64,000 nt of DNA, taken from the NCBI RefSeq assembly GCF_001540865.1, contig NC_033622.1, forward strand, positions 3,529,445 to 3,593,444. Reading direction: 5' to 3'. Below, in pieces: positions 1-64,000 of the stretch (position 1 is its first letter; every line of letters begins with the position of its first letter). The position numbers were made by a program, and so were the translations under genes. The notes beneath the pieces are model-generated. The model worked only from the letters and a program-made list of their open reading frames with translations, made no database searches and had not been told where the DNA came from. This DNA is from Ananas comosus. Taxonomy: Eukaryota > Streptophyta > Magnoliopsida > Poales > Bromeliaceae.

Positions 1-239
1 ACTCAACTTTCCCCACGGAATCAAAAGAAAAATCAATTGAGTCGAGTACCTCGAGGGAATCGGACTTCTAAGCCGCGACGTCAAGTTTGACCATACCCAC
101 AAGCAAACCGGAGTTTAAAGGTTCAACCGAAGTTTCAAGCAACGAATCAACCACCGGTTGATCTAATGTCAAAACAAGCCATGCCGAACGTCAACAAGCC
201 GAGACAACACAAAATCCGACAAGTTTGGATTCGGAAAGG
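1..239 (+). pseudogene. Possible degenerate C-terminal end of the Copia polyprotein
   Basis: Frame 3 reads a Ser/Thr/Glu-rich, low-complexity peptide up to a TGA at about 237, interrupted by two in-frame stops. No reverse transcriptase or RNase H motif is visible. It lies where the end of pol would be expected, upstream of the conserved non-coding block. It may be a polyprotein tail or not coding at all. Confidence 0.25.
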
Positions 240-539
240 TGATATCTTTTCTTACTCTTCATCTTACTTTGTTTTTACTGTTATGTAATACTTTGATTGG
301 TGCTTGTTGCATATTTTTTATTCATTGCATTACATGATGATTTTCATGTGTAAAATTTGTTTTTAAAATTGATTTGAGGAAAGATGTTTGGAAATTTTAA
401 AATTTTTCTTTGAGAAAGGAGATGATTGAAAATCTTTATTTTGGGGAGATTAATTCATCTTGGTTGTGAGTGTTGAATATGATAGATGGATATTCACTAA
501 TCGACTAAAATTTTGTCAAAATTACTTTCAACTGTGTGA

Positions 540-860
540 TTGTCTAATTTAGGGGGAGTTTGAAATTATTTTTAAAAAAAAAAGAAAAAAGGAGAAAAGA
601 TACTTCTATGTTTAAAAGATGTGAAAGAGTTACATCCTAAAAGGAGTGTGAAAACTACCACCACATGTAAGAAAGAGCTACCACCCCGGTCGTCCGGCAA
701 GTGTGTGAAGCTACCACATGGAGATTAATTGAAAAGCCGAAAAGGTTAGAAAAAAAAAATTAAATATTTTAGAATTTTCGGAGTTATAAAGTAATAGGAT
801 GAAAAGATGCTCAAAGAGCCACTCCCGGTGCCATATTAGTTAAATTTCTATTTTGAACGA
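540..860 (+). other. Conserved non-coding block after pol in Sirevirus-like element 1
   Basis: The block starts with a polypurine-tract-like sequence (TTTAGGGGGAGT). It then holds three short repeats of the type GAGTTACATCC, CTACCACCACATG and GAGCTACCACCCCGG, and ends with GATGCTCAAAGAGCCACTCC. The same words occur in the same order at 2.1 kb before the LTR-proximal ORF of the second Copia element (52140-52440). Conservation of a stretch without an open frame, while flanking sequence differs, suggests a cis-acting function. Confidence 0.55.
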
Positions 861-1110
861 GTTGCGACAAATTGGTGTCAATTCTGTTGAATTTCTAAAA
901 ATCATTTTTCATCAACTTACATCTTGATGGGTTTGAAACATTAGGTTATCTTGATTTCAAATTTTTGATGTTTCGATGTATTTTGACCTCGTATAATATT
1001 TTATTGTCATCATAATGATTTTTGGAGTACAATTTTTAATTTTTATAAAATCAATTTTATTTTGACAGATTTTTGATAAAAATATTTAAAATTTTCGAAA
1101 TCTGTGAAAG

Positions 1111-1143
1111 TGTACCGGTACAAAAAAACCTTGTACCGGTACA
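1111..1143 (+). promoter_or_regulatory. Pair of ACCGGT palindromes upstream of the accessory ORF (element 1)
   Basis: Two perfect 12-bp palindromes TGTACCGGTACA lie at 1111-1122 and 1132-1143. They are followed at 1170 by CGGTTACAGCATTCG, which resembles CGGTTACAGCATTACG in the LTR of the same element (about 4043). The internal upstream region therefore shares sequence with the LTR promoter region. No convincing TATA box follows here. Confidence 0.5.
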
Positions 1144-1280
1144 AAACACTGTATACCGCGGTATTATATCGGTTACAGCATTCGTTTTTCCCCCAAACTC
1201 TTTCAAAATCCCTCATTTCTCTCACTAAAAATCCCAGGTGGTCTTTCTCCTTCAGATTCACGTATTTCCCCCCTAGATTT

Positions 1281-1639
1281 GTAAGTATTTTGCTTAGATT
1301 TGAAGATCTTATCCCGGTTTTGCTATTTTTTCAAAAAATTTCGAGTTGAAGCATGATCTGCATTTTGATTTGTTTTTGATGTAATTTTTTGCTGTGAATC
1401 AGTATTTGGACATATAATCTTGCTTCTAGAACACTTAGATCAAGTTATAACGCTGTATTTTTTGCTGATCTATGATCTGTACCTCAATATACATGAAATT
1501 TCGAAATTTTTGATAAAATGTCATTTTTTATTAAAGTTTTTGCATGATCTGGTTAGAAATAGCGTTAGTATGCATTCTAATATTATTAGAATTTTTTTCG
1601 CTATTTTTACAGATTTTTTCAAGATTTTGTTCATGCAAG
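1281..1639 (+). other. Predicted leader intron upstream of the accessory ORF (element 1)
   Basis: A strong donor GTAAGT at 1281 follows a pyrimidine-rich leader. A T-rich stretch ends in TTCATGCAAG at 1639, 21 bases before the ATG at 1661. The second Copia copy has a matching layout (52962-53357, donor GTATGA, acceptor TTTAACAG just before its ATG). The exon-intron layout looks like a plant gene 5' UTR. It is inferred from splice signals only. Confidence 0.4.
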
Positions 1640-1660
1640 GTTGATTTTTGTATAGAAAAA

Positions 1661-3067
1661 ATGGCGTTTTCGTTCGTGTTGCTAATTTTGGTGCTGATGG
1701 CCGCTGGTCGTGGTCGTGGACGTGGCCGCGGGCGTCGAGCGACGTCCAAAAGGACTCGTACTGCAGGCGAGTCACCCGGGTCTTATCCGGATTACCAGGC
1801 AAGTTCGCTTGAGGAAGCTGAAGAACCTATTGCTCGTCCTGACAAGGGCAAAGGCATCGCTGGAGAATCCTCGCGTGGAGGTGGTTCTCGTGCAAGAGAT
1901 ACATGATCAAAGCATGCCGCGGATGTTCTACAGGAGCGGCGGCGGACGTTTTCGAGTAGGTCATGTATTGCTGACCGCTATGTCAACTTCCATGACCTAA
2001 TCCAAGAAGTTCCAAATTTTGGTCGCTTACTACAGAGGGTCCCCATTGAGCCAGTTGGACGTGTTCCAGCTCGATCTCCTTTTTGTGTGGAACTCATTCG
2101 GGAGTTCTACATGAATGGGAAGGTGTGTTCTGAGGATGAAGAGACCGGGACTTATCTTCTTAAGACATATGCACGTGGGGAGAGGGTTCTAGTCACTCCA
2201 CACACGATTGGAGAGTTGTTGGGCATGCATGTTGACACGACAGGACTTCATCATACTGCTGGGATTTATCAGTCTTCGTCTCACTGGGAGACAGTTGTTC
2301 GTGCGATCTGCAAGGATGGAGTACGAACAAATCATGCATACGTGGAATCCAAGGATTTGCGTCCCGAGTATCATTTACTCTCCTTGGTGATGAGCTACAA
2401 TGTTCAATCTACAATTGGAACAAAAAGGATTCGGTGGGATCGTCTGGTGCTTCTATATCTCCTTGGATATCCTGAGCAAGCGGACGGGTTAAACATCAAT
2501 ATTCCCTTTCTGATGTGGCAAAGAATGACACATGTTATACAATCTCCAGTTTGACGTGATTTACTTCCGTTTCCATTGTTGATCATGAGGATTCTGCAAG
2601 AATACGGAGTTGACGTGTCGTGTGAGAAGTACGACACTGGACTTGGACCGATTGATGCTGTAACTTGGGCCAAGTCAGTCAGCACTCTGAGGACGTTTCA
2701 GCAAACAAAAGGATCGTCACGTGCAGCTTCCAATTCCGCACCTCCACCTCGAGCAGAGCGTGAGGGATATTCTAGTTCAGGGGGAGTGATTACTGTAGAA
2801 TCACTTCACCATGAGGTGCACTCTTTAAAGAAGAAAGTGACAGATCTTGCTAAAAAGGTGGAGGTGGGAATGAAGAGAATTATGGAAAAACTAGGGTGTA
2901 GGCATGATGATATATTTTCTACTCAGCCTACGTACACCACTTACACGAGGTCTACGTCGAGACACCCACTCATTCCACCATCCAGTGGTGCTCCTGAGGC
3001 TGGGGGATCTGGAGCTGGAGCAGGAGACGATGATGATGATGATGATGATGACGAGGACACTGAGTGA
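1661..3067 (+). pseudogene. Accessory ORF of Sirevirus-like element 1, putative plant transposon protein domain, two in-frame stops
   Basis: One continuous frame of 469 codons including the final stop, broken only by TGA at 1904-1906 and TGA at 2552-2554. Its length equals the intact copy at 53372-54778. In order it has a short hydrophobic N-terminus, a Gly/Arg-rich basic stretch, and a central domain with LIREFYM and LSLVMSYN motifs and an RWDRL...LLG...NINIPFLMW block. A predicted coiled coil (ESLHHEVHSLKKKV onward) and an Asp-rich tail follow. I place the central domain with the family annotated as putative plant transposon protein domain (Transposase_32 in Pfam, from memory). Its position after pol matches the envelope-like ORF of Sireviruses. 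The first stop could come from CGA to TGA by cytosine deamination. The function is unknown. Confidence 0.7.
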
Positions 3068-3670
3068 CTTCTTCCTCGAGCTCTGTTTTTCTACTTTGCT
3101 TTTTAGGACGATGTTTAGTTAGTTGTACTGGTTGTTTTACTTTGTTTTTGCATTTATTGTCTTTAGGCTTGTAACTATGACATGACTACTCTTATGCTTT
3201 TTAGTATGCTTTTTCTATTTATTTGCTTTATCTTTGGCAATTTTTGACAAAAAAGGGGAGAGCAATGATGAACAAGTATTGATCGTAGCAAAGGAGAAGA
3301 TGGAATAAAGAACAAAGGAGAAGAAGGTATAAAGAACAAAAGGGGAGAATGAGTGAAATTTCGAGGAGAAGAAGCAATGAAAATTTGAGAACAATGAATG
3401 TAAGAATGTCCAATGGTCCCAACTTTCTATATCATTTTGGATAAGTTGTTTTGCAGGAAATCAAGACTTCAAGACTCCTAGTTGCGTCTAAGTCATAGAG
3501 TCTGTTTTAGGAGTTTTTGATGTACTTTTGAGTTTAGTTTTTGATGTACTTTTGAGTTTCAAATTGTATTTGGATCACATGCGAGGAGTTCGATGTTTTG
3601 GTGATGATATTGAACTTCATTTTTCTTTAAGATGTAATTTTTGAGTTGTTATGAGTTTTGTCATGAAATT

Positions 3671-3684
3671 GCCAAGGGGGAGAT
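3671..3684 (+). other. Polypurine tract of Sirevirus-like element 1
   Basis: GCCAAGGGGGAGAT lies directly before the LTR start TGTTAAG, the expected primer for plus-strand DNA synthesis. Further purine tracts of similar type lie at about 548, 3247 (ACAAAAAAGGGGAGAG) and 3335, fitting the multiple tracts reported for Sireviruses. Confidence 0.6.
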
Positions 3685-4831
3685 TGTTAAGTCTTTTGTG
3701 TTGGCAAGTTTTATGAAGTGAGTCGGAGTCTTGAAGGATCGGTGCGTATTGTCGAAGATCAAAGAATCCAAGATTTCAAAGATAGCGGAATTAGAAGAAA
3801 GCGGAATTAACTCACTATGTGAATCACGATGCCCAGGTATGCTTTTAATTCATGTTATGGTGATTTATGCTTAGTTGTAGGCATTAGAATCATAATACCA
3901 AAGTTTACTGGATTAGAAAGTACATTGGTACTTTGCAAAACCCGAAATCGTAAAAAAATTGGGCCTTTGCAAAGTGTACCGGTACAGCATAAGAAGTGTA
4001 CCGGTACACATTCTGTTCCGGTACAGCAAGCAACTTTGTCACCGGTTACAGCATTACGCAGGTTTTTCTCTTTCGTCATCGTGTAACCGGTAACAGCTTA
4101 AAGTGTACCGGTACACAATGTAATTTTTGAAAAAAACTTTCTAATCCGACTCCAATTGATTCTAAAGTCTATAAATAAGTTATTGGGGTTCTCTAACAGA
4201 TCAAGCATCACGAAAATACATGTCTGAGAAACCCTAGAGGCTCGGATTTCATCTAAAACCTATTTTCTACATATTTGCCTCTTTTAGGTCAAATCGAGAT
4301 ATTGGAAATTCATATCTATATGTGGATTTGATCTTCGCTTCGCTTGGAGTTCTCTTCCTGGTTTTCATCGATACTCTAAGTGAAGGATCACCATACACAT
4401 GATGTTCTTCATGACGGCGACGTGGATTCGACGTGATTGACGGCGGTTCGTGAGTTTGGATCGTGAGCTTTGTGGATTCGGAGTGGAGGTGTTTCGTGGA
4501 TTCGAAACGTGGCGTTCGTGGATTCGAACGTGAGGGTATGGACAACCCGGAGGATTGCGCGAGATTCATAGGAGGTTAAGAGAGGTCGAGTCCGTGGAGT
4601 CGGTAATCACCTTGTAATCTTTTCTCTTAGTGAATTATTTTTTCGCGTGTTGGTCCCGCGGGTTTTTTACTCCAAGTTGGAGTTTTCCCACGTAAATCTC
4701 GGTGTGATTTTTATTTTCCGCATTTATTTTTATCGCATTGAAATTTGTGGTTTTTGGCTTTTACACCTATTCACCCCCTCTAGGTGTTAGATACAATCTA
4801 GATAGATCCTTGGGCTCCTTTAAAACTTTCA
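3685..4831 (+). repeat. 3' LTR of Sirevirus-like element 1
   Basis: Begins TGTTAAG right after the purine tract, like the LTR at 55288. It contains a cluster of ACCGGT palindromes (3975-4115) and then a TATA box (CTATAAATAAG at about 4170). Near its end is a region shared with the other LTR (CACCCCCTCTAGGTGTTA, then AGATCCTTGGG). The right end is set by analogy with the other LTR and is uncertain by about 30 bases. No second LTR of this copy is in the window. Confidence 0.65.
3975..4115 (+). promoter_or_regulatory. ACCGGT palindrome cluster in LTR 1
   Basis: Perfect TGTACCGGTACA sites at 3975, 3997 and 4104, a variant TGTTCCGGTACA at 4014, and ACCGGT cores at 4041 and 4086. The TATA box of the LTR follows about 55 bases after the last site, so these lie where upstream promoter elements would be. 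Palindromic motif arrays in the LTR are known for Sireviruses. Confidence 0.55.
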
Positions 4832-6922
4832 AATTCGATCGTAGATTCGCGACGAAATCCATCCTTTCAGTCTCCACAAAAACACTATATATATATATAT
4901 CAAATTTAAATTTATTTTCAAATTCAAATTTGAATTCTCATATTTTAAAAGTCTCAGATATTACAATTGTACTAAAATGCAAATTACAGAAAGTAGTAGA
5001 TTAAAGTGTAAAGAGTAATAAAATGGTTTGTAGACCAAGTGGGCCTCAATCTGTTGAGTAGTTGGGCTCATGGGCTGGGCTTTGAGGCTTTCCTAGTTGC
5101 CTGATGCCTAGCGGGGCAGGTCCGCTTCTCTGACCACCCGATCCACTAAGTATCTCTAGATACCTCTTTGCCCACTTCATAGATCCTGTGACCTGTCAGT
5201 CCTCTCCATCCTCTCGAGCAACTCCCAACTCGCCATGAATGGAGCTGAGATCCCATTCTTGCTATTTTATTCACTCTACCTACTAGTAATCTACTTACTA
5301 AACCTGTGCTATCTTTTCTCTCATTCTTAGGTTATTACATACTCCTATATATAGGGAATAAAAAGAAGCCCAAACCAAATAAGTTTCGAGTAAGAATGGT
5401 GGAATGTATAGGAGGTGATTATGTAATCTAAGAGAAAGTGGTCAAAGCACTTCTTGTATGGCAACAACTGTTTGATAATTACATGGCCTAAATACAAGAA
5501 TAATCTTATAAAGAGAAGAAGATTGCCATGATAGTGGTCTTATTTCGAATACAAAATCACTATTTTTAACTTTATCCTTTCATATTTTCAGCTAAGTTTA
5601 TTTATAAAAAAAAAATAGCAAAATGAATATCAATGCTGCTGTTCTATTTGATGCCATGTGGTTCGAACTCTTGTGTTATATCTCCATTCGGCTTGATATA
5701 TATTCCTCTCAAAATATTAATGAATTAATACTTATACCTTTTTTGTTATATCTCTAGTCGGCTTGATATGCATTCCTCTCAAAAACTCAATCGTGATATA
5801 TGTGAAAAAATTCCTTTTTTTTTTTTTGTAATATCTCTCTTCGGCTAAAAAATCAATCGTGATATATGCGAAAAGATATTCCTTCTTTCTTGTTATATCT
5901 CTATTCGGCTAAAAAATCAATCGTGATATATGAAAAGCTTCCTCTAGAAAAACCACCGATATTTTCGGGTTTTCTATGAAAGGAGACGAGGCTTCTGTAG
6001 GATCTAGAAGCATATCTAAGAATATACAAGTAAATCCGATTCAATTCTGGTTTATGGATATGTTGGCTATTCATTTTGTAAATTTTTTCTACCCTATTAT
6101 TCCGACCCTATCAGAAATAACAAATTAAAATGCTTAGTTTAATTTAGAGCCCTAAATGTCAAACGAATGTAACTTTCTCAGGTTAGTAGTACCAGTTTCG
6201 CCGTACTAGATATTATTGTACTGGGGATTGAGATGTTGGATTCAATTGTTAGCCCCCAGAAGAGTCGAAATTAAGAGTTACGTATATACAGGATAAGAGA
6301 GCGAAGAGAAGGTCGTTGTTGAGTTCCAAAATCCACGACGAGGTTCACTTCCTCTTCTTCTTTTCTCGCTCTTCTCTTTCTCTAAGTTCTTAAAAAAAGA
6401 AAATTATTTTGGGCTGGGCCTAAAAGTACCTGAATCCAATTCACTTTGGTTTTTGACTTGGTCGACATCAGTGAACTAATCTGAGGTAAGCTAGACAAGA
6501 TTTACACCTACATTATTAGGTTGGAATTTTCATCTCCAATTATGCAAATGTGACGTAGAATTTTAGTCGTCCCAGCTGCACTCTTAACAACGCAGAGGTC
6601 CGTGCTTCAGAGTTATTGCAGAGGTTGGAACTTCATAAAAAGACAAGAATAATTACGTCTATCCGGCACTCGAAGAAATTTTAGTAGAATATGTCATATA
6701 TTTCATCCTTGTGAATGATGGATCAAGTTGTTATTTTCGTACATTTATTATGATTCTTATGATGATTATTAATTGTTATACGCATCATTGAGCACGTTGT
6801 TTTGATATCCAGCTAGGATTATATATACTTCCAAGTTTAGGGTCCTTGTCCTTTTTGGGGAGTAATGCGTCTCCATTAATTATCGGTTTCCAAATTGAAT
6901 AGTTCGATGCAGCTTTTGAGCC
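4832..6922. other. Non-coding sequence, no gene recognised
   Basis: No open frame with a recognisable protein. The stretch is moderately AT-rich and contains a degenerate tandem repeat (5668-5942) and short poly-A and poly-T runs. It may be decayed transposon sequence. Confidence 0.5.
5668..5942 (+). repeat. Four-copy degenerate tandem repeat
   Basis: Four units of about 55-85 bases start with TTGTTATATCTC or close variants (about 5670, 5742, 5826, 5889). Each continues with TTCGGCT, and the last three share TCAATCGTGATATATG. The units shorten from left to right. Confidence 0.6.
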
Positions 6923-7758
6923 TGGCCGTTTGGTTGCGTATAGTTGTAATTGTACAACAGTAATAACTATATGTATGTACTTAACTCTAATTGCTTCAGG
7001 AGGAGGGTCAACTGCAGCATTTGAAACTATGTCTAAATTGGCCGCAGTTTTAACTGTAGCAGATGGAAAAAATAATTTTTAACAAAAAAACTCAATTATC
7101 TTTTTTTTTTTTATATTTGAGATAACCTCACAATCATATATATATATATAACTATTATATATATATATATATATATTATATATATGATATATATTTATGA
7201 GTACGAATCGCTTTCGTACTCATAAGTTGTTGTTCGCATGATAGAACTTGTCGAATCCGCACGATCCATACTGTTAAAATTATCTAGAGAATTTAAAAAA
7301 CTTTCGAGAATCAATTTATAATTTTCAATATCATTTAACTCTAAGATCAAAAGCTCACAAAATGACAATTTTAACGGCCGGGTATTGCAGTATTTGCTAG
7401 TTATAAACAGTGAAAAAGAATCCAGAAATAGGTTGAATTTGTGATAGAAGAATCTAGTCGACTACGTAAATATAAGATCAATAACTGGCGATCTTAAATT
7501 GAGGATCGAGTCGATCCATTTTAAGATGTCATTCGATTTTAAACATATTCATTTATATACCCGCTTGATGGACTTTTATAATGATTTTAAAAAATTCACG
7601 AAATTTATTCTAGAGTTTCAAAATACTCTACATCATTTTTACGGGGGGATCTCGATTCGAAAAGCCCGAACATCTCAAAAACAACTTATGAGTATGAAGA
7701 GCCCTCGATACTCATAGAGATATAGTTAGCCTCTCATATATATTATAAGATATAATAT

Positions 7759-7790
<32 letters not shown>

Positions 7791-7960
7791 ATAAAAATTT
7801 TAAAAATCATTTATCAACTGTATACACCAAACAAATGTTATAGTTGCAAGCATCTACTACACTGGTTTACCTTTACCATCCTAACCACAATGATTTCATA
7901 TAGTTACAACAATGATTTCCAACTGTATTGTATTTGTAATTATGTTAACCAAACGGGCCC
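6923..7960. mobile_element. Small DNA transposon with GGCCGTTTGGTT ends, carrying a nested element
   Basis: The left end GGCCGTTTGGTT (6924) and right end AACCAAACGGGCC (about 7947) are inverted repeats, with further similarity inside (TTGTAATT and matching TACAA stretches). No transposase is present, so it is non-autonomous. The type resembles hAT or Harbinger MITEs. A second copy of the right end lies at about 11640-11662. An AT-microsatellite-flanked hairpin element is nested inside it. Confidence 0.45.
7188..7738. mobile_element. Hairpin-ended MITE nested in (TA)n
   Basis: Both ends carry a short imperfect palindrome: GAGTACGAA with TTCGTACTC on the left (about 7199-7221), and GAGTATGAAGAGCCCTCGATACTC on the right. 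The inner sequence is related to the MITE family at 9541-10640 (for example GTCGAATCCGCACGATCC and ATCTCGATTCG near the ends). Long (TA)n tracts flank it on both sides. No coding capacity. Confidence 0.5.
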
Positions 7961-9540
7961 TTAATGCCAAACTCGTTTTCTCTTTTCACGTTCTAAATAA
8001 ATCGAGAATTAATTTTTTGTTTGGGTAAATTGCTATTTGGTCTTTAAACATAAGGTGGGTACACTTTTATCTGCAAATTATTTGTTATAACTTCTTGCAT
8101 TCAAACTTTCAGAATGAGTTACATCAAATTATGATAATTTTATTAATGACTAAATCTTAATAGATTATAATTGTATATGATGTTATATATATATTATTGA
8201 TTATTAATGGATGTGCGCATTTCAATTAGGTTGGATAAATAACTCAAATATCGATAGTTCAGATAATTCTCTCAATTTTCATGAAAAATAATACCTTCCA
8301 GTAAATAATGTTTTTAAACATATTATGAAAAATACTCCTAGGGTTTGGTTTGATAGAAATTATAGTTTAAGTTTTTTTATTCGGCTGCTTGATATGCTTG
8401 AATGATTTTTTTTTTTTTTTTTTTTTGTCCTCTGGAAAACAACTTAATTTACCAACTATTTTTGTACGCACTGTAGTGTTACCGTGTAAAGCTGGATAAG
8501 GTAGGTTGTGGCCAAACATCACCTTATCAATTAGGACCATAACAAATGATTAGTGTTGACAAAATAAGGAAACGCCAAGTACATACATTTTTTAATATCA
8601 ACATATATTGAATAGGAGAATCTCATTGATCTTATATTTTTATTAAGGGTGGTTAAAAACTGGTTCAGGAATGTATCATATCTTTCTCTTCTTCACATTA
8701 AACCGCCTAATCAAGTGTGGGAACGCGAATCTATGATTGGAGAACACAACAATTGAATTGCCAACTATGAAATAAGTGTAGCAATCCCACCTACTAACAA
8801 TAATTATTTTTTAAAAAATTTTTATCACTATTTTTTATGAAATTTTATTTTTAACCGTTCATTTTGATCTTGTTCCATTGTGTCCAAAGCATTTTAAAAG
8901 CGTTCAGTAGTAATTTATTCAATATAATTTTTTTATATAATTAGAAAATAAATTTTTTTTTTAATGTAATTAGAAGGTAGGAGTTTGATTTTTGCTATTT
9001 CTAAAGGTCTTCAAATTTATGATTTGGATTGCATATTTTACTTAATAGATGAATTTATTTTATTCTGAAAAAAAAATAATAATGCAGAATATGGTTTCAC
9101 TTCTAAATATTTGATAACCCTCTTCATCTACCATGCAAATACCACCTACTTTTTGAATAAATTAAAGAGATGTCAAATAACATATTTATGCACCCAAAAA
9201 CTAATTCTAATTATTTATGTAATATTAGAAGAAGTATGTATAGAGGTTTGTCGTGTGTACCGCAGATATTTTATCTCATTGAAAAAGGAATCAGGTGGAA
9301 CTCCTGAACCCTAATTGGTGTTTCAGTGCTTCGATTGGTCACATAAATAATTAAACAAAAAATTTAATGTTTATATATACATAGATTCAAACCACCAGTC
9401 AACCAAGATATCAATCGGCGTTACTTATTAAATTAACTTAACGACATAACAAGCGTAGTTACATAACAAACAATAGTCAACAAGAAAATGGTTTTGCCAC
9501 CTCCCTTGTTTTATATTTATATATAGAGAGAGAGAAAGAG
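7961..9540. other. Non-coding AT-rich sequence, no gene recognised
   Basis: No recognisable protein. The first 450 bases recur, with many indels, at about 11660-12110. A 20-base T run lies at about 8406-8426. A short (GA)n tract ends the stretch. Confidence 0.5.
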
Positions 9541-10026
9541 TTGGGCTGCTATACTATCGGTAACACGAAAGTTTTCGTGTTATCAAGTTGTTTTCAACGA
9601 TACGACTTCCAAATCAATTATTTGTTCCATTAGACTTAATCATTTATCAAGCGATCGAAAGGGTTCAAAATCAACGGTTGAAAATAAAAATCTCACAAAA
9701 ATTGGTGATATAGCATTAAAATTTTCGATCTGAGACATTGATCTTGCTGCAAATAGTATAAAAAATTTTCTATCAAAATTTCATATGATTTAAATACTTC
9801 TACACCGTTAAACTTGCAAACGATATACATCAGCCATTAAAAATTGTTGATTTTAAACCTTTTCGATCACTAGGTAAATGATATCGAAAAATCGCAAAAT
9901 TTATTTTCTAGATACTTCAAATATGCTAGATCAAGTCTAACGGAGCCGATCGTCGATTTGAAAACTGTATCATCGAAAACGGCTTAGGAGCACGGAGGCC
10001 TCCGTGCTCCTAATAGCACACAAGAC

Positions 10027-10027
<1 letters not shown>
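9541..10027. mobile_element. Hairpin-ended foldback MITE, copy 1
   Basis: Begins TTGGGCTGCTATACTATCGG next to a (GA)n tract and ends AATAGCACACAAGACCTA next to a (TC)n tract. The outer 20-30 bases at each end form hairpins (AACACGAAAGTTTTCGTGTT on the left, an AGCACGGAGGCCTCCGTGCT stem on the right). Internally, about 150-200 bases of the two halves are imperfect inverted repeats, with GATCGAAAGG opposite CCTTTTCGATC. No ORF. Flanking microsatellites recall Micron-type MITEs that target TA repeats; that assignment is an inference. Confidence 0.6.

Positions 10028-10107
<80 letters not shown>
10028..10107. repeat. (TC)n-(TA)n-(GA)n microsatellite at the centre of a large palindrome
   Basis: About 40 bases of TC repeat, 16 bases of TA repeat and about 22 bases of GA repeat are arranged as a mirror. 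Copies 1 and 2 of the MITE extend outward on either side in opposite orientation. Confidence 0.85.
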
Positions 10108-10640
10108 CAGGGCTGCTGTGCTCTCAGGAGCACGGAGGCCTCCGTGCTCCTGAGCCGTTTTCGATGATGGAATTTTCGAATCGACGATCGGCTCCGTTAG
10201 ACTTGATCTAGCGCATTTGAAGTTTCTAGAAAATAAATTTTGCGATTTTTCGATATCATTTATCTAGTGATCGAAAAGGTTTAAAATCAATAATTTTTAA
10301 TGGCTGATGTATATCGTTTGCAAGTTTAACAGTGTAGAAATTTTTAAATCATATGAAATTTTGATAGAAAATATTTTATATTATATAAAACAAGATCAAT
10401 AACTTTGATCTAAAATTTTAATGTCATATCATCATATTTTGTAAGATTTTTATTTTCACATTGATTTTGAGCCCCTTCGATCACTAGGCAAATGATATCG
10501 AAAAATCGCAAAATTTATTTTCTAGGTGCTTCAAATACTCTAGATCAAGTCTAACGGAGCCGATCGTCGATTCGAAAGTCCCAACATCGAAAACAAATTG
10601 GAGGCACGGAGGCCTCCGTGCTTCCATAAGCATACTAGCC
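10108..10640. mobile_element. Hairpin-ended foldback MITE, copy 2
   Basis: Begins GGGCTGCTGTGCTCTC with a hairpin stem AGCACGGAGGCCTCCGTGCT. It continues with TTTTCGATGATGG and CGACGATCGGCTCCGTTAGA, and ends with the mirrored order and another hairpin of the same stem type. Its left half is the near-perfect inverse of the right half of copy 1. Confidence 0.65.
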
Positions 10641-10856
10641 GCACTAGTGTAGTCAACAATTTTTAATCAACAATTTTTAATGGCTGATGTATATCGTTTG
10701 CAAGTTTAACAGTGTAGAAGTATTCAAATCATATGAAATTTTGATAGAAAATTTTTTATACTATTTACAGCAAGATCAAAGTCTCTGATCGAAAATATTA
10801 ATGCTATATCACCACTTTTTGTAAGATTTTTATTTTCAACCGTTGGTTTTGAACTA
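10641..10856. mobile_element. Partial copy of the same MITE
   Basis: From CAACAATTTTTAATGGCTGATGT through CAAGATCAAAGTCTCTGATC to TTTTCAACCGTTGG, this matches the inner part of copies 1 and 2. The ends with hairpins are missing. Confidence 0.55.
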
Positions 10857-11475
10857 TATATACACACACACAGATGTTATGGAACAAATATGAGAGCATG
10901 GCTAAAGATTAGGAACTGATGATGAAACTAGCCCTCCAAGATAAGGATCTCATTATAACCAAAAAAAATATAAAAAAAAAGGACAAAATAAAAAATAAAA
11001 AAAACTGACAAAGGTTGGTGATTAATAGTGCAATTAAACAAAAAAATATATATATAAAAAAACTTATCTTGCACATATAGTTTCCACAGGTAATTAAGAT
11101 GTCTCTATCTTGTGCCTAACCTGTATATTACTAGCCCCACTTTAATTGCTGTACCCTCAAGTTACGTAAAAGATCTAGATGTACAAGAAATAGTTATCAT
11201 CTGAATTTGAATATAAAAAAAATAAAAAAAACGGTTGCGACACCTAATGGGACTTAATAATTCTAATTTCGTTACTTAAATTAATAATATCATATGTCCG
11301 TTTTACTGTGCTCTTTTAGAATTAATAGAATTTTCAAAACTTCCTAATAAAATATATAATAAAAAATTATATAACTTGGAATAATATTTTGTAATTAATT
11401 AGTGATATTAATTAACTTATAAGAAAATTTGTGATAAATTTTGAGAAAATTAACATAAATTAAAAAATAAATGGT

Positions 11476-11489
<14 letters not shown>
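10857..11489. other. Non-coding sequence repeated at 13690-14345
   Basis: No gene recognised. The stretch (words such as GAAACTAGCCC and AAGATCTAGATGTACAAGAAATAG) recurs with many one-base differences at about 13725-14345. A (TA)n tract lies at its right end. Confidence 0.55.
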
Positions 11490-11506
<17 letters not shown>

Positions 11507-12089
11507 ATAAAATTTTAAAAATTATTTCTCAATTGTATAAAACCAAACAAATTATTTATAGTTGCAACGCTTTCTACTACATCCAACCAAACATGATTCA
11601 TATAGTTACAACAATATTTCCAACTGTATTGTATTTGTAATTATATTTAACCAAACGGGCCCTTAATGCAACTCGTTTCTCTTTTCAGTCTTCTAAATAA
11701 ATGGAGAATATTTTTTTTTGGGTAAATTGCATATTTGGTCTTTAAACTATAAGGTGGGTAACACTTTTATCTGCAAACTTTCATTTGTTATAACTTCTGA
11801 TTCAAACTTTCAGAATAGTTACATCAAATTATATAATTCAATTTAATTGACTAAATATTAATACATTATTAATATAGAAATGATGTTGTAATATTACGAT
11901 AATGATGTGCGAATTTCAATAGGTTGGATAAATAACTCAAAATTATCGATAGTTCAGATAAATTCTCTCAATTTTCATGAAAATAATACCTTCCAGTAAA
12001 TTATGTTTTAAACATATTAGAAAAATCACCTACTTTGGTTTTGATAGAAATTATGTTTAAGTTTTTTTTATTCGCTGCTTGATATGCTT

Positions 12090-12124
<35 letters not shown>

Positions 12125-14345
12125 ACATGTAAACATTGCCTTGCTGTAATTATGTATCATACTTGATTTTGAATTTTCCAAATTAAGTGATATGTGGTTA
12201 ACGTACTCTTTATTGTTATCATCAATGCTCCATTTGAGTATACTTCACTTGGGTGTGTCACATACTATTTCTGTAATGATATCACTGCTATTCAAAATTT
12301 TCCATTTANNNNNNNNNNNNNNNNNNNNNNNNNAAGAGAGAGAGAGAGGAGAAGTCTATGTGTGCTATTAGGAGCACGAGGCCTCCGTGCCTCCTAAGCC
12401 GTTTTTTCGATGATGGAGCTTCCGAATCGACGATCGGTTCATTAGATTTAATCTAGCCGTATTTGATAGATCTAAGAAAATAATTTTATGAAGATTTTCG
12501 ATAATCATTTAATCAAGCGATCTAAAAAGGTTCAAAATACAGTTGATAAATAAAAATCTCACAAAAGTGATGATATATGCATTAAAATTTTCGATCAAGA
12601 CATGATCCTTGCTGTAATAATAGTATAAAAATTTCTTATCGAAAGTTCATATAGATTCAAATACTTCTACATTCGTTAAACTTGCAAACGAACTACATCA
12701 GCACATTGAAAATTGTTGATTTTAAACACTTTCGATCACTAGGTAAAAATATCGGAAAATCGCAAAATTTATTTTTGTCACGATACCTCAAATAAGCTAG
12801 ATCAAGTAACGACGCCGATACGCGATATCGAAAAACTGTTCATCGAAAACGGGTTAGGAGCCACGATAGCCATCCGTGTCTCCTAAAGCCGTTTCAATGA
12901 TGGAGCTTTTGAATCGACGATCGCTTCCGTTAGACTGATCGCGCTAACATATTTGAATATTCTAGAATATAGTTTTTTGCGATTTCGATATCATTTATCT
13001 AGCGATCGACAAGGGTTCAAATCACGTTGAAAAAAAAATCTCACAAAAAGTGGTGATATAGCATTTAAATTTTCTGGATCAAGAGACATTGTATTGCTGT
13101 AATAGAACTAAATGAAAAAATTTTTCTATCAAAATTCACTATGATTTGAATACTTCTAATACACGATAAACTTAACAAACCATATAACAATTAGCCATTA
13201 AAATTGTTAGATTTTAAACCCTTTCGACTCGCATAGATAAATGATATCGAAAAAAGTCGCAAAAAATATTTCTAGATACTTCAATAAGCTAGAATCAATC
13301 TAACGAACCGATCTCGATTGCGGAAGCTCCATCATCGAAAACGACTTAAGCAACGGAGCCTCCCGGCTCCTAATAGCACCACAAGATCTACTTCCGAATC
13401 GACGATACGTTACGTTAAGACTGATCTTAGCCGTATTTAATAATCTAGAAAATATTTTTGCGATTTTTCGATAATCATTTAGCCAGCGATCGAAAGAGTT
13501 TAAATGCAAAACAATTTTTTAATAGGTGATGTATATCCGTTTGCAAGTTTAACGGTGTAGAAGTATATTCAAATCATATAATTTATAGAAAATTTTATTA
13601 TTACTTTCTACACAAGAAATCAATAATCTCTGATCGAAATTTTAAATGCTATATTACGACTTTTTTGTGAGATTTATTTATTTTCAACCTTGTTTTGAAC
13701 TATATATACACAGTGCAGCCACAGATGTTATGGACAACAATATGAAGAGCATGCACTAAATGGTTAGGAACTGGATGAGAAACTAGCCCGCCAAGAATAA
13801 GGATCTCATATAACAAAAAAAATATAAATAAAAGAGGACGAAAATAAAATTAAAAAAAACTGGACAAAGGTTGTGATAATATGCAATTAAACAAACAAAT
13901 ATATATAAATAAATAAAAAATTATCTTGCACATATAGTTATCCACAGGTAATTAAGAATGTCTCTATCTTTGCCTAACGCAGTATATACTAACCTCGCAC
14001 TTTAATGCCTGTACCCTCAATTTACGTAAAAGATCTAAGTATGTACAAGAAATAGTTTAATCATCTGCAATTGAATATTAAACAAAAAAAAAAAAATGTT
14101 GCGATCACCTAATGGAACTTAATATTCTATTTCGTTACTTAAATTAATAATACATCATATGTCCGTTTTACATGTTGCTCTTTTAGATATTAATAGAATT
14201 TTCAAACTGTCCTAATAATTAATATATAATAAAAAATTATATAACCTGGAATAATTTTTGTAAATAATTAGTGATATTAATAACTATAAGAAAATCTTTG
14301 TGAATAAATTTTGAGAAAATTAACCAAAATTAAAAATAAAATTGG
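11490..14345. repeat. Noisy second copy of the 7740-11489 region, with a 25-N gap
   Basis: The order of segments repeats that of 7740-11489: the GGGCCC-ended element end, the GGTAAATTGC stretch, several hairpin-ended MITE copies (12334-13690), then the non-coding segment of 10857-11489. The copies differ by single-base insertions and deletions every 10-20 bases, unlike the substitution pattern of ordinary old repeats. The stretch at 12110-12308 has no match that I can see. No genes. Confidence 0.5.
12309..12333. other. Assembly gap (25 N)
   Basis: Exactly 25 unknown bases between a non-coding stretch and a MITE copy. The round number suggests a placeholder rather than a measured gap. Confidence 0.95.
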
Positions 14346-14373
14346 TTAAATATTATTCGTTATTATATATATA

Positions 14374-14423
<50 letters not shown>

Positions 14424-15000
14424 GAGTGAGCTATATGCTATCTGAAGCACGGAGCCTTCGTGCTTCCAGCCTTTTCGATGTTGGCAGACTTTCGAATCGT
14501 CGATCGTTACCGTTTAAACTTGATCTAGAGTATGTGAGTACCTAGAAATAAAATTTTTATTATTTTTCGATATCATTTTGCCTGTGAAGCGAATGGCTGC
14601 AAAATCAATATGTCAATGCCGTAGTGACCGTGTTTGGCAAAGTTACGGTGTAAGAAATAATCTAAATCACGTAAAATTGATAGAAAATTCTTATACTAAT
14701 ATAAAACAAATGCAATATCTTTGATTTAAAATTTTAATGTCATAAGATTTATTTTTTAAACATTTTTTTTTTATAATTTTTTATTTTCAGGCCGTTAATT
14801 TATGAGCCCCTTCGTTCACATAGGCAATGATATCGTAAGAATCAATAAAATTTAATTTCTTAGTACTCCAAATACTCAAGACTCAAGTTTAAACGGAGCC
14901 GATCGGCGATTCGAAAGTCGCAACATCGAAAACGAGATGGAATGAACGGAAGGCCCGTGCTTCTATAGACATAGTAGCCTCCCTTCTCCATCTCTTCTAT
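14346..15000. mobile_element. Hairpin-ended MITE copy in (TA)n
   Basis: After a long (TA)n tract the sequence begins GAGTGAGCTATATGCTATCTG with a hairpin stem (GAAGCACGGAGCCTTCGTGCTTC). It continues with the family words TCGATGTTGG and CGTCGATCG, and ends in the mirrored order near 14990 before another TA tract. Many indels relative to copies 1 and 2. Confidence 0.5.
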
Positions 15001-15020
15001 ATATTATATAATATATAAGT

Positions 15021-15243
15021 GGCTAGAATACTTTTAACAAGTATCACTCAATGATATTATTTTTTAAATTTATGATTATAAAAGTTTGGATCAAACACTT
15101 ATTAAAACTCACCTACCAAAAAAATCACCACTACCACACCAATCATCATCAACCTCACAATCTCTAGCCATCCAAGCAAGAAAAACACACAATATAAACC
15201 CAAGGATACTTTATACCAAGTATTACATAAACTCTTAGCCTAA
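15021..15243. mobile_element. Short MITE with GGCTAGAATACTT ends
   Basis: The left end GGCTAGAATACTTTTAACAAGTATC and the right end GATACTTTATACCAAGTATTACATAAACTCTTAGCC are imperfect inverted repeats. Each contains its own small hairpin (ATACTT with AAGTAT). No ORF. Confidence 0.45.
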
Positions 15244-15770
15244 TATATAGTACTGATCTTTGTGCTGAAGAGAGTCCCGTCTTCTACTTTGTTTTTGATG
15301 TTCGCAAAAAACTTTATCGACGATCGCTCCGTTTAGAGTATATTTAAGAGTATTGAAAGTACGCTAGAAAATAAATTTTGCGATTTTTCGATATCATTGG
15401 AAAATATAAATAATTTACGCCCGTGGTGAGACGAAACGTGCAAAAACGGTAAAAAAATATCTAATCAAATACACTCCTATTGAAACTCTATACCATAAAA
15501 AACAGATCAAAGTAATTTCGATCTAAGAAATTAATAGCATATCATGCATACTTTGTAAGTTTTTATTTTTAGCGTTAATTTATAGAAGGCATAAAAAATC
15601 GAAAAATCAAAAAAAAATAATATTAAAATAAATCAATGTCTAACGGAACCGAAACGTACGATTCGAAAATCCGAACATGAAACAAAGGAATTCACCCCCA
15701 ACGCAGAGCCGCTCAGTGCTTCCAATAAGCATCCATAGCTGGCACTCATAAAATTATATATATATAGTAT
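15244..15770. mobile_element. Degenerate hairpin-ended MITE copy
   Basis: Carries the family words TTTTTGATGTTCG, CGACGATCGCTCCG and GCGATTTTTCGATATCATT on the left, and the inverted versions near 15640-15730. It is followed by (TA)n and (GA)n tracts. Confidence 0.45.
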
Positions 15771-15789
15771 ATATAAGAGAGAAAGGGAG

Positions 15790-17720
15790 AAAGAGAGAGA
15801 GAGAGAGAGAGAGAGTAGGTCGGAGGCCTCCATGCTCCTAAACAGTTTTTGATGATGGAATTTATGAATCGACGATCGGCTCCGTTAGACTTGATCCAGC
15901 GTATTTGAAATATTTAGAAACTGATTTTTGCAGTTTTTCGATATTATTTACTTAGCAATCAAAAGGATTTAATATTAACGACTGAAAATTAAAATCCTAT
16001 AAAAAGTGGTGATATTGCACTAAAATTTTTCAATCAGAGATATTGATCCTATTGTTGATAGTGTAAAAAATTTTGTATCAAAATTTTATTTGATTTGAAT
16101 ATATTTACGCTGTTAAACTTGAGAACGCCAGACATCAACCATTAAAATTTATTGATTTTGAACCTTTTCGATCAGTAAGTAAATAATATCAAAAAATCGT
16201 AAAAATTATTTTGTAAAAACTTCAAATACGTTAGATCAGCTCTAATGGAGCGGATCGTCGATTCGGAAATTCCGTAATCGAAAATTGTTCAGGAGCACGG
16301 AGGCTTAATTCATAATTAGTAACCTAAGCTGGATCAAATTTTAATCACAACTTGGATTGACATAAATTTTGTATCCCAAAATTATCGTCATACAGAAAAA
16401 AAAAAAAAAAGCTCACCAACTCAACAGAATTTTGATTTTTTATTCATTTAAATTAATTAAATAAAAGTCAAATAATACATGATCGCACATGTCAACTTCA
16501 CAAGAAGTACATGATCCTGCATGACATTCACAATTTAAGACAAGGACACAAACATTTATTTGATATCGAGGAAGCGGGGAAATCAAATTGCTTATTTTAT
16601 ATATATATATATAATATATATATATAAAGTATATATATATATCTATGAGTGAGGCTACTATGCTATGTACACGGAAGGCATATATATTAATATATATATA
16701 TTAAATATATATATATACTATATACTATATATTAATAATATAGTGAGCTACTATGCTATCGAAAGTACGGGAGCCTTCCTGCTTCAAGTTCGTTTTTCAG
16801 ATGTTGCGACCTCGAATCGTCAGATCGGCTCCATTAAAACTGATCTGAATTTGAAGTACTAGAAAATTACAATTTTATATTTTACGATCATTCATTTCTA
16901 GTGAACGAAGAAGGCTTCAAAATCAACCGTTGAAAATAAAAATCTATGAAATTGTAATAATATGGAAATTAAAAATTTAAACATAAGATAATCTGATTAT
17001 TGTTGTATATATGTAAATAAGAAATTTTTCTATTCAAAATTCCCGGTGATTTGAATTTCTAAAACTGTAAAACTTGCAAAGGCCAAAGCACTTCCTACGC
17101 CATGTGAACATTGTGTTGATTTGAGGCATTCGACACTAGTCAAATGAATCTTAAAAATTAATAAAATTTTTTTTCTAGTACCCCAAAATATTGCTCTAGA
17201 TCACTTTAACGGAGCCGATAACCAATTCGAGAGCTCGGCAACATCGAAAACGAGTAGAAGCTACGGAAGACTCCACGTGCTTCCGATAGATAGTACCCTC
17301 CACTATATATACTATTATATCTATAATAATATATAGTCATATATATATTATAATATATTATATATAGTAATATATATATAATATAATATATATTATATAT
17401 ACTCCAAATCGGACTGTTATTAATAAATTAGTCTAAATAAAGTTCTTTTTCTTTTTTTTTCTTTGGTCAATTTGCATAAAAAATCCACTATTTTGGGTTT
17501 TGTAAAATCGGCCACATTTAGTTTTTTGTAGATTTTCGTCCGCCTTTTTAGTAACTGACCGTAAATACCCCTATTTATTTTCTCTTCCTCGCGCTCTTCT
17601 CTCTCTCTTTCGTTTTCTCGTCTTTTTTTCTCCTTGCGAAAAAAAACGGAAGAAAGCTAAGCGGAAACAGTCCGCACTCGCCTCACCTCTATGCTCTCGC
17701 CCTTCGCTCTGCCGCCCATC
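15790..17720. repeat. Left copy of an approximately 1.9-kb tandem duplication
   Basis: Contains a MITE copy (about 15815-16310), a non-coding stretch, (TA)n tracts, a second MITE copy (about 16640-17300), and a pyrimidine-rich segment ending GCCGCCCATC at the 25-N gap. The same order is found at 17746-19660. No gene recognised. Confidence 0.55.
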
Positions 17721-17745
17721 NNNNNNNNNNNNNNNNNNNNNNNNN
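17721..17745. other. Assembly gap (25 N)
   Basis: Exactly 25 unknown bases at the junction of the two copies of the duplicated segment. Confidence 0.95.
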
Positions 17746-19286
17746 CATGGAGGAGAAGTAGGCGAATGGCTCCCCATGTTAAGCAGTTTTGATGGATTAA
17801 TGATTATCGGGAACGGATCGGTCCGTTAGACTTGAAGTACGGCGTATCTTGAACATGCATTTATAGAAACTGATTTTCTGCAGTTTTTCGATATTATCTT
17901 ACTGGCAATTCAAAGGACTTTAAATATTTAACGGGCTGATTAAAAATCCTAAAAAGTGGTGTACTTTACTAAAATTTAAGTCAACCAGAGTATGATCTAA
18001 TTGTGATAGTGTAAAAAATTTTGGTATTAAAATTTCATATTGATTTGATAATTTACGCTGTTTAAAACTAGAAAACGCCAAGACATCAAAACCATTAATT
18101 TATCTGATTTTGAACTTTTAGATCAATAAGTAATATATCAATAAAGAAAAGATTTTGTACTTCAATACGTTAGATCAGCTCTACGAGGGATCGACGATTC
18201 GGGAAACTTACGTATCGAAAAATGGTCGAGGAGCACGGAGCTTAATTCATAATTAGTAACCTATAGCTGTTATCAAATTTTAATATCAACTTGGATTGAC
18301 ATTAAATTTTGGTATTTCCAAAATTATCGTCATACAGAAAAAAAAAGTTCACCAAAGACTCAACAGAGAATTTTGATTTTTATTCTTTCAATTAATTAAA
18401 TAAATAATAATACATGATCGCACCATGTGAACTTCACAAGAAGTAGATGATCAGTGTCATGGAATTCACATTTATAAGGACAAGAACAAACATTTAGTTG
18501 TATCGAGGTAAGCAGGGGAAATCAATTGCTTATTTATATATATATATATTATATATATATATATAATATACGATATATATATATGAGTGAGGCTACTAAT
18601 GCTATCGCAAGCACAAGGCATACTATATATATATATATATATACTATATATATAATATAATATATTATATATATATATATACGAGATGCGGCTACTATGC
18701 TATCGAAAGTACGGAGCCTTCCGTGCTTATCAGTTCGTTTCTATGTCTTCGACTTTCGAATCGATCGAATCGGCTCCATTAATGATCTAGAGTATTTGAG
18801 TATCATAGAAAATAATTTTATATTTTACGATTTCATGTTGCCTAGTGAACGAGAGGCTCTAAAATATCAGAACGGCTGGGAAAATAAAAATCTTAGAAGA
18901 AAATGTTAATAATGTATGACATTAAATTTTTAAATCAAAGATATTGATATGTTTTATATAGTATTAAAGATTTTCTAATCAAAATTTCACTGTGATTTGA
19001 ATATTTCTCACTTGTAAAACTTGCAAACGACTCACTAGGCGCATTGAAATTTGTTGATTTTGGCCCATGTGCTCACTAGGCAAAATGATGATATCTAAAA
19101 TAATAAAATTTAATTTTCTAGGTATACTCCAAATACTCTAGATCAAAGTTTAACGAGCCGCATCACAATTCGGAGTCGCAACATCGGAAACGAGCTAGAA
19201 CACGGGAAGGCTCCGTGCTTCAGATAGCCATAGTTAGCCTCACTCTATTATATATATATTATATATATACGTATATTATAGTATTA

Positions 19287-19325
<39 letters not shown>

Positions 19326-19660
19326 ACTATAATATGTCAAATCGACTTCGATTTATTAATATTATCTAAATAAAGGTTCTTTTTCTGTTTTTTTGTTCTT
19401 GCCATTTGCATAAAAATCCATATTTTGGTTTTTTGCTAAAATCGGGCACATTTAGTTTTTGTATGATTCGTGTCCGCCATTTAGTACAACTGACAAATAT
19501 ACCTTATTACTTTTCTGCTTTCCTCTTTCTCTTTCTCTTCGTTTTTCTCGTTCTTTTTTTTCTCGCGCGAAAAAATAACGAAGGCAGAGGCGAAGGCGGA
19601 AATCGCGTCGCCTCGCCTCTCACCCTCATGGCTCTCGCCCATCGCCTCGCCCTCGCCCTC
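17746..19660. repeat. Right, indel-rich copy of the approximately 1.9-kb tandem duplication
   Basis: Segment by segment it matches 15790-17720 (for example CAGTTTTTCGATATTAT, AATTCATAATTAGTAACC, ATCGTCATACAGAAAAAA and the pyrimidine-rich end) but with frequent one-base insertions and losses. No open frame of interest. See the finding on assembly quality. Confidence 0.55.
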
Positions 19661-19935
19661 GCCCACGCCACCCTTCAACCTTTCCATCGCCTCCGCCCGT
19701 CACGGCGCGCCGCGACCTTTTTTTTTTTTCTTTTTTTCTTTTCTTTTCTTCTCTGACTTCATCGACCGTCTCAACGACGGACGTCTCTCTCTCAATTCGT
19801 TTCCCTGCCCTTCTCAGTTCTGCTTCTCTCCCTCTTATATTGCGCTCTCCAGACGACGAGTGCCATCTCGCGGCGGCGACAGCCGACACGGTGGAGGTCA
19901 CTGCCGCTCTGCAGCCCTAAGCGGAGAGGTCCTTA
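19661..19935. other. GC-rich, pyrimidine-rich non-coding stretch of unknown origin
   Basis: Continues from the duplicated segment with CCGCCTCCGCC-type sequence and poly-T/C runs up to the LTR start. Short frames exist on both strands but look like low-complexity by-products. It could be the UTR of a decayed gene or transposon. Confidence 0.35.
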
Positions 19936-22242
19936 TGTCACGCCCGGATTACACGTTCGGCAGGCCGCCGAATCAAATCACCTTATGCAAAAAATATTTT
20001 CCTGTATCGAAGCGAAGCTAGTACCTGTATAAAACATAAATATACAAAAGTAGTATAGAGCTTAGCTAAGAATAGTAAAGTAAAAAACCGAGTTCCATTA
20101 CTTACACTGAAACCCGAGTACAAAGCTACTCGCGCCGATGGCGATTTAAAAGTCTGTTGTACATGAACCCAAACCAAAAACATCTACCTGCCGTAGATGT
20201 GCCTCATAGCTTGCTCTCAGGGTAGGGGGCTAACTCGTTGACGCCTTGACCTAGCTCCTGACCAACAACACGCAGCCAGCGAGACGGAAGACTCTGCAAA
20301 AACGGGTAACAACGTCGTGGAACGTACTTAGAACAGTAGTCCTAGTGTGGTGCCGCTCAACATTATGGTCCACCACTAAGTCTAAGAAGAGTAACAAGGG
20401 CTAGCCGGAAAAGCGGCGAAAGAAATCTACCGCCTACACACGGCGTACACTAGCATGATCTACACTAACCAACTGTTAGTAAAGTCACACACTATCAATC
20501 TCACTAGGGACTGTGAAACACGCGTCCCGAGTCCTGTCGGATCGAACCCGTAACCTACTCCAGGAGTAGCTGGTGGAGAAAACTCTCTAGGGACTGTGAA
20601 TACACCCATCCCGTCTAATTAGGTGACACCGTAGCTCGAGAGTAACCGGCGGAGAAGACTCTTTAAAGACTGTGAATACACCCGTCTCGTCTACTAGACT
20701 ACACCGTATCTCAAGAGTAACCGGCAGAGAAAACTCTCTAAAGACTGTGAATACACCCGTCTCGCCTAATTAGACTACACCATATCACAAGAGTAGTCGG
20801 TTCCAGAAAAGGTCCAACAGGACGGCTAAGACTCCATTCACGTCACAACCTCACCAAAGGTAGGGAAAAGCGTCACTCACTATCTCACCCGGGCTGCCCA
20901 AAACGGACCCACCCTGCCTGTATCTAGCTGCGCCGTACACCACCCCGAGGGTAGCCGGCTCAAGAACTGTCCAACAGAAACTGCGACACTCATCGCACTG
21001 AAACCTCATTCCGGAATGGCATTCGTGGGCGCGACCCAACGAGTTTACAAGTATCTCTGTCAATTTCATACCGCTCTCACAGGCTAAGTAAAGTAACCGA
21101 CTCTAACTGGTCTAACAACCAACAGGTAACGTGCCCTCGGCACAATCTAACGCCAAAAAGGCGATACGAGTCCACCGTCAACTTCGACGGCACCCAACGG
21201 TCCGGAACAGCCTGAACGCTACTGTAAAAATACACTCGGCATTCCAGCATGAGCGTAACTAAAAACTAAACTACCTGGAATACTCACTATGAGGATACTG
21301 CAACAGTATAAAATAATACAACGGCCCCTAGGCTAAATCAGGTAGTTTAACATATGCCAGATCCCGAACGCTGGTTTTCTCCTAAGTTTAATTCTAAGTC
21401 CAACATGTATATTTATAGTTACAAGTCATGCCCTCAAGCTAATTTTATTCATTATACAATCGACGAAATTGAGCTACTACATGATTTACAAAAATAGGAA
21501 ATCATACATGTCGACTACTATAATACTTAGGAATAAACCGATGTAACCCACCTCGATCGCTAATCTCTGGCAGCACGGAACTCCCCTCGGCTGCGAAACA
21601 ACCTGCCGAAACGTCCGAAAACCTCCCAAGGCCCGAAGTCAAGCTCCCGCTAAACTCTACACGGAGAATCCGACAATAAACATTAATTCTGCCTCCAAAA
21701 ACAGAAACAGAGAAGAGCGAAATTCCAACCTAGCAAACCTTTACCAAATCCAGCAAGTAAGGGCTTCGTGGATTCCTCTCGAAGTCCCGAATCCAAATAA
21801 CCAAGTCCCGTCGAAACCCGACGCTCCTACGCCGAGTACGAACTGAAATACCGACGGTCGACGCTGGAAATTCTGCAAATCAGCACCAAGCTCGAAATGA
21901 TAATATTTGAAGCAATGCAACGGAACACTCACCTCAAAGGCTAATCGGACATCGACGCGGCGTCGAGAACGGCGAAAACACACCCTCGCCTAGCTTCCTC
22001 GCAGCGCTACGATCCCAACCGTACCCTCGAACGTCTTCGCGACGCGTCGTCGGCGTCGAATCCGAGCTCCTCGGCTACCTCTACCCGTGCTCTCCGCCAT
22101 GCACGTAATTAACTAGAGAGAACAAAAAAAATGCACACCCTCTGTTAATTTGAAGGGATAAACATGAAAACGGTGGTGGCATCCTTATCCAAAAAAAATG
22201 ACCACTATGCCCCTAGACCAACTCAAAATGAAGGGTATTACA
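19936..22242 (-). repeat. LTR of a Ty3/Gypsy chromovirus (3' LTR, minus orientation)
   Basis: On the minus strand it starts TGTAATACCCTT at 22242, directly after a purine tract (reverse of TCCTCCCCCAC), and ends GGGCGTGACA at 19936. The TG...CA ends and the adjoining integrase end at 22243-22789 identify it as the 3' LTR. It contains a four-copy tandem repeat (20505-20812). Length about 2.3 kb. Confidence 0.7.
20505..20812 (-). repeat. Four-copy tandem repeat of about 75 bp inside the LTR
   Basis: Units start with GGACTGTGAA or AAGACTGTGAATACACCC at about 20507, 20590, 20667 and 20742. Each continues with a CGTAGCTCGAGAGTAACCGGC-like stretch and AAACTCTCT. The last two units are most alike. 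Confidence 0.75.
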
Positions 22243-22789
22243 TCCTCCCCCACTATAAAAAGTTTCGTCCTCGAAACTTAAAACATACTTCAAACCTGAG
22301 TCTCGAACAAGTAGGGATAGGACTCCCGCATCACCATCTTCGGCTCCGAGGTCGCCTCCCGTTCCTTGTGATTGCTCCACTGCACTTTCACATACGGGAT
22401 GACCCGGTTGCACAATTCTTTCGTCTCCCGAGCAAGAATCCGCAACAGTCGTTCCTCGTATCTCAGATCCTCGCCAATCTCTAGTGGAGTAAAGTCAATC
22501 ACGTGAGAGGGATCGAAAACATATCTCCTTAACGCCGAGACGTGGAACACATCATGAATCCCAACAAGTCGGGGTGGTAGAGCAATCCTGTAGGCTACTG
22601 GTCCAACTCGCTCCAATACCTCGAAAGGGCCAACGAAACGTGGACTGAGCTTTCCACGCACTCCAAATCGGCGAATCCCTCTGGACGGTGAGACTTTGAG
22701 AAAAACATAATCTCCAACCTAAAACTCTAAGTCTCGTCTCCTGGTATCAATGTAGCTCCTCTGGCGGCTCTGAGTTGTCAAAAGGTGTC
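22243..22789 (-). pseudogene. Gypsy integrase C-terminal end with chromodomain, truncated and with one stop
   Basis: Read on the minus strand from 22789: the integrase tail words RHLLTTQSRQRSYIDTRRR, then a stop near 22721, then [14 protein letters not shown] and [22 protein letters not shown], followed by [13 protein letters not shown] chromodomain-like end follows ([21 protein letters not shown] ... YPYLF). This order is typical of Tekay/Del chromoviruses. The upstream part is cut off at 22790, where another LTR begins. The expected WSNH-x-x-x-EATWE motif reads EATSEP, so the chromodomain is altered. Confidence 0.75.
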
Positions 22790-22823
22790 TGTCACGCCCC
22801 GGGGCCGATTTTAAAAGCCTTTT

Positions 22824-22923
22824 NNNNNNNNNNNNNNNNNNNNNNNNNNNNNNNNNNNNNNNNNNNNNNNNNNNNNNNNNNNNNNNNNNNNNNNNNNNNN
22901 NNNNNNNNNNNNNNNNNNNNNNN
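22824..22923. other. Assembly gap (100 N)
   Basis: One hundred unknown bases inside the LTR, a conventional placeholder length. Confidence 0.95.
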
Positions 22924-25854
22924 GAGTTCCTATATTTGCACGGTAGTCGAATCATATACACAGTAACCAGGTACAACAAACAGATGTATCTTAAAGTAAT
23001 TATACATTCATACATTCACCATTCCATAACAGTTTTACAATCAAGGTTTTAAACAGATCCAAAAAAATCTTTTGAAAATGTTCTACACAGAAAATTTTAG
23101 TTCTTTTAAAAGTGCTACACGAGCGGGTAGAAAACTTTTATTTTACAAATATCCAGTACATCCACATTTCAAATGTAATAAAATTTACATGAACCACAAT
23201 AAACTTAACTAAACTATTATATCAACGAAATACCAATGGATAATAACTAAATGAAATAACAGTGGCGTCGGAAGACTTACGACGCTCGTACGTGCCTCAC
23301 GTCTCGTCTCAATCTCATCGCCCGCGATACGTGAAAAAATTGGGGGGAGAGTAGAGAAATGGTAACATTGTTCCCTCCCAAGTTGAGTAGAAGCGAGAAG
23401 GCGAGGAGTACTACCGGATCGAAAGAGCTAACAACAGTAACGGGTCTCAGTAGAAAAGTACCGTAGCAAAATATGGATGAAAGAGACATATATATGAAAG
23501 CAGTACAACTACCCGCTAATGTAACATGAAAATGCAAGCATACAGAGGATACAAAATATAGTAGCAGAAACTGTAAAGAAAGAACTAAATGAGTATATAT
23601 GAAACAACGCTACTTATAGCTATATGCGTCACGGACGAAGAAAGTCAAACTGTTACCCATCTAACCGCCGTGTCGGTTAAGGACCTAGGCAAAAGCACTA
23701 TTTGCTCAAACCTGGATTGTAACCCTAAGCACAATGAGACACCGCTGGATAAGGGTCGGTCAAATGTCGACACTTTTTCGGAAAGAACACCTCCTGGCGG
23801 GGCATTCACAACCCGCTGGGTGTCGTGAATGCACTGGCTGTGGCGATCAATGCGGATATGATCAATTAGCCAACTGGTCGGCGACCATGCCGACAATCAT
23901 GCCCCTTATGGGCATACGCGTTGTAGGTCATCAAGTAATAACTGTGAACGACGAGATAGGTCAATGTACGAATAGTAACGAACGACCAAACAGATCCAGT
24001 GAAACACAGGAGAACGACAACCAGGTCACAAGTCATAGTAAAATTGATGCAATCTACTCATATCCCTATAAGAGATATACACACTAGAAACCCAGGCCAG
24101 CGCTAAATCACGATATGTATCTTGTAAATATTGCTCGATGTATTAAATGTCACGAACCAGAACAGACCCGATAGGTCACAATGGTGTATTCGATATTAGT
24201 CCTGAATACCGTCCTTAGCAGCATCGACAATCTTACCTCAGGGTACACCGACTAGAAGGTCTCGACGACATGAGTCAAGAAAATAGACAACCACTACATA
24301 TGCAAACAACCCGACAACCCACTAGTTAATGCACAAGCGACAAGCCATATATGTGCCAACAAGGCGACAAACGTAGTCAACAGGATATAAGATAAAGCAT
24401 CGATCGTCTAGGTCACCGAAACGTAGTACTTAGAAACCGACATTCAGGGTCAACGGTAATTTCAATTGGATAACTCTTTACTCCTAATCATGTTATAGCA
24501 TAGAAACATATGAGTAGAGTATGATAGAAACAACGGGGATGCAAGCTCAATATATAATACGAAAATAGCAATAGAAGAACAGGGATAGAAGAAATATCAC
24601 CGAGCGTGCACCACTGTACCGACGTCGGATCGAAGTACCCACATGTTCGGATGACGCGACTGTCTCCTGACTGCAAAAGAATGTCGACAGGACCTATAGA
24701 GGGTCCACCGGGTTAGTATCTAACCCACAACTAATAATCACAGTATCCACAACCCCACAAACGATTCCACGAAGATAGGTTTCCCAATACCGATTACCGT
24801 AACTCGCCGGAAGTCCCGAAAACTACACCGGGACGTCGTCGGGACCCACTAAGTGTCCCGAACTCACCGACTCGTGCCACGAGTCACCTGCTGCCCCAAA
24901 ACACTCTAATTTGGATGTTTTGGCAGCAAACACAAGATAGCACCCCTACACAATTATCGCCGGATAATTGTACGCATTCGGGTTCCCGAAAGTGTCTATT
25001 TCGACACCGGAACCCTCCGTCGCTCACCAATCATCATCGAACCTACAAAATAATGATGGTGACCCACCAACAAGGCTCAGCAACAAAACACAGAGCAAAC
25101 AAACACCGTCGAAAAGAATCCGAACCGAAATCGCGTTCTTTCGACGAATTTCGTCGAAAAACGCACCGAAATCGACCTTTCGATTTCCGCAAAAGCTACA
25201 GGATCATGGACAATCAGTCCAGAGGTCAAAACACACTCTTACACGCTGCCCACAGTAGCCACAAGGCGTACAATTGCACAAAAGCCCCTATGTTTACATA
25301 AAATCCATCATTTTATGTAAATCAGGCAACTCCTATGACTCGTTCTCACAAACTGAGGACCTCTAAGTTCCGCCGACACACGTACTGACAGGTCTCGACG
25401 TGCCGGAGGCCGTGCTCATGGTCTGGAGCGCAACAGGTCACTGTGGGAAGCGCGGGAGCTACCCGAAGTTCTGCGAACAGCGCGCAGTCGGGGAAGATCG
25501 CGCCAAACAGGGCTGACCGGACACTGTTGATCCAAAGTGAGGTGAGCAATGTGATCAGCACAGACCAACGATCACCGTGCTCACCTCCGGAGGCATCAGG
25601 ACAGCCTCGGATTGCCGGATAAGCGCGCGCAAACCCAAAACAGCAGCCAAACAGGCTCCACGGGGTCGACACAGCGAAAACAGCAGAACGGAGTCTCCCC
25701 AACAGAATCTAAGGTGAGCACGATGATCAGCAATTTGCCACGATCACCGTGCTCCCTTCCGTAGGGATCGGGGAGGCTCGGATCGCTCAGAACAACAAAC
25801 AACCCACAAACAGCCCTATTTCGGGCTTGGCCGGAGCAAGCTTGCTCCGGCCGG

Positions 25855-26560
25855 CCTCCGGCGACACGGCGGCGCGCGCGGGGGCCAGGGATGGGTGCGG
25901 GGGAGGGAAGGAGCACGATGCTCACCTCAGTTAGCGGCTGGAAGCGGCGGCGGCAGCGGTGGAACAACCCAAGCCCGCACCAGGTTCGGCTCGGGTTCCA
26001 AGGGCACCTGCGGCCACGGCGGCGGCCGGGGCTCCTCGGGGACGACGGCGATAGGTCCCCAACGGCCGGAGGAGGAGGAGGGAGGTGGCGGGCGACAGCG
26101 GCGGTGACCCGCGGCTCAGGTGTGGCCGCCCGAGCTTGGCTCGGTCAGCAGGCTGGGGCGGCGGCGCCCAAGGCACGCGGCGGCGGCGGCGACCCGCAGA
26201 GGCGGCGGTGGCCGGCCGGGGAGGGTCGCCAGGCTCCGGGGAAGGCTGCTGAAAGGGTCACAGGCGGCGGCGGCGCACGGGGAGGGAACTGGGCTACCTC
26301 GGCCAAAGCTCGGCCAAGCGGGCTGCAAGGAGCAGCGGCGGCCGCGGCGGCGTGAGGAGGCGGCGGCGGTCGGCGGGGAGGCTCGTCAGGGGACAGGGGC
26401 AACACCAGCGATGGCCTGGAGGCAAGGCAGCCTCGGCCTGGCTCCAACCCGAGAGAGGGAGAGAGAGAGAGAGAGAGAGAGAGGAAGAAAATGGCTCCGG
26501 CGGCGGCTGGCCGGCCGGGGCTCAGTCGCGGTGGCCTGAGGCGTAACGCACAGGCAGGAA
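25855..26560. other. GC-rich (GGC)n island inside the LTR
   Basis: About 700 bases dominated by CGG/GGC trinucleotides with a (GA)n tract at 26455-26483. Long frames on both strands encode only Ala/Gly/Arg/Pro-rich low-complexity peptides. It is most likely leader sequence of the retroelement rather than a gene. Confidence 0.5.
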
Positions 26561-27112
26561 GAAAGGGATGAAAATGTGGCAGGGGGGCTAGGGTTAGGGT
26601 TTCTAGTAGGCAAACCTTTAAAAGACAACATGTATGTATAAGGTGCAAATTGCGGAAAAGCCCTCAAACTCAGTATTGATACTGAGTCCTCACAGCATGA
26701 TAAAACGCAAAAAATACCCCTCATCGAGCCGATCTCACGCAAAACGGACATAAAATCATTGCGACTTTTGCGAAATTAACCGTTGCAACACAGACTCATC
26801 TCGATCAACGCTGCGATCTTCCGCAGATTCCGTCCGTCAGATTTTGCGAACTCGATTCACCAGTGCGACAGCACCTCGGAGACAGAAAGCTACACCTTCG
26901 ATTCCATCCCGATCGACCACAGGATTCACGACCAGAAATCCAACCTCTTCCAATAGGAAGGAACACAGACACGCACAATTACATATAAAATCATGTACTG
27001 TTTGATTTTCTCGAAAATCGGCGTCAACTAAAATCCTCAGCGCCACTAGTTCCAGAACAGCTGATACCGGTCGAAACGAGCTATTGAATCTGATATGAAC
27101 GGAGTCCAGATA

Positions 27113-27124
27113 GGGGGGGGGGGG
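27113..27124 (+). repeat. G homopolymer, 12 bases
   Basis: Run of 12 G within the right part of the long LTR. Confidence 0.9.
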
Positions 27125-27344
27125 CGCACACAGAAACCAACTCTACTCCGGGCTTTCCCCGGAAAAAGGGCGGAGTTACTATTGCCACTTAAGTGAAGAA
27201 CTGAAAATTGCGTATCGTTCTCCCACTTTAGCTCAGTTCTCCTGAAACTTGACGAGTGCTTATGTAATTAAATTAACACATAAACATATCAACAGAGAGT
27301 TAGTTCGGCACTGGTCGAAAAAATCTTCAGTCCTTACAATTACC

Positions 27345-27735
27345 AATCAAACAAATAGTCTAAATTGAAATCGATGAAAATAAAAATTCATAAAAAAATG
27401 ATGATAAAAGAATTTAAATTCAAATCAGATATACTGATCTTACTCTAATAGTGAAAAGAATTTTTTATTAAAATTTTCAAGGCGGATTTGGATGTTTAAC
27501 ACCGTTAAACTCACAAACAACGCCACAATGGCCATTAAAAGGTCAATTTTGAGATAATTTTGAGTCACTAGTCAAATGATGTCGAAAATTATGCAATTTA
27601 GTTTGCCAATACTTTTGATAGTGTATGATCAAGTTTAACTGAGCCCGATCGTCGATTGAAAGCCAGCATTCATTCGAAAAAACTTGGTACGCTGGAGCCC
27701 CGGCTACTGATAGTATAGCAACGGGCTAATATATA
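27345..27735. mobile_element. Hairpin-ended MITE copy, 5' truncated
   Basis: Carries the family core words TCGATGAAAATAAAAATTC and GAGCCCGATCGTCGATTG and ends CTGATAGTATAGCAACGGGCTA before a (TA)n/(GA)n tract. The left end is missing. Confidence 0.5.
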
Positions 27736-27814
27736 TATATATTATAATATATATATATAGAGAGAGAGAAGAAGAGAGAGAGAGAGAGAGAGAGAAGACG
27801 AGAGAAGAAGAGAG
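27736..27814. repeat. (TA)n-(GA)n microsatellite between two MITE copies
   Basis: TA repeats followed by GA repeats, the same flank type as at 10028-10107. Confidence 0.8.
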
Positions 27815-28366
27815 AGCTAGCTGGTAATAACTATCGGTAGCAACAGAGGCCTCCGGCTATCAAGTTGTTTCCGTTTGATTCGGCTTTCAAATGACGATCG
27901 GGCTCCGTTAGACCTTCATCTACACTGAATCAAAGTATTTGGAAAGCTAAAATTCATAATTTTCGATCATCATTTGGCTAGTGATCAAAAAGGTTTCCAA
28001 AATTAACAATTTTGAATGGTAGATCATGATGCGTTTAAGTTCAACGTGTGTAGAAGTATTTAATTTAGATAAAAATTTAATAGAAAATTCACTTTAACAT
28101 CAATAGGCAAGACCAATACTTCCGATTTGAAATTTGAATTATTTATCACTATTTTTGATGAGATTTCATTTCAGCTTGTTCATTTTTTAGACTACTCGTT
28201 ATATTGGTAAATGACGCCGAACAATTATGAAATTGTATTTCAAATACTTTACAATAGTTGTAAATCAAGTCTACGAGAGCCGATCGTGCGATTTATAAGC
28301 CGCCATACATTGAAAACAACTTGTAGCACGGAACCTCCGGCTACCCCGATAGTATACCGCCTAGCC

Positions 28367-28375
<9 letters not shown>
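27815..28375. mobile_element. Hairpin-ended MITE copy
   Basis: Begins TAGCTGGTAATAACTATCGG with a stem containing AGAGGCCTC, and carries GACGATCGGGCTCCGTTAGACC. It ends AGAGCCGATCGTGCG ... TAGCACGGAACCTCCGGCTACC and GATAGTATA before (TA)n. Inverted halves as in the other copies. Confidence 0.55.
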
Positions 28376-28398
<23 letters not shown>

Positions 28399-28781
28399 CT
28401 TGATATATTATCCTCAAACATAGCCGGTGTTATTTACATTTGAACCAAATGGTATCTAAATGGCAAGTTAAACTTCAAATATAGATTTTAAATTCTAAAT
28501 TTTAAATTTAATTTTAATTTTATATTTATATTTTAAATTTTAAGAATTTAAAATTAAAATTTATATTTATATTTATATTTAAAATTTAATTTAAAATTAT
28601 AAAATAAACTATAAATTCAAATTTGAAATTATTAAAATAACAATTTAGTAAAAAAATTATTATTTGTAAATAGTAAAAAATTTTTGCCAAATATGACAAA
28701 GGGTAATTTTGGAATCGATTATCCTTTATTGTTCGGATTACTTAATTTTATAAACTGAACCAAATATATTAATAATAAGTG
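28376..28781. repeat. (TA)n tract and AT-rich low-complexity sequence
   Basis: Mostly permutations of AAATTT and TTAAAATTT words (28480-28680). No gene recognised. Confidence 0.6.
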
Positions 28782-29024
28782 TAGAGCTACTATGCTATCG
28801 GAAGTATAAGTGAATTGGTGCTTTCGATTTTTTAGCGCTTAGATCAAAAATTGTATGGTTAAGATGATAGTATTTCCTTTAGGATTGAGTGGTCTCTCTA
28901 GGATTAAGTGGTCCCCATTGGGTAATAATATTAATCTAATGGTTAACAATGATCAAAAGGTTGATCCAAGGGCTAAAAAATCAGAAGCAACAACTATCTT
29001 ATGCTTCCGGTAGCATAATAGCTC
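28782..29024. mobile_element. Short MITE with 22-bp terminal inverted repeats
   Basis: The left end AGAGCTACTATGCTATCGGAAG and the right end CTTCCGGTAGCATAATAGCTCT match at 20 of 22 positions when inverted. The ends resemble those of the larger hairpin-ended family (GCTACTATGCTATCGG). No ORF. Confidence 0.65.
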
Positions 29025-29689
29025 TAAAGTAATAATAATACTATATACTCTGTAATCTGGTATTATATTATTATATTAAATTAAATACAATAATACAGCA
29101 TTAGCAGTAATCTTATTCAGAAATTTAAAACATCTGTCGAAATAAACTGTATGGGCAACAAATTTTTTTTTTTCCCGTTTAACCCAATTCCACGACGTAT
29201 ATATCGAGATATCGGCAAACGCCACTTGGAGAGGCGAGATCATCCCTCCAAGATCCCTGTCACAACACTTGATGCGATCTCAACCCAAACCACTCTCCAC
29301 CTGCCCTGCGTGCACCTCCCCATCTCTCCGCGGCTGCGACGCGCGGGAACCGGGACCCACCGCCGCACCCCTCCTCCCCTACCTCGTCCTTTCTCTCCCT
29401 TTCTTTATCTTCCTTTTCTGTGTCGGACCCGCTCAACTCTTTTCTTACCACTATTATTATAAGGCTTGTTAGGTTGATTGCCCCCGAGAGTCCCCCCACT
29501 CAAAATTTTAAGTATAATATTTAAATTTTAAAATTCTTTAATAAAAGAATTTACTTTCTATACTGGGTTCCTCTCTCTCTTTACATAAATGTAAATATAC
29601 ATGCATTCATCCACCGAGCCTCTTTTCAACTTACCTATTTCATATCATATTTTAATTATAATATTTTTATTAAATAAGTAAATTATACC
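29025..29689. other. Non-coding, with a pyrimidine-rich GC patch (29150-29470)
   Basis: The patch contains Pro/Arg-coding frames and a run of C/T-rich words, resembling a plant gene leader or first exon, but no domain or homologue is recognised. The rest is AT-rich. No gene is called. Confidence 0.35.
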
Positions 29690-29935
29690 ATTACTTTCTG
29701 AATTTTTGACGGAGTTTTACTTTATCCTCTAAATTTCTAAAATACACATCTAACACCTGAACTCTAATATTCCATTCATATTACCCCTTTCGTTTATTTT
29801 TCGTCAAACTTCGTTAACCGAAAATTGATGTAAGGGTAATATGAATGAAATATTAGAGTTTAAGATATCAGGTGTCCATTTTATAAGTTTAGGAGGTAAA
29901 GTGAAATTCTACTAAAAATTTAGAAGGTAATAGAA
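29690..29935. mobile_element. Foldback MITE interrupted near its right tip
   Basis: The left arm (CATTACTTTCTGAATTTTTGACGGAGTTTTACTTTATCC onward) and the right arm (TAAAGTGAAATTCTACTAAAAATTTAGAAGGTAATAG) are imperfect inverted repeats of about 110 bases. The right tip is split by the retrotransposon starting at 29936, and its last bases lie just after 33410. A relative lies at 34235-34490. Confidence 0.6.
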
Positions 29936-30798
29936 TGTTGATGCCAAAATTGAAATTAACATGCCGACCTAACCCACGTATGAGCCAATAAGGACACGTG
30001 GTACACCAGGAGTCGGCAATAAGACGCCGGAAGGTTTTAGGCGGAATGGTTGAGAAGTGGGGCGTAACATTCACGATGGGGCGTAACTTCCATGAGCAGT
30101 GGGCGTAACTTCCACGAGGAGTGGGCGTAACTTCCACGATCATGGTTACAGCCACTCCCCCCGCTACTTTCACGAACCAATAATGTGGGTTGATATTACT
30201 ATAAATAGTAATTTCGAAGCCTGCAATAGGGGTCTTTCTCTCCCATGAACGAGAAGACCACCGTATTTTCATATCTTTCATTTCCTACATTTATTGCTTT
30301 CTAGGAGTAATCTAAATGTAATCTTTTCTTTTTCGCATTCACTGCTTCCTAGGAGTAGTTTTTAAGTAGAACCCTAGAGTCTGTCTGCCCCACGGGCATC
30401 ACTCTGTTGTAAACTACATATTTGCAGAGTTTGTATGTCCTTCAAGCACACTCTGTTTTATTATATATATAGGCATTCGGCTCTTTCAGCTGACCAGTCA
30501 TTGTGTATTTCATTTATTCGGCTCTTTCAGTCGACCAGTTACTGTGTACTTCTTCCATTCGGCTCTTCTGCCGACATTGATCCCTGCACAGTTCATACAT
30601 TCGGTTCATCCAGCCGAACCGATTCTACAGTAAAGGTTTTCGAACTCGGCTGATTCGATCCCTCGTCAACCGCATCGCTTGATCCAGTCGAAGGGCGCAA
30701 ACTTCGATGGTCATTAATCGTAGCCGTTCCGCATTCCGAGGCGCTCCCCAAGGAGGATCTTTGACCGAGTTAAGGGTCGGAAAATTCGGCTACCAATA
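29936..30798 (+). repeat. Left LTR of the gag-only element
   Basis: TGTTGATGCC start and ACCAATA end (the right LTR ends ACCAACA). It contains three GGGCGTAACTTCCA-like repeats (30060-30135), a TATA-like CTATAAATAG at 30200, and CATTCGGCTC repeats (30473-30600). Confidence 0.85.
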
Positions 30799-30854
30799 AT
30801 TTTTGGCACGCCCGATGGGACCCACTCAGGTTTTTCCAATCTAGACTTTGTCCT

Positions 30855-32137
30855 ATGGCTGACGATACTGCTATAAACCTTCGGAATATAGCCATTCCCA
30901 AGCCTTCAGGGAATGACCAAGCTAGTAGCACCGAAAATACGAATGAGAATCAGGCGATACTACCTGTTGGAGGCGAGACTAGTGGACAGTCGGCTCATCA
31001 AGAGCAAAGTCTAACTCAGGCACTCGGCCAGATGAGCCGAGTCCTACAAACTTTAAATCAAAATATCCATCAAAGTACTGCTCGACTAGACGTGGTGCTG
31101 GTCGCTATCACGGCCTACAATGAAAATATTGTTCGAATCATACAATTATTTATCCGAAATGAGCAACCTTACGGGGGGCAACAGGGGCCCCTAAATGCGT
31201 CGGTGCAACAAAATTCCGTCACGCAGGCGGTCTTACAGGCGCAGCAGCAGATGGCACCTTTCCAGGCTGCATATGGACAGGCGAATATAAAAGCCGGCCC
31301 GCAGTCAGAGATGGCATCGAATTTACCTCCTTTACCAGCTTACGAGCCCCAAAACGTGGGTGTAAGGGTTGGGGGGCAGGCTCTGAATATGCAAGGAGTT
31401 AACCCTATTATACCGAATTTCGGTCTACTGCAAGGACCGATTGTAATACAAGCAAAGGTTCCTTTGCAGGGGAACAATAATGAAATATACGCACGGATTG
31501 AAGAAGCCATCCGAAATACTTTCGGGGTTGGCGCAAGGCCGGCAATGCGGCCTGTGTTTAGATCTCCTTATCCTGTGAACATCAACGTGGAGCATCCGTA
31601 TCCGGCAAACTGGAAATTGCCGAGTTCAACAAGTTCTCGGGCAATGAGACCGAGAATACGGTCGAGCATATAGCCCGGTTCACTGCCCAATGTAGAGAAG
31701 CGGCCGCTGACTCATTTTTGAAACTTCGATTATTTAACACGTCATTAACTAAAACGGCATTTACTTGGTATACAAGTTTATTAGCCAATTCCATCCAAAA
31801 TTGGGACGAATTGGAAAGAAAATTTTATGAGCGATTCTATAGGTCGGAGCCACAAATATCGGTCGCCGACTTGGCTTTATACCGACAAATGTTAGGTGAA
31901 ACGGTCGAAGAGTATTTGAACCGTTTCAAAATAGCCAAAACCCGGTGCTTTATGAGAATGCCGGAATCAGAGTTCGCCAAAATGACGTTAAATGGTCTGT
32001 ATTTTAAAATAAAAGATTATTTTGAAGATAAGTATTTTTCTAACCTACTTGATCTAGGTGTTCGAGTTGCCCAATATGAGCAATTTTGGAAGGAAAGTGA
32101 GGACAATCGGCTGCAATGGAGCCGATATAAAAAGTAA
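30855..32137 (+). pseudogene. gag: Gag of the non-autonomous Gypsy element, frameshifted
   Basis: Starts ATG at 30855. The first segment (to about 31620) is Gln/Asn-rich with a helical stretch QSLTQALGQMSRVLQTLNQN. At about 31618-31622 a one-base loss moves the frame, and the Gag core then continues (TAFTWYTSLL, WDELERKFYERFY, GETVEEYLNRF) to a TAA at 32135. This core is the Retrotrans_gag family that forms virus-like particles. The frame stays open after that stop to about 32281 through an acidic Glu/Ser-rich tail, so the TAA may be a secondary mutation. No zinc knuckle is seen. Confidence 0.75.
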
Positions 32138-32158
32138 AACAAAGACAAAGAGAAATCT

Positions 32159-32395
32159 TTGATAGAAGAACAGTCGGTTCAAGAAGAGCCAAGCCAATCG
32201 AGTGAAAGTGAAGAATCGGCTGATGAAGCCGAGGTATATGCGGCTGGTAAAGAGCAATTTTCTTCAAGAAGAAATTCTTGATAGAAGAACATTCGGTTCA
32301 AAAAGAGCCAAACCAATCAAGTAAAATTAAAGAATCGACTGATGAAGCCGAGTTATATACGGCTGGGACGATAAAGAGTCATTTTCTTTAAGCCG
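32159..32395 (+). repeat. Tandem duplication of about 119 bp in the gag tail region
   Basis: Two adjacent units start TTGATAGAAGAACA (32159 and 32278). Both read GAAGAGCC or AAAGAGCC, then CCAATC, then GATGAAGCCGAG. The second is more degenerate and has lost the open frame. Confidence 0.75.
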
Positions 32396-32503
32396 ACAAA
32401 GACCAGCGAAACTAAATGTTGGGTCTCGGCTGTGTCATTTGAGCAGTCGATTTGGCATCAATAGTCATCCGAATGTTCATTCGAAAGACTATTCGGGGGG
32501 CAT

Positions 32504-33052
32504 TGTTGATGCCAAAATTGAAATTAACATGTCGACCTAACCTACGTATGAGCCAATAAGGACACGTGGTACACCAGGAGTCGGCAATAAGGCGTCTGAA
32601 GGTTTTAGGCGGGAACGGTTGAGAAGTAGGGCGTAACTTCCACGATGGGGCGTAACTTCCATGAGGAGTGGGCGTAACTTCCACGATCATGGTTACAACT
32701 ACTCCCCCCACTACTTTCAACCAACCAATAATGTGGGTTGATATTACTATAAATAGTAATTTCGAAGCCTGCAATATGGTCTTTCTCTCCCCTGAACGAG
32801 AAGATTACCGCATTTTCATATCTTTCCTTTCCTACATTTATTATTTTCTAGAAGTAGTCTAAATGTAATCTTTTCTTTTTTGCATTTACTGCTTTCCTAG
32901 GAGTAGCTTTTAAGTAGAACCCTGGAGTCTGTCTGCCCCACGGGCATCACTCTGTTGTAAACTACATATTTGCAGAGTCTGTATGTCCTTCGGGTGCACT
33001 CTGTTATATATATATATATGTATATATATATATGTATAAATATATATATATG

Positions 33053-33083
<31 letters not shown>

Positions 33084-33410
33084 GCATTCGGCTCTTTCAG
33101 CCGACCAGTCATTGTGTATTTCATTTATTCGGCTCTTTCAGCCGACCAGTTACTGTGTACTTCTTCCATTCGGCTCTTCTGCCGACATTGATCTCTGCAC
33201 AGTTCATACATTCGGCTCATCCAGCCGAACTGATTCTACAGTAAACGTTTTTCGAACTCGGCTGATCCAATCCCTCGTCAGCCAAATTGCTTGATCCAAT
33301 CGAAGGGCGCAAACTTCAAGGGTCACTAATCGTAGCCGTTCTGTATCTCGACACGCTCCCCGAGGAGAATCTTTGATCGGGTTAAGGGTCGGGGAATTCG
33401 GCTACCAACA
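32504..33410 (+). repeat. Right LTR of the gag-only element
   Basis: Starts TGTTGATGCC, ends ACCAACA. It is longer than the left LTR because of the TATG/TA microsatellite at 33004-33085; otherwise collinear with it. Confidence 0.85.
33004..33085 (+). repeat. Interrupted (TA)n(TATG)n microsatellite in the right LTR
   Basis: Alternating TATATA and TATG units. The left LTR has only a short TA run at the same place (30460-30473). Confidence 0.85.
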
Positions 33411-33689
33411 CAGAAGTATTTGATTGTTGGAAAATTTTTTTTATAAAAAATATTTAATTATATTAAAGAGATAGTTTCAAGAAAAGTATTAAAAAAAAGC
33501 AAATGCATTAAATCGCTTACGCGCATGCAGTATGGGCGGCCAATATTTGAATGATGAGATGATATTTAGTATCTCTTAGTTTAAAATCACTAATTTTATT
33601 TTAAAAAAATTTAAGCTTAATATAAAATAATATTATATTTTTATATTCAAAATTTATAATTGGTTAAAAACAAGTATAAAATTTTAATA
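33411..33689. other. AT-rich non-coding stretch
   Basis: Nothing recognisable apart from the first few bases, which complete the interrupted foldback MITE. Confidence 0.4.
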
Positions 33690-34232
33690 TATTGGGCTAA
33701 AATTGAACTGACAATCTTGACCCAAACCTGCGGGTGCCCGCGGGTTACCCACAAATTTACGGGTATGGATACCAACTTTTCCAACCCAAAAAATTACGGG
33801 TAAAACGGATGAATACCCATTAAGCAGTGGGCATTTTGGGTAATCCGTAGGTATCCACGGGTACTCGCATATATATATTTTAATTATAAAATCTATTTTC
33901 TTAATTAATATATATTTTTTATTTATCCATCCTAAAAATTCTAATTTTAATTTCTTATTACGTGCCTTTTATATTATGAATTTTTCTTTAAGACTTTAAA
34001 TATTTTTATTGTATGTTATGATATTTTAAACAATGAGTTATATTAGGCTTTTAAAACTTATATATATGTGTTTTATATTTAAAAAATATAAGAGCAAAAA
34101 AAAAATGCGGGTAACTCGTATAAAGATATTAGTTATTCAAAAATTTGCGGGTAAATTTTATCCATGCCCAAGTAACCCACGGATACAGTAACCCGCCTGC
34201 GAGTTACCCAACCCGCCCGTGTCAGGTCTAGT
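33690..34232. mobile_element. Non-autonomous DNA element with GGGTACCCGCGGGT-type subterminal repeats
   Basis: Both ends are dense in CGGGTA, ACCCGC and GGGTTACCC words in opposite orientation (GACCCAAACCTGCGGGTGCC on the left, CCCAACCCGCCCGTGTCAGG on the right) around an AT-rich centre. No ORF. It resembles small hAT-like elements of plants. Confidence 0.4.
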
Positions 34233-34234
34233 CG

Positions 34235-34490
34235 GCTAAATTGGACTGTCGCCCTCTGAACTTTCGGTGGGATTTTACTTTACCCCCAAACTCATAAAAT
34301 GCACATCTAATATTTTAAACTCTAATATTTTATTCATTTGTCTCTTCTGTCGTAATCGAAAATTGACGGAATGGATAACAGTAATAAAATATTAAAATTT
34401 AAGATATTAGATGTTTATTTTAGAAGTTTAGGGTTAAGATAAATTTTTGTAAAAAGTTCGAAAAGTAATAGTACAATATACCTTTTATTA
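34235..34490. mobile_element. Foldback MITE, relative of the one at 29690
   Basis: Inverted arms with GATTTTACTTTACCCCCAAACTCATAAAATGCACATCTAATATTTTAAACTCTAATATTTTATTCAT opposite its mirrored version; the same word order as at 29690-29935. No ORF. Confidence 0.6.
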
Positions 34491-34557
34491 AATTATAATT
34501 TTTTATATTTAGAAAATTGATGAAAAATTAAAAATATTTTAGTACTTATCTTGCGCT

Positions 34558-34575
34558 GGGGGGGGGGGGGGGGGG
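34558..34575 (+). repeat. G homopolymer, 18 bases
   Basis: Uninterrupted run of 18 G in AT-rich sequence. The exact length is unreliable in a draft assembly. Confidence 0.9.
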
Positions 34576-34738
34576 TCTCTAAAGTAGGGCATGGCTACTT
34601 TACTGAGGGGCGCCCTACAATTTTAACGCTCTTTCTTGGATTTAGATTTTAACCCCAGTCAAATAACTATTTATTTCACATTTTGTGTGTGTTTTTTAAA
34701 AGAGTGATGCTTTTTGCATGTGAGATTATTAAAAGAGT

Positions 34739-34965
34739 CCGGCTGCTATGCTATCGATAGTATTAAGTATTTAATGTTATCAAGTTTTCTGTCGTTAGAT
34801 TAACCCCTTTGATTATTTTTATCCGTTAGATTATACTATTCAACCAACCACCTGCTCAATTCTAGAGGGTCCACATCATTCTAACCGCATGTCTTTTAAT
34901 CCAATGGTGAAAAATTTAATAGCACTAAGTCATTGATGCTATTAATAGTATTCCAGCCTAATTCG
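34739..34965. mobile_element. Short MITE with GGCTGCTATGCTATCG end
   Basis: The left end GGCTGCTATGCTATCGATAGTATTAAG and the right end ATTGATGCTATTAATAGTATTCCAGCC are imperfect inverted repeats. The terminal stem (CTATCGATAG) is unlike that of other copies. About 225 bases, no ORF. Confidence 0.55.
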
Positions 34966-35065
34966 ATTATTAATTTATAAAAGTCAATATTTTTATATTA
35001 ATTATATTTTTATTTGAATAATATAAATAAAAAATTTAAACATTTAAATCGATTGATATAAAATT

Positions 35066-35424
35066 TAGGGAAAACTTCAAAAACCCCCCATGTGGTTTCG
35101 TATTTTTTCACTTTGCCCCCCTGTAGTTTAAAATATATCAAATTGCCCCCCTGTGGTTTCGTTTTTATCTTTTCGGTAGCTTTTTCGTTAATATTTCATT
35201 AAATTATATACAAAAAACTTCAGATACCTATCTAGATTTATCAAATATTCACTTTAGTATTCTTTAATTTTAACTTTATCACTGATTTAAAAAAAAATAA
35301 TAAGATTAATAAAAAAAAAGAGAAAAAAAAATCACAGAGAGCAAATTGATATATTTTAAACCACAGGGGTAAAGTAAAAAATTATAAAATCATAGAGAGA
35401 ATTTTTAAAATTTTCTCTAAAATT
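35066..35424. mobile_element. Foldback MITE with CCCCCCTGTGGTTT-type arms
   Basis: The left arm contains CCCCCCATGTGGTTTCG, TTTGCCCCCCTGTAGTTTAAAATATATCAAATT and a repeat of the same words. The right arm is the mirrored AATTGATATATTTTAAACCACAGGGGTAAAG. This element type is common in monocot intergenic DNA. It lies about 530 bases upstream of the arginine decarboxylase TATA box. Confidence 0.6.
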
Positions 35425-35977
35425 TATGTGCGTGATGCTCGTGTACAAGTAACATTTCTCCCAAGAAAGCAAATCTGAAATCCGAAGGCTACGTGTCCGC
35501 CATCCAGTCATCCGAAATTAGGTCTCCATTGGACGCCTTCCCGCCCGCAAGATGAGACCTCGATATCCACCCCCAACTAACTCTCTCTCACCCTTATCTC
35601 CAAAAGTTTAAAAAAAAAGAAAAAATATATATTATTTTTATGGCCCAAAATATCGCGATATTTTGAGAACGATAGATGTAACGTCGTACTCTAGGCGTTT
35701 CTAGAGAGACGAAACAGGCTGCAGGGACATGGCGCAATGGCGCGTGAGCGCGGGCCCCACCGCGGCCACGCGGCAACCCGACGCGGAGAGGCGGATCTAG
35801 TACGCCCGAGTTATTCCCCTGCAATAAATTGACGCGAAAAATAATGAGAAATAGACGAATCTCGACGGGTTTTGTAACATATCGTTTTTTTTTTTTTTAA
35901 ATTTCCTTGGGCCGCAGAAAATTGAGATAACGGATCCAAAACTTTTGTTTTCCCTATATAAACGCTCCTCGCCTCTC
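35425..35977 (+). promoter_or_regulatory. Promoter region of the arginine decarboxylase gene
   Basis: A TATA box TATATAA lies at 35955-35961, which would place transcription start near 35985-35992. An ACGTGTC word (abscisic-acid-response-element core) lies at 35491 on the + strand. The region is moderately GC-rich from 35690. No other regulatory site is called with confidence. Confidence 0.5.
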
Positions 35978-36001
35978 ATGCAAATCTCGCCCGGCTCTTA
36001 A
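35978..36001 (+). CDS. Possible 7-codon upstream ORF (MQISPGS)
   Basis: ATG at 35978 opens a frame of seven codons ending TAA at 36001. It is the only ATG between the TATA box and the main start at 36476. Short upstream ORFs of about this size starting MQ have been described in the leader of carnation arginine decarboxylase (from memory) and lower its translation. The caveat is position: with the TATA box at 35955, transcription may start after this ATG. Confidence 0.35.
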   Translation: MQISPGS

Positions 36002-36475
36002 GCGCCATCCCAACTCGCCAATCTTTAGTAGGGTTGCCCCGTTAGGGTTCCTTCCTTCCGCCCCCCTTCCCCTTTCTTCTTCGTTTCTCCTCCCCAACCC
36101 CATTTCGGTTTTTTAATTAATTTTGCCCCCACTCTTTTCCGAGATCTCTTATTTTGGCCTCGTCCGATCTCGCTCTTCTTCCTCCTCCTCGTTTCTTCTT
36201 CGCCGTTTTTGATTGATCTCTTCGTCCCCGCCTTCTTCTGAAGGGTCCGGCGTGGGGATATCGAGGAGCTTTACCGGCGTGCTAGTACTCTCCTCTTTGG
36301 TCCCAGCTCCCCCTTGCTTCGTTTGGGGGGGTAGCCGGGGCTCCGGCCTCGGCGGCTTTCAAAGCCCCCTTCTTGAAGATCTGATCCAACCCTAGTTTTT
36401 TCTTCTTTTTTTTTTTCCGTTTACTTTTCTTTTTTCTTTTTTTTTTTTTCCCGTTTTTTGCGCGATCGGGAAGAG
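36002..36475 (+). other. Long pyrimidine-rich 5' leader of the arginine decarboxylase gene
   Basis: About 470 bases without ATG, full of CT-rich and T-rich tracts (36050-36200, 36395-36455). The sequence context of the main ATG is AAGAGATGCC. Leaders of this length are usual for plant arginine decarboxylase genes. A TTG-initiated extension of six codons in frame (from 36458) is not taken as the start because it lacks ATG. Confidence 0.55.
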
Positions 36476-38704
36476 ATGCCGGCCTTGGCGTGCGTAGATG
36501 CTGCAGTCCCCCCTCATCCTGGTTACGCCTTCGCCTTGGACGGCTCTCTTCCCGCGCCGGGGCCGTTCCCCGGCGGCGCTCCGACGCTCGGCGACGGCGA
36601 CGCGCGCCGCGTCCTCCCCTGGTCCCCCGACCTGTCGGCGGCGCTCTACAAGATCGACGCCTGGGGGGCGCCCTACTTCGCGGTGAACTCGGCGGGCAAC
36701 ATCGCCGTGCGCCCCCACGGATCCGCCACCCTCCCCCACCAGGAGATCGAACTCATGAAGGTGGTCAAGAAGGCGTCCGACCTCAAGAGCGCCGGGGGGC
36801 TGGGCCTCCAGCTCCCCCTCATCGTCCGCCTCCCCGACGTCCTCAAGAACCGCCTCGAGTCCCTCCAGAGCGCCTTCGACTTCGCCGTCGCCGCCAACGG
36901 CTACGCCTCCCACTACCAGGGGGTCTACCCTGTCAAGTGCAACCAGGACCGCTGCGTCGTCGAGGACGTCGTCCAGTTCGGCGCCCCCTTCCGCTTCGGC
37001 CTCGAGGCCGGCTCCAAGCCCGAGCTCCTCCTCGCCATGAGCTGCCTCCTCCGCGGCAGCCCCGAGGCCTTACTCGTGTGCAACGGCTACAAGGACGAGG
37101 AGTACGTCTCCCTGGCGCTCATGGCCCGGGCCATGGACCTCAACACCGTTATCGTCCTCGAGCAGGAGGAGGAGCTCGACGTCGTGGTGGATGCCGCGCG
37201 CAGGCTCGGCGTGCGCCCCGTCGTCGGCCTGCGCGCCAAGCTCCGCACCAAGCACTCGGGCCACTTCGGGGCCACCTCCGGCGAGAAGGGCAAGTTCGGG
37301 CTCACCACCACGCAGATCCTGTCGGTGGCCGCGAAGCTGCGGCGCCTCCAGATGCTCGACTGCCTCCAGTTGCTGCATTTCCACATCGGGTCCCAGATCC
37401 CGTCCACGGCGCTCCTCGCGGACGGGGTCAACGAGGCGGCGCAGATCTACTGCGAGCTCGCGCGGTTCGGAGCCGCGATGCGCGTGATCGACGTCGGCGG
37501 CGGGCTCGGGATCGACTACGACGGCTCGCGCTCGAGCGGCTCCGACATGTCGGTGGGGTACGGCCTCGAGGAGTACGCGGACGCCGTGGTCCGGGCGGTG
37601 CGGCGCGCGTGCGACCAGAAGGGGGTGCGTCACCCGGTGCTCTGCAGCGAGAGCGGGCGGGCGCTCGTGTCCCACCACTCGGTGCTCGTCTTTGAGGCGG
37701 TGTCTGCCACCTCGCCCTTCGCCGCAGCGGGCGCGGGCTTGGGCTTGGGCTCGGGCTCGGACGACCCGGGGCCCGGCCTTGGGTACTACCTGGAGGAGCT
37801 GGCGGATGAGGCGCGCGCGGACTACCGGAACCTGATGGCGGCGGCGGTGCGGGGGGAGTACGAGACGTGCTGGATCTACGCAGAGCAGCTGAAGCGGCGG
37901 TGCGTCGAGCAGTTCAAGGAGGGGGCGCTGGGCCTGGAGCACCTGGCGGCCGTGGACGGGCTCTGCGACCTGGTGGCGCGCGAGACGGGCGCGGCCGAGC
38001 CGGTGCGTACGTTCCACGTCAACCTCTCGCTCTTCACGTCGATGCCGGACGTGTGGGCCATCGGGCAGCTCTTTCCGATCGTGCCGATCCACCGGCTGGA
38101 CCAGCGGCCGGGGGTCAACGGGGTGCTGTCGGACCTCACCTGCGACAGCGACGGGAAGGTGGACCGGTTCATCGGGGGGAGGTCCAGCCTGCCGCTGCAC
38201 GACATGGGCGGCGGCATCAGCGGCGCCAATGGCGAGAGGTACTATCTGGGGATGTTTCTGGGCGGGGCTTACCAGGAGGCGCTTGGGGGCTCGCACAACC
38301 TGTTCGGGGGCCCAAGCGTTGTGCGGGTGTCGCAGAGCGACGGGCCGCACTGCTTCGCGGTGACGCGGGCGGTGCCGGGGTCGTCGTGCGCGGACGTCCT
38401 CAGAGCGATGCAGCACGAGCCCGAGCTCATGTTCCAGGCGCTCAAGAGCCGCGCCTACGAGTACTACGCCCACCACGCCGCAGCCAAGGACGACGACGAC
38501 TCCGACGCCGCAGCCGCCGCCGTGACCTGCGCCATCGCCCGCGCCTTCCGCTTGATGCCCTACCTCGTTTGCGGCCGCTCTGCAGCGGCGGACGCAATGG
38601 GCAGGGACGGCTCGGACGACGGGGGCGAGGAGGGGAGCGGCGGGGTCCTCGCGTACGGCGATGAGGACGGGGAGTGGGACTTCATGCGATGCCTCAGCGT
38701 ATGA
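36476..38704 (+). CDS. ADC: Arginine decarboxylase (biosynthetic, PLP-dependent)
   Basis: Converts L-arginine to agmatine and CO2, the first step of the plant agmatine route to putrescine. The 742-residue frame has no intron, as usual for plant ADC genes. The start MPALACVD is the typical plant ADC N-terminus. The fold type III barrel contains the PLP lysine in YPVKCNQD (Lys154), HIGSQ at 303-307, [10 protein letters not shown] from Gly341, and ESGR at about 392-395. The active-site cysteine lies in DLTCDSDG (Cys556). A Gly-rich insert (about 413-437) and an Asp/Ala-rich C-terminal segment are probably flexible. The coding sequence is very GC-rich while its surroundings are AT-rich transposon remains. 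All catalytic motifs are intact, and a TATA box with a long leader precedes it, so it is probably functional. Plant ADCs are cytosolic or plastidial; the sequence does not decide which. Confidence 0.96.
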
Positions 38705-39410
38705 GAGATCCGATCCGGATCAGATCGTCGTCGAACGCCTGCTTCCTTCCTTGCCTCTTTGGTGGTCGCCGTTAAAAAAAAAAAATAGTTGTCGTCGTCG
38801 GAGTGCTTCGCGTCCTTTTCTCTGTTTTTTTTCTTCTTCTTCAATGGTCGTCGTTTCTCCGAACTTTATTATTATAATTATTATTAATATTAATTGTAGT
38901 AGTTGTGTCTAATCGGATCTCGGATCTCGATTATTTGATGGGGATGCGTGAAGAAAAGGCCGAGCAAGATTTTCATGTGTGTCTTGAAAATTTTAGAGGG
39001 AAGCTTATTTTAGCGGGACTACTATAACGTGAGTCTCCCGTGATTTTTGTGTTATTTTTTTTTTAATTTTTTTTTTTTTTTTTCGGTTTCCAGAGTTTCA
39101 GTATTTACTGTTGCTGTATTCTTACGAATGCGATGTTCCGTGTTAGATGTAATGTTTCCGTGTTCGATTTTATGTTGGCGAGAGGGAGAGGGTCAAAGCG
39201 ATTTGTTGGTCCTTTTATTGTTTGTTTTCCGAATATGCCAAAGGGAGCGCAAACTACGACTTTTGGCGTTTCAATTTGGCCGGAATCCGCAAATCGCTGG
39301 GATTCGGAATGATTCTGTGAAGGAAATTATTGCCTGCACTTCGACCGAAAGTGGCCGAACTAAAAGTTTCAGTCTTTTGAAAGTAGCTTTTATGAAAGCG
39401 AAGTTCTAAG
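38705..39410 (+). other. 3' untranslated and downstream region of the arginine decarboxylase gene
   Basis: T-rich sequence with AATTATTATTAATATTAATTG at about 38875, where the transcript may end. No canonical AATAAA signal is called. No further gene is recognised to 39410. Confidence 0.4.
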
Positions 39411-39639
39411 TTTACAATGAAAAATACTGATAATATTTCAGAATAATTTTAGTATTAAAAACAAAAGAAAATGGTAAGACTAGTAAAAAAAAAAATGTTT
39501 GGTCCTTCAGTAATAGAGTTGTAAGATTATAATTTTTTTGGGTTTGAAATTTAGCATTGTTACTTAAAAACAAAAAATTGCTTTTGAACATGGTGTTTGG
39601 TTTGGTCATATATAAATTAGTAAAAATATGCAACTTAAA

Positions 39640-40075
39640 TTAGCAGTTTGATTAAGAAACCTAAATTTATATTTATATTTACAATCTAAAAGTTAAATTT
39701 GAATTTGAGTTTAAATAGAAAATTAGATTTGTATTTGAAATTCAAAAGTACAAAAATTTGAACTCATAACTGAAGTAAAATTCTAAAGTCAAACATAAAT
39801 TTGAATTCAAATATGACATTAAAAATTTTAAAAAATAATCCATATTTGGCATTAAATTCAAATAAAATTCAAATCTAAAATGTGATCCTAAATTTTGAAT
39901 TCAAATATAAATTCACAATTCAAATTTAAACTTAAGTGTGAATTAAAATTCAAGTTTGAATTCATAATTCAAATTGAATAATTGAATCCTTTAATTTGAA
40001 TATAAAGTTTAAGTCGAGATAAAAAACTGAGGTTACATTCAAAAGCCGAACTTAAATTTGGATCGAATTTCGCCC
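39640..40075. repeat. AT-rich degenerate repeat of AATTCAAAT/ATTTGAATT words
   Basis: About 430 bases built from permutations of TTCAAATTTGAATTC-like words on both strands, with no open frame. Similar low-complexity sequence lies at 28480-28690. Confidence 0.6.
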
Positions 40076-40105
40076 TAAAAGGATAATAAACATCCCAAGT
40101 AAGGT

Positions 40106-40339
40106 TTAATCATCCTCTGGCTCTGGGTGATCAGTGCTTGCAATATCATCTCCTTCTATTCGTGCACCACTCATCTGCCTCAGCGGTTGATGGTGGGCGA
40201 TGTAGATGGCCGTGTTCAACATGAGGCCTGTAAGTGGCGTAAAAAGCGCTCGTAGGGTCGAGAAGAAGCTCGCGGCCTGCGAGATGAAATTCTCGTTGCT
40301 GTCGCTGGCAGCCTTCGTACGCTCACTGTGGATGGACGA
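40106..40339 (-). pseudogene. Fragment that looks coding, unidentified
   Basis: On the minus strand a 77-codon frame runs from just after a TAG at 40340-40342 to a TAA at 40106-40108. It has no ATG at its start. Its composition looks like real protein: an amphipathic segment (SQAASFFSTLRALFTPLTG), then MLNTAIYIAHHQPLRQM, and an acidic end EPEDD. I do not recognise the family. It could be the last exon of a host or transposon-captured gene. Four hairpins follow 170-370 bases to its right. Confidence 0.4.
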
Positions 40340-40513
40340 CTACTTATGAACATTTGATTAGTTTTGGTACTAGATTGTTATGTGGATTCTTTTTAGGGCT
40401 TTTTTATAAAATGACTCTGTAGAATTTTGTAATTGGCAAAATGACCCTGTAAAAATTTTATTTGTAAAACTAACTCTCCTTTCGCCACGTGGGCGCCACA
40501 TTAGCTATTTCTC

Positions 40514-40709
40514 ACAAAGACGGTGAATCGTTCACCGTCTTTGTAACTCCATGGTGATTTCATAAGGCGGTGAACCATTCACCGCCTTTCGTGCAAAAAC
40601 CCCCCGCTTTTCTTACAAGGTCACCTTTTCAATTGTCATGCCTGTGCCCTTGAGAAGGCAGTGAATAGTTCACTGCCTTCTGAAGGCGGTGAACTATTCA
40701 CCGCCTTCA
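40514..40709. repeat. Cluster of four short hairpins with a GGTGAA-NNN-TTCACC core
   Basis: Perfect inverted repeats: arms of 14 bases at 40514-40527/40531-40544, 11 bases at 40564-40574/40578-40588, 13 bases at 40653-40665/40669-40681, and 13 bases at 40681-40693/40697-40709. Each has a three-base loop (TCG, CCA, TAG, CTA). In the third hairpin the stem reads AGTGAA/TTCACT, a paired change. Stems share the core, but the outer bases differ in compensating pairs. Confidence 0.85.
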
Positions 40710-40739
40710 CAGCAAATCCCCCCCCCCCCACCATGCTGA

Positions 40740-41711
40740 GTAAGAGCACGCGATCGCCACAGATCGTCAAGTCGTTCGACGATCCAGACCCGAAGCTTAC
40801 GGTGTGCCGACACTTCGCGCTAGGGGTCTGAGAGCGGATAGGCTGATGAGCAGCCGTCGCGCGGGCTATCTTGCGAATGAATTGACTCGAGCCGAGTGCA
40901 GGTGCTGTTGCATCGATAGGGTAGAAGGAACACCTTATGATGCTAAAGATAGAGGCCCTGAGCTAAGGCAATAGAGGACTTAGAAGCAGTCGACTGAGTT
41001 GAGATCCTATGGAATGAGACTTAGAGTAAAGATATGAGTACAAAGTAGCCAAGTAAAAGTAGAATTCAAATGATCTACTAGTTGTTGCATGATTTTCATA
41101 TCGCATATCGTGAGGCATGGCATGTATTTCAATTGAATATATATATCTGTTGTATATTGTTGAACTAACATGTTGCAGCGGACCTATCGGTCGAGCTTTT
41201 CCCTTGGGTGGCCGTACCCACTGGGAACTATGGAGTTGGTTCTCACCCCACGTTGTTTTGGGGTTTTCAGGTCGTTCGTGTGTGGCGCGGCGGCGCGAGG
41301 TGAGGGCGTAGCTCAGTAGATAGCGCCCCACCACAGAGACCGATGTAGCAGTACCCTGAGACAGTCTAGCTTAGGGGTTTAGAAGACAAGAAAGAAAATG
41401 TATCAAACTCGTAAACTCTGATGTAATAGTGAGATTGTATTTTGGAAGTAAAAATGTAAACTGAAACTGCGATGTAAAAAAAAAGTGGTTGTAAAATGAA
41501 TGCTTGTAATAGCAAGTAGATTATGTATTTGATACTTCCTTATGCAATCTGGATTGATATCCATTCCTTGTTGGAACATTCGTTGATTGTTTGGATTGCG
41601 ACGCCTTGGACGTACCGGAGAGACTCTGTCCGCGTACAGGGGAATTCCCGGTCCATTCGGCGGTTTGTCGGCGGCGCCGCGACCCGATCCAAATTGGCGG
41701 TTGGTCGCGGG
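40740..41711 (+). repeat. Right part of a + strand Gypsy LTR
   Basis: Ends GGGGCGTGACA at 41711, the usual end of the chromovirus LTRs in this window, and contains words such as CACGTTGTTTTGGGGTTTTCAGGTCG seen in Del-type LTRs. No primer site follows. Instead a truncated minus-strand LTR starts at once. The left boundary was not found. Confidence 0.5.
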
Positions 41712-43361
41712 GCGTGACACCCACAGTCCACATATCCATCTAACGGGGGAGGCACAAGGCACAACCACCCGAAGGATTTTCGCCGGGCACGTCTGCCCGT
41801 GGTGCTTTTATTCTCCGGAGTACACCACTCGTGGAGGAGCGACCTCACACAAGCCGGAACCAATACCTGTGAGTATGATCCCATCCTCAATTTGAGGAGG
41901 TATGGCCAACTTGTCACAATTCTCACTGTCTCAATGCCGATGAATGGTTAATACCTATTCATGCTCATGCTATCACTTGTCAATATCACGGTGGTCCTGA
42001 TGCCACAATACACATATGTCACTTGGGTTAAACCTTGTTTAATTATTCATTTATCGATGTCAATCGAGTCACTAATGTTCATGTCACCTTTGTTTACTAC
42101 GGTCACGGTCATTTCTTACATTCACATGCATATAGGGTCTTTCACTTTCCTTTTTCACATGGTTCTATATCACTACAATGATCTCAAACAGATAATTGTT
42201 ACAACCAACACATGCTGTTCATTATCCTATATGCAAGAATGCTATAATACCAATATGCTCAAATGATAAGACATAGACATAGAAAGAGATCCGGTGTTTC
42301 CGGATAGCACCCCCCACTTTTGTGTGTCACAAGGATGCCACGATTCCGATTCCACGATTTTTGGGCTTGTTCGCCGCAAGCTACGACGACCTGTACTATT
42401 TCAGCTTGTTTTCTTAATATCTTCGCGCAGACTCGTCGTATCGCTGAACCGAGCGCACCGTTGTGTTCGTAGACCTACCAATTAGGTTAAAATGAGATCA
42501 AACCCAAGTTTGAACCTCAAAATCACAAAACCCTAATTATACGTTCTTCACAATGTCATCTACTCCAATCAAGCCCCTAGCTTGACAAAACATGGAGGAA
42601 AATCACCATAAACCTCTCTAGATGCTTCAACTAGAAGCAAAAACCCAAAACTCAAACTAAAATCACAAGAACTCACCTTTGGAGTCCAAACCTTTCCTTC
42701 AAAGCCTTGCTCTAGCTTGGTCTTCACCTTGGAGAGCTTCTTCTCCAAGCTTTTCTCCTCCAAACCCTCCTTGGTGCAAGCCCTAGAGAGAGAGAGGGAG
42801 AGAGAAGAAAAGGGTTTTAGAGAGAGAGAGGGAAGGTTTGAGAGTGAGAGTGAGAACAAATGAGTTCTCACTCATGCCCTAGCCCATATAACCCTTCTCA
42901 AGCCATATTTGCATTTAAACCCCTTAACTTTTCATCTTTACAAACAGCCCTCACTGGGCATTTTCGGGCTCGGGGACTGGTCTCTCCCTTTCAGGGACCG
43001 GTTCCCGAGAGCTACCCTGCACTCTGCGCAGAAGGGGACCGGTCTCCCCCCGATGAAACCGGTCTCCGGGGACCGGTCTCCCGCCGAAGGACCGGTTCCC
43101 GAGAGCCCAGCTTCCAGGACTTAGCCGATTTTTCCTTCTGCTCGGCAGACCAACGTTCGGGAACCAGTCTCTCATCCAAGGGACCGGTCCCCGAGAGCAA
43201 AAATTCTGGAAATTGTCCAGAACTGTAGTTTCACTCTCGGGTTCCCTTATACTTCATATATAGGCTCCAATTCACTTTTAGCCTATAGTAGCTTATTCCT
43301 TTCCGTGTTCCCCTCATTTCGACGGAACTCGACACGACTCACGGGGAAGTGATATGTTACA
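41712..43361 (-). repeat. LTR A: 3'-truncated LTR of the three-LTR chromovirus complex
   Basis: Collinear with LTR B from about 48418 to 50060 but lacking about 760 bases at its left. It has the same words (TCTAACGGGGGAGGCACAAGGC, GGAGTACACC, GATAGCACCCCCCAC) and ends TGTTACA at 43361. It is more diverged from B and C than these are from each other. It carries six or more ACCGGT palindromes (42997-43188). It abuts integrase sequence directly, without a purine tract. Confidence 0.75.
42997..43188. promoter_or_regulatory. ACCGGT cluster in LTR A
   Basis: Cores at 42997, 43038, 43058, 43072, 43091 and 43183, most with GGGACCGGTTCCC or GACCGGTCTC flanks, plus decayed ACTGGT and ACCAGT sites. On the minus strand they lie downstream of a TATATAGG-type box (43256). 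Confidence 0.6.
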
Positions 43362-44863
43362 GGTATACTCTCCTGATAACTGTTATTGTAAGCGAACTCC
43401 GCCATCGGCAAATACTCATGCCATCCTACACGATAGTCAAGCACACATGCTCGTAACATGTCCTCGAGTATCTGAATTGTCCTCTCAGATTGTCCATCAC
43501 TCTGAGGATGAAACGCCGTACTAAAATCGAGCCGCGTGCCTAGAGCGTCCTGCAAGCTTTTCCAGAAATGAGAAGTGAACCGAGGATCTCGATCTGATAC
43601 AATCGACACGGGAACCCCATGCAATCTCACTATCTCATCCAAGTAAACCTGGGCTAACCTGTCTCCTGACCACGTGGTGTGGATCAGCAAGAAGTGAGTC
43701 GATTTCGTTAAATGGTCCACAACCACCCATATGGCGTCATGTCTAGCTTGCGATCGGGGTAGTCCGACCACAAAGTCCATCGCGATATCCTCCCATTTCC
43801 ACACGGGGATTGGTAAGCTCTGCAACTTCCCCGTGGGAAAACGAAGCTCGGCCTTTACTTGTTGGCACGTCAAGCACTGCGCCACGAACTCTCCAACGTC
43901 CTTCTTCATGCCCGGCCACCAATAATGCAACTTTAGATCTTTGTACATCTTAGTGCCGCCCGGGTGAATACTATACGGAGAATGATGCGCCTCTTGCAAC
44001 ACCATCTTACGAATCTCATCGTCCTTCGGTACGCACAATCGATTTCTGAACCGAAGTGCACCGCCAGGTTCCACGCCGAAATCGCCGGCGCGTCCGCCGT
44101 CAATGTCATTCCGCACCGTTTGGAGATACGGATCATCAACTTGCCGCTCCTTAATTCGCTCCAACAAGGTCGGTCGAACCACTAGTGCCGCCAAGATAGT
44201 CAGAACTTCCGGCGCCACTACCTCCAATCCAAACCGTCGCATTTTTTTATGCAAGGACAGTTGACTAGTAATCGACGTCGCCAAGTTCTCAACAGATTTT
44301 CTACTCAGCGCATCGGCCACCACGTTGGCTTTAACGGGGTGGTACAGGATAGTAAGATCATAATCTTTTATCAGTTCCAGCCACCGCCGCTGCCGCATAT
44401 TTAACTCTTTCTGGGTGAACAAATATTTGAGGCTTTTGTGATCGGTATACACCTCACAATGCTCGCCGCAAAGATAGTGCCTCCACAACTTCAGTTTGAA
44501 AACGACCGCCACTAACTCTAGATCATGTATCGGGTAGTTCTTCTCATAGCTTTTTAGTTGGCATGAAGCATACGCAATGACTCGCCCATTTTGCATAAGA
44601 ACATACCCGAGACCGGTGTAGGAAGCATCACTGCACACCACGAAATTCTCTCCCGGCGTCGGCAAAGCTACCGGGGTAGATGTCAACTTCTCTTTCAACT
44701 CTTGAAAGCTTCGGTCGCAACCGACACTCCAGTCGAATCTTACTCCTTTGTGCGTAAGGCATGTGAGAGGAGTAGTCAACTTCACAAACCCCTCAACAAA
44801 ACGACAATAATAGCCTGCCAATCCGAGAAAACTGCAGACGCTCAAATCGGGCTTGTATAACAT
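43362..44863 (-). pseudogene. pol: RNase H and integrase of Gypsy copy G1, truncated
   Basis: From 44863 leftward: end of reverse transcriptase ([15 protein letters not shown]), RNase H ([47 protein letters not shown]), and the integrase zinc-binding HHCC region ([11 protein letters not shown] ... [10 protein letters not shown]). The integrase core follows, with the acidic residues visible in [17 protein letters not shown] and the SDGQSERT region. The frame then runs into LTR A just after [10 protein letters not shown], so the integrase C-terminus and chromodomain are missing. It belonged to a minus-strand chromovirus whose 5' LTR is LTR B. Not functional. Confidence 0.9.
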
Positions 44864-45876
44864 TTTCTCGCCTCAATTTTCTTTGGGTCCATCGAGATTC
44901 CACTCCCGGATATCACATGGCCTAAGAAGGTCACCTCCGAAAGCCAGAATTCACACTTCTTGAGCTTAGCATAAAGCTTCTTGTCTCGGAGTATTTGCAA
45001 CACGGTCCTTAGATGTTCCTCGTGCTCCTATTCACTCCGCAAATACACCAACACGTCGTCGATAAACACCACGACGCACTTATCCAATAATGGTCGAAAG
45101 ACCCTATTCATCAGATCCATAAACGCTGCCGGGGCATTAGTAAGCCCAAACGGCATCACCGTAAACTCATAGTGGGCATACCGCGTACGGTACGCCGTTT
45201 TATGCACATCCTTCAGCAGGATCTTCAACTAGTGATATCCCGACTGAAGGTCTATCTTCGAATATGCCCGCGACCCTTACAACTGATCGAACAAGTCATC
45301 TATTCTCGGCAACGGGTATTTGTTCTTGACCGTCACTTTGTTCAACTCGCGATAATGAACACAGAGTCAAAGCGTACCATCCTTCTTCTTCACAAATAAC
45401 ACTAGTGCTCCCCATGGGGACAAGCTTGGTCTCACGAAGCCTTTATCGAGCAAGTCCTGCAACTGGGTCTTTAACTCTTTAAGCTCCACCGGTGCCATCC
45501 TATACGGAGCCTTTGAAATTGGCGCCGCTTCGAGAATCAAGTCAATGACGAACTCGACCTCCCGATCCGGTGGTAGTCATGGTAACTCCGCTGGAAATAC
45601 GTCCGGGTACACACACACCACCCGAATGTTCCCCAACTCCGGGCATTCCTTTTGAGGGTTCACGATGGTCGCCAAGTAAGCTTTGCAACCACCCTTAATC
45701 ATCTTTCTCGCCCTCACCGTTGATATAGTCGTCGCAAAGCGCGCGCCTTTACACGCCCGATACACAAACTCTTCTTGACCAGGCTCACGAAAAGTGATCA
45801 CCTTACTGTCACAGACGATGCTGGCATAGTACTTGGAGAGCCAATTAACTCCCAAGATGACATCAAATTCCCACAA
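44864..45876 (-). pseudogene. pol: Reverse transcriptase region of G1, with stops and frameshifts
   Basis: The linker ([20 protein letters not shown] onward) is open at 45876-45577 and stops near 45580. The reverse transcriptase follows in broken pieces, and its active-site block [11 protein letters not shown] is readable at about 45055. The homologous stretch in G2 is open at 56500-57310, which shows where G1 is damaged. Confidence 0.8.
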
Positions 45877-46225
45877 TCTGCTTAAGCACTAGCAAATCCA
45901 CCGGCATGATCCAGTCGCCGATTTGAACCGGACAAGCTAGGCACTCCTCGTGAACTCTAAATGAGCGTTTTGGTGCGTTAACCCACCAATAGTCATAATT
46001 ATGCTCTATATCCATGCCATGCGTCTTAGCAAACGATGCATCAATAAATGAATGCGATGCGCCCGTGTCAAATAATGCTCTTTTTCTAATGCCATTAATC
46101 AGAATACCTGCCACATCGTCGTCGGGTATAGCAGGCTGCTTCTCCACCTGAGTGGCGAAAACCCGTCCACTCGATGCACGTGATCCCTCCGGCTGACGCG
46201 GTGATGAAGCGCACCCAGCCGACAT
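45863..46225 (-). pseudogene. pol: Aspartic protease region of G1
   Basis: Reads RALFDTGASHSFIDASFA, with the DTGAS active-site motif of retroviral-type proteases, and later the linker to reverse transcriptase. The frame overlaps the next one by 14 bases, indicating a shift near 45870 relative to the continuous frame of G2 in this stretch. Confidence 0.8.
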
Positions 46226-46237
46226 AGTAGGTGGCAG

Positions 46238-47319
46238 TCATGCAAACTGTCGTGGAGCATACTGAGCCGAAGTAGCTGACGGAGAAGGTGACGCGCCGCC
46301 CGGGCAATCCCATCTCAAGTGTCCCACTTGGCCGCATCGGAAATACCTCCCGTCACTCTGAGAACATTCATTCGGCCTATGATTCCCACCGCAGATCACG
46401 CACGGGAAGGAACTCGTCTGACTCCTTGACTGGATCGTGTCTCCCCGCCATTGCAATCTAGTGTACCGAGGGGGTCGCTTGGAACTCGACTGCCCCGCGG
46501 ACCTACCAGCCCGTTGCTTCTTGGACTTCTCCTTGTCCCTTTCAAACGCCTCGCGTTCCTCGCGTGCAATGGCATTGCTGCGCTCTACTCACAACGCACG
46601 ATCGAGCACTTCTTCATAGGTCTTTAGCTGGAGTGCATGAACAGTCTTGAATATCTCCGGCCGCAACCCGTGCTCAAAGACCTCCGCCCGATCTCGGTCA
46701 CCATGAACCAAGTCGGGAACATAGTTAACCATGTGCGAGAACTCCCTTTCATACTCCCGCATTGTTCGGCTTCCTTGCCTTATCCAAAGACCGACCATTC
46801 TTCACTCGCGTCCACCATGATCTAGTCGCCCCTCTAAACAGTGAGCCGCCAAACGAACCTTGTCCTTCTCGAGGGTGTAGATATCCTCGAACAACGCCTT
46901 CATCGCGGAAAGCCACGCCTCCATCAACCATGGGTCTTTCACATCACCCAAAAAGGTTGGAGGATTAAACCATTTGAAGGCCGTCAACACCGCCAACGAC
47001 CGCTCCTGCTCGGCTTCAAGTACCTCCAGGATAGGAGTCAAAGAGCCTGAAGCTGTCGAAGGAATAGCCGTCACCGGTGCCGCCGCCATCGGCGTAGGTG
47101 CTACAGGTGCAGGCGGGTCCTGAGGTACAGGTGCAGCCGTTGCCGCTTGTCGAGCCACCAAGTCATGGGCCGTCCTATCTGCTCCCCTTGCTGTCCCATA
47201 GCCCGAGTCAAAGCCGCTACTTGGGCTCGCAACTCACGAACTTTATCGAATCCAACTTGCTCTGGCACCTCATCAGGCAATGCCGGAGCGGACCGACGCG
47301 TATAACGTCTCGGTGACAT
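46238..47319 (-). pseudogene. gag: Gag of G1, with deletion and frameshifts
   Basis: Starts MSPRRYTRRSAP at 47319. The Gag core words FKWFNPPTFLGDVKDPWLMEAWL and MREYEREFSHMV lie in different frames. At about 46781 roughly 105 bases are missing relative to the G2 gag. Two zinc knuckles follow near the end (CVICGGNHRPNEC, and a second whose first Cys is Tyr: YFRCGQVGHLRWDC). Not functional. Confidence 0.8.
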
Positions 47320-47633
47320 CTGTCCTGAAACGAAACACACGCGTTAATACTCGACATCCGAGACTCTTACTCGTTCCAAATAACTACTCAATCAACGAAA
47401 GCAATCAAGTATGTTCATTTTCTACTCTCGGCATTATGTAGTCATCCGCCCCACATAATCCCTTAAAAGCAAACAAACGTTCCCTTGAATCCATCTCTAT
47501 TTCCGTTTAGTGAAGTTCTAATCATAACCCAATCAATTAGCCTTCGCCTATCCAAGTCCACGTCACACGTGTCCTAAATTCCTAAGGTTTCCAATCCTAA
47601 GGTCCCTAAGTCCATCCTAGACTTTTGTTTTCA

Positions 47634-47649
47634 CATCGCTCTGATACCA
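47634..47649 (-). other. Primer binding site of G1 (initiator Met tRNA)
   Basis: On the minus strand TGGTATCAGAGCGATG, complementary to the 3' end of initiator methionine tRNA, eight bases inside LTR B. It shows that LTR B acts as the 5' LTR of G1. Confidence 0.8.
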
Positions 47650-47656
47650 CACTATC

Positions 47657-50060
47657 TGTCACCCCCCGAGCTCCGCCAATTTGGTCGGATTCGAGCACAT
47701 GATAGACGCCGAACGGACAGCACCTCTACTGTCCGCCCAAGGCTCCAACATCAAGTATATTACAAGCAAATCAATAAAGAGAATTGCGAGATATACAAGG
47801 TTTGCACGAAGGTAAACAACAACCACAAGTGAAAGCATCGAAACTATCTGAGCATCCAATATACAAGTCATTTGACTTCATTTGAATCAAACACAAGTAG
47901 TCTATTACATTTACATTCACTTACCCATTCGTTTACATCACATTTTCCTTTAACCAAAATACATGATTTACATCATTCTTACATTACCCAAATATAATTT
48001 GCATTTCTTGCTTTACATCATTTACAGTTCAACACCTATAGTTGAGTACAACAAAATGTAGGGTATGCCTATATCTCGAGGGCCGCTAGCTATGGCGCGA
48101 TACCCTTGCCTCGATCCTCCGCCGCCTCGCTCGTGCACGGATCTGCAGGGTTAGTGATAATGAGAACTAGAACGAAGTTCCTAGTGGGTTCGGCCGCCGA
48201 CCACGCCGATTCGCCCACTAGGTCTATTTCAGGCATATGTATATCAATAAAGAAGGATAACTAACCAACTAATGCACTTTTAATACAATGCTTGCAAGAA
48301 AGCAATCCACAGATAGATATTCATATTCAAATACATGATGATTATGCATGCATGTTCATTTCTTATTTCCTTTGGCCTTTACCCAATCAACCCGGGGTGC
48401 TCCTGGTTTACCCTAAACTCACAATCCACACATCCCGTCTAACGGGGGAGGCACAAGGCTCAACCGCCCGAGGGATCTTCGCCGGGCACTCTCACCCGTG
48501 GTGTCTACACTCCGGAGTACACCGCTTGTGGAGAAGCGACCTCCCACAAGCCGGAACCAATACGTGTGAGTATGATCCAATTCTCAATTTGAGGAGGTAT
48601 AGCCAAACCTATCTCATGCCTCAATATCTCAATGCTAATGATAGGTTCTATCATATCATATATACCACCAATATGAGCCACAATGGTCCTGATGCCATAA
48701 TACACATAATGTGAATTGGGTTAAACCTTGTTTAACTATACTCATTTCAATGCTAATCGAGTCACTATAGTCAATGTCACCGTTATTTACTATGGTCATA
48801 GTCTTTTCTCACATTCATATGCATATAGGGTTATTCATTTCTTTTGTTCACATGTGCCTATATCACTCACAATAATCTTAAGCAGATAATTGGTGCTATC
48901 AACATATACCATTCATTACCCTACATGCAAGAATGCTATAATACCAACATGCTCAAAAGTAGTGACATAGACATAGAAAGAGACTCGGTATTTTCGGATA
49001 GCACCCCCCACCTTTGTGTGATACAAGGATGCCGTGGTTCTGTTTTCACGATTTTTAGACACTTTCGTCGCGAGCCGCGGCAATCTGTACCAATTCAGCT
49101 TCTTTTTTCAATATCTTCGCGTACGCTCGTCATATCGCCGAACCGAGCGCACCGATGTGTTCGTTGACCTACCAATTAGGTTAGAATGAGATCAATCCCA
49201 AGCTTTGACCTCATTTTTACAAAATCCCAAATTTGGGTCCCTGTACAACATCATCTTCTCCATTTTAGGTCCTCAACATGAAGAAAATGGAGATAATCCA
49301 CTATAGAGATCTCTAGATGCTTCAACTAGAAGCAAAAACCCAAAACCTAACTTAAAATCACAAGAACTCACCTTTGGAGTCCAAAACTTTCCTTCAAAGC
49401 CTTTCTCTAGCTTGCTCTACACCTTGGAGAGCTTCTTCTCCAAGCTTGCTCCTCCAAAAGCCCTCTTGGTCCAAGCCCTAAAGAGAGAGGAAAAGGGAGA
49501 GGAGAGGTTTTTAGAGAGAGAGAGGGAGAAGCTTTGTATTGTGAGGGTGAGAAATGAGCCCTAACACTAGCTCTCTCACATACATACACCTATCTCAAGT
49601 CACTTTTGCACATAAGTCCCTTACATTTTTATTTTTGCAAACAACCCTTACTGGGCAAATCCCGGGCTCGGGGGCCGGTCTCTCTAGCAAGGGACCGGTT
49701 CCCGAGAGCTACCCCGCAGCCTTCGCAGAAGGGGACCGGTCTCCCCCCAATGCAACCGGTCTCTCGGGACCGGTCTCTCACCCAGGGACCTGTTCTCGAG
49801 AGCTCAATTTTCAAGGACTTAGCCGATTTTTCCCTCTGCTCGGCTGATACGTTTTCGAGGGCCGGTCTTTCCCCTCAAGGACCGGTTCCCGAGAGCCCAA
49901 AATCTGGGACTTAGCCAGATTTTGCAATTTCACTCTCTCGGGTCCTTTTAACATTTATATAGGTTCCAATGCGCTTTTAGCCTACAGTAACTCATTCCTT
50001 TCCGCGTTCCGCACATTTCGACGGAACTCGGCACGACTCACGGGGAATTGCTATGTTACA
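47657..50060 (-). repeat. LTR B: shared LTR of two Gypsy copies
   Basis: TGTCACCCCCC at its left end and TGTTACA at its right end (minus strand TGTAACA...GGTGACA), 2404 bases. A primer site adjoins its left side and a purine tract (reverse of TTCTCCACCCCTT) its right side, so it serves both as 5' LTR of G1 and as 3' LTR of G2. Nearly identical in content and length to LTR C. Five or more ACCGGT sites lie at 49694-49886, downstream of a TATATAAATG box (about 49965) on the minus strand. Confidence 0.9.
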
Positions 50061-50401
50061 TTCTCCACCCCTTAAAAATTGTTTCAGCCGTGAAACTTAA
50101 ACACATACCTTAGTCCACTTGCTCAAACAAGTGAGGATATACCTCGCGCATTTTCTCCTCAAGCTCCCACGTGGATTCACGCCTCGAGTGATTACTCCAT
50201 TGTACTTTTACATACGGAATAGTCCGATTCCGTAGTTTTCGCTCCTCTCGAGCGAGAATGCTCATCGGAAACTCTTCATAAGTGATATCTTCGTGTAACT
50301 CGACGGGTTCATACTCCAATACATGTGAGGAGTTCCGAAAATACTTTCGAAGATTCGAAACGTGGAATACATTATGCACTCCCGCGAGCTTCGGCGGCTC
50401 T
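50061..50401 (-). pseudogene. pol: Integrase C-terminal end and chromodomain of G2
   Basis: On the minus strand from 50401: [20 protein letters not shown], then a chromodomain-like segment ([21 protein letters not shown] ... TWELEEKMREVYPHLF) ending at 50110, then the purine tract before LTR B. It is separated from the rest of G2 by the Copia insertion, and about 2 kb of G2 (RNase H and most of integrase) is missing. The intact chromodomain words place the family in the Tekay/Del chromoviruses. Confidence 0.85.
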
Positions 50402-51785
50402 TTAAGAATAAGAAAAATGAGGATGGTACTATTGTGCGGAACAAAGCTAGACTTGTGGCTCAGGGGTACTCACAAATTGAGGGAATAGACTTTGAAGAAA
50501 CCTTTGCTCCGGTTGCCCGTCTTGAATCTATTCGTATCTTGTTCGCGATTGCTTGCCATTTTAAAATCACGCTCTTTCAAATGGATGTCAAAAGTGCGTT
50601 TTTAAATAGATTTTTGAAAGAGGAAGTTTATATTGAACAACCGAAAGGTTTTATAGACTCAAAATTTCCAAATCACGTTTTCGACTGAAAAAGGCACTTT
50701 ATGGACTAAAACAGGCTCCGCGCGCATGGTATGAACGCTTGACAAAATATCTTTTGGAAAAGGGCTACAACCGAGGGGGAGCGGATAGAACTCTCTTTGT
50801 AAAACACTTGAAGGATAATTTCATTGTGGCACAAATCTATGTTGATGACATAGTCTTTGGTGCAACTAAAGATAAGGATGCCGCTGATTTTGCAAAGTTA
50901 ATGACCAGCGAGTTTGAGATGACGATGATGGGGGAGCTTAATTATTTCCTTGGACTTCATGTTAAACAATCAAAAGATGGAATTCATTTGTCTCAGACCA
51001 AGTATGCAAAGGAACTGGTTAAGAAATTTGGATTGGACAATGCAAAGGATTTTGACACTCCAATGGGTACAAGCAACAAAGGACTGGGATTGAATTCAGA
51101 AGGTCAGAGTGTGGATGAGAAACAATACAGAAGCATGATTGGTAGCCTATTGTACTTGACTGCGAGCAGACCAGATATTGCGTTTAGTGTTGGAATTTGT
51201 GCTCGTTATCAGGCTAACCCTAAGGAAGTACATCTGAAAGCAGTTAAAAGGATCATTCGGTATGTTAAAGGAACAACCGAGTATGGCCTCTGGTATCCTA
51301 TGGGAACATCTCTTGATCTAATCGGCTACTCAGATGCTGACTGGGCAGGCTCCGCAGATGATCGGAAAAGTACTAGTGGAGCTTATTTTTACATTGGACA
51401 CTGTCTGGTTGCTTGGCACAGTAAGAAGCAAAACTGTATTGCTCTTTCAACTACAGAAGCTGAATACATTGCGGCCGGAAGTTGCTCTACTCAATTGCTC
51501 TGGATGAAGAGTTTACTAAGCGACTATCGGATCCCTTCCACCACTCTTACCATTCTGTGTGACAACACAAGTGCAATTAATATTTCTAAAAACCCTGTTT
51601 TACATTCTCGAACAAAACATATTGAACTAAGATATCACTTTTTAAGAGAACTGGTTGAATCAAACGTTTTACAACTTGAATACATTTCAACTGAGAATCA
51701 ACTTGCAGATATTTTAACCAAACCTTTGGATCAAAAGCACTTTCTGCATTTAAGAAAGGCAATTGGTATGAATCCTTCAATCTAG
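50402..51785 (+). pseudogene. pol: Copia reverse transcriptase and RNase H, truncated and frameshifted
   Basis: Starts within the palm/fingers ([41 protein letters not shown]). At about 50683 one base is lost and the frame moves. It then continues with KKALYGLKQAPRAWYERL, the active site YVDDIVFG and the RNase H domain (GYSDADWAGSADDRKSTSG, WHSKKQNCIALSTTEAEYIA, HSRTKHIELRYHF, QLADILTKPL), ending NPSI at 51785. The RNase H part is complete. The original N-terminal portion is missing. Confidence 0.92.
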
Positions 51786-52139
51786 ATATATTCTATTGAG
51801 CCATAGATCATGTGCATGTTGCATTTTTACTTGCATGATTTCTGGTGTTTGAGATTGAATTTCGTGAATAATGTTACTGTTTTGGGAGATGAATTGGTCT
51901 GTGACTTGAAATATTTCATATTTAATTTTTGATTTATCACTGTCAGGGTTGTTCTCTATTGGCATATTTTTGAACGATCAAATCATTGAAATTCTATTTA
52001 GCATATTAAATCAAATTCAGCTCCTCATGCTTCGAACTTTGAATGTTGCAATTGTTTGTTTGATTATTAGTTTTGAGATGAATAACTCTTTCTCTATTTT
52101 TTTGAAATTGCAATAATATTTTTGACTTGAGGGTTGCAC
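51786..52139 (+). other. AT-rich spacer after pol of the Copia element
   Basis: Non-coding. Counterpart of the region before 540 in element 1. Confidence 0.5.
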
Positions 52140-52440
52140 TAATTTAGGGGGAGTCTTTCCAATTTTGGCTATAAAATTTCTGAAATTCAAGATGTGGAAA
52201 GAGTTACATCCCGGCTGGGAGTGTGAAACTACCACCACATGGAGGAAAGAGCTACCACCCCGGTCGTCTGGTTAGTGTGTGCAGCTACCACGTGTTGATT
52301 AAAATATCTCTGTAAGACAAAAGGGAAGTACCTTTCATAAATAAAAAAATATGCTCAAAGAGCTTTACATCTTGTAGGTGATATAAGGTGGAATGTTAAT
52401 AAAAAGATGCTCAAAGAGCCACTCCTGTCTCGAATAATGT
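52140..52440 (+). other. Conserved non-coding block after pol in Sirevirus-like element 2
   Basis: Begins AATTTAGGGGGAGTC (purine-tract-like) and contains GAGTTACATCCC, CTACCACCACATGGAGGAAAGAGC, TACCACCCCGGTCGTCTGG and GATGCTCAAAGAGCCACTCC, in the same order as at 540-860. A second, partial GCTCAAAGAGC copy lies at 52354. Confidence 0.55.
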
Positions 52441-52790
52441 GCATAACTCACTTTGATCATGTTATGGTAATTTCACGATTTTTTGAGAATTATTTATTCA
52501 TTTTCTTTAACAAAATATGATGGTAAAATGATACAATAAATTCCTAGATCTTGCATGATGAGTAGAATTTTATTTTATCTGTATCTAGAATTTTTCATTG
52601 ATTGTCGGATCAACAATTCTGCCAAATTGAATATCCTTGGAATTGATTTTTCAAAATTTATTTATGAAATTTTATTTGAAGTTTTTGAATGGAAGTTGGT
52701 TATTTTTGTTGGCTAAACATCGTAGAATAACATATATTTTTTCTGGAATTTTTGGAGCTTATTTTAAATTTTTTAAAAATTCTAGTCTCT

Positions 52791-52822
52791 GAGACCGGTC
52801 CCATGAAGGAGAGACCGGTCCC
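52791..52822 (+). promoter_or_regulatory. ACCGGT pair upstream of the accessory ORF (element 2)
   Basis: GAGACCGGTCCC occurs at 52791 and 52811, the same motif and flank type as in the LTR of this element (55519-55762). The pair lies about 140-170 bases before the predicted leader intron, at the position matching 1111-1143 in element 1. Confidence 0.5.
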
Positions 52823-52961
52823 TCCGCCGAACCCGATAAAGGGCCATCGCACGATCTGTTTTTTGTGCGCGATCCTTTTTCTCTTGCTTTCCTCCTTGGC
52901 ACTTCTCTTGTCTCCAGATCAGGGTTTCCTCTTGTTTCTCCTTCGATTGCATTGATTTTAG

Positions 52962-53357
52962 GTATGATTTTCGGATTTTGTTGCGTTTATGCCATATTCT
53001 CCGAAAATGTATCTTATTTCAGATTTTTTTTTATGAGGGTTCTAAAGATCTTGCTAAAAATGCATGTTTATACTTCGATCTTGTTATTAGAACTGTTGTT
53101 TTCATATTTTCTAGCATTTTTTTATTTTTGGAACACATTTTGTAGGTTTTTCATCATCAAAACCTAGGTTTTTCAAAGTTTTCTTGAAAAGATTTGTTTT
53201 TGCTGATTTAGTTGCATGATTAGTTCATGTTTCTCATGATTATGTGGCTCCTAGGATTTTCTAGCATTTATATGTCAATTTGCTGGAATTTTTGGAATTT
53301 TAAAAAAAAATAACTGTGTTGTGATGTTTCCTATGTGAAACTCATTATGTTTAACAG
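52962..53357 (+). other. Predicted leader intron of the accessory ORF (element 2)
   Basis: Donor AG|GTATGA at 52962 after a gene-like leader (CAGGGTTTCCTCTTG). A T-rich intron body ends TTTAACAG at 53357, 14 bases before ATG at 53372. Layout matches 1281-1639. Inferred from splice signals. Confidence 0.4.
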
Positions 53358-53371
53358 GTGAATTTTCGAAA

Positions 53372-54778
53372 ATGTACTCGTGGATTATTGTGCTTGTTGT
53401 TCTCATGGCTGGGGGTGGTCGCGGGAGCAAACGTCAGCGCTCCTCGTCTAAACGGCCGGTTGAGCATCAACCGGAAGATGAAGGGAGTGAATATGCTCCA
53501 GGTGATGAATCTGAGGCTGAGGAGGACGAGCCGGATTGGGAGGCTTTTTCTCCAGAGGTGTTATCTAAGGAAAAGGATACAAGAAAAGGAAAAGGCAAAG
53601 GAAAAGCTGTTGAAAAAGGGAAAGGCAAAGCTCAGGAAAAAGGGAAAGGAAAGGCATCTGAAAGTCGTCGCAAGTCTGGTGGTGTTGAAATTCGAGAACC
53701 AGGTTCTGAGCCACCACGTCACAGTCTGCAGGATATTCCTTCTGCTCGACGGTCCATGTACTCGTCAAAGCATTGTATTGGTGAACGCGATGTTGACGTT
53801 GCCAGTATCATTAGCTGTGTGCTAGGATTTCAGGATTTATTTGAAAAAGGAAACCTTCATCAGATTTGTGATTTCCCGGAACAGACTGGTTTTTGTTTAG
53901 GGCTGATCAGAGAATTCTATATGAGAGCAGGTCACTTGAGTGATTCTGATGGTGGCCCGTACGTTTTCACTACTTCTGTACGTGGTGTTGAGTTATCCAT
54001 TACTCCTGATACGATAGCGTCGGTGCTAGGTATGGAAGCTAAGACTGACGGAGTGGAGTATCTACAAGCTCGGTTCGACTCACTTCGCGATTGGAATCGT
54101 GTAGTGAACACTATTTGCATGCCGGGAACTGAGTCAAACGGCATTATGGTTATGTCCAAAGATTTCAAAATGGAGTACCGTTTTTTAAACTTCGTGGTTT
54201 GCTACAACATTCTGCCTCTCGCAAACACGAAGATTCTGAGATGGGATCGTATTCTGTATATGTATCTCTTGGGAAGGCCAGATATTGTAAGTGCGAAAAA
54301 TATTAACATGAATATTCCGTTTCTGATCTGGCGGAGGATGGCAAAAGACATCAAAGCTTCTGGACAAAATGAAAGGTTGCCATTTCCATTGATAATCATG
54401 AGGATTCTGCGACTTCATGATGTGGATGTTCGGTGTACATCTTATGAGCACAGTTTGGGTCGGATAAATGAAAGGACTTTTGTGAAGTCCTCGGTGCAGC
54501 TTTGTACTCCGTCTCAGCGCGCTTCTTCCCCTCCTGCTGCTCCACCTCCTGCTACTGCTACATCTTCCCGTCCTTCTATGGACATTTCCGAGGAAGATAT
54601 CTCAGTTTCCTCTGTATATCGTGAGCAACAACGTTTATCTGAAGAGCTTCAGAAACTGTCTGCGGAGCAAGCTGCGATTTGGAAGGATGTGAGCAAGATG
54701 AAGCGACTATTGAATATGATTTTTGACAAGTTGGGATGTTGCCGAGCAGATTTACCTCCAGGGGATGCTTCAGATTAG
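53372..54778 (+). CDS. Accessory ORF of Sirevirus-like element 2, putative plant transposon protein domain, intact
   Basis: A 468-codon open frame plus stop, equal in length to the broken copy at 1661-3067. In order: a short hydrophobic N-terminus (MYSWIIVLVVL; a second ATG at 53405 gives MAGGGRG), a basic Gly/Arg/Lys-rich part with GKGKGKA repeats, and the central domain (LIREFYM, FLNFVVCYN, RWDRILYMYLLG, NINMNIPFLIWRRM, RILRLHDVDVRC). A Pro/Ala/Thr-rich spacer and a predicted coiled coil (QRLSEELQKLSAEQ ... KMKRLL) follow. I assign the centre to the putative plant transposon protein domain family. Position after pol matches the envelope-like ORF of Sireviruses; the hydrophobic start and coiled coil also fit that type, but no fusion-protein features are seen. 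Function unknown. It remains open although pol next to it is broken. Confidence 0.7.
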   Translation: MYSWIIVLVVLMAGGGRGSKRQRSSSKRPVEHQPEDEGSEYAPGDESEAEEDEPDWEAFSPEVLSKEKDTRKGKGKGKAVEKGKGKAQEKGKGKASESRRKSGGVEIREPGSEPPRHSLQDIPSARRSMYSSKHCIGERDVDVASIISCVLGFQDLFEKGNLHQICDFPEQTGFCLGLIREFYMRAGHLSDSDGGPYVFTTSVRGVELSITPDTIASVLGMEAKTDGVEYLQARFDSLRDWNRVVNTICMPGTESNGIMVMSKDFKMEYRFLNFVVCYNILPLANTKILRWDRILYMYLLGRPDIVSAKNINMNIPFLIWRRMAKDIKASGQNERLPFPLIIMRILRLHDVDVRCTSYEHSLGRINERTFVKSSVQLCTPSQRASSPPAAPPPATATSSRPSMDISEEDISVSSVYREQQRLSEELQKLSAEQAAIWKDVSKMKRLLNMIFDKLGCCRADLPPGDASD

Positions 54779-55273
54779 AAGTTGCAGGGTTCCTTCTTTT
54801 GTCATTTTGGCGCTTTCTGACAAAAAGGGGGAGATGGTGGTGGTGGTTCTTGATGGTCTTGATGATGATGACGCATGCATTTAGCTTAGCTTTGCTTAGT
54901 TATGTTATGCACTTTGCTTAGTTAGCTTTGCTTAGTTATGTTAGTTGTGTAAATTTGACTTGTGCTTGACTATGAACTATGACTTGCTGAACTATGAGAC
55001 TTGCTGAACTATGACTCGTTACTTTATTTATGTTTGATCTTGATAAGTTTACTTGAATCTTGATTATGTTTTAAGAATGCTTTTGCAGGAATAATTCAAG
55101 ACTTCAGGACTCCATGTCTAAGTCATAGAGTTTGTATTAAGGTTGTAAAAGTGTAATTTTTCATTTATTGGATCGTTCATGCAGGAGATTATCGTTTGGT
55201 GATTGCGATGATCTTCTTTTTATTATTTATGAGTTGTGTACGAACTTTGTAAATATATTTTGTCACGAAATCG
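54779..55273 (+). other. 3' non-coding region of the Copia element with extra purine tracts
   Basis: Right after the ORF stop is TCTGACAAAAAGGGGGAGATGG (about 54819), a purine tract like the main one. It is followed by T-rich sequence with repeated CTTTGCTTAG and GACTTGCTGAACTATGA words (54885-55015). Confidence 0.6.
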
Positions 55274-55287
55274 CCAAAGGGGGAGAT
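55274..55287 (+). other. Polypurine tract of Sirevirus-like element 2
   Basis: CCAAAGGGGGAGAT next to the LTR start TGTTAAGG, as in element 1. Confidence 0.7.
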
Positions 55288-56499
55288 TGTTAAGGATTTT
55301 ATAGGTTGGCGGATTTCGTAATGTTGAATGGAGTCTTGAAGAGTTGATTGCAGAAGATTGAAGAAAAGATCTAAATTGAAGGAAAAAGACTCACTCGTAA
55401 AGTTCGGCACCTAAGGTATGAAGAAAAGATCATTTGTGATGAAGATATTTGATTAGAATAAGTTCAGAAGGCTTAGATTGCTTTAAAAATACTTTACTGA
55501 ACTTTTCTGTGTTCAGGGACCGGTCCCTGAGGTCAAGAGACCGGTTCCCCTAAGGTCCTCACTGCGTGAACTTTGATGCAACCGGTCCCCTGAGATGAGA
55601 GACCGGTTCCCGAACCTTGGTATTTCTGTCGCGCAGCGAGGGACCGGTCTCAAGCTTGAGAGACCGGTTCCCGAACGTTGTGATTTTGGTCACGCAGTGA
55701 GGGACCGGTTCCTCACTTGAGAGACCGGTCTCTCACAGACCGGTCTCCTCGAGAAGACCGGTCTCTGAGGACGACACAGGTTTTTAAAAAGGACTTTTTG
55801 CAATCCTAGTCTACTTCTAAGTCTTCTAAACATATAAATAAGCTATGTGGGTCATCTAAAAGTTTAAGGCTTTGAATATTGACAGATTCTAAACCCTAGA
55901 AACTTTTTTTTTCCGTTTCAATGCTTCGATTCACATAACGAGTTTCTAACAATCAACAATCGGCTTGATTCTTCGTTTTTACTCGATAACTCATACGAGA
56001 ATCAAGTAGATTTTTGATTAAAGGTGAACCCTCATAGCTTATGGTATTCAAAGGTTAAATCATCACAAATCTTCGATTCTACAAGCTCCGGAAGGAGGTT
56101 CGACGCGTGGATCTCGCGTGAAGTCGAGGATTCGGTGAACGTTTCGAGGAATTGAGGCGTTGACGCTGCAAGGAGTTGCAGCAAGGTCGATTGGTGGATT
56201 CCTATCGATCGAGGACCGGCGAAGATCACCATCAATAAGAAATCGGTAAATTAAGTCGTGTATTTTTGTCAAAATCACTTGTACTCAAGTTTTCTTAGTG
56301 GATTTTCTTCGCGTGATCGGTCCCGTGGGTTTTTCACTCCGAATTGGAGTTTTCCCACGTTAAATTCTCGGTGTGCTGTTTTATTTTTCGCTACTTTATT
56401 TTATTTGCATCGAGATTTTTGAGTTTGCCGTTTTTACACCCATTCACCCCCCCTCTAGGTGTTACTTACCTTTTAGATCCTCGGGATCCATATCTTACA
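55288..56499 (+). repeat. 3' LTR of Sirevirus-like element 2
   Basis: Starts TGTTAAGG after the purine tract. It contains ten ACCGGT palindromes (55519-55762), a TATA box CATATAAATAAG at about 55838, and the CACCCCCCCTCTAGGTGTTA region. It ends CTTACA at 56499, where Gypsy reverse transcriptase sequence (GAAAGACCC) resumes. Confidence 0.8.
55519..55762 (+). promoter_or_regulatory. Array of ten ACCGGT palindromes in LTR 2
   Basis: Cores at 55519, 55540, 55581, 55602, 55643, 55663, 55704, 55724, 55739 and 55757. They come mostly in pairs about 20 bases apart, the pairs repeating about every 60 bases (GGGACCGGT then GAGACCGGTTCC). This pattern is a higher-order tandem repeat just upstream of the TATA box. 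Confidence 0.75.
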
Positions 56500-57310
56500 G
56501 AAAGACCCTATTTATCAGAGCCATAAATGCTGGCGGGGCATTGGTAAGCCCAAACGGCATCACCGTAAACTCATAGTGGCCATACCGCGTACGGTACGCT
56601 GTTTTATACACATTCTTCGGCCGGATCTTCAACTGGTGATATCCCGACTGAAGGTCTATCTTCGAATATATCCGCGACCCTTGCAACTGATCAAACAAGT
56701 CATCTATTCTCGGCAACGGGTGTTTGTTCTTGACTGTCACCTTGTTCAATTCGTGATAATCAACACAGAGTCGAAGCGTACCATCCTTTTTTTTCACAAA
56801 TAACACTCGTGCTCCCCACGGGGACACGCTTGGTCTCACGAAGCCTTTATCGAGCACGTCCTGCAACTGGGCCTTTAATTCTTTAAGCTCTACCGGAGCC
56901 ATCCTATACGGAGCCTTTGAAATTGGCGTCGCTCCGGGAATAAAGTCGATGACGAACTCGACCTCCTGATACGGTGGTAGTCCCGGTAACTCCGCCGGAA
57001 ATACGTCCGGGTACTCACACGCCACCCGAATGTTCCCCAACTCTGGGCACTCCTTTTGAGGGTTCACGATGGTCACCAAGTAAGCTTTGCAACCACCCTT
57101 AATCATCTTTCTCGCACTCACCGTTAATATAGTCGCCGCAAAGCGCGCGCCTTTACACGCCCGATACACAAACTCTTCTTGACCAGGCTCACGAAAAGTG
57201 ATCACCTTACTGTCACAGTCGATGCTGGCATAGTACTTGGAGAGCCAATTAACTCCCAAGATGACATCAAATTCCCACATCTGCTTAAGCACTAGCAAAT
57301 CCACCGGCAT
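56500..57310 (-). pseudogene. pol: Reverse transcriptase region of Gypsy copy G2, truncated by Copia
   Basis: Open from 57310 leftward: linker ([17 protein letters not shown]), then reverse transcriptase ([60 protein letters not shown]) ending at FMALINRVF, where the Copia LTR joins. The active-site block further downstream is lost. Confidence 0.9.
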
Positions 57311-57631
57311 GATCCAGTCGCCGATTTGAACCGGACAAGCTAGGCACTCCTCGTGAACTCTAAATGAGTGTTCTGGTGCGTTAACCTACCAATAGTCATA
57401 ATTATGCTCTATATCCATGCCATGCGTCTTAGCAAACGATGCATCAATAAATGAATGCGATGCGCCCGTGTCAAATAATGCTCTTGCTCTAATGCCATTA
57501 ATCAGAATAATACCTGCCACGTCATCGTCGGGTACAGCAGGCTGCTCCTCCACCTGAGTGGCGAAAACCCGTCCACTCGGTGCATGTGATCCCTCCGGCT
57601 GACGCGGTGATGAAGCGCGCCCAGCCAACAT
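57311..57631 (-). pseudogene. pol: Aspartic protease region of G2
   Basis: RALFDTGASHSFIDASFA with the DTGAS motif. A stop at about 57386 (after DYW) breaks the frame before the linker to reverse transcriptase. Confidence 0.8.
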
Positions 57632-57639
57632 AGCAGGTG

Positions 57640-58808
57640 GAAGTCATGCAAGCTGTTGTGGAGCATACTGAGCCAAAGCAGCTGACGGAGCAGGTGACGC
57701 GCCGCACGGGCAATCCCATCTCAAGTGTCCTGCTTGGCCGCATCGGAAACACCTCGCGTCACTCTTAGAACATTCATTCGGCCTATGATTCCCACCGCAG
57801 ATCACTTACGGGAAGGAACTCGTCTGACTCCTTGATTGGCTCCTATCTCCCAGCCATTGCGATCTAGGGTACCGAGGGGGTCGCTTGGAACTCGACTGCC
57901 CCACAGACCCACCAGCCGGTCGCTTCTTGGACTTCTCCTTGTCCCTTTCAAACGCCTCGCGTTCCTCGCGCGCAATGGCGTTGCGGCGCTCTTCCCACAA
58001 CGCATAATCGAGCACCTCTTCATAGGTCTTCAGTCGGAACGCATGAACAGTCTTGAATATCTCCGGCCGCAACCCGCGCTCAAAGACCTCAGCCCGCTCC
58101 CGGTCACCATGAACCAAGCTGGGAACACAGTTAACCATGTGCGAGAACTCCCTTTCATACTCCCGCACCGTTCGGCTTCCTTGCCTTAACTTGCGGAAGT
58201 CCTCCTTGATCTTCTGCTTGTCACTTTCCGGAAAGTATTCCATTAGTAGAATCTCCCGAAATGCCTCCCAAGTCATAGTAGCCGGATCCAAAGACCGACC
58301 ATTCTTCACTCGCGTCCACCATGATCTAGCCGCCCCTCTAAACAGTGAGCCGCCAAACGAACCTTGTCCTTCTCGAGAGTGTAGATATCCTCGAACAACA
58401 TCTCCATCGCAGAAAGTCACGCCTCCATCAACCATGGGTCTTTCACATCACCCAAAAAGGTCAGAGGATTAAACTATTTGAAGGCCGTCAACACCGCCAA
58501 CGACCGCTCCTGCTCGGCTTCAAGTACATCCCGGATAGGAGCCGAAGAGCCTGAAGCGTCACCGGTGCCGCCGCCATCGGCGTAGGTGCTACAGGTGCAG
58601 GCGGGTCCTGAGGTACAGGTGCAGCCGCTGCCGCTTGTCGAGCCACCAAGTCATGGAGCCGTCCTATCTCCTCCCCTTGCTGTCAAATAGCCCCAGTCAA
58701 AGCTGCTACTTGGGCCCGCAACTCACGAACTTCATCGGATCCAACTTGCTCTGGCACCTCATCATGCAATGCCGGAGCGGACCGATGCGTATAACGTCTC
58801 GGTGACAT
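57640..58808 (-). pseudogene. gag: Gag of G2, frameshifted
   Basis: Starts MSPRRYTHRSAP at 58808. The longest piece (58435-57806) reads SWWTRVKNGRSL, EAFREILLMEYFPES, TVREYEREFSHMV and a Lys/Arg-rich end, typical Retrotrans_gag. Zinc knuckle words (ECSKSDARCFRCGQ, GHLRWDC) lie further left in another frame. It keeps the roughly 105 bases missing in G1. Confidence 0.8.
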
Positions 58809-59123
58809 CTGTCCTGAAACAAAACACACGCGTTAATACTCGACATCCGAGACTCTTACTCGTTCCAAATAACTACCCAATCAAGCGAAAGCAATCAAGT
58901 ACGTTTATTTTCTACTCTCGGCATTATGTAGTCGTCCGCCCCACATAATCCCTTAAAAGAAAACAAACGTTCCCTTGAATCCATCTCTATTTCCGTTTAG
59001 AGAAGTTCTAATCATAACCCAATCAATTAGCCTTCGCCTATCCAAGTCCACGTCATACGTGTCCTAAATTCCTAAGGTTTCCAATCCTAAGGTCCCTAAG
59101 TCCATCCTAGACTTTTGTTTTCA

Positions 59124-59139
59124 CATCGCTCTGATACCA
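59124..59139 (-). other. Primer binding site of G2 (initiator Met tRNA)
   Basis: Minus strand TGGTATCAGAGCGATG, next to LTR C, identical to the site next to LTR B. Confidence 0.8.
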
Positions 59140-59146
59140 CACTATC

Positions 59147-61548
59147 TGTCACGCCCCGAGCTCCGCCAATTTGGTCGGATTCGAGCACATGACAGACGCC
59201 GAACGGACAGCACCTCTACTGTCCGCCCAAGGCTCCAACATCAAGTATATTACAAGAAATCAATAAAGAGAATTACGAGATATACAAGGTTTGCATGAAG
59301 GCAAACAACAACCACAAGTGAAAGCATCGAAACTATCTAAGCATCCAATATACAAGTCATTTGACTTCATTTGAATCAAACACAAGTAATCTATTACATT
59401 TACATTCACTTACCCATTCGTTTACATCACGTTTTCCTTTAACCAAAATACATGATTTACATCATTCTTACATTACCCAAAATATAATTTGTATTTCTTG
59501 CTTTACATCATTTACAGTTCAACACCTACAGTTGAGTACACCAAAATATAGGGTATGCCTATATCTCGAGGGTCGCTAGCTACGGCGCGATACCCTTGCC
59601 TCGATCCTCCGCCGCCCTGCTTGCCCACGGATCTGCAGGGTTAGTGGTAATGAGAACTAGAACAAAGTTCCCAGTGGGTTCGGCCGCCGACCACGCCGAT
59701 TCGCCCACTAGGTCTATTTTAGACATATGTATATCAATAAAGAAGGATAACAAACCAACTAATGCACTTCTAATACAATGCCTGCAAGAAAGCAATCCAC
59801 AGATAGATATTTATATTCAAATACATGATGATTATGCATGCATGTCCATTTCTTATTTCCTTTGGCCTTTACCCAATCAACCCGGGGTGCTCCTGGTTTA
59901 CCCCAAACTCACAATCCACACATCCAGTCTAACGGGGGAGGCACAAGGCTCAACCGCCCGAGGGATCTTCGCCGGGCACTCTCACCCGTGGTGTCTACAC
60001 TCCGGAGTACACCGCTTGTGGAGGAGTGACTTCCCATAAGCCGGAACCAATATGTGTGAGTATGATCCCATCCTCAATTTGAGGAGGTATAGCCAAACCT
60101 GTCTCATGCCTCAATATCTCAATGCTAATGATAGGTTCTACCATATCATATATACCACCAATATGAGCCACAATGGTCCTGATGCCATAATACACATAAT
60201 GTGACTTGGGTTAAACCTTGTTTAACTATACTCATTTCAATGCTAATCGAGTCACTATAGTCAATGTCACCATTATTTACTATGGTCATAGTCTTTTCTC
60301 ACATTCATATGCATATAGGGTTATTCATTTCCTTTGTTCACATGTGCCTATATCACTCACAATAATCTTAAGCAGATAATTGGTGCAATCAACATATACC
60401 ATTCATTACCCTACATGCAAGAATGCTATAATACCAATATGCTCAAAAGTAGTGACATAGACATAGAAAGAAACTCGGTATTTTCGGATAGCACCCCCCA
60501 CCTTTGTGTAATACAAGGATGCCGTGGTTCTGTTTTCATTATTTTTAGACACTTTCGCCGCGAGCTGCAGCAATCTGTACCAATTCAGGTTTTTTTTTTT
60601 CAATATCTTCGCACACGCTCGTCGTATCGCCAAACCGAGCGCACCGATGCGTTCGTTGGCCTACCAATTAGGTTAGAATGAGATCAACCCCAAGCTTCGA
60701 CCTCATTTTTACAAAACCCCAAATTTGGATCTCTATACAACATCTTCTCCATTTTAAGTCCTCAACATGAAGAAAATGGGAAAAATCCAATATAGAGATC
60801 TCTAGATGCTTCAACTAGAAGCAAAAACCCAAAACCTAACTTAAAATCACAAGAACTCACCTTTGGAGTCCAAAACTTTCCTTCAAAGCCTTGCTCTAGC
60901 TTGCTCTACACCTTGGAGAGCTTCTTCTCTAAGCTTGCTCCTCCAAAAGCCCTCTTGGTCCAAGCCCTAGAGAGAGAGAGAGAGGGAGAGGAGAGGTTTT
61001 TAGAGAGAGAGAGGGAGAAGCTTTGTGTTGTGAGGGTGAGAAATGAGCCCTAACACAATCTCTCTCACATACATACACCTATCTCAAGTCACTTTTGCAC
61101 ATAAGCCCCTCACATTTTCATTTTTGCAAACAGTCCTTACTGGGCAAATCCCGGGCTCGGGGACCGGTCTCTCTAGCAAGGGACCGGTTCCCGAGAGCTA
61201 CCCCGCAGCCTTCGCAGAAGGGGACCGGTCTCCCCCCGATGCAACCGGTCTCTCGGGACCGGTCTCTCAGCCAGGGACCGGTTCCCGAGAGCTCGATTTC
61301 CAGGACTTAGCTGATTTTTCCCTCTGCTCGGCTGATATGCTTTCGGGGACCGCTCTCTCCCCTCAGGGACCGGTCCCCGAGAGCCCAAAATCTGGGACTT
61401 AGCCAGATTTTACAATTTCACTCTCTCGGGTCCCTTTAACATTTATATAGGTTCCAATGCACTTTTAGCCTACAGTAACTCATTCCTTTCCGCGTTCCTC
61501 ACATTTCGACGGAACTCGGCATGACTCACGGGGAATTGCTATGTTACA
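59147..61548 (-). repeat. LTR C: 5' LTR of Gypsy copy G2
   Basis: TGTCACGCCCC to TGTTACA, 2402 bases, collinear with LTR B over its full length. ACCGGT cores at 61163, 61183, 61224, 61244, 61258, 61277 and 61369. It is followed by GGTAT, the same five bases that follow LTR A. Confidence 0.9.
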
Positions 61549-62175
61549 GGTATGCTACAGTTAGGGTTGAAGATCTCTCCTCCAACAAGCTCCTAACCAA
61601 GCTCCAAAGCTTCTACCATGGTGGAAAGGTCACCAACAAGCAAAGAGAAGCAAAAAGAGGTGATTAATCCTAAAAAATCCCAATAAAAAGGAAAGAAAAT
61701 CAAAGAGAGGAAGAGGAAAAGCTCCTTACCCTTCTCTCCTCAGGTTCCAAGCTCAGGGAACAAGAAAGGGGGCGTGGGGTATATATAGAGTTGTAACAAA
61801 CTCAAAAAACCCCTCCACAATCGTGCAGTCTGCATCTGCACTTCGTACCGGTATGCGGGCTGGTGTTCCTGTACCAGGCAGCAGCACGTGCAAACCTGAG
61901 TCTCGGGTTGGCGAGAAAATACACTTGGTACCGGTACCATCGCGATGAAGTACTTGTACCAGGTCCAGTACCGGTACTCTGCCCTGTAGAGTCCAACCCG
62001 AGAGCAGCGCAAATCCATCATTTTAGAGATTTTAGTGCTAAGTTTTCATCCTCACCCCTCGGGACGCGAGTCATAGGTCGGAACACAGTCAACGACCATA
62101 CAGAAAATCCAAAAAGGCTCGGATCACCAATAAAACACTCGAACCTTGCAATTTGCTAAAGTTTAGTGTGTTACA
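61549..62175 (-). repeat. Fragment of another Gypsy LTR (minus orientation)
   Basis: Ends TGTTACA at 62175 (minus TGTAACAC) and contains a minus-strand TATA box (CTATATATACCCC, about 61785). ACCGGT palindromes of the TACCGGTA type lie at 61847, 61930 and 61970. It is a family different from LTRs A-C. The rest is missing. Confidence 0.55.
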
Positions 62176-62289
62176 CATGATCCATAATACAAGGTTCTCA
62201 ATCGTCATGTCTCAAACATGGAATGTCCTCTACCGGCCTATAGGTTGGGAACTAAGTCCAATATCAAATGCTAGTTATCAACTAGATCT
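62176..62289. other. Short spacer between two oppositely oriented LTRs
   Basis: No feature recognised. Confidence 0.4.
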
Positions 62290-64000
62290 GTAACATACCG
62301 AAACCTCGGTAATTAAATTCGAACCTTGGTCAAATTGACCAAAGTGCGAGGTTGGTATACTTCAGAGAGGCCGAAGGCGTCAAATAATGCAAAATGCATT
62401 ACTGGCGATCTTCGAGAGCTTTTGGAAATTAAAATCTGCAAACTGCAGGTTTTGTGCACTCGGGGACTGGTCCTTGGTGGGAGAGACCGGTCTCCGAACG
62501 CGTAGGCAGCAAGAAGGCCGAGAAATCGGCTAAGTCCTAGAAAACCAGCTCTCGGGAACCGGTCCTTGCGAGGAGAGACCGGTCCCCAGAGACCGGTTCC
62601 ATCGAGGGAGACCGGTTGCATCGCGCGCAGTCTGCGCAGTCCGTGGGAGAAGCTCTCGGGGACCGGTCCCAGGTCGGGGAGACCTGTCCCTCACTGCGAA
62701 AAATGCCCAGTCTGGGCTGTGCACTGGGAATAAAGTGGAGGGGTCTTGGTGGAAATGTTACAACACCTTATATACTCAACCCTTTTCCCGTTCCTCAGCC
62801 AAAACCCCCCCCCACTCCTCTCATTTCCTTTCCCCTCTCTCTCTAGAACTCACCTAGGGCTTGAAGGAGAAGAAGAAGAAGAAGCTTGAGGAGGGATCCT
62901 TGGTGGATTTGGTGGGTCTAGAAGCTCTCCAACAAGAAGGAGCTTTCTAGGAGTTGGACTAGGGGTAAGTTCTTATAGGATTTCCTCTAGGGTTTGGGTT
63001 TTGACCTAAGGATTTTGAGCTTTGTGCTTCTTAGAGGTCTTAGAAGCTCTTTTGAGCCAAGAACAACATGACACCCATGAGAGCTCAAGGTGCTCTCACG
63101 GTGAACTCTTGGGGGTTGAGTTAGATACCCTAGGGTTGGTTCCAAGAGCTTAGAAACTTTATTAGAGAGCTTCCTAAGTGATTCTAACCTATCCTTTGCT
63201 TAGCAACAAGATCGATCTAGGTGGAAGCCCTAGATGACATTGTTAGGGCACCAAATTTGGGGCTTTCGTCCTAGAATTTTTCGAGGGCGAATTGACCTCG
63301 TAGAAACCTAATTGGGGTGTCCTCGATGCGTTGGACAACTCCGTTCGACGTTACGAAAATATTTAAATATGGTTCATGTACAAAAGGCCTAATGTGGCAC
63401 TATTTTGGTTATAGAACGCGGAATCGGCTTTCGTAAAGTTCGGGAGTCGTCATATTCTACACCCACACGACCACTCGAGGTGGGTGGTGCATTCCAAAGA
63501 CCTCGAAAATCCCTTTATGTCTAAAGTGTCATGTTAGAACAAATATGTATATATATTGAGCATGTTGCATAGTAGGATTAATTGTAAGCTTTTATAGCAT
63601 GATTGTGAATTTAATTTCGTATGAAATACTTGTAAGAATGTGAGAATTGTAAACCCTATTTATGCATGACAAGTAACAAGAACCTAGAAGGGTTAGTGAA
63701 CAAAAGTGACACATGGAGATAGATCTAGTGAGTGACATTGATGAGTCTAGAACACTTAGAAAACAAGTGTGGCATGAGTACAATAACTTAGTAGTGCATA
63801 TGACACTAGCGATAGTAAAGAATGCAAAGAAAAGAATGATCGAAATATTATGACATTTCAACCTTAGAGTTAAGGGTCATTTGAGCATGGTCTTCCTTAA
63901 AGTTAAGGAATGGATTGAACTTAGAATCCTCAATGTAGGATTGAGCGTACTCACCTTTAATCCTTGCTCGAGGGTGGTAGCTCCCCCTGAGGGAGAGAGG
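62290..64000 (+). repeat. 5' part of a + strand Gypsy LTR, running off the window
   Basis: Begins TGTAACATACC. It carries ACCGGT sites of the GACCGGTC type (62486, 62558, 62578, 62592, 62611, 62662), then a TATA-like CCTTATATACTC at 62766, then a purine-rich transcribed region (AGAAGAAGAAGAAGAAGC). No coding sequence is seen to the window end. Confidence 0.6.

Follow-up and report, generated by a model that had tools for sequence, protein, structure and literature searches.

Two spellings of an arrayed ACCGGT palindrome, placed by helical turn, occur in Copia and Gypsy LTRs of pineapple

The same ACCGGT palindrome is arrayed, at whole-turn spacing and usually a short way upstream of the promoter, in the LTRs of two unrelated kinds of pineapple retrotransposon, Copia and Gypsy. 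This suggests a common set of DNA-binding proteins that controls both. The Copia arrays are the known repeated motif (RM) of Sireviruses. The placing of the palindromes by helical turn is new here.

We analyzed a stretch of 64 kb, hereafter the window, whose features are collected in Table 1. Exact ACCGGT occurred 53 times, against a mean of 9.17 and a largest count of 18 in 100 dinucleotide shuffles. Forty-six of these sites fell into nine clusters, each lying either within an LTR or ahead of the env-like ORF of a Sirevirus-type Copia, and 7 were single. The clusters announced in the original prediction were found where it had placed them, and the comparison with shuffles that it had proposed for the LTR families of the genome came out in its favor for the LTRs of the window: each of the seven LTRs exceeded its own 500 shuffles (for instance, 10 sites against a mean of 0.20 and a maximum of 3 for Copia 2, and 7 against 0.34 and 3 for Gypsy LTR C). 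As for the linkers, the two sites of Copia 1 were above its own shuffles (maximum 1), and the two of Copia 2 equaled its shuffle maximum (2). A TATA-like box lay 63–111 bp past the last palindrome in five of the seven LTRs; none was seen near the arrays of Gypsy LTRs B and C. No 5′ LTR of Copia 1 or Copia 2 (junction CA/ATTGG, PBS TATCAGAGC) was recognized within the window, and scans of viral contigs gave no relatives.

Table 1. Retrotransposon features in the window, with their palindrome arrays
Feature	Positions	Strand	Remarks
Copia 1 linker array	1114..1140	+	pair of GTACCGGTAC at 21-bp spacing, ahead of env-like ORF
Copia 1 env-like ORF	1661..3067	+	broken; Transposase_32 (PF20167) match in piece 2087-2554
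Copia 1 terminal PPT	3675..3686	+	AGGGGGAG with AT/TG attachment site
Copia 1 3′ LTR	3685..4795	+	right end approximate; T-dialect array 3978-4112; TATA-like box 63 bp past last site
Gypsy LTR A	41719..43361	-	partial, nested in integrase of element B; G-dialect array 42997-43188; TATA-like word 111 bp past last site
Gypsy LTR B	47651..50060	-	then PBS at 47638; G-dialect array 49694-49886
Copia 2 reverse transcriptase	50739..51785	+	RVT_2
Copia 2 linker array	52794..52819	+	pair of GAGACCGGTCCC at 20-bp spacing, ahead of ORF3
Copia 2 env-like ORF3	53372..54778	+	Transposase_32 (PF20167)
Copia 2 3′ LTR	55288..56479	+	G-dialect array 55519-55762 (ten sites); TATA-like box 76 bp past last site
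Gypsy LTR C	59146..61548	-	then PBS at 59128; G-dialect array 61163-61374
Gypsy LTR Y	61549..62174	-	fragment, interrupted by C; T-dialect array 61847-61975; TATA-like box 65 bp past last site
Gypsy-type LTR Z	62288..64000	+	extends beyond window; G-dialect array 62486-62667; TATA-like box 106 bp past last site

Both Copia elements exhibited Sirevirus traits, namely the terminal PPT with its AT/TG attachment site (3675 and 55278), further PPT copies in the linker (551 and, inside the broken ORF, 2779 in Copia 1; 52146 and 54826 in Copia 2), palindromes within the LTR as well as ahead of the env-like gene, and a TATA box soon after the palindrome cluster. The Copia-type reverse transcriptase was found for Copia 2; the list of open reading frames of the window held no pol ORF for Copia 1. 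Sirevirus LTR palindrome arrays, which the original prediction had taken as known, are indeed already described: the RM of Bousios et al. (2010) consists of palindromes with CGG/CCG that recur many times in the upper LTR, ahead of the TATA box, and reappear 5′ of the env-like gene. The two pineapple dialects share its half-sites, T the CGGTA of Inga and G the CGGTC of Osr8, Osr10, and Vitis (PMC2829016). Most RMs of that study run CGG...CCG, whereas the half-sites of both pineapple Copias overlap as CCGG. Unlike the RM as described there, the pineapple arrays also occur in Gypsy LTRs, in two dialects in one genome and with helical spacing; that paper has "helical" and "spacing" nowhere outside its reference list and does not contain "periodic". 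The spelling GT-ACCGGT-AC predicted for Copia 1 was present at five of its seven sites; at the other two, 4041 and 4086, the core is kept and the flanks differ.

On the Gypsy side, elements B and C carry Gypsy gag, RT, RNaseH, and integrase, with the integrase ends truncated in the window. Their LTRs are 95% alike and are followed by a PBS, TGGTATCAGAGC (47638 and 59128, minus strand), also found at 938 of genome locus L043. We considered LTR A as the 3′ LTR of element B and rejected this, as A starts inside the integrase of B and is ~81% identical to both B and C. A Z-type LTR was found after a Gypsy integrase at another genome locus (L008). The predicted arrays of A, B, C, and Z are present and of the G dialect, but they are homologous and so represent one lineage within the window, not four witnesses. 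The Gypsy nature of fragment Y is invisible in the window; it is backed by other genome copies, three of the five probed (3/4 and 0/1 in two sets) having Gypsy gag or RT/RNaseH/integrase ~4–6.5 kb downstream on the same strand, where nesting is possible. Downstream of one copy (L039) lay degenerate repeats without a match to window proteins, and one of the four copies probed together (L041) gave no coding match. A, B, C, and, via its copies, Y would belong to the Del lineage, which their LTR form presumably resembles. The other ground for this placement is that Del is abundant in pineapple (PMC6022998).

Across the genome, the T spelling GTACCGGTAC occurred 26,897 times and its reversed control 852 times; the G word GGGACCGGTTCC occurred 4,000 times, against 280 for its control. 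The reversed word is an imperfect null, CATGGCCATG forming 125 pairs at 20–22 bp among its 852 occurrences. None of 40 distinct arrays mixed the spellings, a set that includes the window arrays of locus L031, which overlaps the window, and in which arrays of the overlapping loci L003-L005 count once. In the T arrays, 94 of the 103 sites read T..A and none R..Y, and all 92 sites of the G arrays read R..Y. Ten-kb stretches at 1.00–1.01 Mb of 20 contigs (C1-C20) had 14 ACCGGT over their 200 kb, nowhere in a dense array, each stretch lying near one contig end and serving only as a low-array control. Of ten G loci cut from the genome, most resembled Gypsy LTRs. The claim that each dialect is present in both superfamilies was borne out by the sampled loci, for T and G in Copia and Gypsy alike.

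The T palindromes formed 6,024 pairs at 20–22 bp genome-wide, against 6 at 14–16 bp and 18 at 25–27 bp. For spacings of 24–120 bp (n=74, 49 arrays), the best period was 10.4 bp (R=0.73), with a phase near zero. Taken alone, the T spacings (n=38) gave a best period of 10.5 (R=0.62) and the G spacings (n=35, L045 and the undecided L009 pair being kept out of the G count) one of 10.2 (R=0.92). Since the LTR families are related, these spacings are not independent. Counting distinct spacings once per linked group (n=39) gave R=0.59 (p=0.0002), and drawing one array per linked group, which leaves ~9.5 spacings, gave R=0.47 with a median best period of 9.9. The groups were built with palindromes unmasked and with duplicates, so that a group may combine Copia 2 with Gypsy arrays of its dialect. 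Within the window, the pooled spacing test, in which sites with one mismatch also counted, covered the arrays other than those of Gypsy A, B, and Y; none of the three sites of the Y array has a partner at 20–22 bp.

Between diverged Gypsy LTRs, the palindrome cores have outlasted their surroundings. Between Gypsy LTR pairs A-B, A-C, A-Z, C-Z, and B-Z, core identity was 93–98% versus 46–74% for the remaining U3 (Fisher p 4e-4 to 8e-10, with sites treated as independent), and CpG outside the core within the array was kept at only 55–69%. In the close pair B-C, the core was hardly better kept (95% versus 92%), and in the Y family (28 pairs) the values were 84% for the core, 81% for the rest, and 66% for CpG outside the core. 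The original prediction would have yielded to Copia–Gypsy homology extending beyond the motifs. With the palindromes masked, such homology was not clearly above shuffles, though Copia 1 versus Gypsy B and C reached z 3.4 and 3.1 in parts beyond the array. For this reason, wholesale exchange is a poorer fit than binding proteins common to both superfamilies.

We therefore propose, with somewhat more confidence than doubt, a model in which the promoters of Sirevirus Copia and Del-type Gypsy are controlled as follows. A protein dimer would bind each palindrome, whose core is ACCGGT and whose half-sites are TACCG or GACCG. Neighboring dimers, spaced by about two turns, would line up along one face of the helix and act on the promoter just downstream. 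There would be two related specificities, T and G (RRACCGGTYY), one per LTR family, and both superfamilies would exploit these proteins. The proteins are probably plant-encoded, because the partial Gypsy loci fetched held no relative of ORF3.

The original prediction had left the choice between a common factor and motif exchange. Core survival, helical spacing, and the lack of clear masked homology favor the factor; exchange, in which Copia and Gypsy LTRs acquired palindrome units from one another through recombination or template switching and the shared dialects are copied DNA, strikes us as unlikely, yet it is hinted at in places. Copia 2 versus Gypsy A scored 61 (null 44–48; p 0.0010–0.0015 as the best of 40 pair-orientations, p 0.0005 with another shuffle). 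A long spacer of Copia 2 resembled L001, a G-dialect LTR (p=4e-5 from 100,000 shuffles, the best among 66 comparisons), as did the 5′ end of the Copia 2 LTR (z 3.6). Site offsets also agree within 1 bp between Copia 2 (0,20,61,81,96,114) and Gypsy C read on the plus strand (0,20,61,81,95,114), but Gypsy C is transcribed on the minus strand.

A factor could also be encoded by the elements themselves. By analogy with VANC, Copia ORF3 might be a DNA-binding activator or anti-silencing protein that Gypsy parasitizes, a reading we hold to be rather improbable. Both Copias do have palindromes in two places, the LTR and the stretch ahead of ORF3. However, PF20167 is the sole Pfam match of ORF3 and has no stated DNA-binding function, and the N-terminus is hydrophobic, a trait of env-like proteins. 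Protein searches with ORF3 returned one relative, pineapple protein P0001; the structure predicted from an alignment of three sequences was unusable (pLDDT 36.6). Among 20 T loci taken in listed order, one matched the Copia 1 LTR at length. In Arabidopsis, VANC proteins bind short motifs arrayed in non-coding parts of their own VANDAL elements, with spellings that vary by family; there the elements are DNA transposons with their own protein and the motifs stand in one orientation, whereas those of pineapple are palindromes in helical register (PMC5735166).

Selection on RNA or cruciform structure, with transcripts folding via the palindromes, either to serve packaging or as a side effect that supplies small RNAs, seems very unlikely. 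RNAs of the arrays do fold much more stably than their shuffled versions (z -8.0, -6.7, and -6.5), and maize Sirevirus palindromes are small-RNA hotspots (PMC5311732, PMC10760457). Yet any repeated palindrome folds, the 10.4-bp phasing and the scarcity of pairs at 14–16 and 25–27 bp are left unexplained, and the arrays lie upstream of the TATA-like box wherever one was found. Spread of a chance palindrome by tandem duplication of 20-, 41-, or 61-bp units is scarcely credible: Copia 2 does hold 61–62 bp tandem units, but the spacers of T pairs differ widely by eye at fixed spacing, cores outlast spacers between families (A-Z, C-Z, B-Z), and the same spacing occurs with both dialects and in both superfamilies.

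Returning to shared binding proteins, the authors of the 2010 study could name no common factor for the Sirevirus motif (PMC2829016), and we met no binding protein for it in the literature searched. A search mostly short of full text found no report of ACCGGT or palindrome arrays in Gypsy LTRs. In maize, Copia LTRs likewise bear arrays, and a Copia palindrome is shared with Helitrons, another superfamily; maize Ty3/Gypsy, in contrast to the pineapple Gypsy LTRs, is generally without an obvious structured peak (PMC10760457). Matching spellings in Gypsy LTRs, together with thousands of pairs in helical register, point to a definite protein assembly, and the candidate binder is directly searchable by pull-down. 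This could yield a rule for the expansion of unrelated retrotransposon families in one host.

More tentatively, a small plant DNA-binding family (half-sites CGGTA and CGGTC) might be exploited by many LTR retrotransposons, regardless of superfamily, through one-face palindromes. The elements would change allegiance by adopting the other spelling in an otherwise unaltered LTR, and the Sirevirus RM would be one case of a wider regulatory code. Dialect switches inside LTR lineages, which count in favor of the main model as well, do appear from sequence comparison: the promoter region of Y (T) is common to Z (G; z=6.1), and its LTR 5′ end is common to L001 (G; z=12.4). Most of the 20 T loci remain without a superfamily, as does another T-dialect LTR type with a TGTGGTATCCCTGG or TGTAGTGTCCCTGG start (L064 and L065), which gave no match to window proteins. 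Incidentally, L064 carries opposite-strand ORFs that look LINE-like by eye.

Exact ACCGGT occurred 53 times in the window, against a mean of 9.17 and a maximum of 18 in 100 dinucleotide-preserving shuffles. Nine clusters took up 46 of these sites, the other 7 being single, and every cluster lay in an LTR or in the linker 5′ of the env-like ORF of the two Copia elements. This agreed with the original prediction, which had confined ACCGGT clusters to LTRs or the region just upstream of one ORF. A shuffle comparison of the kind that it had proposed for all LTR families of the genome gave an excess in all seven window LTRs (500 shuffles each). Both linkers carried two sites, above its own shuffles for Copia 1 (maximum 1) and equal to the shuffle maximum for Copia 2 (2).

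Copia 1 and Copia 2 bear Sirevirus hallmarks, namely a terminal PPT, AGGGGGAG, followed by AT/TG, extra PPTs, an ORF with PF20167 and, in Copia 2, a Copia RT. ORF3, the env-like ORF of Copia 2, matched a protein of Ananas comosus at 88% identity. The LTR 3′ ends of the two elements were 81% identical over 195 bp; no alignment was obtained between their arrays, whose dialects differ. Downstream of Gypsy LTRs B and C we found the PBS TGGTATCAGAGC and then Gypsy gag/pol. LTR A starts within the integrase of element B and is thus a relative that is nested there and has diverged further. The + strand LTR Z aligned with A–C chiefly in the array (75–80%), and Y is an LTR fragment on the − strand.

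Coordinates of elements, signals and side features
Feature	Position	Description
Terminal PPT, then AT/TG	3675; 55278	Copia 1 and Copia 2
Linker box	616-728; 52189-52302	115 bp, 85% identity Copia 1 vs 2, outside the arrays
Env-like ORFs	from 1661; 53372-54778	hydrophobic stretch at start, then basic repeat, in both
Splice-like signals	1281; 52962, 53355	donor-like GTAAGT/GTATGA; in Copia 2 acceptor-like AACAGG; between linker array and env-like ORF
Repeat-rich region	9637-19645	many direct and inverted repeats, similarity ~73-95%
Long ORF	36458-38704	748 aa, Orn/Arg decarboxylase domain; presumably an intronless arginine decarboxylase
L039, 3′ of Y-type LTR	G000:C17:6926500-6931000	degenerate short tandem repeats, open in several frames

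The proposal that each dialect is present in both superfamilies was borne out, with the T dialect (T..A flanks) in Copia 1 and the Y family, and the G dialect (R..Y flanks) in Copia 2, A–C and the genomic locus L008. Copia 1 has a relative, L045, with T..A at 1 of 3 sites, and Copia 2 has one in L009 (94% identity). L008 holds a Z-type LTR preceded by a Gypsy integrase. In the Y family, same-strand Gypsy coding lay ~4–6.5 kb downstream in 3 of 4 copies, possibly as nested insertions, and was absent downstream of one more copy, L039. Y shared a promoter region with Z, which is of the G dialect (z=6.1), and an LTR 5′ end with L001 (z=12.4), a G-dialect locus classed from its LTR alone, so that dialects switch within a kept LTR frame inside Gypsy. 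The L001 5′ end scored z 3.6 against Copia 2, 2.1 against Z and 1.2 against C. Incidentally, a T-dialect LTR type, starting with TGTGGTATCCCTGG, TGTAGTGTCCCTGG or similar, recurred at L046, L050, L053, L057, L059 and L062.

The window's own assembly (381,958,007 bases, 3,128 contigs) contained 26,897 copies of the T word GTACCGGTAC versus 852 for its reversed control, and 4,000 of the G word GGGACCGGTTCC versus 280. Arrays were present at all of the first 10 places listed for GGGACCGGTTCC, three of which overlap one another. Among the first 20 listed T clusters, most without a superfamily class, 18 had three or more ACCGGT in 901 bases, one had two and another a single site; flanks were T..A at 70/75 sites and G..C at none. 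We then compiled 40 distinct arrays with at least three sites (39 loci, window arrays in L031 included), picked by a one-dialect word or the Y LTR, so that in every array selected by a word one site or more was not free. The 26 T arrays held 103 sites (94 T..A, 9 of neither type, 0 R..Y), and the 14 G arrays had R..Y at 92/92.

Do the shared dialects reflect homology between Copia and Gypsy LTRs? With palindromes masked, Copia 2 scored z −0.5 to 1.1 against the five Gypsy LTRs, and Copia 1 −1.3 to 3.4, its top value lying outside the array. When palindromes were kept fixed, Copia 2 with Gypsy A came out highest among 40 pair-orientations (p 0.0010–0.0015; p=0.02 on spacers only). The long Copia 2 spacers, compared with those of Gypsy type, gave mean z of 0.57 (sense) and 0.65 (antisense); the best pair among 66, with L001, reached p=4e-5, or 0.004 after trimming flanks by 5. 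Given these comparisons, the suggested motif exchange is possible for a single Copia–Gypsy unit, while wholesale homology is unsupported.

Core identity was 93–98% versus 46–74% in the rest of U3 for Gypsy pairs A-B, A-C, A-Z, C-Z and B-Z, and CpG outside the core but within the array was 55–69% identical. Fisher tests of core against the rest of U3 plus spacers, 4-bp flanks excluded, gave p 4e-4 to 8e-10. The recent pair B-C showed no difference between core and rest. Across 28 Y-family pairs, identity was 84% in the core, 81% in the rest and 66% for CpG outside the core, the core exceeding the rest in 19 pairs and CpG in 27. This pattern fits selection on active elements followed by neutral decay after insertion.

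In the window, 14 palindrome pairs lay 20–22 bp apart versus 3.0 by random placement (p=0.0002; one-mismatch sites counted, data pooled over six arrays of which two are homologous), though none of the three Y sites had such a partner. Genome-wide, exact T pairs at 20–22 bp numbered 6,024 versus 125 for the control, with only 6 at 14–16 bp and 18 at 25–27 bp. Since a random spread of 26,897 sites should give, by arithmetic estimate, ~6 pairs per 3-bp class, the out-of-register classes are near background despite clustering. This scarcity points to a protein on duplex DNA. As regards the control word, CATGGCCATG, its 852 copies and 125 pairs at 20–22 bp in this assembly may represent a further palindrome array in its own right.

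Scanning periods of 7–14 bp over 74 consecutive spacings (24–120 bp, 49 arrays) gave a best period of 10.4 bp (R=0.73, phase −0.6 bp). With dialects relabelled, it was 10.5 for T (n=38, R 0.62) and 10.2 for G (n=35, R 0.92). G arrays also showed 14–15 and 18–19 bp steps, singly out of register, adjacent steps totalling 33–34 bp. When a distinct spacing was allowed a single entry in each of the 8 linked groups, 39 spacings remained, with R=0.59 (p=0.0002), and one array per group left ~9.5 spacings, R=0.47 and a median best period of 9.9; two groups hold 21 and 25 of the 53 arrays, and therefore kinship of families is the chief weakness of the spacing result.

Five of the seven LTRs had a TATA-like box 63–111 bp past their final palindrome, and B and C had none near their arrays. 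The Copia 1 linker had a TATA-like word 29 bp past its palindrome pair; the Copia 2 linker had none within 450 bp. A 5′ UTR intron between linker array and env-like ORF is possible and, if real, would fit an internal promoter. Array RNA folded strongly (z −6.5 to −8.0), as would be expected of any palindrome array. According to PMC2829016, which covered Ty1/copia elements, the Sirevirus motif is missing from classic ones, and its half-sites, CGGTA in Inga and CGGTC in Osr8, Osr10 and Vitis, are the same as those found here.
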